Shown piece after piece: positions 1-64,000 of a stretch of DNA of 64,000 nt (the stretch's first letter is position 1; every line of letters begins with the position of its first letter). This DNA is from Tribonema minus (taxonomy: Eukaryota > Sar > Xanthophyceae > Tribonematales > Tribonemataceae). A program made the translations under genes and the position numbers. The stretch spans positions 806,001 to 870,000 of the forward strand of contig JAFCMP010000312.1 in the NCBI GenBank assembly GCA_017506865.1. The letters run 5' to 3'. The notes below the pieces were generated by a model. That model searched no databases and was not told the DNA's origin. It worked only from the letters and a program-made list of their open reading frames with translations.

Positions 1-30
1 GCCTACCCACAGCGCTTCTAGCACGAAGCT
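1..30 (-). repeat. Echo of the exon 6 donor region, first protease
   Basis: Read on the minus strand, this resembles the end of the exon at 355-204: the VLEAL-coding stretch followed by GTAGG in place of GTGGG. It lies downstream of the real donor in the gene and is cut by the window edge. Confidence 0.55.
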
Positions 31-203
31 GAAATTAACCATCATGGCCCAACCTATAGCAATTTAAGCATGCAATGCCATGCATGCAGACAAGCAACGT
101 CACGACTTCAACATCTCAAATCCAAACCCCACACCAAACCCGTACCATCATTTAGCTACCTCAAAGTATCGTTGAGAGTGCGCAATGGTCGAGGTGTCCC
201 CAC

Positions 204-3200
204 CTGCAACGCCTCTAGCACACGCGCGGGAGACAGGCGGCGCCCCGCCTTGGACATCATGAGCGCGACGACACCGGTCGCGTACGGCGCCGACGCGCTA
301 GTGCCGGCGGACCAGGAGTAGTAGTAGCCCAGCCCGTCTGCGTAACAGCACGCGCCTGCACAGATTCGTTGAATGAGCAGGGGTCGGACGTTAGTCACAA
401 TGAGAACAGAGCGCGACAAGGAGGGCTGCTGTGGCGCTCCTGCCTGCACGCCATGCGCTAGTGCTGGCTCAGGGGTGCAGCATTTGGGGCGGAGTGTCAC
501 TTTGAGAATGTCGTGGCAAGAACAGGCACTGTTGCGCTAGTGCCAGTGGACCACCAGTAGTAGTAGCCCAGCCCGTCCGCGTAACAGCATGCTTCTGCAC
601 AGGCGCAGATGCATTGAATGAGCAGAGGTGAAATGTTAGAAGGTCACGATGAGGAGTAACAAGGAGGGCTGCTGTTGCGCTCGTGCCTGCACCCCATGCT
701 CTACATAGCAGTAGCTCAGGGGCGCAGCAAAGGGGGAGTGTCACTCTGAAACTGCCGAGGCAAGAAAAGGCGCTGTTGTACTAGTGCCGGCGGACTAGGA
801 GTAGTAGCCCAGCCCGTCCGCGTAATTGCACGCGCCTGCACAGGCGCAGATGCGCCAGATGAGCAGGGGTGGAATGTTAGAGAGTCACGATGAGGAGTGA
901 CAAGGAGGGCCGCTGTAGCGCTCGTGCCTGCACGTCATGCGCCAAAGGTAGCCCAGGGGTGCAACATAGGGGCGGGCTGAGTGTCTTTTTTTAGCGCAGC
1001 GCGACAAGAAAATACGCTGATGCACTAGTGCCAGCGGAACAGGAGTAGAGTAGCAGCCCAGCCTGTCCGCGTAACAGCAGGCGACTGCGCAGGCGTGGAT
1101 GCATCGAATGGGCGAATGTGGGGGTATTAGGACCGCAGTCATTGCAATGAGTGAACAAAGGGGGGGGGGGGGGGGTTGACTAGGGGGGATGCTGATGTAC
1201 TTGTGCCTACGCACCATGAGTTGTTGATTGCGTAGCCCAGCAATCAGCATAGGGGCACAGAAGCAAGCTCCACTTGAAGTACCACGTCAGCACGCCTCAC
1301 CGAACACCCAGTCGAGGACGGCGCAGGACACGGTCAGCGGCGGCTGGCCGGGCTCTGAGCACTGTGCCGTATTGTGCACTTCAAGTACATATTTACTTGA
1401 AGTTCGCATCAGCACCCCTCACCGAACACCCAGTCGAGGATGGCGCAGGATACGCCTGGCCGGGCGCTGAGCACTGCGCCGTATTGTGCACTTCAAGTAC
1501 ACCTTCACTTGAAGTACCACATCACTTCAAGTACATCTTTACTTGAAGTACCGCGTCAGCACGCCTCACCCAACACCCAGTCGAAGACACGGTCAGCGCC
1601 GGCTGGCCGGGAGCTGAGCACTGCGCAGCATGTGCACGTCAAGTACATATTTACTTGAATTATCGCATCAGCGCGCCTCACCGAACACCCAGTCAAGGAC
1701 GGCGCACGACACAGTCAGCGCTGGCTGGCCGGGAGCTGAGCACTGCGCCGTGTTGTGCTCGAGCGCCGCCCTGGTGTTGCCGCCGGGGGCCGCAAAGTTG
1801 ATGACGGACGAGCCGTAGTTGGAGTACGGCGCGAAGCGGTCGAAGGCGGTGTGGTCGGGGTCCTCGCCCCACAGGTACGGGCCGGTGGCGCTGCGCGGCA
1901 GCGGGTGAGTGCGAGTAGAGTCAAAGTCAGAGGGGAGTCCGCAAGGGCTCTGACGGCGCTGTGATAGACAACAACCTGAAGTCCCAATGCATCAAGACCT
2001 ATTGCAATAAATACAAGAGCTGGTGTGGTCGGGGTCCTCGCCCCGCAGGTACGGGCCGGTGGCGCTGCGCGGCAGAGGGTGAGGGCGAGTAGAGTCAGAA
2101 TCAGAGTCAGACAACCTGAAGTTCCAGTGCGTTAAGGCCTATTGCCACGCTTCGAAGTACATACAACGGGATGCATTTGGCGGCAGCGGCGGTAGTCGTT
2201 GAGACACTTTCAGACTGTCACACGATATGTAGATTGCGTACAGCAAGCTTCAAGTTAGAGCCATTCATCTGGGCTTTTCCGCGTCCTCAGCGAGAATTAA
2301 TAAAAAATACATACAACGGCTGGTAGTGTAGTGGTCGAGGTCCTCGCCCCACAGGTACGGGCCAGGGGCGCTGCACGGAAGCGAGTGAGTGCGAGTAGAG
2401 TCAAAGTCAGAGGGGAGTCCGCAAGGGCTCTGACGGCGCTGTGATAGATGACAACCTGAAGTTCCAATGTGTCAAGGCCTATTGCCATACATACAACGGC
2501 TGGTGTGGTCGGGGTCCTCGCCCCACAGGTACGGGCTGGTGGCGTTGCGCGGTAGAGGGTGAGGGCGAGTCGAGTCACAGTAAAGGGGGAGGTGGTGGTG
2601 CCATGCACAGTGCGTCGTCGGACTGCAGGCAGGGAGTGAGCGCTGCGGCAGGTGCGTCAACGTTTTGTGCCACGTCTTTGGAGGCTGCTGCTGCGTAAAC
2701 GCAGCCGACCTCACCGTAGTCCTGCCCCTGCACTAAGTTACTAACCCTACCCCTAACCCTACCCCTCACCCTGACCCTAACACTAACCCTAGCCCAAACC
2801 CTAACCTTGTGGCAGGCGCATTAGCGGATTCAATCACTTCGGCGGAAGCAGCTGCTGCGTGAACTGAGGCAGCGTCAGTCGACATTCTATTGCAAACCCT
2901 ACCCCAAATCCGAAGCACAACCCTAACCCTAATCCCAGCAAAACTTTCTGCACACAGCGGGGCATCGGAGCATTCTGTTCAAACGGACTTGAGCACCAGT
3001 TTTGGCAGAGGTCAAGCTTGGATTGTGTAAATAGAAAACGGTGAAAATTGCCATCCTGTGCACGAGTGCGACAGCACTGCACATGCTTCAAAGAGAAGCT
3101 CAGCATTTTCTCAAGGCCTACATGCTGTCATGCAACGATTTGGCGCACCTCCAAACCATGACGAATTTGGCGACAATGATTGCACAATACACACACCGGC

Positions 3201-6200
3201 GGATGAAGCAGTTGGCACGTCCGTCGCTGCTGAATTCATTGCACAGTAGCAGTGTGCACTTGCAACATGCTCACAGGCAAGTACATGCTCCCAGGCATGA
3301 ACATACAGACCGAAGCTAGGTGAGGACCTCGCTTTCTCCCATTTGTACTGAGCTCAGATCCTTTCGTGTGCATCCCAAACCGCCACTCTGCAGCACACAA
3401 GCAACTATGGCACAGTACCTGACGGCATTGCCGCCAAGAAGCGATGCAGGGAACAAGTTACATAGAGGTGCAACTGAGCTTCAAGCCGCTACCTACTCTG
3501 CAGGGCATGAGCAATTGTGGTGCAGCCCGCCAGTCTGATACGTGTGTATTGTTGGCACGGTATCCTGACTGTGCTCTGCGAGTCTCGCGCACATGAACAC
3601 TTACCGTGTAAGCTGCTGTGCTGCGATAAAGAAGCAATTACGCTGTACTTTAAAAATGAAGTACCTGACGGCGATGACGCCGGGGGACGACGCGGGGAAC
3701 GTGAAGCGCCCCGCCGGCTTGTCCAAGGTGTAGTGGTCGTTGCCTGCGGAAGCAATGACCGTAACCTTGCCTAACCATAACCCCATAACCCTAAGTGTAT
3801 TGAACACAACGCTCAGCCATGGGACACAAATTTGGCGCACCTGACGGCGATGACACCGGGAATCGACGCGGGGAACGTGAAGCGCCCCGCTGGCTTGTCG
3901 AAGTTGTAGTGGTCGTTGCCAGCGGACGCGATGACGGTGACCTTGGCCGCGGACGCCAGCGCCATTGCGCGCGTCATCACAGCGAGCGCGCTGATGAGGC
4001 TGGGGTTGGTATCGGCCTGCGGCTTCATGCCTGCGCGCGGGGAGCGTCGCAGGGTGCAGTTGAGGTTTACCGAGGCGTGGAGTTGAAGTAAGGTAGAAAA
4101 AGCATGCCATCGCGCGCGTCATCACCGCGAGCGCGCTGATGAGGCTGGTCGGTATCGGCGTGAGGCTTCATGCCTGTACGCGAGGCACGTCACGGAGCGC
4201 AGTTGAAGTCAAGCCAGGTATCGCGCGCGTCATCACGGCAAGCGCGCTGATAAGGCTGGGGCTGGTATCGGCCTGCGGCTTCGTGCCTGCACGCAGGGAG
4301 CGTCGCGGGGTGCAGTTGAGGTTTACTGAGGCGTGGAGTTGAAGTAAGGTAAAAAAAGCATGCCATCGCGCGCATCATCACCGCGAGCGCGCTGATGAGG
4401 CTGGTTGGTATCGGCCTGAGGCTTCATGCCTGCACGCGAGGCACGTCACGGAGCGCAGTTGAAGTCGAGCGCAGTTGAAGTCAAGCCAGGTATCGCGCGC
4501 GTCATCACGGCAAGCGCGCTGATAAGGCTGGGGCTGGTATCGGCCTGCGGCTTTGTGCCTGCACGCGGGGAGCGTCGCGGGGTGCAGTTGAGGTTTACTG
4601 AGGCGTGGAGTTGAAGTGAGGTAGAAAAGCATGCCCTTGAGCGCGTCATCACCGCGAGCGCGCTGTGAGGCTGGGGTTGGTATCGGCCTGCGGCTTCGTG
4701 CCTGCACGCGGGGAGCGTCGCGGGGTGCAGTCGAGGTTGAACAAGGCGGCATGCTCTGGCTTGCGCAAACATCGAGACAATTTGATGGCATCAGCTCTGC
4801 TATCAGTGGTATTGTTGACAACTGCACGTTTGCACTCATGCCATGCTAACAGCAATTGTGCAAGCACCTCCACTGGTACAGTGACAGGCCAGGCAGGCAC
4901 TCACTTGTGGCCTGCATTCAGTGCACACCGACAGCGCTACGTAAAGGCGTGCTCTGGCTTACGCAAGCCTTTCACAAGGAAGTTGATGGCATCAGCTCTG
5001 CTACTAGTGATGTTGTTCATTACCAGAGATATACAGCAGTGCCGTCCTGAGACCTAATGTACGAGAGCTGCAACCTCCAAGCGCAACAGCGAGGCAGACC
5101 TCACACAGACATTGCACGTGCACTGACCTACCTAGAGACATGTTGATAATATCGGCTCCCTTGCTGATGGCGTGCTTGATCGCGGACGCAATGTTTTCCG
5201 TGGTGCCGGTGCCTTTGTCGCTGAGCACCTGGATCAACGGCACAACCATACACACATGCCCATAGACGATGTCAGCGCGGGTTCTCAAAAGACAACAAAG
5301 CAGTCAGCCATGGCTTTCAATACGGCAATACCATTCGCCACAGAGCGATGAATGGCGTATCTATGGTATGCAAGCGCTGCATGACGCGCGCATGTGGCGG
5401 TGGCGGTCACAAGCAGGCTCCAGCAGTTGCTGATCCCAGTCACAGGTACCGCAGATCACCATACCCTCCTTGCATACTGTAGCATACATGACGGTTTGAG
5501 TACGAGCCTCGTCATCATACACACCTCACAGCATGCTGTAAACTATGTACATATTTCTTGAGTACGAGTCTCGTCATCATACACACCTCACAGCATGCTG
5601 TACACTATGTACATATTTCTAGGTACCTCACAGACATGCTATGGACCCCACACCTGAGCATCACCGCCCACCATGCACATCACACGCGCTGGCGAGGCAT
5701 ACTCCAAGTTCATCAGCTGCATCGGCTTGAGCGCTGCCCCGCGTCATCATACACCCCTCACAACATGCTGAACCGTACATACTTCCAAGTTCCTGACGGA
5801 CACGCTATGGACCCCACACCTGAGCATCACCACCACCCTTGCCCAGCACGAGCTCTGGTGAGGCATACTTCAACTGCATGAACTCCTTGGCCTGAGCAAT
5901 GCCCCGAGAGCTTGAAGCCGATCAGAACCGCAGTTTGAACAATCTCCTCGACCACGACAGGTCACTTTGCGCAGCAGGAACTGCGCCTGAGCATCACCAC
6001 TCACCTTGCACAGCACGGCTGCGCAATGGCAGGTCGCGTTGCTTAACATGACTCGATGCTATGAAGTTCCACCTGTTCGAACATGATATAAGAAGTCACC
6101 TTGCGCAGCATGAACTGGGCCTGAGCATCACCACCCACCTCGCACAGCACCAGGTCTGGTCCGGCATACTTCACGCACATGAGCTGCATGGCCTGAGAGC

Positions 6201-7448
6201 TGCCCCGCGAGCTGGAAGCCGATCAAAACCGCAGCATACACTGTATATGGCCACCATTTTAAGCTCGTTGGCGCAGCATGAACTGCGCCTGAGCATCACC
6301 AGCCTCACCTTGCACAACATGAGCTCCGCCTCGGGCGCCACGCCAATCGACCCAGCGCCCCCCAGATCCGCCCCCGCGATGATGGTCGCTGTCCACGTGC
6401 CGTGACTCGAATGACTGCCCGTCGCGCTCAGCTCTGGCTGGTACTGAAGCGTCTCCCCGTCGACGAAGCTCTTGCTCAACTTCAAGTTGACGTTGGGCGC
6501 CAGCGCCGGGTGCTCCAGCCAGAACCCTGGGGCCATGAGGGGTTGTGATGCAACAGGGTGATCACTGATTATATTGGGGGGGGGGACGGGGGGGGGGGGG
6601 GGGGGTAACGTGTGTTTGCAGCACTCATGGTGTGATGGGGGCTTTCTACGTCATGCCACGCTGGCGAGTCATCTGATATATGGGTGGAAGAGCAGCTAAC
6701 AAGGCATGCACACAGGGTTCTGCACAGTTTGTCCTGTTTGTCTTGGACGGCGGCCAAATGGGTGCAAGTGCAATCGACTGATCTGCATGTGAGGGCACGC
6801 GACTGATCAACAGCCATATATGCATACATACGTACCGCTGTCCAGGACTGCCACGCGCACGCGCCGCGGCGCGCCGCCGCCTGCCCCCATCACCCCCTTG
6901 ATCCCCGCCCTCCACGCCTTGGCCACGTGAATCGCCTTGAGACCCCACTGCAGCCGCGTGAACCCCGGGAAAGTGTCGGGCGTGGGGGGTTTCGTGGGGG
7001 GTTCCGTGGCACGGTCCGTGGACCGTTTTGTGGGGGGCGGCGTGTCGCAGTCCGCCACGTTCTTGGAAGTTGAAGTTGAAGTTGACGGCGCGACGACCCG
7101 GGGACCCCGGAACTTCTGGTGGGGGTCCACGAGCTGCCACTCCAGGACGGGCGCCACGGACTCAACGCCGGCGACTTTTGCGAGCTTCTTCGCGAGGCCC
7201 GCCTCTCCCGTCGCGTACGCAACCCCCAGCTCCGATATCACGACGAGGGGCTCCTGAATGACGCCCCCCCCCGCTGCCTCATTCACCAGGCTCGTCATCT
7301 CCGCCACAGCTTCTAGTTGGAAGCCGCCGGCGGGGGCGAGAGCGCCGCTGCTGCCGCCCTCCCTTTCTTTGAAGACGACTTCCCATCGCGTGGCGCCTGT
7401 GCGCAAGGCACTGCTTGCTAGGATGGCCAGGATGGTGGCGAGTCTCAT
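204..7448 (-). CDS. Secreted subtilisin-like serine protease (S8), 3' end beyond window
   Basis: Peptidase family S8 enzyme, predicted to be secreted and to cleave proteins with an Asp/His/Ser triad. Proposed exons on the minus strand: 7448-6836, 6526-6309, 5228-5132, 4030-3841, 1890-1682 and 355-204. All introns are GT-AG, and phases agree across every junction, giving at least 493 residues. A signal peptide (residues 1 to about 20, MRLATILAILASS) is followed by an I9-like propeptide (about 22-100), a Ser/Thr/Pro linker, catalytic Asp203 (VAVLDSG), His246 (SHGTW), oxyanion Asn348 (SAGN) and Ser462 (GTSASAP). The start is the Met that opens the signal peptide; in-frame Mets exist upstream. 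The last exon ends at a likely donor (CAG/GTGGGG). An echo of that exon end lies at 1-30, so the C-terminal exon is off the window. Its divergent neighbour at 9327-17367 is a paralogue with the same exon plan. The family call is firm; exact exon ends are inferred. Confidence 0.85.
310..1250 (-). repeat. Four-unit tandem array around the exon 6 acceptor
   Basis: Units of about 240 bp. Each carries the acceptor and the first codons of exon 6 (the ACCYADGLGYYY region) plus upstream intron. The real unit is near 342; decayed copies begin near 580, 821 and 1071. The copies carry frame breaks and lack the rest of the exon, so only the last one in gene order is coding. The array contains a 16-base G run at 1160-1175. 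Confidence 0.8.
1270..1681 (-). repeat. Echo array of the exon 5 donor, first protease
   Basis: Three decayed copies (near 1283, 1408 and 1553) repeat the last 60-80 bp of exon 5 and the GTGAGG donor that ends the real exon at 1682. The spacers are rich in paired ACTTCAAGTA/TACTTGAAGT motifs. Confidence 0.8.
1891..2600 (-). repeat. Echo array of the exon 5 acceptor, first protease
   Basis: Copies near 2020-2090, 2335-2400 and 2505-2580 repeat the first 50-60 bp of exon 5 (encoding SATGPYLWGEDPDH) with its acceptor and about 100 bp of intron. One unit was split by a SINE-like insertion at 2170-2307; the sister units keep the uninterrupted target. Confidence 0.8.
2158..2319 (+). mobile_element. 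SINE-like retroposon copy 1, with 12-bp target duplication
   Basis: The body at 2170-2307 is closely similar to 20086-20254. It ends in an A-rich tail (AATTAATAAAAAA) and is flanked by the direct repeat TACATACAACGG at 2158-2169 and 2308-2319. The same 12 bp occurs once, uninterrupted, at 2488-2499 in a sister tandem unit, which serves as an empty site. This copy lacks about 20 bp at its 5' end relative to the other, as 5' truncation during target-primed retrotransposition would produce. No protein is encoded and no tRNA-like start was recognised. Confidence 0.75.
2601..3600. other. Intron interior with telomere-like patches
   Basis: Inside the intron between exons 4 and 5 of the first protease. 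It holds degenerate TAACCC patches at about 2735-2805 and 2915-2935, and otherwise nothing recognisable as coding or repeated. Confidence 0.5.
3655..3770 (-). repeat. Echo of the exon 4 donor, first protease
   Basis: About 110 bp repeats the second half of exon 4, including the stretch coding for VTVIASAGNDHY and the AVR end with its donor. It is a nearly intact extra copy of the oxyanion-hole segment downstream of the real exon (4030-3841). Confidence 0.85.
4031..4760 (-). repeat. Echo array of the exon 4 acceptor, first protease
   Basis: Five decayed copies (near 4085-4170, 4205-4290, 4355-4440, 4495-4585 and 4630-4715) of the acceptor plus the first 70-90 bp of exon 4. All encode variants of a Pro-Gln-Ala-Asp-Thr-Asn stretch followed by Ile-Ser-Ala-Leu. 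Two longer units are nearly identical to each other, so the array grew in steps. Confidence 0.85.
4747..5060 (-). repeat. Degenerate tandem pair near the exon 3 donor, first protease
   Basis: Segments at about 4747-4830 and 4948-5030 repeat each other (GCATCAGCTCTGCTA cores) and weakly resemble the end of exon 3 at 5132. This is the most eroded of the echoes listed for this gene. Confidence 0.5.
5500..6308 (-). repeat. Echo array of the exon 2 donor, first protease
   Basis: About six decayed units, each with a CTGAGCATCACC core, a CAGCATGAACTG-like copy of the last exon codons and a donor. The real donor is at 6308/6309. A separate 60-bp unit with a TCGTCATCATACACACCTC core is repeated at about 5505-5625. 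Confidence 0.75.
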
Positions 7449-9326
7449 GGTGTTCGGCAGCTGGTGCCGAGGAGCGCTTCCGGTTCTGAAATGAAGCGCC
7501 ATGGCTGTGCACACAGTCACTGACAATGAGGCAAGGTCACAGCACAGTTGCGTATCAGACCGAGGTACGTTGCAAGCGTTACGATGATCGGCACTGAAGA
7601 GGGGTGGAAGCCGCGCTGTCACCTGTAGTAAAAAAACTCATAGCGCTGTGTCAAAACGAAGGAGTGTTGTGTGGTTTCATCCAATTGGGAAGCAATGCCA
7701 TGTCATTGGCATCGCTACATGGTCTCTGATGTCATGATCACAGCTGTTTGTCGACAGCTATGTAAGTACACAATCCTGCACGAAGGTGTGCCAGGCGCGC
7801 CAGACGACACGACACAAAGTGGACACCAGCATGCTCAAGCAACAGCAAGCCCGCAACAAGCTTACTTGAAATCTAGTAGTTGCTCACCTGCTTGCGCAAC
7901 CGCCAGTGCTGCTCCAACGTGTGCGGCTAGGCTCGGCAAGTAGCGAAGCGAGGCAAAAAACGGTTGCATCCCGAGACAGTTCCCGGGAACGACTATCGAA
8001 ACAAGACGCGCTTTGGTGACCATCCCAGGAACTACTATCGTGCACGGCTTGTAGGTAACCCATATTCCTGACACTCTGACACTCCGACACTATGACATTT
8101 CTCCCACAGCCCACAAGGAGTTTTGAATGGATCTCTCGACACAATGGGTTGTAACCGTGCTGTGACTTGTGCCCAGGGAGCAACACAAGGATGGAGGGTT
8201 GCCAATGTGGCGCCAATGTGGCGCCTCTGGCGAGAGAGCTCCTGGCAATACCAACTCAAGATGCGTACGTACAGTAGCTCCCAGAGGTGCACCGAACATT
8301 TTGGGGCTCACCTCACCTCCGCTCAACCCAGTTCAACGGCAGTGGCACAGCAACTCCCCTCGGAGAATGCACTGCAACGAAGACTTCCACTGCTTTGTGT
8401 GTATGCAATGACTCAGCATGCTTGTGTTACATAATGTGTTCAGCTCGCGGTCGCGTCGCTGGCGGAGACATCAACTGATTTTCAGCAAGCAAGTATTAAA
8501 ATTTGGAGAGAATCTACACCACTACCTCGCCCTGCTGCATCAGAGTAAAGTCTCGCCCATGGTCATCGGAGTAAAGTGCCTTGTGAGTCAAGTTGTGACT
8601 TGTTCAGAGTGTGCTGCGCGCCATAGAGGGACACACAGCTCGCAGACACAGCTGCCCTGCACCTTGGTTACGCTGGAACCGCTCGCGGAGATGCCACTGT
8701 GGCACGCAACGCTCAGCCAACTTTTTCAAACACACCATGTGGGTAAGAAAACACAACAAGAACACACTTGTGTGGGTGAGTCGGCGTAGTCAGGAGGAGC
8801 CTGTCGTTTCAAAGCGGCGAAGCACGACGTCGCGGCAGGGAGCTTGTTTGGTTTGGGGCGTTGCGTTGCCGGAGGGTCAACCGACCTACATAAGGAGGAG
8901 AGAGCCACTTGTGCAGCAAGTTGTGCTGCGATAAGGACAATCATTGGTGCGTTGCTGGCGTTGCATCTGCCACCAAAATTTGTGATGTTGCATTGCTAAG
9001 CGCTGCTCTTGTCAGCAGAGTGTTTTGCTTTTGCACATGTGTTAACCCCGCTCGGCAGACAAGATGATATGATGTGATCGTAATCACATGCCTGCGCCGC
9101 CGGTCTGGATGCCCCCGACCTGTTGCCTGTCATATCCTGCAGCTCTGAGGCACAAGCTCGTGTGCCTTAGAGTGCCCTTGTGCAGTGTTGGGTGCAACCT
9201 CAATTTGACTCTTGCTGTCTCTGTGCTGCGCGTTCTCCAGCGCTGCTCATGATCACCCGGTCATCGCGTACAAGCGACACCATCGCCACGATCAACAAGC
9301 AGCGCAGAAAACGCCCCTTGCCTACA
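7449..9326. other. Divergent intergenic region between the two proteases
   Basis: The two subtilase starts face away from each other across 1.9 kb. I saw no conserved exon, RNA gene, TATA-like box at a plausible distance, or repeat array here. It must contain the promoters of both genes, but no site can be assigned from sequence alone. Confidence 0.5.
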
Positions 9327-12300
9327 ATGTGGAGGCTGGCCAGTTTGGCGTGCTTGGTGCTACAAGCCTGCACAGCGCCACTTGCTGTTCTGGGCTCGGA
9401 TCAGGACGCGCAGCGGTGGCGCATAGTGCTCGACGAGAGACCCGCAGCAGCAAGGCAGGGCTTGGCTCGTGTCAAGGAGGTTCTGGCCACAGACAAGGCC
9501 CAGGTGCAGCACGGCGACTTGCTGTCAGCGTTGCCTGAACTGGGGCTAGCGTATGCAACGGCAACACCAGCGCTGGCACGCAGGCTAGCCAAGATCGAAG
9601 GCGTGGACTCGGTGACTCCCTCCAAGAGCGGGCAGTACCTGCAGCCTCCTTCTCGCCGACCGCAGCAGCTGGAGGAAGGGTCGGCGGCGGCGGCGGCGGC
9701 GCCGGCACCAGATTCCGGGGGCGATGGGAGTGTCCTGGCAGCTTCAGACGGGGACGCACAGGTGGCGCTTCAGAGAGACAGCAGCCAGCACAAACAGCGC
9801 AACAGACACGACCAGCCCAAGAAGCACAAAAAACAGCAGCAGGGCAAGAAGGACAAGAAGGATAAGCACCTTCACACAGGGCCCTATCCCGGGCTCACGG
9901 GCTTGCAGTGGGGACTGAAAGCCATCGACGCGAACAAGGCGTGGAAAGCGGGACTGAGGGGGATGATGGGGGAAGGGGAGAACCGGCGGCCGGTGCGCGT
10001 GGCAGTGCTCGATCAAGGTACCTAACCTAACAAATGCTACAGTATTTGTTTTTTGCAGTACAAAATCCACACGTAGGCGCGCGGGAGGGGATAAGGGGAT
10101 CACGAGGGAGGGAAACTCACTTCTCGATCAAAGTACTTAACAAATGCAGCATGGAAATGAATTAAACTATTGTAAAGCTCTAGGGGACAAGGCGTGGTTA
10201 GCCGCACATGCCTTCCACCAACAACGTGGTCGCCGCTGCTCGGCAATTGGATGTTTGTTGTTGCAGTACAGAACGCACACATAGGCACGCGCGAGGGGAT
10301 CAGAGGGGATCACGAGGGACTGAGAAGCCCGTCGGCGGGTGCACTTGGCAGTGACAGATCAAGCAGTTTGTGACGCAGATTTCAACACCTCATTTAGTTC
10401 AAATCGAGATTGGTGATGTCATGATCCAGCCGCACCGGGCAGAAGCTGTTGGTGCACACTGACTGGATGCACATTCACTCCCACAGGTCGACGGAGGTTC
10501 AGAGGGGACGCTGCACGAGGAGTCGAGTTAGGGCTAGGGTTAGGGTTAGCTGCACTGCTCAGCCCGGGCGCACAGCTGTCCGCACTGCGCTCAGCTGACG
10601 TGGACACACTGGCTTTGCAAGTGGCGTCATGCCATAATGTAACGGTACCCTTAGCAGAAGCGCCTTAAGATAGAAGCTGGAGCCATATTAGTGGCAATTC
10701 CAGGGTGTGCCTAAAGTAGTGATCAAGTGGCCCACTTTGAGGGTGTAATGACGGCACCACGATTGCTTCAGACGCGTTCAACGATACGCAGGCACATGGC
10801 AGCAGCGCTCAGCAAGCGTTGGTGTTCAACGTTCAAGGTGCCGATCTGCTCTCTACGGCCATGTAGCAGTGTACTTGTCTTCAGACACACGCACATTGTT
10901 AGCAGGCCACTGCCCCTGTAGACAGGCTGGAGAGCCCCATCTTGACTTCAACTTCAACCTCAGCGCGTCGTGCTTCCGTGGACTTGTGAAGTCTGTACAG
11001 TCCAGTCGAGTCACTGTGGCTGTAGCGCTGAACCGATCACTATTGCTATAGAGCTATGATTTTTATAAATAGATGACAGCGAAGACGTGCAGCAGCATGA
11101 AGGCCACCAAACCTACATGATCTGTGCATTACTTTTGGCAATCTGATGGGCAAACCTCAACGGCAGGCTACATCCCCTTCGTGCCGAACTTTGATGATAT
11201 CGCCTCTGCGGCGCTTAACTTCCAGGCTTATGACAACATTGAGCGGAGCTGAAGCTTTCACGGTGCACCTCACAAGACCATCCAACCTCAACTGCACACA
11301 CGCAACTTCAATTCTGTGTGCGCAGGCTTCTCTCAGCACCCGACGCTCGTGGTGAACGCCAAAACATGGATGTTACCCAGTCAAAACTTATCATGTGTAA
11401 CCTCCTTTGTTTGTGCGTGCAGAGATCTCAGCCCGTCAACCTCAACTTTCTATGTGCACCTTGAATTTCTCTGCGCGCAGGCCTCTACCCGCAGCACCCG
11501 ATGCTCGCAGCAAATGTCACCATTACATCTCAACCCGCCAACCTCAATTTGTGATGTGCAACTTCAGTCCTCTGCACGCAGGCTTCTACCCGCAGCACCC
11601 GATGCTCGCAGCAAATGTCACCATATGCATCTCAGCCAGTCAACCTCAATTTCTCATGTACAGTACAACTTCAATTGCGTGTGCAGGCTTCTACCCGCAG
11701 CACCCGACGCTCGCGGCGAACGTCAACACATAGATATTAGCCAGTCAACCTCAACTTATGATGTTCAACATCAGGATCACAGCCAGTTAAACCCTCAACT
11801 TCTGATGTGAAACTTCAATGCTGTGCGCGCAGGCTTCTACCCGCAGCACCCGACGCTCGCGGCGAACGTCAACATGGACCTGAGCAAGAGCTTTGTCAAG
11901 GGCGAGGACTTGCGGTGGCGGCCCAAACGCGCGCAGTACAACGCCTTCAGCCACGGCACGTGGACGGCAGGCATCATCGCGGGCGTAGACAGGGGCGGCG
12001 CGGGGACCACAGGGGTGGCGCCGGAGGCGGAGCTGCTGCTGATCAAGGTGACGCTCCTTCTTCTTTGTTGAGCGTTGTCGCAGTGGGGCCGGAGGCTGTT
12101 TGTGTATGGGTTTGAGCGTTGCTGCTGCTGATCAAGGTGATGCTCTCCTTTGTGTCTGGGTCGAGCACTGCCGTAGTCACGCCAGGGGCTGTTTGTGTCT
12201 GGGTTGAGCATTGTGGTAGTGGCGCCAGAGGCTGAGGTCCTGCTGTTTCAGGTGATGCTCCTCCTTCTTCGCTGAGTGTTGTTGCAGTGGCGCTGCTCTG

Positions 12301-15300
12301 TCTTCGTTGCTGAGCGTTGTCGTAGTGGCGCGGGGCATCTGCTGTAAGTGCTGCGATCTGTCTCCCCCTGGTGACTTGAACGACAGCACCTGGAGGTACG
12401 GCATGATTGCGAGGGGGCGGGGGGGGGGGGGGGGGGGGGCATGAGCGTCCAGAAGGCTGAGCTGCTGCTGGTTGATGTGCTGCCCCAAGCAAGCATCAAC
12501 AACGCAGCGACAGCACAGCAAACACTCCATCTGTGTTCATGGAGCAGGTTGACTCTCCAGCACGCATGCCTACAGCGGCTGTCTGATGAAGGCCCTGCTT
12601 GCTGTGGCGGTGCCTGGTAGTCACCGCCATTGCTGAAGTTAGGCAGGGGGGGGAACGGAGAGGGTTGAGCGCTGCTGCTGCTGGCCCAGGCGCGCTGCAG
12701 TATCGCATGGCTGTGAGGTTGGCAGGCAGCAGCGTGTGCGCATGATGGAAAGAAAGCAGCTAGCCTGTGCTCAAAAAGCAACCACCTTCCGAGAGCTGAA
12801 GTGCAACGGTGACGCATCCACGACAGCAGCGTGCGGTATCATAGCAAGAGCGCGAGTGCTGTGCTCTTGTGATCAGCGTTCGGAAGCTCAACTGCAGTGG
12901 GGACGCCCCATCGCGAGTCTGCAGCGCGTCATGGCAAAGCTGCGCTGTGCGACCCGCATGTCGCTGCATGCAGCGTGCGTGGTTCAGTGGCGAGGCGTGC
13001 ACAGCATGTCTAATGCCGCATGCAACTCGTGAAGCATGGTGCATATACCTACCAGCTTTGTGAGGTTCAGTGGCAGAGCAACCCTGTCGTCCGCGCGGTG
13101 AAGTAGCGAAGGCACTCTGGGATTCGGGTCAGGGCTAAGATAGAGTAGGGCTAGGGTCAGGGTCGGGCACAGGGCAAAGGGATGTGGAGCTTCCGTTGCT
13201 GCTGACGATGGTGTCAGCGACTGCGCCTACAGAGCGAATGGCCATGCTCAACAGCTCGTGTTTCCTGTGTGTTGATTTCATGGCGTGCAGGTGATTTCCG
13301 ACAACGCCGACTCCAGCCAGGAGGAGGACATCTTCAGGGGCATGCACTACGCGGTGGACAACGGCGCAGACATCATCAACCTCTCGCTTGGGGCAGGTAT
13401 GTATTCGTTCAGTGCAGCATCACCCTACCCTATCCCTAACCCTGCCCCTCACTGGGGGCAGCAATGTATTCATACGTGTAGGACGACGAGCAAACTGCCG
13501 TGTGCTGTTGACATGTCGTGGTGGACAACGGCGCTGACATCATCAACCTGTCGCTTGGGGCAGGTACGCATTGAGCTATGTATTAAGTGATCGGACAGTC
13601 TTGTTCAACTTTGAAGTGCTGGCGAGCGGCCGCGCAGACCTGATCAGAACGCCCAGGAATACTCCGTTCTGTGCAGTGATGTTGACATGACATCAACCTC
13701 TCGCTTGGGGCAGGTATGTGTCCGTTTAGTGCAGTATAGCCTTACCTTCACCCCGACCCCCCCCCTCGCTGGGGGCAGTAATGTATTCATACGTGTAGGA
13801 CGATGAGGAAACCACCTTGTGCTGTTGACATGTCGTGGTGTACAAAGGCGCAGTCATTATCAACATTTCGCTTGGGGCAGGTACGCATTGCACTATGTGT
13901 GAGGTGATTTGAATGGTGTTGTTTAGGGTTGAGTTGCTGGCGGGCAGCCGACGCAGCTCACCCCAGCCCCCGCCCGCGCAGTTGCTGTTGCGCGCGTTAG
14001 CCTGCGTGCCGCCCTGTGCGGTGCATATCTTCATTCGCTTTATCGTGCATGCGTCCATTTCAATCACTCGTGTCATTCATTCATGTCACTCACTTCTTTT
14101 GACAACACAGACCGCGCGCACCAACGATGCCGGCGTGCGCGACAGCATTCAAGCATGCATTCATTCTTGAATGAAATGTGTTTGCGCCGTTCATGTGTTC
14201 ATCCACGCGTGCGTGAGAGCATCCATGCCTTCACCGACGCTGTGGCGTGCTACTTGTCATGTACTGCTCCTCATTCATCCACACTACACGAAAATTCATC
14301 CAGTTCGGGGTTCCAATCCACAGACCGCTTCGATCTGTCCCATACCGGTCGTGCCAGCTCCTGATCGTATCACAAGCTATTCCATTCATAACTTCATGTA
14401 CGCAGGCCCCGCGCACAACCACCGACGCCGGCGTGCGCGAGAGCATCCACGACCTTGACGCGCGCCGTCGCATACTGCTCTTCATTCGAATATTCATTCA
14501 TTCATTGTCCTTCATTCATGAATTCATGCACGCAGGCCCCGCAAAAACCACCGACGACGGCGTGCGCGAGAGCATCCACGCCTTCACGCGCGCCGTCGCG
14601 TACGCCACCGCGCACAACGTCACCGTCATTGCCGCCGCCGGCAACGAGCTGTTTGACTTTGACAAGGCCCACGACCAGGCCGTGTGGCCAGCTCAGCTTG
14701 CTGATGTTATTGCCGTGGGTGAGTTAGGGCTAGGGTTAGGGGTAGGGCTAGGGTTAGGGTGAAAGCCAGGGTTTTGACTTTGACAAGGCTCACGACCAGG
14801 CCGTGTGGCCAGCTCAGCTTGCTGATGTTATTGCCGCGGGTGAGTTAGCGCTAGGGTTAGGGCTAGGGGTAGGGCTAGGGTTAGGGGTAGGGTTAGGGTG
14901 AAAGCCAGGGTTTGACTTTGACAAGGCTCACGACCAGGCAGTGTGGCCCGCTCAACTCGCTGATGTGATTGCCGTCGGTGAGTCGCGAGAGTGCTAGGGC
15001 TAGGGTAGGATTTGGGCCAGGGGTAGAGTTAGGGTTCACGCTGCAGCACTCTCAGGCCTTGTGGCCCGCTCAGCTCGCTGATATCATTGCCGCAGGTGAG
15101 TCGCAATAGGGCTAGGGCTAGGGTAGGATTAGGGCTAGGTTAGTGTCAGGGCTAGAGTTAGGGTCAGGGTCAGGGTTATAACGTTAGCGCTGCGGCACTA
15201 CCAGGCCGTGTGGCCCGCTCAATTCGCTGATGTGATTGCCGTAGGTGAGTTTAGAGAGCATTAGGGCAAGGGTTAGGGTTGGGGCTAGCGTTAGGGTTAG

Positions 15301-17367
15301 GGTTGGGCCACAGCACTAACCCTAACCCTAACCCTACTGCCAGGCAGTGTGGCCAGCTCAGCTCTTGCCGTCGGAGGGCTAGGGCCAGGGTTAGGGTTAG
15401 GGCTTGGGCTAGGGTTGAGTTTAAGGTCAGGGCTACAGCACTTAATGTTGGGATCGCCGTCGGTTAGTCTTAACCCTTGCGACGGGGTACAGGTTGGGGC
15501 CAAGGGTTGGGGTTGGATTTAGGGTTGGGGTTAGGGTCAAGGGTGAAGCTACAGTAGCCGTGGCTCGTGCAACTCGATGACGTCAATTTCGTCAGCAAGT
15601 TGCAGTTGGGGCAGGCTCAGGGTTGGGGCTAGTGTCATGGCTAGTGTTGAAGTTGAAGTCATACTTGCCAGCGCCTCACATCGCAGCGCAACCAGTCAGC
15701 GGCAATGTGCGGTCGGGGTTGGAGTGATTATACACCTCTCGTGCAACCGCTTGTACAACCGATAGCCCGCGCCTTGAGCGTGGCCAAAATCCCACAAGCA
15801 GGACGCCTGGAGAGCCGCACCACTTGGTTGCGCGCCGTTACAATGGGTAGGGTAAGCCTAGGGTGAGGGTTCTTGGATCAGATGTAGGTTCTCATCAAAA
15901 AGCAGAACGGGAGAGCCGCACTGCTTGGTTGCGCCGTCACAAGGGGTAGGAGGTTGTTTAGGGTCAGCGTTATTGGGTCAGAGCCAGGTTCTCATACCAC
16001 CTACCTACCTACCTACCCACCCCCGCAGCCGCGACGGGACCGTACCTCCTCGGCAAGCGCCCGCACGCGAACCTCGACCGCCCCGCCTTTGAGCACAGCA
16101 ACTACGGCGGCAGCGTCATCGCGACAAGGCGTAGTGCAAGTAGGCTTAACAGTGCTGGAATCATTGCGCAAGGGTCTCAGGTTCTCATACTACATACCCA
16201 CTCGCGCCCCCCCCCCCGCAGCCGCGACGGGACCATACCTCCTCGGCAAGCGACCGCACGCGAACCTCGACAGGCCCGCCTTTGAGTACAGCAACTACGG
16301 CGCCAGCGTCATCGCGTTCGCCGCGCCCGGCGGCGGCACGCGCGGCCTCGCCGACGGCAACCGCGAGCACTGCCGCGTGCCGGAGCTGGGCGTGGGGCAG
16401 CGCGCGGCGTGCTACAACCTGGACCTCGTGTACGGTGCGTCACTTGTTGAACTTGCATCGCTTCAATATGTTCACTTCAAATTGGTTAATGTGGCGCGTG
16501 CCGGAAGGTGTCGGGCAGCGCACGGCGTGCTACAACCTGGACCTCGTGTACGGTGCGTCACCATGGGCATCTTCAACTAGAACTTTTCTGCTAGAAAAGT
16601 ATATCGTTGACGTGCCGTGTGCCTGAGCTCTGCCTGAGCTCGGCGTCAGGCAGGGTGTGGCGTGCTACAACCTCGACCTCGTGCGAGGTACTTGACTTTT
16701 GCTGCGTTAAGAGTATGGTCAACGTGCTGTGTGCCGGAGCTCAGCATCCGGCAGTGCTCTGCGTCTGCATCCTCTGGACCTCGTGTCATGGTGCGTCGCC
16801 ACGAGCATCTTCATCTTGAAGTTACTGATTCAGGACAAGCCACATCTTCGATGCCAGCGCAGCCGTGCGCATGCGTCGTGTCATCAACTTCAAGTTGCTT
16901 CCGTCTCAGAAGAAACCCTTCGGCACTCTAGCAACCGTGCACGCAGGCGCCGCTGATCCCCACGCACGCGTGACACACGCTCACCGCGATACACCCCTCC
17001 CCCCCCTCTCCCCCGCCCCCCCGGCGCCTGCTGCCGCGACTGCGGCTGCTACCCCCTCCCCCCCCAACCCCTCCCACCCGCACTTACCCCCCCCCCTCCC
17101 CCCCCCCCCCCCCCCGCAGGCGCCTGCTGCCACGACCCCGACCGCGGCTACTACCACGACTTCAACTTCGGCACGTCCGCGGCGGCGCCGCACGCCGCCG
17201 GCGTCGCCGCCCTCGCCATGTCGCGCGCGGGGCGGCGCCTCGCGCCCTCCGAGGTGCGCAGCGCGCTCATCGCCGCCGCGGACGACCTGGGGCCGCCCGG
17301 TCGCGACCCGCGCTTCGGCTTCGGCCGCGTGAACGCTGGCCGCCTCACCGAGATCCAGCTGCTGTAG
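9327..17367 (+). CDS. Secreted subtilisin-like serine protease (S8), complete
   Basis: Second S8 protease, 551 residues. Exons: 9327-10017, 11833-12047, 13291-13396, 14536-14718, 16222-16434 and 17120-17367. All introns are GT-AG and phases match throughout. Signal peptide at residues 1-23 (MWRLASLACLVLQACTAPLA), I9-like propeptide (about 28-110), then an Ala-rich and a strongly basic Lys/Gln linker (about 120-180) absent from the paralogue. Catalytic Asp229 (VAVLDQG), His271 (SHGTW), Asn374 (AAGN) and Ser489 (GTSAAAP) are all present, so it should be active. Introns fall at the same protein positions and phases as in the gene at 204-7448, except that the exon 4/5 junction is shifted by one base. 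C-runs precede the acceptors of exons 5 and 6. The start is the Met of the signal peptide. Confidence 0.88.
10018..10375 (+). repeat. Echo of the exon 1 donor, second protease
   Basis: The exon end CTCGATCAAGGTACC recurs as CTCGATCAAAGTACT at about 10121, with the same AACAAATGC following. A weaker third copy (CAGATCAAGCAG) is near 10352. The intervening intron text (CACACATAGGCACGCG-like) is also repeated. Confidence 0.75.
11315..11832 (+). repeat. Echo array of the exon 2 acceptor, second protease
   Basis: Four upstream copies (near 11327, 11475, 11577 and 11685) of the acceptor plus about 45 bp of exon 2 (encoding GFYPQHPTLAANVN). Each carries its own CGCAG acceptor and is followed by intron-like AACCTCAA text. 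The real exon starts at 11833. Confidence 0.88.
12048..12500 (+). repeat. Echo array of the exon 2 donor, second protease
   Basis: Copies of the GAGGCGGAGCTGCTGCTGAT region and its GTGACG/GTGATG donor recur at about 12120-12140, 12230-12265 and 12460-12480, with TTGAGCGTTGTCGTAGTGGC units between. A 20-base G run sits at about 12420-12439. Confidence 0.75.
13500..13890 (+). repeat. Echo array of the exon 3 donor, second protease
   Basis: Three copies (about 13508-13567, 13670-13715 and 13826-13885) of the exon 3 end encoding NGADIINLSLGA. Each ends in TCGCTTGGGGCAG followed by an intact GTACGC or GTATGT donor. The real exon ends at 13396. Confidence 0.88.
14100..14535 (+). repeat. Echo array of the exon 4 acceptor, second protease
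   Basis: Copies near 14108-14155, 14200-14245 and 14400-14475 repeat the first 40-75 bp of exon 4 (encoding TTDDGVRESIHAFTRAVA). The last is nearly intact with its CGCAG acceptor. Spacers are rich in CATTCATT. Confidence 0.85.
14719..15560 (+). repeat. Exon 4 donor echoes interleaved with telomere-like GGGTTA
   Basis: At least five copies of the exon 4 end (CAGGCCGTGTGGCCAGCTCA to the GTGAGT donor) occur at about 14775-14845, 14908-14985, 15050-15100, 15195-15250 and 15340-15375. Each is followed by a block of degenerate TTAGGG/CTAGGG. Copy length falls along the array, from about 70 bp to about 35 bp. Confidence 0.88.
16010..16135 (+). repeat. Long echo of the exon 5 acceptor, second protease
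   Basis: About 110 bp nearly identical to the start of exon 5 (16222 on), including the poly-C tract and CCGCAG acceptor. It still encodes AATGPYLLGKRPHANLDRP in frame, then diverges at ATCGC. It is the youngest-looking acceptor echo in the window. Confidence 0.88.
16490..16800 (+). repeat. Echo array of the exon 5 donor, second protease
   Basis: Three copies (about 16495-16560, 16615-16690 and 16735-16800) of the exon end encoding GVGQRAACYNLDLVYG. The first keeps the GTGCGTCA donor exactly; the next two decay. Confidence 0.85.
16935..17060 (+). repeat. Degenerate echoes of the exon 6 acceptor, second protease
   Basis: GCAGGCGCCGCTGATCCCCA near 16945 and GCGCCTGCTGCCGCGAC near 17025 resemble the real exon start at 17120, separated by C-rich tracts. 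Confidence 0.6.
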
Positions 17368-18110
17368 CGCGCCGCTCATTGCTTCCGGCGGCGGCGGCAG
17401 CGGCGGCGGCGGCGGCGGTAGCAGCGGCGTCGTCGGCGGCGGCGGCGGCGATGTGACAACTGCTGTAAACGCCGCGCCGCTGCCACTGGCAGCGGCAGCG
17501 GCGGCGGCAGCGGCAGCGGCGGTAGTAGCAGCTGCGGAGCGCGGCGCCTTGGGCCGCGCGGCGGTGTGCTTCTCCCTGCGGCGGTGCATGGCGCGCCGCA
17601 GCGTCTGACGGGTATGTAGGGCGTCTGCAGCTCTCTACAGAGACGACTGGCAGGGCAGCGGCGGCGCTGCGGCCATGGCTGCGTGGCGTGCCGCGGGCGG
17701 CGTGTCTGAGGCGCCACGCGGTGTCAAAATGACGCTGCGCGCCAGCTGCTGCGGCGGCCTCCAAATTCAACGTGTGCCGCAAAAAGAGCTTCTACTTTGA
17801 AGTATACCGGGTCCAAATTGGTCGCCTGTCGCCTTTGGGTGGGGCGGAGCGGCAGCGTGCCTCCCCCAGGCTCCTTGCGGCGGTTGCGAGATGTACGACG
17901 TTTTCAGCTTACAGAGGGCGCGCACGAGCGACGACGAGCGCGCGTGCGCGCGCGCGCATAGTGATTACGGGTATCAAGTAGAGCAGTGTTTGTCTTTCTG
18001 GTGCTCAGTTTCTGGCAGTCGCAATCCCCCCCCCCCCCCCTAAAGGCAAAATCAGTTTTGTGCATCCAAGATCCCCCCCTTCCCCCCCCCCCCCCCCCCC
18101 CCCTCCGTTA
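17368..18110. other. 3' flank of the second protease: GCG/GGC repeats and C runs
   Basis: 17385-17535 is almost pure GGC/GCA triplet repeat; a CG-dinucleotide run lies at about 17940-17960. C15 at 18026-18040 and a longer interrupted C run at about 18066-18103 follow. No coding signal is convincing here, because frames open in all directions through low complexity. Confidence 0.6.
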
Positions 18111-20070
18111 ATCACACGGCACGTGCACAACCCGCCCTGTGCGTGGAAGGCGTGAGCCAACCAGCCGTTTTGCGTGTACTTCAAGGTGAAGTTGAAGTTG
18201 TGGCCGGGAAGTCGTGTGAGGGCGCCGGGTAGATTGCGCAGTCCGCGAGGGTACGTAGGCTACGGCATCCACCAATAAGTTTTCAGGCCGATAACGCGCC
18301 AAGGCGCAACAGATGCCAGCGGTGCACACCAGGCACCAGGCGCTGCTGTTGGAGCGAGGGGCGCATCCCGCTCCCCGCCTTGTGTAGCTAGTTTCCCTTT
18401 GTAATCCCCCCCCCCTGCCCCTCCCCCCCGGTGTTGCCATTGACTTTGAGCCCGGCAAGCTGTTTGAAGGTACTTCGAAGTTAATGGGTTTCACAGTGAG
18501 AAATTGCGCACCTGGCATGGCACCAGCACGTGTTGAGAAGCCTGCGCTCGTTAACTCCTCTCCCTTTTGGCCTAGTCACCCCTATTCCCCTCCCCCCAGC
18601 CCTTTCCCACATGTTATTTTCAATATGAAATCTTTCTCTTCTGTGAGCAACTGTGCATGCGGCAAATGTCGGCACAGCCTCTTTCTGCCTTCTGTGGTCC
18701 GCATGCCCGTGCTTTCGTCGGATGTGCGCTGTGATGTGCGTGTGCGCTTGGGACATGGCGTGCATATATGCATCTCATATGCCGATGGTTTGCACCGATT
18801 AGATCACGTGATGTCGTTGGCTAGCTGGCAGTACTCACCATACTGATTGCATCGCGTGGCGTCATTTGCTGGTGGCAACACTCACTGTGTTGCGGTTTTG
18901 GGTGTGTGCGCCTTGGCTAAGAGAGTGACATGCCATCAGAGAGTTCCAGGTCTGTATCAGGGCTTCCTGATGATCAGTTAGTGTTGGTTCGGATTTCAGC
19001 AGCCCCAACCTGGGCTGGACATTCTGAAGCCCGTGTGAGAATCATGCGATTCGTTCTGTCAGTGCACGCGCATAAATGTTGCGTGTGCGATGAAAGATTG
19101 CATGTGCGGCCTTCGTGCCGCAATGACGTGCCTTGCATCAGCCAAAATGTGGTTCATGTGCTTCTGGCGCACAACATGCATGCCTACCCCCAGCAAGTTG
19201 AGCAATGTGGGTCTTCACAAAGGTATTGGTGCTTGTGATGATGCCGCAGTCGATGAAAGTAAAATGAAAAGAGACAAGTGGTGGAGTCATCTTTGGTGAT
19301 GTTAAGGCAGAGCTCAGGGCAACGCCACCAATGACTCCCACTGCCGCTGTGCAACTTGCAAGTACTGTAGCTCTGTCATGGTATATCTATACGCAGCTGT
19401 GACATGTCGCATAACGCTAGGTGCAGATTGTATAGTCAAGCACGCGGTTTGCTCCAAACATACCAAGTACAAATGGAGACCGAGAAGGCCGCACTGGCAG
19501 ACGACAAACAAAGGCATTGTCGCCTGCCAAAAATCAGTGCTTTGTTTTTCTCATGGACAATGGGCACGCACTCATCCATTGGCAGCATCCTGCAATGTGA
19601 AGCCTGACTGACCACGCTCACGAAGCACAACATGCCTGAAGCGTAACCTTTGGCAAAACCAGGCGCGCAACAAGACTTACAAAACAGCCGCAGGACTGAA
19701 CTCATCAAAATCGTCAGCGCAAGCCCGTTGTGTCAAATCCAACCCCCAGCTTGAGCCACCTTACACTAACCCTAACCCCTGCGCACTGTAAGACTGCGAT
19801 CCGCGAAGACCTGTACTGACCGTGACTTTCATTGCCAACCCGTCTAACCCTCGTTGAACGAGCTACCCGTCTAACCCGTCTAACCCTCGTTAACGAGCTA
19901 CGACCCAGCGCGCCTCCAAGTTGGCAACAGCTGGAGCCCTAATAGCCCTCTGCATGCATCATGCATCACATTTGCATCTACCCAAAAATCAGGTGCCCTG
20001 ATGCAAGCCGAGCCTCCGATATCTGTGTGCAAGACTTGCACACCGAACACGGGATGTATGTCATGACTGT
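18111..20070. other. Intergenic, nothing recognised
   Basis: No exon with family motifs, no RNA gene. Short local duplications are present, for example a CCGTCTAACCCTCGTT unit twice at about 19840-19900. Small open frames look like chance. Confidence 0.5.
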
Positions 20071-20074
20071 GATG

Positions 20075-20265
20075 GTACAAATAGGAGGACGTAGGGGAGG
20101 ATCCCGAGATGCCATTTGGCGGCGGCGGCGTTTGAGTGGTTGTCGTTGAGACACTTTCAGACTGTCACACGACATGTAGATTCCGTACAGCAAGCTTCAA
20201 GTTAGATGCCATTCATCTGGGCTTGTTCGCGCCCTGAGCGAGAATGAATAAAAAGTACAAATTGG
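20075..20265 (+). mobile_element. SINE-like retroposon copy 2, with 11-bp target duplication
   Basis: The body at 20086-20254 is flanked by GTACAAATAGG (20075-20085) and GTACAAATTGG (20255-20265), 10 of 11 bases matching. It is longer at the 5' end than the copy at 2170-2307 and shares the internal GTTGAGACACTTTCAGACTG segment, the CATTCATCTGGGC segment and the AATAAAAA tail. No open reading frame. The differing flanks of the two copies show independent insertions. Confidence 0.75.
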
Positions 20266-21182
20266 TCAGTATACATCACCGCCCATCTGAGCGCTCAAGC
20301 TGTGCCACAGTGTGCTCATGACTGTGTGTTTTGTGTCACAACAAGCATTCTATGGCAAGATATCCCTCGCACCGCTTGCCCCAATTGGCAGTATACAAAA
20401 TCCGGCGAGTGACCGTCATTGAATATACCGACAGTGGTGTTGCTGACAAATACTGCAATCCATTGATTGGTCATAATACCACCACAGCAGCGGCAGATCC
20501 GATGGCAGCTCGGGTGGAGATGACTCATTGACAAGTCGATACCCCTCATTGCGAAGTCAATACCACAGCATGGTGACGGTGCATGATAGCGTTGCCTGTA
20601 AAACACCGCAATGCTCATGCTGTCTACACACTCCGGTCCGTCGTGACAGCCAACAAGTGATCAGTTGAGGCTGTAGCCAGCAAGTGATCAGCTGAGGCTG
20701 TAGCAACTGCCAGTCAACCAAAATTCTCTCATGAAATTATCGCCATGTTACATGATACACACTCAAGTATTGCAGCTCAAATGGCGACACCAGCACCTGA
20801 CAATTATGACGCAAGCAGTGCTCATGAGGGTGCACGTGCACAGCAGTAAGATATAGATATAAGCTTCAGAGTACTTTATTATGGCTATAGGCTTCACACA
20901 CTCAGTTCGGACAGCTGTTGGGGCCTGACAAAACATTGCATTACAAGGCTGCCGCAAGTACAGATTTCTGTGCGGATCAATCATGATGTCGCGACGTTGT
21001 CTACCGACTTCTGGCACAATGTGTGGCAGCCTTATGCAGCGTGTCACACTAGTAGCAGCTGTAGTACATCATGATGCACTGACTGCCAGTGGGAGTGGAA
21101 GGGCACTGCTGCGCTGGGGTATGTAGTGAGCATGGCATGCACACTACCACAGTTGACTTCAAGGCTGAGTCTGACTCATTCA
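20266..21182. other. Intergenic, nothing recognised
   Basis: Downstream flank of the polyketide synthase. A 27-bp AAGTGATCAG...GAGGCTGTAGC unit is repeated twice at about 20650-20705. No gene signal seen. Confidence 0.5.
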
Positions 21183-23240
21183 TCAGTGACGCTGCGTGGC
21201 CGTAGTATCGTGAAACGCCTCCGGCGACCCCCCCTCGCACGACACGGGCGTCACGCACGGCGTGCGCGCTTGCACTGTGCGCTCAAACGCGCCCCACTCC
21301 ACCGTGACGCCGGGGCCGAACGTGAGCGACGCGACGCGCCCCTCCGTCGCAGTGCTCAGCACGCGCGCCAGCACGAACAGTATCGCCGCGCAGCCGAGGT
21401 TGCCGTACTCGAAGAGCGTGGCGTAGGAGGCGCGGAGGGCGTCCTTGTTGAATTCGAAAATGGTGCACAGCGGCTCCGCGAGCGCGTCCAGTATGCGCGG
21501 CCCGCCGGGGTGCAGGGCGAGCGCGGGCAGCTCTGAGTCGGAGTCCGAGTCATCCACAGCGATCAGGCCGGAACGATCCGTGCAGCTGCTCTTGGTCGCT
21601 GCGCCGCCGCCCGCAAGACGCGCCAGCAGGCGGCGCCCCGCGCCGTCTGTGAAGTAGGCGCCGAGTGCTGCTGCCACATCGGGGCTCAGCTGCATGCGGT
21701 AGGACTGGCGAGGGGGCTCCGATTCGTTGGGGGCGGAGTGGGGGACCATGCCGAGCAGTGTGGTGGAGTCGGGTACGAGCGCATGCCGGCGTCGGCGAAG
21801 TGCCACGCGCCGCTGGTGGCTATGACGAAGGCGCCCGCGCCGTCGGAGAAGAGGGAGTGCGTCACCAGCGTGCTGGGGTCGTCCTGCGTCATGATGTTGG
21901 CGGCACACGCGTGTGAGCGAGCGAACGCCTTCTACCGCAAGTGACTGTACAAGTAGGTGGTAAGTAAAGTTAAGCTCACGTATTGAGCTGAGCCTACTTG
22001 ATGGCGCCCGCGCTGTAGGAGAAGAGGGAAATGCATCACCAGCGTGCTGGGGTCATCATGCATCATGATGGTGGCGTCACATGCGTGTGAGCAAACACTC
22101 TCTAGCGCAAGTGACTGTTACAGTAGGAGGTGAGCAAGGGTAAGCTTTCGTAAGACTATATAGTACTATTGACTAAGCCTACATGATACTGGCTACAGCA
22201 TGCTGCAGCACTGGGCACTGTAATTGAATAATGCACAGCATCCAGCGCATCAGATGGCATTTCCCATTGGTTTGCATTCTGCACATGCCATTGGCTACAG
22301 TAGACAACAAACATACATGCACCAAACACGCCGCGATAGCCCTGTTGAGACTATACTGCCGGTGCATGCATGCGCAAGTATCGGTATTGCATGCAGCATG
22401 CGTAACGCTACAAAATGACATGAAATAATTCAATGTCGGACCTGTCACACTATCACAGCATGATCTTCTTTGTTGCTGCAGCGAAACTTAGTCTAGACTC
22501 AGGAGATTGCGTGCACAGTAACGTGTATCCAGAAGAAGTACTCAAAGAAAGGTTAAAACTCTTTGCAATTTCACCTGCGTCTCATCTGCGTGCAGAGAGG
22601 ACAGCTCGATGCCCACCACGAGGACGGCACGGCGCTCGCCGGCGGCGCCGCTGCGCACAATGTCGCGCGCCAGCCGCAGGCACGTCATGCCGCAGAAGCA
22701 GCCGTTGAAGTTGAGCTCCGCCTTCTGCGTGTCGAGGGAAAGGCCCAGACTGTGGATGAGGTGAGTGGCGATGCCCGGCTCACGCCACCCCGTGGTGTTG
22801 GTGGTGATGACGTGGGTGATGTCGGACGCGCTGCCCTCTGCCCAGGAGGCCAGTGCGGAGCGGGCGGCCTCGAGGCTGAGCTTAGGTGCGATGTCGTCCC
22901 ACAGCGCCGCGCGCTGTTCCGCGGTAAGGCCTTTGCGGCCCTTGGCAATCAGCTCAGCCTCCCTCGGCTCACCCGCTGGTTTTCCCAGGTATTGCACCTC
23001 CGCTGTCTCGGTGCCGGCGTGATACTTCGCTAGCGACATGCTCCTGCCGGTGACTCGGGCGGCCTTGCAGATCCTGACGAACTTGGCGATTGTGTCATCG
23101 CTCTTGCCGGGCCTCCTGTACGCTGCGGACGTCACCTCAACAAAGCGCTGTGTCGACACCCGCGGCGGCGTCGCCGTTCCGTACGCTGCGACGAAGGCCT
23201 CGGGCCTGGCATTTGGGAGCTCGGAGGTCACCCTCTCCAT
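21183..23240 (-). CDS. Type III polyketide synthase (chalcone synthase superfamily), with apparent frameshift
   Basis: Homodimeric condensing enzyme expected to extend an acyl-CoA with malonyl-CoA and cyclise the product; substrate not predictable. Exon 1 is 23240-22575 (222 codons), exon 2 is 21883-21183, both joined in phase 0 (GAGACGCAG / GACGACCCC). Catalytic Cys181 lies in FNGCFCGMTCLRLARDIV. Exon 2 carries LFSDGAGAFV, the catalytic His in LHPGGPRILD, the Asn in FEYGNLGCA and the FGPGVTVEW signature, so the full C-terminal set is present. Between ADAGMRSY and PDSTTLLGMV (near 21766-21771) the conserved reading shifts frame, consistent with one missing base: exon 2 has 701 nt, not a multiple of three. 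This could be a sequencing error, a polymorphism or a recent pseudogene. A second bias would be an unrecognised intron, but no good GT-AG pair restores the frame. The first Met fits the usual N-terminus. Confidence 0.8.
22005..22155 (-). repeat. Echo of the exon 2 acceptor, polyketide synthase
   Basis: A 150-165 bp decayed tandem copy of 21825-21985. It includes the first 50-60 bp of exon 2 (LVTHSLFSDGAGA region) and its upstream intron; the same CGTGTGAGC and CGCAAGTGACTGT landmarks follow in both. Confidence 0.85.
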
Positions 23241-23842
23241 GCTGCAGCCTCGAAAAGTTTGTTTGCTGTGCAGCTATTTGTGGGAGTTAAGAGTGAAGTG
23301 AAGGCGCTGCTGCTGTGAATTTGAATCATCTGAATGCTCTGGATCATCAGCATCAGCACGACCCGCCCCGCCATATCATATGCGTGCACTGGAGTTTTCC
23401 GTTCGCCCACATATTCGAATTTCCTTCTGGGTGCCGCTGTGCACACAGTGCCACCCGCAACACAACACGACGTGATGCCAGCTCGCCACGGTGCCATACT
23501 CTAAGAAACTTGTGAGTCATTGCATTAGATGTACGCGCTGGCGACAGGAACCACCTCTGCGCTTTTCAATGAACTGCACATGCTGATGACCCGGTGTTCG
23601 ACGGTCGACGGTTGAGGAAAGGCTGTGCGCATGCTGTCATGCATGGCGTGGCATGGCACGCATCGCTGCACTTGCAACTTGCATGCCATGCACTTTTCAT
23701 GAAAGAATGAATCACCCTCTGTGTGTGTCTCAGTACGTAGCGTCGAGGTTTTGCACGCCATGCACTTGCCCTGAAGGAATAAATCATACTCACGTTTGTG
23801 TGTCTCACTACTGTAGTAGACTACTACATACAGTGTGTGTGT
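23241..23842. other. 5' flank of the polyketide synthase
   Basis: It must contain the promoter. A tandem pair of about 110 bp is visible at about 23640-23810 (CATGCACTT... then TGTGTGTCTCA in both). No other feature recognised. Confidence 0.45.
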
Positions 23843-24590
23843 CCCGAGTGTAGGGTTGGCAAAGTGCGTATATTTGGATTTTACATACCCCTATATATAC
23901 GTACTTTTGGCGTATAATACGTATATACTGCGTACATTAGCGTATCTGACAAAGCCAAATCTCGCTACGGCGCTTTCCCGTCTTTGGATTTCTCTGAAAC
24001 CAGGTGCATTCGAACGGGCTCAGGCTGCTGATTACAGACATGCAGACACTAGAAATAATTGCCTTCATAAAGTGATATCAGAGCAACACTTGAAGTATGG
24101 GATTTTCTTGAAGTTGGCCGAAATGCCAAAAGAAGCTTGGTTACGGCCTGAGTGTGCCGACCGCATGGTGCCGCTGAAAAGCCGCACCTCGCCAGGGGGC
24201 AGCCTGTGCTCTGTCAGCATGAGCAGCGACTCCTTCCCTTCGTCCTCTTCCACATCACCGATAGAACAAGCCGTGAAGGCTCGTGCAGGCTCTGCTGGCG
24301 AAGTGCGAAGCTGCCTGAGCCACTGAATTGTCAAGTTCAGGCTGTGCAGGCGCCTTGTGTGGCTTAAGACCACCGCTCAGCCCTGCCTTTCCGCTTCTGG
24401 CCCCAAGATAGCCCTAGCCACCTTACCCTTGGCATGCGCTGGGCCACGGGCGACACTCGTGAGCACCACAGCGGTGCAAAAGCGTATACGCGAATATACG
24501 CCCCGTTTCGGCGTCTACGCGTATATATACGCGTATATACCAATATACCGTATATATACTATCTACGCATGTGCCAACCCTACCCGAGTG
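23843..24590. mobile_element. hAT-like non-autonomous DNA transposon
   Basis: A perfect 8-bp direct repeat CCCGAGTG (23843-23850 and 24583-24590) flanks a 732-bp element at 23851-24582. Its ends are inverted: TAGGGTTGGCA at the left and its complement at the right, with TGCGTA shortly inside on both sides. An 8-bp duplication and a TAGGGNTGGCA-type terminus are hallmarks of the hAT superfamily. Subterminal regions (about 23870-23950 and 24480-24570) are full of palindromic TATACGCGTATA-like motifs. The interior has an open frame of about 100 codons on the minus strand (24373-24065), but no transposase motif I recognise. Confidence 0.75.
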
Positions 24591-27200
24591 TGTTGACAAA
24601 ATTTTCATGCAAAAAAGCGCTGGCGATGACCCATTGTGATGCTGATGGGGTCTTCGGGCAGAAAGTATCGGCACTGCGTTGGACAGCGTGCCACTGGTCG
24701 CTTCACACATACGTGGTTACACTGTTGCAGGCCTTCGTTCCAGCGTCAGTACAGAAAATGCCTTGTCGGCCATGCCTGCGCCTGGCCCGCGCGGTGATGA
24801 CCACCGCCGCTGCAGAAGCAACTAGTGCGCGCGTCATGGCGCACTTACTCAGCCAGCGCCGCGACGGCAACGCGCATGCCCACCATCACTGATGGCACTG
24901 CATGATGACAGCCGCCACGATGATCGATCCTCTTCTAAATTACCACCGTCGTGGACGGGTGGAGCACTGTCATATGCCTATGGTGGTGCACCATGGTGAC
25001 GCGAGCCCACCTCCACGCACGCCATGATGCGATCCGCACCTTCATGCGCGCGATCAGCCGCCCCGGCCAGCACATGAAGGGCCGGCCACGATACGACGCA
25101 CACCGCGACCGCACAGAAGCAGCGGCGCCTTCGCACTTATGACGGCACACGTGTTTGTCATCGGCAACGAGGACACCAGTGCCTTTAACTTGAAGGTACC
25201 CGGGTATCGGGTGGACGCAGTCATTGACCCACCGGGCTGGGGGTCCGCAGTGCAGTGCTCAGACTCTGCACTGCAGCAGTGCCTACTAGTAGTACCGCAA
25301 CAACTTGAAGGGCATAGTGCTGGACACGTCGTCAAGCATTCGCGCGCCCACACTGAGCTTGTTGTACATAAAAAAAATTTAAAGACTTCGCATACGGATC
25401 AAGTGGCTGTCATAGTGCTCCCGACATGGAGGAGGGCGTGTTGCTTTTGTCACCGGCGCCTTGACGTCACCTGGGCCCGGCCTTTGCGCCTTTTGTCCAA
25501 AAGTCATCTGGACAATTGGGCAAGCAGACCAAGCCGCTTTGAGTTGAAACTGCTCTTTGTAATCACTAAAGTACTACAAGTAAGCACTTGGAGGTGCAGC
25601 ATTGTGGTTAGCCTGAGGCGGGGGGGGAGAAGGCATACCGCAGTGACTACCAATGTTGATTGCTGGATCCGGTAGCTTAAAAGCGTCAGATTCTCACCGA
25701 TCCAAGCGCACGTGTCATTACCACAAGAGCTGGCAGAGCGCATCATGGCGCACTCACACGGAGAGCGATGACAGTCATGTGCATAGTGTTGCAGCCCAGT
25801 CTCGGACCTGCAAGTCTCAATGTACGTTGTCCTACACACCCATGCAATTGAGTGAACACTCGAGCTACGACACTAGGATACTAAGACCACCTGCATGAAC
25901 TTGTATGCCAACTACTAGTAGTAGTACGTGACTGCTTCATCAACTATGATCATATCGACAAGGTTTCACAGGCAAGTAGTTCCTTGTCAGACGGCACGGC
26001 CGCTGCTCCGAAACCAAAGGACGCAGCGCAACAGCAAAGCGCACAGTTGCGACCCGGTCCAGCCTTCAGCATCACTGCTGCGGAGCTTCCGTCAGCGTTG
26101 AAGCATTGTCGCTCATGTCAATTCGTACATCTGCAACAAGCCTTTCCTAACATTGAATTGATTCACCTTCCTTGCTTCCTTCAGCGCGGTGCCAGAATCA
26201 CCAGCATTCGCAGCGACCACGTCGATTGTTGTCACTGCATGGCCTCACTTGTGTCATGCCACAAGTGGCTTGAACGCTGCGTGAGTGTCTGATGCCTTCG
26301 CCTTCAAAAAAATCGCAGATTGAAGTTGAAGTTGTATTGAAGTTGGGAAACCCAGCATCAACGTGACCATCAAAACACACACCGAAACAAACATGACAGC
26401 TATTGACCCCATTTCAAACTTGACTGGTGCCAAGGCCTGGTGCAGTGCTATCGCACTCGACAGGCGGCATCTCTGGTATATAGCATGGAGGGGATAGGGC
26501 TGCTGACGAAGGCAGCCTTGTTGCTTGACCAGGAGAGAGCCAGCAGCCACAGCGCTAGCCAGTCAGGGTGAGTACAGACGCTGTTCTATAGGAGAGCCAT
26601 TATGAAAGGGTGCAGCTTCTGTGTTGCGGCCTTAGTATTTTGCGATGACGGCATGCTGCGGTGTTGCCGCTGCATCGAGGGTGCTGCGTGTTGAAAGTGT
26701 GTGTTCCTGTGCTCGAGGTCAATACCGCCGTGATGTCCACTGGGCCACACTAGCGAGCAATCGTGCGAGTCGCTACGTTGCAATGCCGTTTGCATCTCGA
26801 GTCACACTCGAACGTGTTGCCAAAGCTCGGGTATCAAACTCGAAAGAAGTACACGTGTGTTCTGAATCTCATGAAGGCTGCAAGAAACTTTGAAGCATGA
26901 TCATGTGGGTCTTATCAACATTTACTAATGCACGAGCGTAGCAGCGGCATACATACTACCAACCTTTCATGCCGTTGCCATTGACTGTGCATACACTGCA
27001 TATAATTAACATCAGAGACGTCATTTACATCTCCCGCCTCTAAACACAGATGGTGGATACTTGTGTCAACGTTATTACTAACATTAGGCCCAGCTCCGAT
27101 GATGATGGCCATTCTCAAAACGCCAGCTCTTAATTGGTCATGCTTGATCACACAAACCAGCAACTGCATGATCACCAAGGCAACTATACACTGCCAGCAG
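24591..27200. other. Intergenic, nothing recognised
   Basis: Several open frames of 60-180 codons exist (for example 25139-25675 and 25984-26292, plus strand), without recognisable domains or splice-linked partners. A GAAGTTGAAGTT cluster is at about 26320-26345. Confidence 0.4.
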
Positions 27201-27281
27201 TGTGCGCCCAGGTGGTCAATGCAACGCAATTCGACCTGTCGTACAGGTCGAAATGCGTTGCATTGACCACCTGGGCGCACA
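27201..27281. repeat. 81-nt near-perfect hairpin
   Basis: Left arm 27201-27239 and right arm 27243-27281 are reverse complements over 39 bp with a single A/T mismatch, separated by a 3-base loop (CGT). AGCAG occurs just before the left arm and again overlapping the end of the right arm (27281-27285). It may be a snap-back duplication, a small foldback element or a precursor of a small RNA. Confidence 0.8.
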
Positions 27282-27576
27282 GCAGTGATGCACTGGCACT
27301 GCAATTACTATAGACTATAGTCACATGGTTTGTCTCAATTTGACGCATCCGACATCATAATGCAGTCTGTTTGCAATCCACGGCGCAGAGATGGCCGCGA
27401 GAACACACATCCAAATGGGCAGCTTCATCCAGATAAGATACCAGCACCGGAGGTTGATGCACAGTCTCACAAGTCGAGTCACAAGTCAGTCTGGGGGCGC
27501 ACAAACACAGGCCTGCCAGCCACCGGTGTTGTGGCCGCAACCAGGTGACTAGATCACGCTGAGAATCATATGCAAT

Positions 27577-27855
27577 TGGATGAATGATAAGGAAGTGAAG
27601 CGGGTGTGCAGTATATATGAAGTCTAGATACTGATGCTACTACATTCGCCAAGACAGACATGCGGGCAGAGCAAGCTGACAGTGACACCGCGGTGGGCAT
27701 GGCCACCCTGAGATTCAGTTGCATATGCGTATGCTTGACAAGGAAATGAAGCAGGCGGGCGGTGTGCATGCAGTCTCGGTACTGATGCTACTACTCTTGT
27801 CAAGATATACAGGTAGGCAAGCTGAAAGGATCACCGCCATCGGAATGGGTGACGT
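27577..27855. repeat. Intergenic tandem duplication, two units of about 150 bp
   Basis: Both units share TGATGCTACTAC, AAGGAA(G/A)TGAAGC and CAAGCTGA landmarks in the same order, with about a quarter of positions changed. No splice junction is involved. Confidence 0.7.
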
Positions 27856-28155
27856 ACTAGGTATTGAATGCAGCGCACAATGAGCATGGCTACCCTCACT
27901 TTGTACTGAAAGCGACCTTACGTGGATTGTGATCACAACCTGCCACTGCCACTTAAGGCCCGGTCTTTGCCTACTCCGTTCAGAGCTGAGGCGATGGCTA
28001 GGGTGGTCACAAGCGGGTGCTGTGTGAAGTTGCCAGCCGCCAGTCCTAGATCTATGCCAACAAAGCAACACAGGACCTTTGTGGTGCTGCAGAAACAGAC
28101 ACGTTCTTTCAATATTTATCTGTTTTAGCTAGCCGTGAAGTACTTCTCCTGCGTC

Positions 28156-28350
28156 AGAGGCGCTAAGTGGTGTATGAGACGCCACTATCAGCATGCATCA
28201 TGTTGCGCATGCAGCACTCCTTTGACTACGGTATGCATATGCTCATTCAAGCGCTAAGTGACGCATGAGACGCCACTATTGATATGCATGATGTTGTGCA
28301 AGCAGCACTCCTTTGACTACATTATGCATATATGCTCCTTCAAGAATGCC
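28156..28350. repeat. Intergenic tandem duplication, two units of about 95 bp
   Basis: GCGCTAAGTG, GAGACGCCACTAT and CAGCACTCCTTTGACTAC recur in order in both units. Like 27577-27855, this shows that tandem duplication also occurs outside genes. Confidence 0.8.
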
Positions 28351-30499
28351 ACGCACGCTCAAGAGAAGGTCGCAGTGCAGTTTATGCATACATGATGAGC
28401 CACAAGAATCGCGCTTTGATAGTGCAGGGAGCATAGGGTACAAGCCCTGGAGCGGAGGCTGCGCAGAGCCCAGAACGTCCCCTCCCTAAGGCGCTGTGTG
28501 CTGCGCACTGGCAATGCGCAGATGACAAAGCATGGCCGCGGCGCCCTGCTGATAGTCTACAGCGCAGACACCCGAAGCGTGTACAAGCAGGGGTACGTAG
28601 ACTTGAATAGGCTAAGTTCATTTGGTGGTCGGGATCTCAAGGACGCAGCTGCGATGCTGCCACCCGATGCGTGCGTGCTGATAATGGCGATTAGAAGCCG
28701 GCCAGGGCAATGGAGTCCTGCCAGATATACTGTGGTCAGAGCCTGCCGAGAGGATTGCGGGAAGATCTAAGCGATCAGGGTGGTGGCTGGCTGCAACATG
28801 GCAGCATGGCGTAACATGTGGCAGTGCACAGTGGCCACTTTGGCTGACCACGTATTTAAATGCATATAACAGTTGATAGCACGGCATGCCCTGGTCACCA
28901 TCATGATGGCTGGGAAAATGAGATGAGAGTGTCAGTCGACAGCTGCAAAATCCATGACCGGTTTAGTGTTGCTGCGGTGCTGCTGCTGTTTCAAGCTGCT
29001 TAGTGTTGCACCCTGTGATGTCTGCCGTTGAAACTCGCACGCCACTGCGACTGTTGTGGAGCCTGCAGAACATAACAACAGCTTTTGAACACGTCTCACC
29101 CCAATCATCTGTTTAGTGCCAGTGGCGCATGGCTTTTCGAGGCTCAAGAGCAAGATCGTCCGCCAGGGTGCCCTGACAAATGTTACACATTTGTGAGGCA
29201 TAACGCACATGGTGGTGTATCATTAAGCTCGCAGAGTCATTCATCAAGTAGCTCGGGTGAACTGCAGCTCGAGGCCTCGGTTCAAGCCTCACTGCGGCAC
29301 GAAACCAGCTGATGTAGCCAAAGCAGCAAGTACGTTCGATGAGCTGCTGCAGGTCGTTGACAAGCAGCACAAGACAGTCCATGTTCACCAGTTCCTGTGC
29401 GCTGTGCACTACCTAATTCTCTCAAGAAAGATGGCATTTTGCTGCTCGAGGCGGCATCTCGGATACCCACTGGCAGATGCGACGCATCAGTGATCCAAGT
29501 TGTTACAGTTGTGCAGATGATTGCTGACACGTCATGACCGCAGATTGCGACCTTCAGAGCACTGTGGATGTGGAAGAGAGCGGCAGATTCAGCAGGAATT
29601 GCCTGTCGGTGTCGGTGGCGTGACGCTCCGAGTCGGCTGACTTTCTCGCGTTCAGCTTCTGCGACATCATGATCATCATGACGATCATCATGATCCACGT
29701 GCAAATCACGGTGCTGCTCTTGATATCGGAGGCTAGCTGGTTGTGTGTATCTGGCGCGCCTGCGTGCTAGGCTAAGCACAACAGCATCAGCACGATATTG
29801 AGTGCGTAGAAACATGTTACAACCCGGGTGGGTTCACAAATTCCGTGTGATGGCACAATATATTACTAATACAATTTTATAAGGTGACTGTCTGCTCCTG
29901 CTCTTTCGAGTGTGCGTGTAAGCAGGCGTTTGCATGGAATGATATGCGCTCGGGCGTGTGAGATGCACGAGTGTCCAATAGTATACGCTTACATCCAGTT
30001 CAAGGCAGTAATAAAACACGAACAGTGAGACTGCAAAGCAATGGATTGGTACAGACGTGTATATTCGTCACCCGACAGATTGGGAGCTTCAGAGCAAGGT
30101 AGGCCTTGAAATTACAGTATAGCGGTCATGCGGGGGAAGAAAATCGTATTGGGATGAGCCCGGCCCTCTTGGCTGCCGTCTGCGTCATCCCCCTGCGAAG
30201 CGCGTTGCTGCCCTCGATACGTCGTGAAGCAGGTCGTGCGCACTAGGCGCGCCAGGCGCCAGGCCATGCAGGACAACAACAGCAGGGTCTTGAGCACGTG
30301 CCAACATCTGGCCCTTCGACCGAGCAGTATGATGTTGTGACCATCGGCTCACAGCTGATGCACACACACACACCAACCTTGCAATTTCTGAGGTGTGACT
30401 CGCCTCCCTGAGAGACGAACCGAAAAGGACGTGCTTGCGAGCAGCCAAAGAAATCGTTGGCCCCTTTGCGCAGGGTTTTAACGCGCCCGGTGCAGCCCC
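28351..30499. other. Intergenic, one unassigned open frame
   Basis: A 90-codon open frame at 28498-28770 (plus) reads smoothly, with no repeats, but has no family motif I know and may be chance. A (CATCATGAT)-rich patch lies near 29665-29700. Nothing else recognised. Confidence 0.4.
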
Positions 30500-30930
30500 G
30501 TGCGAGATGTGCGAACTAAAATCATCCTTGCTCACTCTCACAGCCTCAGCAGCACACCAACAGCCTCAGCAGCAGCACACCAGTCCTTCTCCACCACAGC
30601 AATCAGAGGACTGCGATCATGGTCCTTCAAGTCACTCGCTCTCCTCCTGTCTGCCGTTGCGATGAGCGCCATGGGAGCCAGTGCACCGCCTCACGACGGT
30701 TCTTTCGAGCAGGGCCCGACTCTGTACGTCCGCGTGCACGATGGGGGCAAGGCGCGCTTCCTCCGCGTCAACGACAAAGGTGCAGCAGACCCGCGCGAGC
30801 TCATAGTCAACCCAAATGCGACTGACTGCTGGGGAGAGGGCACGCTTCTGTCTGGCCGGCACCTCGTGCAACCAGTGCTGCAACGGTAGCTCTTTCGACT
30901 GGGGCACCATCAGCTTCTACTGCGACTAGA
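30500..30930 (+). pseudogene. Small Cys-rich secreted protein, frame broken near its C-terminus
   Basis: The frame from 30500 has a hydrophobic leader (FKSLALLLSAVAMSAMGAS), then a compact domain (LYVRVHDGGKARFLRVND) up to TDCWGEGT. The next conserved part, FCLAGTSCNQCCNGSSFDW...FYC, continues in another frame and stops near 30930. Joined, this would give a CWxxGTxC-xxGTxC-xxCC cysteine pattern, which I associate from memory with small secreted proteins of protist algae. The break lies at about 30840-30860. It may be a pseudogene, a sequencing error or a missed small intron. The start is uncertain. Confidence 0.4.
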
Positions 30931-33136
30931 GGGCGACGACTTCCAGACAGGTAGGTTCCAGCTCGTGCAGATCCATGACTGTAGTTGTTGTGAACTGGCT
31001 CAGGCTCAGCCCTTCTGCTGCCATGTTCTTGTGTGCCTGACTCTTGCAGTTGATGTTAGTTTTGGTTGTTGTCACTCAGTCTGGTAGTTTTCAAGTTGGT
31101 TGATTGGTAAATCTCGATGCTTGCCATGCTTTTCCGAATGCGGATGATTGATGCCTCATAGTAGCACTTTTTGCAGCATCAGCCTGAGGCCACCAAGTGC
31201 CAGTTTCGGTGCCATGCCACCAGGTTCAAATTTGTGACTGCGCTTCGTTGAAGTTGCTGACAAGCGATGCAATGCTGTACTACGGTACCCGTCTCTTTCC
31301 ACAGAGCGCTGCGGCCATTTTGAAGACCGGCTTCAGCGATGGCATAAGGATCGCCTGATGGGGATATTGGGACACTTCTCACCAGCACGTACCTACTTAG
31401 TTGGGAGTCACCAATCAATCACACAGTGACCTGCAAGTCATAATGATTGAGCATGATCGCCACGGCCATCACTTCAGCAGAGCGCATTTTGTGCGGTGCA
31501 TAGTGAATGTTCAACGTCAGGCACAGCCCTTTGAGTCGGCCTGTCATGCATGCCCTATTTTCCATGTAGCTACAACAGTCATGTAGATTGTTTGCTGACA
31601 CACATGCTGAGCCGTGAAGCTGGTGGCCTGCACGAATAGCCTGAAATGAAACAGTCATGCGCCACCAACCCCAAGACCGACTCAGGTTTTTGCCTGTGCA
31701 TTGCTGCGCAACACGTATGACACAATTGGAAATGCCTTGCTGCCATGCGCTGCCGGTTTTACGTATGCCTTGTCCACCCTGGTCGCAATGGCACATAGCA
31801 GCAGCTGAGCTTTTGTTGCGAGCCACACATGCGCGAGGCAATGTCACATCTGCAGGCCCTAGTACCCAAGTTGTTTAGCCATGGTTTTGAGCACCGGTAA
31901 CTGTATCCCGAACTGAGCGTTGCGGGGACATCAAGCAGCTCAGGAAACGTTCAGGTCAAGCCTGCCCGATTGCTTACAACAACGTCAGGGGATGTGCTGG
32001 TGCATGCGCAGGTGCTGAGAGCAACCACTGCATCTGCAAAGTTTGTAGCCAATGTGCTGGTCGCTGAGTGCTGTGCAATAATTGCATTGCAGAACCTTAA
32101 GCACGCGAAGCAATCGCGATTGTCAGGCATCGCCACATACACACTGTCAGAAGGTATGACTTGCCTTAACGTTATGCATGATGGCGGGCCTGCTGCTGCG
32201 GAAAGATGCAACGTGAGTCTTGCAAAGGCATTTGCCTTGCGCATGTTTGCAGCCAACGCCTACAAAGGGTATACACAGCTTTGTATGCAGTAGCACTTCG
32301 TCGTCACTGAGCGTTATGCGGTTGTAACCTGTTTCCGACTTGGAGTATTGTAGCGCCCTGATGCCCATATCCAGTACCTCAGATGGCCTTTTAGAGGGCG
32401 GTACAACAGAAGGTAGAATTGAAACAAGGGCCAGCAGTCGGTCTGCCACTGCGCCTGCTGTGCCACAAATCTGGCCCATAGAGCATGCAGCAGTGCTCAA
32501 CATGTTGAACCCTCAAGCTGTCCTCTCAACCGCCAGCAACTAACCTGTGCTTCAGTGCCCCAGGATGCAACCTGTCATGTCCTGCGTGTACAAGCGGCTT
32601 CATGAAGCCAGGCCGATGTTATCCGGAGGCACACATCGTGCATGCACGCACACTATGCCTCCCGTGTCACATATGTATCCGCTGGTTTAATGCAATGCGC
32701 ACTTGGCACGCACAGTCATGGCAGTAATGGCACAGCGGCTGCAGGGCAAACTTATGCAAGCAGCGCCATGTAGAAGCCAGCTCGGGCAGTCACACACAAA
32801 ATTGCTGTGCATTCACTGTACTCCGTGCTTTTATGGGGGCTCCACACTACGGGCCAATGTGAGGGGTATTGATGTGTATACGTGAAGCAACGTGGGAAGC
32901 CGAATGTATGGCCTGAACACACGTTATTGTGCCATGTTACGATGTGTGGTGCACTTTGTCGCATATAAACGACGACTACACTACAGTGTGGAGGAAAATG
33001 CCACATGCAGTGCTGCTGCCATGGGCCCGATGTGAAGCACCCCATCGACCGTGTCTAAGCGCAGCTCCCGCTTTGAAGCAGCGGAGCTCTCTACCTGTAG
33101 GGCAGCAGCAGAGGTCCCTAACGCCACATGATGGTA
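30931..33136. other. Intergenic, nothing recognised
   Basis: No domain-bearing frame, RNA gene or clear repeat. Two tRNA-box-like GGTTCAAAT strings (near 31227 and 33567) lack a matching tRNA fold. Confidence 0.45.
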
Positions 33137-33412
33137 CTAGGGGTATTTGTCAAATGCATGATTGGGCAGCGACGGGAAGTCTTCGAACGCAGGGGTCGCC
33201 GCGATGATTGCCGAAAATCTCCGCTGCACGGGCCTCGCTAATCTGACGGTGCTCCCAAGGCTGCCGGCATCCATGGTGGTCCGCTGACGCTCACCCGTGA
33301 GCAGGGGAGCGACGCGTGAAAGGTCTGTGCCGAGAAAGGCGTGGCTGGTGGTCATCGACATCGCGACGACGCACGCGCACACGGTCATGTCGGCGGAGGA
33401 GCGGCGCACCAT
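33137..33412 (-). pseudogene. Truncated copy of the plastid J-protein first exon
   Basis: The 91-codon frame starts MVRRSSADMTVCACVVAMSM and continues SHAFLGTDLSR, nearly matching the leader of the gene at 39824-34886 in the same orientation. Its tail PAFEDF...HAFDKYP matches PAFDGP...AAFDRY. The donor of the parent (GACAG/GTATTT) has become GACAAATACC, and the frame stops after CCC. No copies of the later exons were found below it. It reads as a decayed partial duplicate, still able to encode a plastid leader. Confidence 0.7.
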
Positions 33413-34885
33413 GGCCCTGAAGCTGGTGGTGCGGTGTGACCGCTAGCTCGTGCTGAACGACGCCTTGGCAGCGGGTATCAGACCGCTGTGAGGCGTACGT
33501 CTGTGTGAGTGAGCCACGCGTGCGTGCATGTGAGCGCTGGCTCTCATCGCGGTTAAAAAGATTGGGGCGAGGTTCAAATCTGACGTCCCGCCCAAATTGA
33601 CGTTTGAGAGACTGGTGACCGGCTGGGGCGATGTTTGCTGACACTCTACGCCTGTGTCGACAGGTGCAAAGACCAGAGACGATTAAGGTTGTCATTGTAG
33701 ACCGAGGTCTGCTGTGCTGCTGTGGAAGCTGCACACCCGTATCCGTTCGAAGTCTTCTGCCCACTTGTGTACATACAGCAAGGCACGCACCGTGGGCTAC
33801 TGGCTCAATCAAGCAAGCATCTCCACTAGGATGCTTCATAAAAACCACATCAAAAAAGCTGCAGCACACATTCAGCATTTTTTATGGGCTGCACGTGCTT
33901 AATAAGAATCGGATTAGTACCAGTACGACTGTTCTGGAGCTGCAAAGCACACCACAACACCTCGAAGGCCATATCAAGCACGCTTTGACAAGAAATTAGT
34001 CGAGTATGTCGAGGGGGTGGTTGTCTTTTAAAGGCACAACTGCAGAGCATCGTGGCAATGTACTTCATTGTAGCTCTGCGCTGGACCAACCAAGACACCA
34101 CGACAATGACCCCCAAGCAGCACTTGTAGCATCAGCGCGTACGGCAGCCTTACTCTACCAAGCTCAACACAGCAACATTCGTAGCAATAGCAGCAACAGG
34201 AAAACGCAAGATCGGCGCTGAAGGCAGCGACAGTTGCAATTGATGGGTAAGAATCTGTCTGTAATGGCTTCCAAAACGTGCAATACACCCCCGTGTCGGC
34301 CCGAAAACTGCGGCAAAAATGGGGGGCGGTAAACGGCGCACCGCAAAGCGCGGAGCTCTCGTGAAAAATCGATGGGCGACCGCTGCGGTTCCACGACCTG
34401 AGCACTGCTGAATCACAAGTGCTCCAAGCGCATGCACGGCCGCCGCTCCCTGATGTGAAAAACCGCGCACGAATGCACTGAAAACGGCGAGGTGGGCGCC
34501 CCGAAGCGCTGCGAACAGCGCACTGGCGCGCTGACTGAGCGTTGTCACGGGCCGTGCATGTAGCGCGAGGGGCCGCGGCGCGACACGCATCGCGCAAACA
34601 TGCTACTGTATGCTCAGCAGCGTCACGGCGCAGTGCGGCATTTCTACAGCAGTGACTGCGCGATTAGCGAGTTGCGGGACGGAGACGCGACGTCACGCCG
34701 TTACAGAGGCGCATCGCAGCGACTTGACGCTGGGCGCCCCCCGCGACACGTGCGGGGGGGAGGATGGCGCGACATGCCCCGCCGCCTTCAGCGCCGCAGT
34801 GCCCAACCCTCGCTGCAGCAGGCCTCGCCAGCGCCATGGCTGCGTTCGGCGTAGCGGCGGGCGCTTTTGAAGGGCCCGGGCGGGG
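33413..34885. other. 3' flank of the J-domain gene
   Basis: The region between the J-protein stop and the leader pseudogene. No exon recognised; overlapping open frames at 34028-34597 (minus) carry no motif. Confidence 0.45.
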
Positions 34886-37800
34886 CTATCGCGAGGCCTC
34901 GAGAGAGGCGCGCGCGGCCGCGGCGTTGCGCGAGGCGAACGTCTGCACGATGTCCGCGTCTAGGCCACGCACCGCTGCGCGCCAGCCTGCAAGGGGACAG
35001 AGTGTGAATGAATGCGCAGAGCAAAGCGCGTTTGAGCTATGGCGCGGGTGTGGTCGCAAGGGAACAGAGCGAATGCGCAGAGCAGAGCGAGTTTGAGCTA
35101 TCGCTGCTGTGGTTGCGATGACAGGTAGCCAATCGGATGCTCAGATGATCTCGAGTGCGCGCGCAGCAGGTTCTGGAAGTTCAAGTTTCTGCTGGAGTAG
35201 TTGAAGTTTGAACAAGAGACGCTGGACTTCAAAACAGACGTGCCCGAGCGTACGCTCGTGTGACGGGGTGCGAGATTCAGCAGTATGCAGTCGCTTCACG
35301 CGCCACGGTACACGTCAGCAATTTGTCATGCCGCAACAGACACGATGCTGACTGCTTGGCAAATTGACTCAACCACCCGCTCAAGCGCAGCTCCGCATTC
35401 GCCAGTGGCAGCATGCTTCCCCCCCAGGTCCAACATGGCAAACCACCACGGGCCCCTCCCGTCCAGACTCTTGAAGTTCGCTTCACACGCTACCAACAAA
35501 CAGTTGGCGAGGTTCTGCTGCCACAGTGGACAGACAAGCGATTGTCCAGCAGAAAACCAAACCACGATAAACTTCAACTTCAACTCAGACGCCCGCCCAA
35601 GTCCAACCCCGCCTCCGCGCCCAGCTGGCGAAATTCCGCTGCCGCGATGGACAGACGAGCGACTCCACATCTCGAAACCCACACGCCACGCGTTGCTTCA
35701 ACTTCAACTCACCACCCAAGTTCAACTCCATCTCCGCGCCCAGCAGCGCGCTCCCCATGCGCTGCCCCGCCAGGTTCACCGTCGCAAACTCCGTGCGGCC
35801 CTTGCCGCCGATGCTCTCGTACCAGCTCGCGCGCGCCGCCGCAGCGGTCGCGCCCACGTCGCTGCCGCCGCCGAGCCCGCCGCCCACGAGCTCGTAGGAT
35901 TTGGTGACGAGCAGGAAGCGCGCCTCCGCCTCCGCAATTTCCTCGGGCTCCCTGCAGGTTGAATGTAGTACAGGCGCCAATGGTGAGAACGAGTACAACT
36001 GTGTGACCTTGAAGAATAAGTTCAAGTGTGACACTCCAACATGACTGCCGCCGCCGAGCCTGCCGCCCACGAGCTCGAACGCCTTGGTGACGAGCAGGAA
36101 GCGCGCCTCCGCCTCCGCAATTTCCTCAGGCTCCCAGCAGATTAAGTGTAGCACAGGCGCTGTGCTTTCAAAAGGGTGACTATGAGTACAACTGTACACT
36201 TGAAGAATGGTGACGCTCCAACACGCGCACCTCCGCCCCCGCAATCTCCTCAGGCACCCTGCAGATTCAGTGTAGCACAGGTGCCATGGTTTCAAAGGGT
36301 GACTATGAGTACAACTGTAACCTTGAAGAATGGGTTCAAGTGTGACGCTCCAACATGACTGCCGCCGCCGAGTACGCCACCCGCGGCGGGGCGAAGGTAC
36401 GGCGAGCGCGCTGCCTAGCTCAAAGAGTGACTGCTACTCGGAGCCGCGGGTGCTGCCGCTGCGGCCGCCGCCACCACCGCCACCAAGCGCTGTAAGCAAA
36501 TCGGTCACAAGCAGAGAGCAGGCCTGTGCCTCCAAATTGGTTGGAATCGCCATCGAGGTCTCTCCTAGGAGCTTGTACCCATAGTGGGTGACACTGAAGC
36601 CGCTGTCAAGGTGGCTGTTACAATGTGTATACTGCTACATATACGTGCTGGCCTAGCGTTCGCACTCGCGCATCTGCCGACAATCCCAGGTAAAGACTGC
36701 ACCCAACAAAATATTTCGCAGTCTCTGTTTGTTTTTCCTCTCACTCTAGTTGTGTTTCCTTTGTTTCTTTACCAACAGGTAAAAACCATGTTTTTTATTT
36801 ATTTACGGCCAATAAAACGACTGTTTCGCGTTCCCTTTTTTTTTCTTCTTGGTCGAGTTTCTGTGTAAATAACACTGATTTATCTTGAAAACACGCGCCT
36901 GCCAACCGGGTGCAAGAGCAGGTCCGGGTGCAGATCGCGCGCCAACTTCAAGTATGCGCGCTTCACCTCCCCTGCAGATACCCCCGGCTGAACCCCCAGC
37001 ACTCCCACGCTGATTGTCAACATGCACAAGATCCTACGGCGGCCTCCAGTCTTTCGCGTCGCACATATACATACATACCTGCCAACGCGCGCATCCGGGC
37101 GCAGGTTGTGCGCCAACCTCAAGTACGCTCAAGACTGCACCACCTGCGTGCAGAACTTTTCCGGCAAAACATCTGCATCCGTGTTTTGTCCTTGTGAACC
37201 ACTGTAGTTGCACTTCTATTTTTCTACAAAAAGAGTCACATCAGCTTTTCCCTTACAGCTTCAGTTGCGTTTGTTCCTGAAAAAAACCGTCACATCACGC
37301 ACCTGCCAACGAGCGCGTCCGGGTGCAGATCGCGCGCCAACTTCAAGTACGCGCGCTTCACCTCCCCCCGCGGACGCCCCCGGCTCAACCCCCAGCACCC
37401 CCCACACTAATTGTCAACATGCACATGATCCTGAACGCACATCTACATAGATACACGCTGCCCTACAGTCTCCACAACGCACATATATGTATATACACAC
37501 CTGCCAACGAGCGCATCCGGGTGCAGGTCGCGCGCCAACTTCAAGTACGCGCGCTTCACCTCCCCCGCGGACGCCCCCGGCTCAACCCCCAGCACCCCCC
37601 ACGCATCCGCGCGCGTAACCGCCGGCTCCCCCCCGCGCCCCCCCGCCCCAGCCCCCCCCTTGCGCTCCTCCACGACTGTTTCGTACACCCACTTCATCCA
37701 GCAGTCCGTGGGCTCGACGGCGTACTCGAGGTGCGCGTGCGGCACGCGCGTGAGCAGCGACGGCACGGAGGTCGTTGCCGCCGTCACCACCTCCCTGCGC

Positions 37801-39824
37801 ACGCAGGCGGGGGTGGGGGGGCTCAGTTAGGTGTGGAGGGGGGGGGTGGGAAGGGGCATGCCCCACCTAGGAAATGGTGTTTGCAGGGGACTGTAGTGGT
37901 TCTTTGAACGGTATGGAGGTCGTCGCCGCCGTCGCCGCGCGCAAGGGGGGGGAGGGGGGGGGGACTGAAACCGGCACGCCATATGTAGCGTGTCATTGTC
38001 ATGATACGGTGGGTGATAGCTGCAGCTGATACGCAAATCGCAGGCATGAAGGCGGTGCTACATACCAGCAGCTTTGGCAGATGCGCATTGCTGGTGATGA
38101 TGCTCAACATAGGAAGCCTGCACCCAGTTATTGGAAGGCAGGGGATCAGTTTGGTGGTGGTGGGGGGGTGGGATTGGGGGGTGTGAAATGGTTTTTGCAG
38201 GGACTGTTGTCCTTCTTGCTGTTTTTTTGCAGAACTGCAGAGCGACGCAAACGCGGCAGTCACCGGCACCACCAGGTCCACCAACATCATTGGGAAGTGC
38301 TGCATGGTGTTTAAATAAAGAACAAGTCATGTGCATCACCACACTTCGCACCTGCAGAGCGACGCCACCACGGCGGTTAGGAGCACCATCTGATCCACAG
38401 GCAACGTTGCGCTAGACAGCAGTCCCAGCTAGTCTACGCAGGTACATATAAACACCTAGATGCTTCATATATTTCACAGACCTGCAGAGCGACCGTCCCA
38501 GCTAGTATACGCAGGTATGCACAAAAAAACAAATATGCTTATAACCTACAGACCTGCAGAGCGACGCCACCGCAGCGGTTACGGGCACCATCTGGTCCAC
38601 CGGCGACGTCGCGCTAGACAGCAGTCCCAACTGCGCGCACGGCACCCAGTCCGACAGCTGCGGCGCGGCGGCGACGGCGGCGCCGCCCTTGACCTTGGCG
38701 CACACGATGAAGTCACGAAACAACAGGGAGTCGGGGTCCTGCGCGGCCTGGTCCTCATACCTACATGTCCATGAGAAAACAGAAGAGAAAAAGTCAGTGA
38801 TGAGCGCGCGGGGGGGTGTGATCGTCAGTGTCTGACCTGTACCCTAGCCCTAATTAATGTGCAGTAACACGCTCCAAGACCAGGCCAGGACTCGACAGCA
38901 CCCAGTGCGCCACTCTGTCGGGATGCGTGCCTGAAGGAGAGGCCACCGGAGCATGTTCTGTAGTCCTGTTTTGAAGGTCACAGGTTTGATAAAAGTACTG
39001 AGCACTGTCTCCGCAGCTGTGCCGCAATCAAGCTGCAGAAGCAGAGGATATTGGCTCCTGTGCAGCTACATTCGGCATCCTTGCAGGCCACCTCCCTTTC
39101 ATTTCAATTCAAAGGCGCTATAATTTTATTCAGATTGGGACCAACGTTTGCTGTCAGGAAGCGCAACAGACCGGAAATTACCGCATGTGCGTACAGTCTT
39201 TTGCATCATCTCTGCTGCCTCCGACAATGCTACGTCAAGTTGAAGTATGACATTCCTCGTGAGGTGTCCGTGGCGAATGTCAGTATCAGTGGAACTGGGG
39301 TTACATGTGCGTCTCACAGGCGGCACATCACGCCCAGACAGGTCATGCTCGCTTGTTGTTACATATGACGCCCATCTTAACAAATCAGCACTCAAGACGT
39401 AAGGCATGCAGTTGAAAATGGACCACATGATGGAGCACGCACTCTGACGTAGGCCCATGCGCCAGCCACTCGCACGCGCACCACGCAATATGCGCACGCA
39501 ACAGCACTGGCAATATAAATACCTGTCGAAGGCAGCCTCAGAGATGCGCAGGGCTGTGGGACCATCGAATGCAGGTGCTTTGGGCGCCGCAATTGCTGCT
39601 GTCGTGGAGCCAGCACCAAAACCCTTGCGAGGCTTCGCCTGCGCCACGCCGCCTCCACCTTTTTTCTTGCCCGCCATCATGATGACGTTTGAATGACGAC
39701 CTTGCTGTGCCAGTGTGTTCATGCGTGACAGGTCTGTGCCGAGGAAGGCGTGGCTGAGAATGATGGTCATGGCGATGAAAGCACAGACGGTCATGTCGGC
39801 GGCGGGCGAGCGGCGGCGCACCAT
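34886..39824 (-). CDS. Plastid-targeted J-domain protein
   Basis: Exons on the minus strand: 39824-39523, 38760-38554, 37794-37501, 35951-35713 and 34986-34886, giving 380 residues with all phases matching. A bipartite leader opens the protein: signal peptide (MTVCAFIAMTIILSHA), cleavage before FLGTDLSR, then a Lys/Gly-rich transit-like region. Residues about 85-215 form an unnamed domain (ALRISEAAFDRYEDQ, LSDWVPCAQLGLL, HLEYAVEPTDCWMKWVYE), faintly like the HHL1 family of plant plastids. A J-domain follows (about 235-292: AWGVLGVEPGASAGEVKRAY, HPD at 261-263, RFLLVTKSYELV), which should stimulate a plastid Hsp70. An intron splits the J-domain just after HPD. The last exon (GWRAAVRGLDADIVQTF...) is the least certain but fits phase and stop. 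It starts 292 bp from the divergent gene at 40117. Confidence 0.8.
35470..35640 (-). repeat. Echo of the exon 4 donor, J-protein
   Basis: Two tandem copies of a CTCCGCGCCCAGCTGGCG...ATGGACAGAC unit, with ACTTCAACTTCAACTC between. They match the end of exon 4 near 35715-35750 and lie downstream of the real donor. Confidence 0.65.
36030..36400 (-). repeat. Echo array of the exon 4 acceptor, J-protein
   Basis: The copy at 36045-36145 is close to intact over about 100 bp of exon start (EPEEIAEAEARFLLVTK region). Shorter copies are near 36225-36265 and 36355-36400, each followed by AGTGTAGCACAGG and GGGTGACTATGAGTACAACT. Confidence 0.85.
36890..37410 (-). repeat. Echo array of the exon 3 donor, J-protein
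   Basis: Three copies (about 36897-37010, 37077-37135 and 37302-37400) of the exon end encoding VKRAYLKLARDLHPD and its donor, below the real end at 37501. One copy spans about 100 bp with few changes, so partial J-domains including the HPD region are repeated in the intron. Confidence 0.88.
37900..37965 (-). repeat. Echo of the exon 3 acceptor, J-protein
   Basis: GGTATGGAGGTCGTCGCCGC and following GCGCGCAAGG resemble the first 40 bp of exon 3 and its acceptor (37794). Flanked by G runs. Confidence 0.6.
38225..38510 (-). repeat. Echo array of the exon 2 donor, J-protein
   Basis: Copies near 38228-38290, 38343-38432 and 38475-38500 of the exon end encoding PVTAAVASLC with its CAG/GT donor. 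The middle copy covers about 85 bp. Confidence 0.85.
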
Positions 39825-40116
39825 GGCTCCCTGGTGCGAGTGTGGTGCTGCTTCTGCTGCTGTGCTCGCAACTTGACGGCCTGGACACCACGCGCGCTAT
39901 GAGAGAGTTTTGAATCACCACCAAGTGTTGGTCGGTCACTTCACGTTCTGAAGTTCCTTCTTAACGACTGAACTTCAACAACTTTTGCGTGTGTGCAGCG
40001 TTTACACATGTGTACAGGTGTGCGGCGGGAGAGCCAAGCAGCAGTTGACGCCAACAGGCTCCGCCGTCTAACTTCAGCCATGTAGGCAACAGCACCGGTG
40101 CAGCTCAACGGGAACC
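39825..40116. promoter_or_regulatory. Shared divergent promoter, J-protein and BRAP2 homologue
   Basis: Only 292 bp separate two start codons facing away from each other, so both promoters must lie here or overlap the 5' ends. GAAGTTCCTTC and ACTGAACTTC form a small inverted pair near 39950-39975. No TATA-like box was recognised. Extent is inferred from the gene models. Confidence 0.5.
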
Positions 40117-43100
40117 ATGAAATACTTCAGCCTGCAGATTCTGCAGAGCAAAGCAGCACCAACTGCGCAATTGAACGCGCACCAACAGCAGAGCAATGCA
40201 GCTGCAGCAGTAAAAAAAGCTGCCGCTGCTGCCGGATGCAGCATTCAGTCACTCTCTGGAGCGATCCGGCTTCTGCGTTGGGAAGCTCGCACCCCAACTG
40301 CTGCGGCAGCAACCGCGGCGGCATTGACGGGAGTAACGCGGCTGCTGTGCTTCATTGCATTGCCCATAGCATTGGATATATGGGACGTACTACGAGAAGA
40401 GGACGTCGCGCACTTGGCAGCGGTCACAACGGTGTGGGAGCCGGAGGCACCGTACAAATACGCAGTGGTGCTTACAGCTCGCAACGAGGTGAGATTGTGC
40501 ATGTTTTTTGTTGGAGCTGAGCATTCATGTGTATGCGTGCTGCTGTGGAGATAAATTTTTGTTGGCGTTGATTGAGATTCAAGTACGGCGGCTGGTGCAC
40601 CTGTGTGTCATTTTCTATATTCATCCGCGTGGCACAGAGTTCGACAGAGCCGCAGCGCTGCACAGCACGGCATGGTTTCCACTGGGTGAGACAGCGTGTT
40701 TGGTTGGATTCATGCGCGACCAGAGTCTCTGCTATAGATTGTGCGCCTTCGGCATGCAAGAGTTTCGGGCCAGTCACCAACGTTCCGGTGTTCCGTTCCG
40801 GTGGCTTGGCAGTTCAAGTTTGAAGTTCATGACAACCGAGAGTCGTCGTTTTGGTGTTGTCATGAGCAGTAGGGTTCCACATCGTGTCAAAGCTGCATGA
40901 ACGCTTGCAGCGGGAGTCCCTCAATGCAGGTGAGACGCGCCGCGTGTGCGCAGGCCTTGCAGAGCGACAGCGCCACCACGATGTGTCACTCACAGCACGC
41001 ACTTCATGCGGCCACTGAAGGGCTGCTTTGCAGACACGACGCGCTAATAATGCGTTGCCGTTGGACCGCAACAGTGATCTTCATGTTCCTGTTCATCAGC
41101 TCTTAGAAGTCAAGGGGTCAAGCTGTGAGCGTCAAGTTCGTGCACTTTTTCCCATGCCTCTCCTGACGCAGCGTGATGACTGGCTTGCCCGCGGCTCCTG
41201 CACGAAACATATTAGCCGTAACCCAACCCTAATTACCCTAACCTTTTGTTCAGGCAGCAGCCGCAGAGCTATATGCCGCCTACAACGGGCGCAAGGTCTG
41301 CGAGGAACCGTGCGCGCACATCAAGCTGCTGTTTCTGGAGGACCTGAGCGTTGAGGAGTCGGAGCTCGCTGATCTACAAGGTACGTACAGGGTAGCAGGG
41401 TATGTATGCAGCACAGAGCACATTGAAGCCAATAGTTGAAGTCTTCGTGGCAGTACTTGAGAGTGATGATAGAGCGTTTGCATCTGATGCAGTGGTCAAC
41501 ATGAGGGTGCTTACGTACCTGGGTATAGTAATCACTTCCACAATGAGAGAATGGGTGACTACAATTTGTACCTCGAAGTATCTCTATTCACATCTCACAC
41601 CATCGCACGCAGTCACCCACCATGATGGAGTAGATGATGTTCCACGTGTTCAAATGCAAAGAGCATGTGACTTGAAGTAGTGCCAGGCACCACAACCTGC
41701 TTCAGTTCATACATACCAGCACAGCGAAGCAGCGCGAATGTACATCAGCGCTTGCTGCCATGATTTGCTTCAACTGTAGATATGCGCATGCATGAAACAA
41801 ATGCATCTGTACATGTACATGCGCTATCCACGCATCGTCGCCGCACATGGCCTACGCACTTTCCCCTTGAGCAGCACACACCCGGGGAAACGCTAGAACA
41901 GAGGGCTTTTTTTTAGCGAGTAAAGCCGATGCCATGCAGAGGAGCACGTAGCATACAGCAGCATTGAACCTGGGCCAGTTCGTCACTTGGGCTGTTTTCT
42001 CCGCTCTCAGCCGACCTGCCCACATTAGGTCATCCCGCCCCCACTCGCGACAGCCTGTGCTTCCACGAGACGTGCCCAATGTGCCCAGCGCGCCGCTCGA
42101 GGCTCAACAGCATCAGCAGAGGGCATCTTGTCCATGCAGATCCCACTGAAAATGCTGTAATCCCAAATTCATCGCCCTCAAGCCCTCCATCCCCCGCAAT
42201 CATCGCCTGTCGCCCGTCTTCGCTGCCGCGCGCCTCCGCCAGACCAGCTGCGCGCCGCCGCCGCCAGCGAGGTGGGGCAGCGCGAGCGCAAGGCCTGCGG
42301 CAGCCCCCCCCTCCCCCCCGAACCCCCTTGTCCCCCTGAACCCCCGGCCCCCCTGGCCGAACCCAAAACCCCCCGCTGGCGGCTGTGTCAGCGCTCCGCG
42401 AGCACCGCGACGCCTCCGTCGCCACGGCAGACGAACTGGCAGAGGCGGCAGCAGCGGCAGCAGCAGCGGCGGCGGCTGCAGTGGACGAGGGGGCGGCGGA
42501 GGCGAAGCCCGCAGCGGCGGCGGCGGCAGCGGCGGCGCACCGCGAGCACCGCGAGGCGTCGCTGGACAGCGGCGACGCGTGGGGCGCGGCGGCGGCAGCA
42601 AAAGGCGCGGCGGCGGCAGCAGCAGCAGTGGCGGCGGCGGCGGAGACGCTCTTTACAGCAGGGATGACGGAGATGCCAACATGCGCTGTGTGCCTGGACA
42701 GGCTGGATCCTGTGGCGCTGGGGTTTGCGGTGCCGGGGGCGGGGAGGGGGGGAGGGGGTGGGGCAGCGGGGGGCGCGCCGGGGGGAGGGGATGTCGGTCA
42801 CGGCTCTCTGGACGCGTGGGAGGGCTCTACTTGCAGGTGAGAAGGGTTGAGAGCGTGTTGGCTCTGACGAAAGAACTTCAACTTCAACAAATAACTTCAA
42901 TGATTGGAGTTTGGTGTCGATTTTTTTTGTCTGCTGAGGTGCTGCGTTGGTGTGAGGCACATGTGACCATCAGTTCAGCGAATCGGTACGCAGTGTTGGG
43001 GCGCGCGTCGACACCCTGTAGTCGTTGTGGTGCTGGCGGTGGTGGAAGGCACATGCTACTAGACTACTGCAAAGATATGTGCAGCCGTGAGCGGTGCGGT

Positions 43101-46100
43101 CGCTTTGCAGGGCCTGCTGCTACAGTACATGGCAGCTGTATGTGAGCAACTTATGTAGATTAAGTGTGCGCAAGAGGGCTCTGACTGTTTGCTGGTGAGG
43201 TGATGATGGTGGCAACAGTTGGAGGCAAACAGCAATTCCATAGATTCACTGAGTGGATTTCTTGTGTGCTTGTGTGCTTTAGAGATGTGTTCTTTGCCAG
43301 GTTTTTCAGAAGTGTGTTGTAGCTAAAAGACAGTCATGTACAGCCTAATGTTCACTATGTGAGGCGATGCAGACCGTACAGCCATGCTAAGGTATGGCTG
43401 ATGTGGTTGCGAACTAATCACAACCCTGACCCCAAGTGGGGTTCGGAATGAGCGTAGGTGCATCCGCCCCTCTCTGCTGGCGAATGTGATGGTGCTGTGA
43501 GATAGGGTTGAGGTTTGAACTACGGTTAGATCCAGGACTGGCGTCATGAACTGGGCTAGGTTCAGGCTTTGTATGAGCATTCAGGTTACAATTTGTGGGA
43601 AAGGGTTAGGGTTAGGATATGGGTCGAGCCATGACCTGCAGCAGGGTGTGGCGAGGGTAGGTAAGTTCAAGCTCAGGTGCAGTGACGCTGGGCTAGGGTT
43701 TGGGAAGTTTCAGGTTGCGGTTTTGTGGGATGGGGTTACAGTAGAGTTACGGTTTGGGTATAATCATGACCTGCAGCAGGGGGCAAAGGGGTAGTTTTCA
43801 AGCTTAGGGTTAGGGTTAGGTGCAGTGACGCGCGTGTCCCGAGCATTGGCAGGACAGTGATGAAGCTCATGCTTGCCACGCTTTTGACTCTGATACCTGC
43901 GCGGAAGTATTCAGGTCACAGCTTCGTGGGATTGGATTACGGTTGGGTCATGGGTCAACCCATGGCCAGGAACAGGGCATTGGGAGTTGGTAGGCTTGAT
44001 CAGTACTGCAGTTGCCAGCTGCGCTCAGTAGGGTTTGGTTGGGTGTTCAGGTTACAGTTTCATCGGACCAAGTTGGGGTTTGGGTCAGACCATGACCTGC
44101 AGGGGGATTGAGGGTAGGCAGGGTTAGGGTTAGGGTTAGGGTTGGGGTTACGTTAGGGTTAGGTGTAGTGATGCGCTTTGCCCAAGCATTGGCAGGACAA
44201 TCATTGTGCTCATTCTTGACACGCTGTTGACTCTGGTACGTGTGCTGGAGAATGAAACGATACAAATAACTGAGGTGCTCTATATTGGCAACAGCTGGCA
44301 AGCTCGCCGCTGCTGGACTAGAAGTGTTCTGATCTTGCTGCGCACAGCACTATTATGCTCTTTGTCTCGTCACTGGCAGGGTGCCGTGCACTTCCCAATT
44401 TCTGAATTGTGCGTAACAGCGCCGCTTGTGCATCAGCTGTCAATTCTCGTCGTAGTGCCTTGCTCCAGGCAGTTCACAGCGTGAATGGCACCGCCCCCTC
44501 TACATACTGCATTCTCTCAAATGGTGCATTATGCTGTTGTATGGCAAATTACATGGCGTGGACTGCGTTGTGCTCAAGCGCAGCTAAGCGGCACAAATTA
44601 CGGTAAAATCGTGTCCTTGTTGATTCACTTGTGACAAAATCACAAACAGGTCATATTACAGGCATACATCATACATACATATACATGTATTCATTTTCTC
44701 TCCGTGGCATCGCATGGCAATCACAATTCAACCGCAGGGTATGCAGCTACCTGCAGGGCGGCGGGTGGGAGTCGAGCGGCAGCGTCACCACACTTGAACT
44801 TTTGCCATGTCCAAACCCAGAAGTTCAACACGGAAGAAATCACGTTGCTTTGCACCTCCGCTGTGTGCACCCTCGTATTGCCTTTCCGTTGTCGCAGGGT
44901 ATGCAGCTACCTCCAGGGCGGTGAGTGGGAGTTGAGCGGCAGCGTCACCACACTTGAACTTGCGCCAATGTCCGACCGAGAACTTCAACACGTAATACTT
45001 GAATTGTTTTACATGAGTAGTTGGCTGTGTAATAATGACATTGTTGTTCCTGAGCCTTGTGATCACATTGTTTTTCCTTGGCTTTGTATGCAACCGTATT
45101 GCCTCATTGTCATCGCAGGGTATGCAGCTACCTCCAGGGCAGTGGCTGGGAGTCGAGCGGCAGCGTATGGGGTGCGGGGGGGCTGTTTAATGCCCCTCCC
45201 GTGGCCTGCGAGGCGTGCAGGATAGCGCACAACCTGTGGGTGTGCATGGTGTGCGGCCACATTGGCTGTGGCAGGTGGGTCGAACAATATTGAACTTCAA
45301 CTTCAACTTCAACACGTAGGGGCGTGGCTGAAGCTATCCATGAAATGCGTAGCGCACAACCTGTGTATGCATGGTGTGCGGCCGCACAACCTGTGTATGC
45401 ATGGTGTGCGGCCACATTGGCTGTGGCAGGCGGGCGGAACAATTTTGAAGCCCTGTGTCCCGTATTGCATTATTCAACTTCAACAAGCCGGCTGTGGCTG
45501 TCGCTATGCATGCGATGCGTAGCGCACCACCTGCGGGTGTGCATGGCATGCGGCCACATTGGCTGCGGCAGGTGCGTGGAACAGAAGCTATTCATGCAAT
45601 GCGTAGCACACGGCCTGCGGGTGTGCATGGCGTGTTGCATTTTTCAACTTCAACACGTAGGGTGTGGCTGAAGCTATCCGTGCAATGCGTAGCGCAGAAC
45701 CTGGTGGTGTGCATGGTGTGTGGTGTGAGTGCACACACGAGTACAAGTCAACAAGAAAGCCCCTTTTTTCTTTGCACCTCTTGAACCGGAGGTCTAGAAT
45801 GGGGGGGGGCGGGGACCCCTTGAAGCCAGCCATGTGTAGGTTGATGCGGGCGATGTATGATTGGTGGTGGCTAGGGTGTGATTTGCGCTTGACGGGTCCA
45901 CAGAGGTTGATACATGCATGGGCTGCTCTATATGCTGCTGAACTTGTGGAGGTGTTGCAAGCTGCGCCTCACCTCCGCCTGCGCTCTGTGGCAGGAGCCG
46001 GCAGTTAGGGTGAGGGTCAGGATTAGGGCTAACCCTAACCCCAACCCTCTTCGCTCACGGAGGCTGCGGCATCCGCGCCTGTCTCAGTATATGCATGGAT

Positions 46101-49100
46101 ACTTGTATGCTTTGCGCTGCCGGTACAGTTACACCGTCGAGCACGCCAAGGCGCACCACGTGCAGATGTCGCCAATGGCACGTCGCCATTTGAAGTAGAC
46201 GCACTCGCTGACTACCGCTGATGCGGGCGTGTCTTCTTCATCTGGCGTTGTCTGTCAACGACATCACTGCTGACGCGAGTGAGACTCTCACTCGCAACTC
46301 TTATTCGCGCCCTCTGTACAGGTACACCGCCGAGCACGCTAAGGCGCACCACGCGCAGACGGGCCACACGTACAGCCTGGAGCTGAGCACTGGTCGCATC
46401 TGGGACTACAGGCGAGTCGGAGCACTGCTGCTGCCTGATGTCATTGCCCTATTTGTAGATATCAACCCAGAAAAATCATTGTGTTTGTCGCAGATCGCAG
46501 ACCTTTTTCTGCGTCCTGGTCCCAGTCGTGTCTACGCCGTGCCATTGAAGCTGAAGTTGTATGTTTGCTGAGCACTGGGCGCATTTGGGACTACAGGCGA
46601 GTCGGAGCACTGCGACTGCCTGATGTTGTCGCCGTGAACATTTATTAGGTTCTCAACATCATTCCGTTATGATGAATAATGTCCTGTAAATTGCAAATTT
46701 CATGTTAAGTTTCTCAACATTATTCCTTTATAATACATGATGAACAAGGTCCTGTAAATCGCAAATGTCATGTTCTGGTCCAGGTGTGGCGTTTCGCTGA
46801 GTAAGTTGAAGTTGCGTACCTGAGCGCTGATGCAGATCTGGACCTGCAGGCGAGTCGGAGCGCTGCTGCTGTTGACCTTCTTTGGTAAACGATTCAACAG
46901 ATTCATTGATTTCTTGTCGCGGGCACCGTGTGCTCTATGGCAGCGACGCCTGAACGACAGTTGTACTTTGACGTATATGCTGCAAGGGACATGTATGCAC
47001 GTGTACATACACAGCCAGCCATTTATGATCTAGAACTAGCCCTGCCATCGGTTGTGTTGATCATCATCACCGTCATCAGCGGCAATTGCTGCACGCACCG
47101 CATGCTGCGCGGCGGCGACACGTGGACGATAGTATGTTGACGTGCCATGGCTGACACACACATATACATTGCAGGCCCCTTTCCAAAGTCGCATCTGCAT
47201 CTGTTTGTGTGTATTGTTTTGTTGATCATCACCACCAGCGGGGGCAGCACCTCGACTAATGATGTCCTTACATTCGCGCCACCACCTTCATACGCACAGT
47301 GAGCCGTTTTCTGGAACTACCCCTCCTATGTATGTGTTGATCATCACCATCAACAGCGGCGATCGCTGCGTGCACTGCGTGCTGCGCGGCGGCGACACGT
47401 GGACGACAGTATTTTCACGTGACACAGCTTACATACACAGCTACTTCGAAGTACATCGCAAGCCGCCTTTCTAACGTCGCCTCTGTTCGTGTCTACCATA
47501 TCTTCACCATCATCAACAGCGGCGATCGCTATGTGCACCGCGTGCTGCGCGGCGGCGACACGTGAACCTACGTGAGGAACATACATGCGTGCACACATCG
47601 TGATGACACACACAACACATCGTAGTACAGTGGTGACAATACATTTCTAACGTCGCTTCTGCTCGTGTCCACCACTTTTTTCAATATCACCAACAGCGGC
47701 GATCGCTACGTGCACCGCGTGCTGCGCGGCGGCGACACGTGGACGCTGGGCGCCCCCGACCTGTCAGGTCTGGGCGTCGGAATGAACGGCAAAGGCGGCA
47801 AGCTGTACTGGTAAGTGGACTGACGCAGATCCGCACCTGGTGAGGCTCTCCAAGCGCGGTTTTGCGCTGCAGCTCAAGTTTTTGGACGTTTACTTATTGA
47901 GTTTACTTTTGAAGAGCGCGGCCCAGGGCATCTTGTAAGTGAAAACAAATGGCAAAGGCGACAAGCTGTCCTGGTAAGCACACTGATGAGAGCTCGTGTT
48001 TAATCAGGCAGGCAATGCATTGGAAGAGCGTTCGCCGGCGTGGCCAAGAAAACTGACAAACATTTACTAATTTGGAAGGCACACTTACGTGGGGCTTCCA
48101 ATGGGAACAGCAAAGGCGGCAAGCTGTTCTGGTAAGTGGACTGACACAGATCCGGGCCTGATGCGGATCTGCGGTCTGCAGCTCAAGTTTGTTCACCTTT
48201 ACTGCTTAGAGTCTGCTGTTGAAGTACGTGGTCTGCAGACCAAGTAGGCCGGCAACGCTTGGTAAGAGCATTCACTGGCGTAGCCTCGAAACTGGACAAC
48301 TAATCGCAAATTAGGAAGGCACAATTATGTGGGACTTGGCATTGGCGGCAAACCGTACAAGTGAGCAGAGCAATCCAAGTCTGCCGTCTGATGAGACTCT
48401 TCCTGCGTTTCTCCCACTGCCGTCACGTGTGTCGCCATCTGTCGTCGCTGCTTGAAGCATATGACTTGCGGGCCTCGGCATGAACGGCAAAGGCTGCAGG
48501 CTGTACCGGTGAGCAGCAGAATGATGTAAAGTTGCGCAAAATTGGACAGGTAACCACCTCAAAGGCCATCTCAAATGCCAAAAACGGCGACGGACGATAC
48601 AAAGGCATGGGGCACGTCTGTCGCCTGCGCTGTTTCTCTGCCGCAGGGAGGAGCGCGATGACAGCCAAATGAGTTCTTTGGTTGTGTTCTAACAGCTGTA
48701 CACTTCAAAGCGTGGGATCTGCAGCGATTCTACTGTTGCAGCGTTTGTACCGCAGTGCGTACAGCCCCTGCCTTATGTAAGGGGTTTCGGTGCGTCTGCA
48801 CACATCATGGCGCAATGTCAATGTAGCCGCTTGCATCAGAATGAACTACCCAGGGTTTCTCAAATGCCCATTTACGTTTCAAAAGCTCTACGACTTTAAA
48901 GAGTGGGATTTGCAGCGATTCTACTGTTGTAGCGCTTGTACCGTACTGCACACAGCCCCTCCCCTGCCCCTAGGGGTTTCGGTGCCCCTGCATACATCAT
49001 TGCGCAATGTAGCCGCCAGATTAGAAAAGTTATTCAAGCTTGCCAACCAGCTGTTCGCTGCTCCACTGCCGCACGGAGGAGAACGACCACTGTGAATCCA

Positions 49101-52100
49101 CTGTGAATCCGCATGAATGAACTTTGTATCCATGGCATGCAGCAACAGCGGACGCCGCATGCTCTGGCGTGACAACACCCCAATCAGCAGTACATGCGGT
49201 GCGCTCAGAGCGAAAGCTGCCACAAATGGCCGGAGACCCCTTGTATCTCCCTGCATCGCAACGAATCACCCACTGGCACTCATTTGCCGCTCCGTACCGC
49301 AGGGAGGAGAACGACGACTGCGGATAGGTCCAACGCTAACCCTCAACCTAACCCTATGTTTGTTGAAGCATGCTGTACCCCAGCGCTCAGAGCGGAAGCT
49401 GCCACAGATGTGCGGAGACCCCTTGCATGAGTCCCTGCTCTCAGAGCGAGAGCTTCCACAAATGGCCGGAGACCCCTTGCATGAGTCACTCCAGCGTATC
49501 TCCCTGCATCGCAACGCATTATCCACTGGTGCCCACTTGCTGCTCTTTACCGTAGGGAGGAGGATGATGACTGTGGCTAGGTTTTACCCTCACCCTAACC
49601 CTAACCCTATGTTGAAAGGACAGCAATCATATTCTTGAAGCGCTTCTGCCGCCGTGCACCGCCCCTGCCCCAAGAACATCCAGTGTGCCCGCATGCGCTG
49701 CAGCGCAAGAGTCAGCGCACATTCGTGTAAGCGCCTGCATCAAAACAGTTCACCCATGGATCCCCCATTTACCCATTTGCTGCTGCGTACTGCAGGGAGG
49801 AGGACGATGACTGCGGTCAGGCCGAACCCTAACCCTCAACCTAACCCTATGTTGAAAGGACGGCGATCATATTCTTGAAGCGCTTGTGCCGCCGTGCGCA
49901 GCCCCTGCCCCCGAGTTGTCGCCGCCTGCATCGCAACGAATCACCTGCTGGCACGTCTCTACTGGTTTGCTGCGACAGGGAGGAGGATGACGACTGCGGG
50001 TCCACGGAGTGCAGCGACGGTGGCCGCCGCAAGCTCTGGGCCGTGGCGCGCGAGTACGACACGCTGCTGGCCACGCAGCTGGACGAGCAGCAGGTAACTG
50101 CCGTGAGGTGTAACTGCCACAACTGCCCTGCAGAATTGCCGCCACAGGTCTGGGTCAAGCATATGATTGTTGCATTGGCGCAAACGACTTGCACGCACTC
50201 TTGCACTTCAATTCATGATTGGAAGCTAAAGATTGAAGTGTGTGATCACGTGGCGCTGCTCGGCTGTGGCGCGCGAGTACGACACGCTGCTGGCCACGCA
50301 GCTTGACGAGCAGCAGTCAACTGCCGTGCCGTGAGGTGCAACTGCCACGTGGAACTGCCCATCACAGGTTTCAGTCAGGCACATTATCGTTTGAGTAGAA
50401 GTTGAAGGGTTGTTCTTTAACCACGTTGCGCTGCTCCGCGCAAGCTTTGGGCCGTGGGGTGCGAGTACTGACACGCTGCTGGCCACGCAGCTGGACGAGC
50501 AGCAGGTAACTGCCAGATGTAACTGCCATGCGTAACTGCCCACCGCAGGTTCGGGTATGTCCCTTATTCTCCTATACATTGCTGTACGATTCCCCTTGCT
50601 CTCACATACCAACATACCCCCTACATACCCCTCACTTTCCGAGGGGCTCGACAGGCGTACCATCCTCACATGTACCTGCACCCCAATTTTCTCAAATACC
50701 TAGTCTACATACCTCCCTTATTTCTTGAACACTGCAGAGTACATACCTCTCCTGCTTCCGTCGGGCATTTTCCTATGTATGGCTACAATCCCCTTGGTCT
50801 CTCGCCTTACAGGCATAACCCCTCATTCTCCAGTCAGGACCACTATGAGGCAGTTATCGGCTGCAGAGAGCTTGGGCTCTCAGATACCAACCCTCCTCCC
50901 TCATTTTCTCACAAACACACTCCTCATTTTCTTTCAGGACCACTAAGAGTATCTCTCATGATCATATACCCGACATTCCCCTATAAAGGCTACAATCCTC
51001 TTGGCCTCTTACTATCCCCCCGATTTCCTTACAAGCATACTCGTCATTCTCTCTCAAGACCACTATGAGGCGCTCATCAGTCGCATCATCGCAGAGGAGG
51101 CTCAGAGAACTTGGTCTCTCACACACCAACATACCCCCTCGTTTCTTACATACATACCCCTAACTAACTCGCTTTCTCAGGACCACTACGAGGCGCTCAT
51201 CAGCCGCATCATTGCAGAGGAGGCTCAGCAGAACGCCGCGGAGGCTCAGTTCACGCATGAGGACCACCTGCAGGCAAGATTTGTGTAGAAGTATTTATGA
51301 TGAAAACGAATCAACAGCCAATACTTATTCGCATACAAACACACATACCTGCGACTACCACCACTACGCCGCCGGCTCTTGCTACCACAGTGTCGGACAC
51401 CAACTACTTCTTCAATGCATTCAATTGTTTGTAGTGAATGAATGTGCATCTGAGGATCAATGTGTATCCGTTTGCAGGTGTCACAATCGCGTGAGGGCGC
51501 CCTCACAATCATGCCCTAAAAAAGCGGCGCGACACACTGCTTGGCAAGGACACAGTTCAACAACACAACTTGAAGTATTACCACTTATCTAAACAAACAA
51601 GTGCTGTATATTTCCATTCAATGTGTATACGCGTGCAGGTGTCACAATTACGAGAGGACGTTCAAGCCCTAGAGGAACGACGCAATGCGCTGCTTGGCGA
51701 GCTGCAAACTTCAACAAAAATACTTCATCAACACAACACTGAAGGATCGCCAACAACTGTGAATGATTGTTTATTCACTTTTGATGATCAATGTGCAGGT
51801 ATCACAATTGCGGGAGGACGTCCATACGCTAGAAGAACGACGCGATGCGCTGCTTAGTGAACTGCGCTCCGCTCAGGAGGAGTGCCGCCTGCTGCACGCA
51901 GGGAACTCCACGCTCATGCACGAGCAACGCGAAGCCAAGGTATGCATGTCACAATACCTACGCTACCCCTGTTGTGCTCATACCTACTTACCCCTATTGT
52001 ATACGAGCAGCGCGAGGCCAAGGTGTGCATGCCACAATGCCTACCGTACCTACCTGCCCCGACATGTTACCATACATACATACCCTCACTGCACTGCCTG

Positions 52101-54971
52101 CCTGCCCCTGGCATCTACTTATTTTCGCGCCCTGTTGGCCTACGTGATAGAGTAACATGAGGCAATGCGATCTGAAAATGCACCTCCATACATTGATACC
52201 GTGATGCCGCTCGTTTGAGTGAAATGAGGCCGGGAGACCCCACAACCGCACCCTCATGCCTGCGATGGAGTGTCAGCTTGTAATGGAAATGACTGTCGTT
52301 CGGGGGCAAGATCGCGCAGGAGTAGGGTAAGAGTTAGGGTTACAATCGCGTTCAGGATTGGGTTTCGGGCATTTTTTTGCCATCTGCTGCGGTGCCGCGC
52401 GCCGGAAGCCAAACTGGGTTCATCTATCAATAATGTTTTTCATGACAATAGGGGAAGTATGGGCATGGGCGCTGTTTCGTAGCAGCTGCAAGCTTCGCTG
52501 CCTTTCAAACACCCACAAATGGTGGGGGGCGCCTTCCGCAACTTTTGCTCTTGTTCTCGCCTCTCCCGTTGACACTGACAGGCACGCCACAATTAATCTG
52601 CACTGCCGCCTCAGACTACTTGATACATGTGGGCGTTGCTATGGAACACTTCTGTTCTTGCCTGCTTCCAGCAACGCAACCGACAGCAGCTGGGGCATTC
52701 CCCTCCACTTGCGCTGCCTGGCAATCATGACACGCAGCAGATTGCACTGGGTGCTTTGAACGCAACCAGGCAACTATGTACCTAGCATCGGTCGAGACCC
52801 GCTTTCGAATACAGTAGAGATGCTGATCCACGAGGTCTGCGTCAGCAGTATGGTTGGTACTTCAACTACATGCGCTATGGCCACTACTTCAACTGCTCGC
52901 GAGGTGCGCTGCAGTCACCAGGCTGACTACGACCTTGCTACACATCGGACCCGCGGCCAGGAACAGCATCATGAGCACATGCTGATTGCCACCGTTCGCT
53001 CTCCTCATCCTAACCCTAACCCATAACCCCACTTGTAGGCGGAGGTCGGGCGGCTGCGTGCGGAGGCGGCGCGGGAGCGCGCGAGCTGCGAGACCATGGT
53101 GCGTCACACTTGAAGATCAAATCTTGAAGCTTGAACTTGGAGCTTGACCATGTCACAAACCTGCAGAACAAATGTGCGACACACTGCAAGACCATGGTGC
53201 GTCACACTTGAAGTTTTCACTCAAGAAGCGCAGAAGAGCGGGAGACGCACTGCGCTTGAAGAAGCATGAGCGCAGATCAAGAAAATCTGAGTGGGCGCCC
53301 GCGAACTTCAACCTGCGCTTTTAGGGATGCGTCACATATTAGCACCTGTGCGCAGTTGCCGGTGGCAGTGCTCAGTGATGAGGTCTCAGCAGGCTCTTCG
53401 GGTCAGGGCTAGGTCTGCGGTGACGCTGAACTCACTGCGTGTGCGCTCGACGCCACCGGTTTCTGTACTCTGAAATGGGCGTGATCAGCAGCTATTTCTT
53501 GGATGAGTGAAAGAATGCATGTAGCCCCCCCTGAGAGAGGCCGGGGGCTGTTCAGCTCGTGCACGCAGGCTAGCCCCAACCCTAACTCTAACCAAAAGTG
53601 CACACACACGTACAGCACTCGCACTGGGATGATGCATGTCAGGCTGCTTAGGTTTAGGGTTAAGGGTAGGGTGAGGCTCAACACATGGGGAGGATGGATC
53701 ATTGTGCCCAGCACATGTATTGAAGCAGCAAGCCACGAGGCAACTGCGCATGTATGACTGAATGCGTGTGTATGCGCAGCAAGTGCGCTGCAAGGCAGAA
53801 TGCTTGCGACAGCACCCAGGTGGGAACGCCACACACTTGAAGTTGAGCTCACGCACTCCATGTACACGCGTGCAGTGCCGCCAACCCGAGCTGCAGTTTG
53901 CTCGTGTGTGTGCTTGGTACATGCGCACGCAGGCGCACAGACACCCACACAAGCAAGGCTTCTTTGCGCGCACTTGATGGTGTGCCTCAAAGTACATACA
54001 TGTTGTGATACGCACTTATGTTTTGAACGGAATGTTGATCGAGATACATTTTCACATGATACCTACCCCTGCAGGTGGCCGACCTGGAGCAGCAAGTGTC
54101 GGATCTCACCTTTTACATCAAGGCACAGGCCAAGGTGCAGCAGAGCAAGCACAGGGCAGATTTGGAGGGAGGCCAGGTAAGCCCTGGAACAAATGTACGT
54201 TGCCCTTAAGGTTAGGGTGAGGGTTAGGTTTGAGGCAAGGTGAGCCCTAAGCATTGCCCTTGGACGCATACTTCTTCCCAGCCTGACACATGGCAGCTCA
54301 TCATTTGATTGTGTTTTTCATAGCAGCAGAGCAAGCACAGAGCAGATCTGGAGGGAGGCCAGGTAAGCACAAGGATACAGGAGCGTATTGCATTGCCCTT
54401 TGATGCGCGCTTTTTCCGCCAGGTAAGCACGAGAGGGAGATGTGTGCCTTGCCCTTTGAAGCACGCTTCCCCTTTGACACATGGCAGTCTTGGCTCGTCA
54501 GTAAATTCAGCCTCCGTCCAGGTAAGCACGAGGATAAAGGTATGCGTATTGCCCTTCAAAGCGCGCTTTGTCCCAGCTTGATGCATGGCAGCTTTAGCTT
54601 GTTATGTGGCAACGTTTGTCATAGCAAGTGGTTCTAGCACCGGCAACTCTTGCAACTGCCAAAAAGACATGCAGGAGGGACCAAATGAGGACCAAAGACT
54701 ACTGCTGTACATGAATGTTAAATATACTTCTAGTGCACAGCTGCTAAGCTCCAATGCATCAGCGGCCATGGTGCATGCCACCTGCTTCGCCTCGGACACG
54801 CTGTTAACCCTGACCCTAACTCTAACCGCCTCTGCATAGGTCATGCTGGGCGCTGCCGAAGGCAAAGCAGGGGGCGGCGGCGGCAACGGCAACGGCGGCG
54901 GCGGCAGCGGAAATTCGCTGCGCGACAAGTTGCAGCGCAGGCTCGCGGAGAAGCGCCGACAGTCGCGATGA
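40117..54971 (+). CDS. BRAP2-type RING / UBP zinc-finger / coiled-coil protein
   Basis: Homologue of BRCA1-associated protein 2, a cytosolic E3-like protein of ubiquitin and Ras-MAPK signalling. Twelve exons: 40117-40488, 41254-41380, 42392-42836, 45119-45274, 46322-46411, 47697-47810, 49979-50093, 51181-51273, 51799-51939, 53039-53098, 54075-54176 and 54840-54971, giving 648 residues with every phase agreeing. Order: BRAP2 N-terminal RRM-like domain (about 60-160, LLCFIALP ... AAYNGRKVC), Ala-rich linker (185-250), RING (Cys263/266 TCAVCLDRLD to Cys314/317), UBP zinc finger (CEAC 345-348, CMVCGHIGCGR, IWDY, GDRYVHRVLRGGDTW), acidic stretch, coiled coil (VSQLREDVHTLEERR; VADLEQQVSDLTFYIKAQ), basic C-terminus. 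The RING lacks several zinc ligands between its first and last Cys pairs. Introns 5 and 8 use GC donors. The acceptor of exon 3 and a possible small exon between 53098 and 54075 are the weakest points. Confidence 0.85.
42436..42660 (+). repeat. GCG/GCA triplet repeat encoding poly-Ala
   Basis: A near-continuous run of GCN codons in the third BRAP2 exon encodes three poly-Ala blocks separated by two charged HREH/VDEGAAEAK segments. EHRDAS and HREHREAS look like a duplicated unit. Confidence 0.8.
43590..44165. repeat. Telomere-like and local tandem repeats in BRAP2 intron 3
   Basis: A unit with ATGACCTGCAGCAGGG and TTTGTGGGATGGGGTTA-type landmarks recurs about four times. Blocks of GGGTTAGGGTTA lie between, strongest at about 44115-44165. 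No exon copy is evident in it. Confidence 0.65.
44735..44965 (+). repeat. Echo array of the exon 4 acceptor, BRAP2 homologue
   Basis: Copies at about 44738-44795 and 44895-44955 of the acceptor plus 45-50 bp of exon 4 (GTATGCAGCTACCTCCAGGG ... GAGCGGCAGCGT), then shared ACCACACTTGAACTT intron text. The real exon starts at 45119. Confidence 0.88.
45300..45730 (+). repeat. Echo array of the exon 4 donor, BRAP2 homologue
   Basis: Five copies (from about 45340, 45385, 45510, 45590 and 45680) of the exon end encoding the IAHNLWVCMVCGHIGCGR zinc-knuckle. Spacers are CTTCAACTTCAAC plus GTGTGGCTGAAGC. Partial UBP finger codons therefore occur six times in 450 bp. Confidence 0.88.
46115..46165 (+). 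repeat. Echo of the exon 5 acceptor, BRAP2 homologue
   Basis: TACACCGTCGAGCACGCCAA and following CACCACGTGCAGA copy the first 40 bp of exon 5 (YTAEHAKAHH) about 200 bp upstream of the real start at 46322. Confidence 0.8.
46560..46875 (+). repeat. Echoes of the exon 5 GC donor, BRAP2 homologue
   Basis: Copies at about 46565-46630 and 46820-46870 repeat the exon end (STGRIWDY) and keep the unusual GCGAGT donor with GCGAGTCGGAGC following, so the GC donor predates or accompanied the duplications. Confidence 0.85.
47050..47575 (+). repeat. Echo array of the exon 6 acceptor, BRAP2 homologue
   Basis: Three copies (about 47070-47130, 47350-47410 and 47510-47565) of the acceptor plus 50-60 bp of exon 6 (YVHRVLRGGDTW), before the real exon at 47697. 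Similarity increases toward the real exon. Confidence 0.88.
47935..48515 (+). repeat. Echo array of the exon 6 donor, BRAP2 homologue
   Basis: Copies near 47945-47980, 48100-48145, 48335-48365 and 48470-48510 of the exon end (NGKGGKLYW) with a TGGTAAGT donor, or decayed forms (GTGAGC) in the last two. Confidence 0.82.
48640..49830 (+). repeat. Echo array of the exon 7 acceptor, BRAP2 homologue
   Basis: Five copies (near 48646, 49073, 49310, 49553 and 49793) of the acceptor plus about 25 bp of exon 7 (GGAGGAGGATGACGACTGC). They are embedded in 240-bp units with AATGGCCGGAGACCCCTTG and CATCGCAACGAATCACC landmarks, and in several units telomere-like CCTAACCCT. Confidence 0.85.
50260..50520 (+). 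repeat. Echo array of the exon 7 donor, BRAP2 homologue
   Basis: Copies at about 50264-50320 and 50450-50515 of the exon end (REYDTLLATQLDEQQ). The second keeps an intact CAG/GTAACTG donor but has a frame-breaking extra base. Confidence 0.88.
50835..51110 (+). repeat. Echo array of the exon 8 acceptor, BRAP2 homologue
   Basis: Copies near 50838, 50938 and 51058 of CAGGACCACTATGAGGC. The last covers about 45 bp (EALISRIIAEEAQ). Spacers are pyrimidine-rich with CATACCCC/CATTTTCTC. Confidence 0.85.
51470..51715 (+). repeat. Echoes of the exon 9 acceptor, BRAP2 homologue
   Basis: A short copy near 51476 and a long one from 51639 that still reads VSQLREDVQALEERRNALLG in frame after a good TGCAG acceptor. 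It has no donor, and retaining it up to the real exon (160 nt) would shift the frame, so it is more likely an echo than an alternative exon. Confidence 0.8.
52005..52040 (+). repeat. Echo of the exon 9 donor, BRAP2 homologue
   Basis: CGAGCAGCGCGAGGCCAAGG followed by TGTGCATG copies the end of exon 9 (HEQREAK) and its donor at 51939/51940. Confidence 0.8.
53185..53220 (+). repeat. Echo of the exon 10 donor, BRAP2 homologue
   Basis: CTGCAAGACCATGGTGCGTC copies the exon 10 end and donor at 53098/53099, with CACACTTGAAG following in both. Confidence 0.8.
54320..54540 (+). repeat. Echo array of the exon 11 donor, BRAP2 homologue
   Basis: A good copy at about 54324-54370 (AGCAAGCACAGAGCAGATCT to GGCCAGGTAAGC), then two short ones near 54418 and 54516 keeping only CCAGGTAAGCACGAG. 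The spacers share GCATTGCCCTTTGA. Confidence 0.85.
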
Positions 54972-57000
54972 CGCGCTTGGCGCACACTCCTTTACTTGAG
55001 TATAATTCGGCGGTACATGCTCTGTGCCTGGACTGAGTGTACCTTCCCCCACCCGCCTCTGTGCCAACATGACTGTTGAAGAAACAATATTTCTGCTGGT
55101 GGTCGGGGAGGTGCAGCTGCGTTGCCGCAAGTACACACAGCTTGGGTTGCTCAAGTGGAGTGGCAGCTGGCCGTGTCCATGTGGGGCACGTAATGTACTT
55201 CAAGTTGAAGTACAGGCCGCAGGCAGGCAGGCGTGCGCAGCGCTCGGGTGGCAGCGTGGTCGTGCTTGGCGCACCACGTTTGCGCACTTTCAAGAGCAAA
55301 GTATAGTATTGCAAGCGCCGCTGCAGAGCTGCTACGACGCTGTTGACGTCAGTGCGTCGGGCCGGTTTCGGTGCCCCTGCGTCCGCTGCTGCAACAAGCA
55401 CTACGGGGGCGGCTGCCAGTCAGCAGAGCTGGTGTGCCTACTGCGTGGATCATAAAGAGCGCAGAGGTGCGTGGGGGCACAAGCGCCCAGCGCCTGCAGC
55501 AGCGGCGGCGGCAGCGGCGGCGGCGGCGGCGGCAGCGGCAGCGGCGGCGGCGGCAGCGCGGCGGCGGCGGCGGCAGCGGCAGCGGCGGCGGCGGCAGCGG
55601 CGGCGGCAGCTGCGGTGATGGCAGCGACGGCGCACAGCGCGCTGCGTTTGCAGGGTTAGGGTCAGGCTGCCTCCAGCAGCACGCGCGCATGGATGCAGCA
55701 ATGCACCTCAATTTTGTAATGGATGAATGCGGCTTGCAGTTGCGCTGTTGCTCACGTTACCCACCAGCAAAGCTGTATGGTGAAAAGCGCTTGTGCTTAT
55801 GTGTATGGGGTGGCGATGGCAACTGCAGGCGTTGCGTGCAGCTGCATGGCAGACACGATGCTGCTACAGTTTCATCTGGCCGCTGGCTGAAGCATTCATG
55901 TGCGGGAAGAGCAGCGGCAGAAAATGCAGCATGCCGCAACCATGCGTGCAGCAAATCAGGGCAAGCATACATGAAGATGATGCACAGCAATTGCACGCAG
56001 AACTTATTCTTGATGCTTGAACACAAGGCGAACGTGTCAACACTCAAGCAGGCCACCATAAACTATGGAACCAGGCTGAGCACAGCGAGCAGCAGCAGCG
56101 CGCAGCGTGCAGAGAACAGCTCAGTGTCCCAAAGTTTGTCACCATAATGTTGTCTAGGGTACTGTCTTGATGTGATGTGTGCAGACTGCTGTAAACTCAA
56201 GGTCGTCTGCTAGGTGTGCTCGCGAGGGCTTCTAAAGGTGCACACGCGCCCAGGCGGTGCAGCCTTTGGCAGAGATGTATGTTGTCGCGCTGCTGCTGCG
56301 GGCCCACTGCCGCTGCAATGTCGACCCCTGTTGTCTCCGCCGAATGCGCCAGAAGGCAACAGGCTGCCGCTGCCATGCGCCGGCAGTCCATGTGCCTCTC
56401 TCGCCACACAGCTGCTTACATGCGTTTCCATGTAGCAAGACTGTCGCTGCGCGCCGGTTCGCGCACTTGCTACAACCGCATTCAGCAGATGTGTTTGTCA
56501 TGGCTGCTGACGAAGCAGTGCTCATTGGCTGCGGGAAATGGAGCCATCTGGCCCGACCACCCAGTCTCCTGGTTCCGATATCTGCGTGCGCAACAAACAG
56601 ACAGCGCGCTTAGAAGCCATCTACAGGCGCTGATTGAAAGCTTTCAATGATCACCATGCGCGATGGTCGCTATCTTTTGATAAAATACCTTACAAACCAA
56701 CTTTTTATCATCATACTTGAAGTAGCTTTTTGCACTTGCCACTCTTCGTGGTAACAGCTGGCGCAGCAGCCATGCGCGCACCTGCATGCTGGACACAGCA
56801 GCGACTTGCGACAGATCAATGACTGCACCCGCAGCGCATGCGCACGTACGCAGTGTGCCCAGCCAAAGTGACCATTGCCGTCACCGTGCCAACCGGAAAT
56901 GCACCCTCCGCCATTGCACTGAAGGGGCCAGCTCTCTTTGCCAGTTCCTCTTGTCCCCACCTATGTACCACTTCTCACCGATGCAGGTGGGTTTCCTGTT
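54972..57000. other. Convergent 3' region; GCG repeat; no gene assigned
   Basis: Lies between the stop of the BRAP2 homologue and the last recognised pyrophosphorylase exon. 55495-55620 is a dense GGC/GCA triplet repeat. The terminal exon of the pyrophosphorylase should lie in this stretch or just above it but was not recognised. Other open frames have no motif. Confidence 0.45.
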
Positions 57001-57009
57001 GCCGCACTG

Positions 57010-57970
57010 TGTTGAGTGGGGCACTGACCTCAATCACAGTTGCGGCCTTCTTACTGAGCGCAAATCTGCGCACCCTGTCCACCTCCGGTTCACACAGCAG
57101 CGTCATTTGCAAACATCTGTTGAGTCTCACCCCGCCAATCTTTGACGATGCAGGTGGTCTTATGAGCCCAATTTTTTCTTATTTTGAGTGGGAGCTAACC
57201 TCAATCACGGTCGCCGCCGTCTTGTCGAGCACGAAGCCACGAACCTTGTCCGCCTCCGGCACGCCCTCTGCCATTGCACTGAGGGCAGCTAGCTCTCTTT
57301 GCCAGTTTCTGCTCTCGCCCCCATGTACTTCTGAAGTACCAATCTTCAACTATGCAGCAGGCGTTCATTGGTCGAATTTCTGTTTTTTGAGCAGGCGCAG
57401 ACCTCAATCACGGTTGCGGCCTTTTTGTCAAGCACAAAGCCGCGCACCCTGTCCACCTCCGGCACAACCTCCGCTGTTTGCCACGACGGCAGCTACAGCA
57501 GCTTTGTTTGTCAACATCTGTTGCGTCCCACCCCGCCAGTCGTCAACGATGCAGCTGGCTTTCATGAGCCGATTGTCTTGTTTTGAGCGGGCACTGGCCT
57601 TAATTGCAAATGCTGCGCTCTTGCCGAGCACGCATCTGCACCCCGTGTCCACCTCCGGCAAGACCTGCGCCATTTGCAACGAGGGCAGCTGGCACGTATT
57701 ACCCATGTACTTGTGAAGTACCAATCTTCAATGATGCAGCTGGCACGTATTAGCCAATTGTTTGCTTTGAGTGGGCACTGACCTCAGTCACGGTTGCAGC
57801 CTTTTTGTCGAGCACGAATCCACAAACCCTGTCAGCCTCCAACACGCCCTCCGCCATTGCACTGGGCGCAGCCAGCTCTCTTTGCCAGTTTCTCTTGTCC
57901 CACCTATGTACCAATTATCAACGGTGCAGGTGGCTTGCCTTTTGTCGCAGTGTTTTGAATGGGCACTGAC
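57010..57970 (-). repeat. Echo array of the last recognised pyrophosphorylase donor
   Basis: Five units of about 190-210 bp (near 57010-57080, 57185-57290, 57390-57470, 57590-57660 and 57770-57860) copy the last 60-90 bp of the exon ending at 57971 (EGVPEVDRVRGFVLDKRAAT) and its donor. They also share intron text with CTCTCTTTGCCAGTT. Confidence 0.88.
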
Positions 57971-60900
57971 CTCAATCACGGTTGCCGCCCTCTTGTCGAG
58001 CACGAATCCGCGAACCCTGTCCACCTCTGGCACGCCCTCTGCAGGCAGCGGCGCCGGGTGCCAGCCCTCGTTGCGCACGGTCAAGCCGTGGACCGTCACG
58101 CGTGCGTCTTCACAGGCCTTGATGACTAGCGCACCTGTAAACGGCATTGCGGAAGGCGGGGGGGCGGACGTTGGATGTGGCGGGCAACAGCACCTGATGG
58201 CGCACAGCGATGGCATGCGTATGCAGAAACACCACTTCTCAACACAACCTGCACACAGAGCTTTCAAGAAGAGGCTCGCACTTCTGTGCTGAGCGACACC
58301 AATCCTCAGAAGCACCTCGCACCACTAGCTTCAACAAATACTTTGTGCGGACCGGCTCGTATGACTTGATGCCTGTGCATTTGCATGTGTGTTGAGGTTA
58401 CGTACTTCGAAGTACAAGTCCTCGTTGTTCAATTAGTTGAGTATTTTATCATCTTAACGGTGTGATGCGCCTCACCATCCAGCACACCTCCCCACCACCT
58501 TCCACGAACACTTCGTGATGAGTAGCTGTAAAAAAAAAAAAATTCTTCAAGTACTTGAAGTATGTACGTTGCGCCTCACCATCGAGGTCCAGTGACTCCA
58601 CCGTAATGCTGGACCCCTCCAGCACGAGTGTGGAAGTTAATTGATTGCGCGCAGCAATGGCACTGCGCGTACGGCTTGAATGCTTGTGCGTCCTTGTTCT
58701 TGCAGTATTTTTCAAAGTATGATAAATCCTTACGGTGCGATGGGCCTCTCCATCGAGGTCCAAGGACTCCACCGTGATGCCGGGCCCTTCCAGCACGAGA
58801 GCGGATGTGGTAGAAATATGTTGAGGTTGCATGTAGAACCTTTTCGTCAAGTATCTGAAGCATTTGTCTTTGTTGAAGCAGTGTGATGCGCCTCACCATC
58901 GAGGTCCAATGACTCCACCGTGATACCAGGTCCCTCTAGCACAAGAGCGGATGTGGTAGACACCTTGACATCCTTGCCAAACTTCCGCCTGCAGTGCGGC
59001 AGCAGTAGATCGGAGACGTTGAGGACCTCGTGAAAAACCTAGTGGCGCAAGTGATGTCATCGCTGCAGTCAAATCAAGCGCGTCCGCAGCAAACATCCAC
59101 ATGACTCCGGCATTGCTTCCTTGCAGCCGTTGCGTTCATGTAGGTATCTGGTGTTCGAAGCATTGCAGACCCTGGCCTCATGTCAAAAGGGTACGCTTCT
59201 GCTGCATGGGATGAGCGTCTTGCATTCACACCAGTTGATGTGATCAGAAGATGGCTGAGAGCTTGTTCAAACAATCATGTCACGCACATGCAGCCAATGT
59301 TTAAGGATAAAGTGGTCATCAATGGCCACTGAGACCCAAAGGAAGCAGGAAGCCCCCTCTGTCGCGGACACCTTGACACATACAGGGTTGGGGTTAGGGT
59401 TTCAAATCAAGTGTGTCCTTGCCAAACTTCCGCCTTAGGGTTAGGGTTAGGGGGTAGGGTTAGGTGCGACAGCACCAGAACGGACAAGCAGCAACACACT
59501 GTCATGAGCACAATGCTTTGAAAGGATTTGAAAAGTTTCACACCTCACCTGTTGTCGTCTGCCGTGACGGCAAACGTCGATGACAGCACCAGCAGCGGGC
59601 CACACTACGCTCACGGATCAGACACCAGCCCCGCATTTGAAGGACGCAAGCATGTACGTTTTTTGCCTCACCACTTGCTTCTGTCTCATGATCATCCTGT
59701 CCTTTGCACAGTCTGCTTTGCTCGCTGTAATGCTTGGGAGCCAGCGTGCATGATGCGTGATTCGTGATCATGAACACCGGCGATTATTATCGGGTTTAAA
59801 GTGAAGTGGTTCCACAACTTGACCCTACCTGATATCATCCGTCATGATAGCGAATGACCGGTTATAGCACCAGCATCGGTCCACGCTACTTACACTCACG
59901 ATTCAGACATCAGCCCAGTAGCCCAGCATTTTGAAATACGTAAGCAAGATGTGACACCTTTGCGTTGGAATGAAATGCTTCGGCTGCAACAACCTGACCC
60001 TACCTGATGTCGTCCGTCGTGATGGCAAACGACGGTGACAGCACCAGCAGCGGTCCAAGGTCTAGCGGCACGCCCTCAAGTACTTTAACTTCAACACCAG
60101 CTTCAATTTTAACCCACCTGATGGCATGGCGAATGACGGCGACAGCACCAGCAGCGGTCCAACGTCTAGCGGCACGCCCTCAAGTACCTAAACTTCAACA
60201 TTTTCTTCAACTGCAATATACCTGATGTCATTCGTCGTGATGGCGAACGACGGCGACAGCACCAGCAGCGGTCCAAGGTCTAGCGGCACGCCCTCAAACT
60301 CAATGTGCCGTGGCGCGCCGAAGGCGGCGCCCGCCGTCGCCGCAACGCGCCTCACATTCTGTGCGTAGAACTCCGCTTCCGCGCTGCAAGACAACAGGCA
60401 GATCGAGAGGCGGCGTGGTGATTGACTTCACATTTGAAAGACGGCTTTGGGTCATGCATGTCAGCTACATATCTTGCTTTTGTGTCATTGCTGGTCATAT
60501 GCAACAGAAGTACAAGTACTTGAAAGGATAAGTTGAACGCGGCGCCCGCCGTCGCAACAATGCGCCTCACATTCTGCCCGTACGTACAACTCTGCATCTG
60601 CACTGCGATGCACAGGCACAAAGGGGGACGTATAGGGTGACGTATAGTGTGCATGGGCAGCGCAGGATCCCTGGAAGTGTTTTCAAAAACCACGTTGTCG
60701 AAAATTGGGGAACAGGCCTCGAGGTGCGGGCGTCGTAACGTGTACTTTTTGCGAAGAGTCCAAGGGACAAAAGCAGCACGTGCATAGCTTCTTGACTGGT
60801 ACCACCCAGCAGGTGAAGGCACGTAGCTGCAGCAGAGCACCAGCTGGTAGGCTGGCATAGAAAGCAGTCAGACGAGACAACCGCGACACATCCGCAACTG

Positions 60901-63382
60901 AGGGGGTGGGTGCGATTTGGTAGCATCGCAGCCCCACGGAGTGCAGTGGCAATTGCAGACGCACTTGTTGATGATCAGGTGACATCCAAGTGCCTGCTCG
61001 CGGAGGTGGGGGGTACAGCGCCTACAACACCTCATGTGGGTCCTGATGCTCGCTGAACTTCAACCCTCAAGTGCTTTAAACTACGGCGCTTCAGGGTGAG
61101 TCATAACACTGCCGAGCGCCTGCCGGATGAGCGCCTGGGCATTTCACTTGCGGTGTTGGGGGGTGCCCCGCTGCCCCATAGGCTTAACTCAACAAGTTGA
61201 TTGTAGATGATACGGCAGCCCCACATTGCTGCGGAACGAGCGACACCTCCTTCACTCACCTGCTTGCGGCATTATGATCACTCAATGAGGTAGTAAATCT
61301 AATGCAAACCACCAAGACTTCATTGTGCAACATTGTGCAACACAGTAGTAAATTTGATACAATCCACCAAGACTTCATTGTGCAGCACACCAGCTTTAAC
61401 ATCAGAGCAAGATTAACCGGCGGTTACGGGCCTGCATTGAACACAATAGCTTTGCTTGCAGGCCCGTAGGCTTTGCCTACAAGTATTATTGTAAGTAAGA
61501 CAGTACCCCACATGGCTGCGGAACGAGCGACAAATCATTCACTCACCTGCTTGCAGTGTTGGGGGGTACCCCGCTGGGGGCGCCTGCGGCGCCTGCCTCC
61601 AGACTGTTCTTGGCCGGGCTGCGGCGGCGCGACAGATAGCGATGAAGACATGAATGCATTAATGAATGCACCAACGGCGTGCACCATGTCCTTCATGCGC
61701 TTTTCAGGTGCACGCAGCTCCAGAAACACAAACGCTTAGACCTTGAACTTCAAGCTGAGTGCGCCAGACCGTGGTTGCTCGTGCTGATTTCGAATTCTGT
61801 GAAGTGAGGAGGCAAACTTCTAGATTGCGGCTTAAAACATCAAACCCAAGCACTACTTGTTGCGTTTTGTTGCGTTACACGGAGCCGCTTCAAGATATGC
61901 GTAGCACGGTCCTGGGTCCTGTTGCTGGCTGACCTTGCGTCAAGAGAAGAAGCCCTTGCATCAAGAGAAGAAGCCATCTAGATCCGGAGCAGCATCTCAA
62001 GTGATGACTGTTCCGGGGGGGCTGTTGATGTATAGCACGATTGCAAGCGTGGAATGAAAGATGTTTAAACAACCGGAAGATGATGTTCAATACAGAAAGA
62101 AGCGAGGGACACGGCGCTGGTGACTTAGAAAGTCACTTAGACTTTGAAAGTCACGTAGACTTAGAAAGTCACTTAGAAAGTCACCAGCGTCGTGTCCCTC
62201 GCTTCTTTCTGTATTGAACATCATCTTCCGGTTGCTTAAACATCTTTCATTCCACGCTTGCAATCGTGCTATACATCAACAGCCCCCCCGGAACAGTCAT
62301 CACTTGAGATGCTGCTCCGGATCTAGATGGCTTCTTCTCTTGATGCAATGGCTTCTTCTCTTGACGCAAGGTCAGCCGATGTCATGCTGGCCCTACTTGT
62401 ATGCGAGACTGACGCCAGGAAAGGCGGAAGGAGGGGGGAGGACGGGGGCGGGGAATGGGAGGCGCAAAGGGCTGTGCAGCAGGTCCGGCGCTGGGTTGCA
62501 GACCGGATACCCGGCTCCTTGCTCGCATCAGTGATAGGGACAAGAGATGTACGAAGCACACCTTGCCAATGACTACAGTACATAGACGAGGAAGGAGCAT
62601 GGCAAACTCAAACAGCTGTAAGGCTGCGGACATTAGATGCGCTGGCTCCGCGTGCTCTTTGTTCAGGCCCCAGGTAGACGTCGAGGATAATCACAGAGTC
62701 CACAGACTGTTCCTTACAGGACAATCGCTGAACAGCGGATCGGCAACACACGCTGGGACTAGCGCTTCAAAGGCATGCCCCTGGCAATCGATAAGGGAAT
62801 GCATGAAGCTCACAGGTGATCTGAACATTTACTCCAGTCATGTAGTAAGACGGGCAAGGTTCACTCCGACAGGGTGCATTTGCCGCTTGCACGAGGTTCG
62901 ACACTTGAGTATTTTGCAAGAACTCATTCATTTGTTCATGCAACACTCATCGCCATTAATGCAGTCCTCACGTTCAAACACTGACCCCTGACTCCCGCCC
63001 TGGGGTTTTTCAGCAAAACAATGAGCAAACGTTATAAACAGCACTTGTCTGTGGCTGCTTTGCCGCATGCCCACCTGAACGATAGCCATTTCTGTAGGCT
63101 GTCACCATTACCTTGGCGCAGTACCTTGGTACTGATGGGCTGAGCGCTGGTGTAAAGGTACACCCTTTGCACTCGAGGCGGCCATGCGCAGCCGCTGCGC
63201 CTGTGAACCCTGTCCGAGAATGGCAAAGCTCTATCACAAATTGGCGGACGCATGATCATGTTTCTTGATGTATGGACAGCTTTACTGCACGCCCACCTGA
63301 ATGACAGCCATTTCTCCAGACTGGTGAAGCCAATGGTGAAGTCTGATTGGTCGAGCTCCTGCGCCATCAGCTTGGGGAAGTC
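57971..63382 (-). CDS. UDP-sugar pyrophosphorylase, internal exons (both ends missing)
   Basis: Converts a sugar 1-phosphate and UTP to UDP-sugar and pyrophosphate in the cytosol. Five exons on the minus strand, all in phase: 63382-63297, 61618-61547, 60383-60222, 58988-58897 and 58134-57971. The spliced text reads DFPKLMAQELD...IGFTSLEKWLSF / SPAKNSLEAGAAGAPSGVPP... / AEAEFYAQNVRRVAA... / KFGKDVKVSTTSALVLEG... / GALVIKACEDARVTVHGL. This matches the plant enzyme order: QDYPK, VGFTxxxxWLxxxPVKN, a short loop, EMAIYxANxLILRK, then the C-terminal beta-helix ending in an RGF-like segment. The N-terminal nucleotidyltransferase exons lie beyond 64000, and the last exon was not found. A 451-bp foldback sits in the first intron seen here. 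Confidence 0.7.
58465..58825 (-). repeat. Echo array of the fourth pyrophosphorylase exon donor
   Basis: Copies near 58466-58500, 58565-58640 and 58735-58820 of the exon end (STTSALVLEGPGITVESLDLDG) with its GTGAGG donor, below the real end at 58897. The longest covers about 85 bp. Confidence 0.88.
59035..59535. other. Intron interior with telomere-like block
   Basis: GGGTTAGGG blocks at about 59385-59402 and 59435-59465, between two fragments that copy CCTTGCCAAACTTCCGCCT from the start of the exon at 58988-58897. Nothing else recognised. Confidence 0.6.
59540..60185 (-). repeat. Echo array of the third pyrophosphorylase exon donor
   Basis: Four copies (about 59545-59610, 59825-59890, 60000-60075 and 60120-60182) of the exon end (VPLDLGPLLVLSPSFAIT) with donor. 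Similarity to the real exon (60222 end) rises with proximity, as expected for stepwise tandem growth. Confidence 0.88.
60535..60605 (-). repeat. Echo of the third pyrophosphorylase exon acceptor
   Basis: GCGGCGCCCGCCGTCGCAAC through CATTCTGCCCGTACG copies the first 60 bp of the exon starting at 60383 (NVRRVAATAGAAF). Confidence 0.8.
61150..61545 (-). repeat. Echoes of the second pyrophosphorylase exon donor, with a tandem pair
   Basis: GCGGTGTTGGGGGGTGCCCC near 61157 and CTCACCTGCTTGCGGCATTA near 61255 copy the end of the exon at 61618-61547 and its donor. At 61285-61395 a CCACCAAGACTTCATTGTGC unit occurs twice. Confidence 0.75.
61927..62377. mobile_element. 451-bp foldback element with 200-bp inverted arms
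   Basis: Left arm 61927-62126 and right arm 62178-62377 are reverse complements over about 200 bp with about three mismatches. The 51-bp centre is itself made of inverted GACTT/AAGTC units (CTTAGAAAGTCACTTAGA). No flanking target duplication was found. It lies in an intron of the pyrophosphorylase gene. Each arm can be read as a 60-100 codon frame, probably incidental. Confidence 0.8.
63065..63115 (-). repeat. Echo of the first seen pyrophosphorylase exon donor
   Basis: GCCCACCTGAACGATAGCCA copies, with few changes, the exon end and GTGGGC donor at 63297/63296 (EKWLSF region). Confidence 0.8.
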
Positions 63383-64000
63383 CTGGGGGGGGTGAGCGCG
63401 CAAGAAGGGTTAGCGCTGAAGTTGACAGAGCAGCCCTCAGCACATGTTGAAGTTGGCCCAGGCTGAGCATTGTTGTGACGCTTGTTGAGGAAAACGCAAG
63501 TTTGGCGTGTTGGGGGTTCAATGGTCACCTCCGGCAACGCATACCGCAGCTGCATTGCTTATACATGCTGCACGTTTCAAAATTGTTTCGGTCCAACAGG
63601 GCACTTGCGCAAGCGAACACGTGACAGGCACTGCACATCGCATACTCTCAGAGGCAATGAACTGGTTAAACTCTGATGCCACGAGGTCACCAGAACAGGT
63701 CGGCACTTTGACAGCCATTGCTTCGGGCTAGAGCCATGCAGCGGACGTTACCCAGCTCAGGCTCTGCGCAGCACACACTGACACAAATGCAGCAGCGCTG
63801 ACATCTGCGTACACCAACAGCGGCAGAGGTGGCGGCAGCGGCTACCTGATCTACGCCGCTGCAAGATTGTTGAACAATGGTGGCGGCAAAACTGTCAACA
63901 ATGGCATGCCACTGTTGGCTGTGCGCCAACAACGCTTCCTTCGGTGCCACTGCGCACAGATTGCATTCCTGCTGTAGCTCTCTCCCATTAGCTCTCTCCC
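63383..64000. other. Upstream intron of the pyrophosphorylase gene
   Basis: The acceptor at 63383 implies further exons at higher coordinates. No nucleotidyltransferase motif was found before the window edge, so this is probably intron. Confidence 0.5.

Follow-up and report, generated by a model that had tools for sequence, protein, structure and literature searches.

Splice junctions in a 64,000-nucleotide stretch of the Tribonema minus genome (the window, in what follows) are accompanied by direct repeats that carry the junction itself into the adjoining intron. In two paralogous subtilase genes these copies, hereafter echoes, span junctions far more often than uniformly placed duplication would allow, decay as neutral DNA, and arose independently in each gene. 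We consider it probable that they stem from local copying at the DNA level, biased to exon-intron junctions.

The two genes, subA and subB, are arranged head to head:

156..7448, minus strand: subA, six-exon subtilase gene running from 7448 to 156; exons 7448-6836, 6526-6309, 5228-5132, 4030-3841, 1890-1682 and 355-156
9327..17367, plus strand: subB, six-exon subtilase gene, paralogue of subA; exons 9327-10017, 11833-12047, 13291-13396, 14536-14718, 16222-16434 and 17120-17367

Their ten introns were set by splice signals and reading frame, giving 20 predicted junctions, and the intron positions of the two genes correspond, with an offset of 1 nt in intron 4. The spliced products keep an open reading frame up to the stop and their proteins share 48% identity (225 of 466 aligned residues). 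The Peptidase_S8 profile matches each of them as one domain (158.8 bits for subA and 136.7 for subB), and the best single piece of the unspliced window scores 43.1 bits. The protein is thus complete without any echo copy.

Self-comparison of the whole window returned 158 direct-repeat pairs, with copies less than 6 kb apart in 125 and farther apart in 33 (mostly GC-rich triplet repeats), and 10 inverted pairs. The window also holds a palindromic stretch of about 450 bp at 61927-62377, 93% identical to its own reverse complement, and an 81-bp self-complementary stretch at 27201-27281 (94%). We then searched the two subtilase genes for repeats without reference to the gene models (word size 7, E 1e-3, low-complexity pairs removed). 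The search yielded 37 and 29 pairs in the two genes, falling into 8 and 7 local direct-repeat arrays. Overall, 12 of these 15 arrays span a junction (D2, A4, A5, D5 and A6 of subA; A2, D2, D3, A4, D4, A5 and D5 of subB, where D denotes donors and A acceptors), two touch one (D4 of subA, D1 of subB), and a single array lies in an intron interior. Similarly, 14 of the 20 exon ends matched their own intron side better than all 60 shuffles. No echo was found at A3 of either gene, nor at D1, A2 and D3 of subA. The junction echoes on which the original prediction rested are therefore real, and its claim that they feed intron growth agrees with the 6,512 of 12,151 intron bases of subA and subB that lie inside copies of junction arrays. 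The features in the two genes are as follows:

288..1113, minus strand: echo array at acceptor A6 of subA
1272..1758, minus strand: echo array at donor D5 of subA, with three echoes
1848..2591, minus strand: echo array at acceptor A5 of subA, with three echoes and a common spacer, interrupted by a dispersed repeat
3663..3945, minus strand: single echo of the end of exon 4 at D4 of subA, touching the junction, with 105 bp of exon ungapped
3961..4748, minus strand: echo array at acceptor A4 of subA, with five echoes
4748..5017, minus strand: the sole interior-only repeat pair in subA and subB
5507..6329, minus strand: echo array at donor D2 of subA, with an exon part of 11-20 bp, carried by the intron part
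9959..10363, plus strand: weak echo touching donor D1 of subB, from the repeat search and shuffle test
11286..11878, plus strand: echo array at acceptor A2 of subB, with four echoes
12015..12334, plus strand: echo array at donor D2 of subB
13350..13956, plus strand: echo array at donor D3 of subB
14112..14603, plus strand: echo array at acceptor A4 of subB
14651..15442, plus strand: echo array at donor D4 of subB, with five head-to-tail echoes whose units hold TTAGGG-like repeats
15796..16316, plus strand: echo array at acceptor A5 of subB
16371..16823, plus strand: echo array at donor D5 of subB, with three echoes
16994..17136, plus strand: weak low-complexity echo at acceptor A6 of subB, its AG lost

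The last of these was seen in the self-comparison and the junction alignment and was removed from the blind search by its low-complexity filter. The dispersed repeat within the A5 array of subA (2167-2311) recurs at 20105-20259; it measures 155 bp, with 86% identity.

To characterize the copies, we aligned each true junction to its intron and recovered 41 copies at 14 junctions. Their exon parts are 90.1% identical to the source (1852/2055) and their intron parts 85.8% (1316/1533), the latter counted over alignable stretches only, which favours the less diverged ones. Differences at codon positions 1, 2 and 3 number 42, 42 and 119 of about 685 each, and are not independent, because one exon change recurs across all copies of an array. 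Expressed as divergence, this amounts to 6.1% at positions 1 and 2 and 17.4% at position 3, compared with 14.2% in the intron part. The intron value corresponds to two free lineages of about 7% each, and the value at positions 1 and 2 to a nearly frozen exon facing a free copy, indicating that the copies drift as neutral DNA and that the exons change mostly at silent sites. Divergence at third positions exceeds a rough neutral expectation of about 11-13%, which tells against the explanation we prefer; high mutability at these positions and some past constraint are the candidate reasons.

The copies also date the process. All 36 copies whose exon part reaches 30 bp resemble their own exon more closely than that of the paralogue, so the echoes post-date the split of subA and subB, and the two genes gained them independently. 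On the evidence of this comparison, A4, D4, A5, D5 and A6 acquired echoes separately in both genes; D2 probably did so as well, the exon parts at D2 of subA being too short for comparison with the paralogue. The overlap between the marked junctions of subA and subB is not significant by itself (estimated at about 0.1).

Could the echoes be functional, retained by selection as alternative or reserve splice sites and exon ends? We regard this as unlikely. The splice dinucleotide (GT or AG) is kept in 35 of the 39 copies that reach it, and the echo of exon 4 of subA, ungapped over its 105 bp, differs at 1, 2 and 9 sites by codon position, as selection would have it. However, a neutral divergence of 7% per lineage would leave about 33 of the 39 dinucleotides, codon positions 1 and 2 diverge at about the per-lineage rate of the intron, and the exon parts of the copies contain 68 gap positions.

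The arrangement of the copies bears on how they were made. Described as tandem in the original prediction, they lie head to tail, the form that the Rogers/AGGT model would predict, at six of the 14 junctions (A2, D2 and D4 of subB; A4, D5 and A6 of subA), whereas at the other eight (D3, A4, A5, D5 and A6 of subB; D2, D4 and A5 of subA) a hand-measured spacer of 35-122 bp separates the junction from its nearest copy. At six of these eight (D3, A4, A5 and D5 of subB; D2 and A5 of subA), the spacer of the nearest pair resembles neither flank beyond shuffles (z < 2). With copy identities of 85-94%, a plain tandem duplicate should still be visible there. The spacer at A5 of subA recurs between copies, suggesting that copying probably began with a spaced copy and that amplification of the unit followed. 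In addition, donor copies at D3 and D5 of subB, at D4 of subA and at one donor of a myosin gene (see below) stop 2-9 bp beyond the splice site; random breakpoints do not favour such ends, which count against the explanation we prefer.

Spaced copies and donor copies ending so close to the splice site would both fit an RNA template, with pieces of unspliced pre-mRNA from the vicinity of the splice site, such as those held by the splicing machinery, being copied into the gene again close by. The focus on junctions and the nearly constant orientation of local copies point the same way. Still, the six junctions with head-to-tail units that extend well into the intron speak against an RNA template, and DNA slippage accounts more simply for the local placement; we regard this route, too, as unlikely.

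Under another account, tandem duplication strikes uniformly and survives only in introns or across one junction, where the spliced product stays intact; conservation of the exon would be expected to prolong the time for which junction copies can be recognised. We confronted this account with a placement null, in which each array is a segment placed evenly and segments that are confined to an exon or contain an entire one are rejected. The number of spanning arrays expected among 15 was 2.74 with the shortest period as segment length (P=2.7e-7), 3.98 with the median period (P=2.1e-5) and 3.23 with the longest aligned length (P=1.1e-6), compared with the 12 seen. Likewise, 14 of the 15 arrays touch a junction, compared with 3.3-4.5 expected under even placement. 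Thus, when held against a uniform rate, as the original prediction had itself proposed, junction overlap proved well in excess (12 spanning arrays versus 2.7-4.0).

The excess does not reflect exon conservation. When exons were masked before the search, 15 arrays were again obtained (9 and 6), and nine of them still began or ended 0-5 bp from a junction, which argues against conservation as the cause. We also conducted a forward simulation in which duplication was uniform, junction copies were tolerated, and sequence was subject to neutral decay, indels and deletion, with 24 runs at each of five settings. The mean spanning fractions were 0.26, 0.27, 0.31, 0.30 and 0.37, and no ten-intron set exceeded 0.60, compared with 0.80 observed; interior arrays numbered 10-14 per ten introns in the simulation, compared with one observed. 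The masked search and the simulation together rule out an exon-conservation bias as the source of the excess, and render uniform duplication with tolerance quite improbable. Tolerance, to which the original prediction had attributed the pattern, lifts junctions only to the level of neutral intron interiors; junctions exceed that level, and tolerance alone therefore does not explain the excess. Because the per-base number of duplications in neutral interiors should be no lower, the choice lies between duplications that begin close to junctions and a preference for junction copies once made. The neutral-like decay of the copies argues against the latter, and we therefore hold to junction-targeted local copying.

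As a control for splice junctions, we examined stop codons: a repeat spans four of the 25 usable boundaries among 33 CDS ends, which counts against the explanation we prefer. In these four, however, the tail of 32-59 codons may conceal an intron; they were sorted after the result had been seen, so that the control is suggestive only. Separately, TTAGGG or CCCTAA occurs 66 times in the window (1.03 per kb), compared with 28.6 in base shuffles; TTAGGG-like repeats are dense at 14723-15531, in the D4 array of subB, and occur elsewhere as well. We rejected them as the driver of the arrays, since they occur at 0.29 per kb in other loci and are present in just some arrays.

Beyond the subtilases, Pfam places DnaJ and zf-UBP in the window, and a PDB search places an exon resembling type III polyketide synthase. 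Reading ten stretches with a partial junction map, we found junction copies in the zf-UBP gene (which has an apparent resemblance to BRAP2), in the DnaJ gene and in an unnamed minus-strand gene on the right-hand side, for which a Pfam scan of frame-wide translations gave no match. The features recorded in these genes are:

21827..22152, minus strand: repeat pair near an exon start, by eye, in the type III polyketide synthase-like gene
35862..36385, minus strand: three copies at the acceptor of the exon following the J-domain start, DnaJ gene
36892..37604, minus strand: copies of the donor end of the J-domain exon, DnaJ gene
46123..46871, plus strand: one exon copied at both ends, zf-UBP gene
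49200..50528, plus strand: acceptor- and donor-side copies at a downstream exon, by eye, zf-UBP gene
51049..51865, plus strand: acceptor-side copies at two further downstream exons, by eye, zf-UBP gene
56904..58042, minus strand: donor-side copies, unnamed gene
58555..58960, minus strand: three copies of one exon end, unnamed gene

A zf-UBP exon has an apparent GC donor at 46412-46413 (ACTACAG|GCGAGT), which is repeated in its echo. Elsewhere in the window, 33314-33415 and 39723-39827 are 78% identical over 108 bp and lie in minus-strand reading frames that, by eye, resemble plastid-targeting starts.

To assess the pattern in the rest of the genome (158 Mb in 554 contigs, with 92 LHC-type antenna matches), we collected 27 introns totalling 17,954 bp, each lying between two exon matches of LHC (23) or subtilase (4) genes. 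Their splice sites were predicted by a scoring matrix, and in some a gap in the profile hints at an unseen exon. The introns were drawn from exon hit lists, though after the repeats of 60 loci had been listed, so the sample is not fully blind; the regions of four introns (L068, L070, L071, L072) were fetched in knowledge of their repeats. Ten arrays were found, of which six span a junction (2.5 expected, P=0.017) and nine are no more than 15 bp away from one (3.1 expected, P=1.2e-4). Once weakly scored splice sites were removed, three of the six remaining arrays spanned a junction (1.5 expected, P=0.17) and all six lay within 15 bp (1.8 expected). Excluding the four introns above left four of six spanning (1.6 expected, P=0.038) and five of six within 15 bp (2.0 expected, P=0.014). 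The nine introns fetched without knowledge of repeats (L074-L081) contained one array in all, which spans a donor. In a myosin gene picked solely from an exon list, four introns contain four arrays, none of them more than 15 bp from a predicted junction and two spanning one; half of its eight junctions are marked, in a raw count that includes a first intron whose acceptor is ambiguous. Some contigs also carry short fragments of plastid psaA (L082, L083), probably plastid DNA insertions, for which photosystem I chain A of 9m4f is the top match or close to it; one remnant equals that chain over 41 residues, after five differing. Taken with the LHC-type matches, these fragments point to a photosynthetic, red-plastid alga, probably an ochrophyte; the antenna chains of 9m4f carry the name XLH, which may stand for a xanthophyte.

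Echoes were thus more frequent in the window than outside it. The original prediction had counted about 40 of 63 junctions as marked, and placed echoes in every gene. Its rate is similar to that of subA and subB (14/20) and does not extend to the outside sample, where nine of 54 junctions carry an echo, so that the window is unusually rich; with 45 of those 54 and six of the 20 subtilase junctions free of echoes, "every gene" was too strong.

Junction-biased local copying could proceed as follows. About 50-250 bp spanning a donor or acceptor would be copied, in the same orientation, into the adjoining intron, with the new copy landing head-to-tail or as a fragment some 35-120 bp off. The splice site beside the exon, presumably the one spliced, would stay in use, so that the copy becomes intronic and leaves the protein as it was. 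Further rounds of copying, together with unequal exchange between copies, would build arrays of up to six units, whose copies would afterwards decay as neutral DNA; the net effect would be introns that lengthen from their ends. This order of events is our reconstruction. We infer that the excess is mutational, arising perhaps from breaks or fork stalls near junctions that are repaired by slippage or template switching. Candidate triggers are DNA breaks or fork stalling where exon meets intron, or a process linked to transcription and splicing. A bolder proposal, which we find doubtful, is that splice junctions themselves, via co-transcriptional splicing or bound RNA, mark DNA for local re-copying, so that introns would grow outward from their splice sites and keep a fossil record of past exon ends.

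The lengthening of introns without transposons is poorly understood, and here the individual units of growth can be seen; they are anchored at splice sites to a degree that neutral duplication does not allow, and arose separately in paralogues. Re-copying across junctions points to a little-noticed route of intron growth and allows a test of whether the sites of DNA duplication are set by transcription or splicing. Every echo preserves, in frozen form, an earlier state of an exon end. Because their splice sites are intact and their exon fragments open, echoes are also a warning for gene prediction.

Finally, we compared the echoes with known systems. Exon sequence inside introns could be a relic of intron gain, through duplication of an AGGT-bearing exon segment (the Rogers model) or through introner transposons, but this is very improbable: consistent with the original prediction's separation of echoes from AGGT-based gain, 5' intron parts are unlike the next exon and 3' parts unlike the previous one (one of 20 comparisons lay beyond all shuffles, in a stretch holding an echo), intron positions are common to the paralogues and echoes are not, and a genome search with window positions 1-2000, among the best candidates scored, revealed no dispersed introner-like family. 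That query, comprising two subA arrays and part of a third, matched itself, three adjoining places and, elsewhere, three short stretches overlapping exon 5. Introner elements are a bulk source of intron sequence in algae and form dispersed families, unlike the echoes examined, which are private to their own junction. Polymerase-theta end joining provides another parallel, as its templated insertions paste copies of nearby DNA at a break together with intervening sequence; these copies are usually much shorter than echoes, and we know of no junction bias described for them. Our literature search, which covered few subscription papers, found no description of the junction-echo pattern. Two reported cases come near it. 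In the potato RdRp gene, a tandem duplication within the gene likewise carries splice signals along, and the duplicate copied the intron-exon structure (PMC4974935); there a new intron was made, whereas in our case introns already present at shared positions lengthen, the copies turn into intron sequence, and similarity joins an exon end to its own intron side. In Lipomyces [D] stwintrons, duplication of the donor element inside an existing intron has been proposed and attributed to break repair (PMC7138796), which resembles our donor echoes; those copies are of 4-7 nt and are proposed to become working sites, whereas the echoes described here measure about 50-250 bp, are repeated, look neutral and occur at many junctions.
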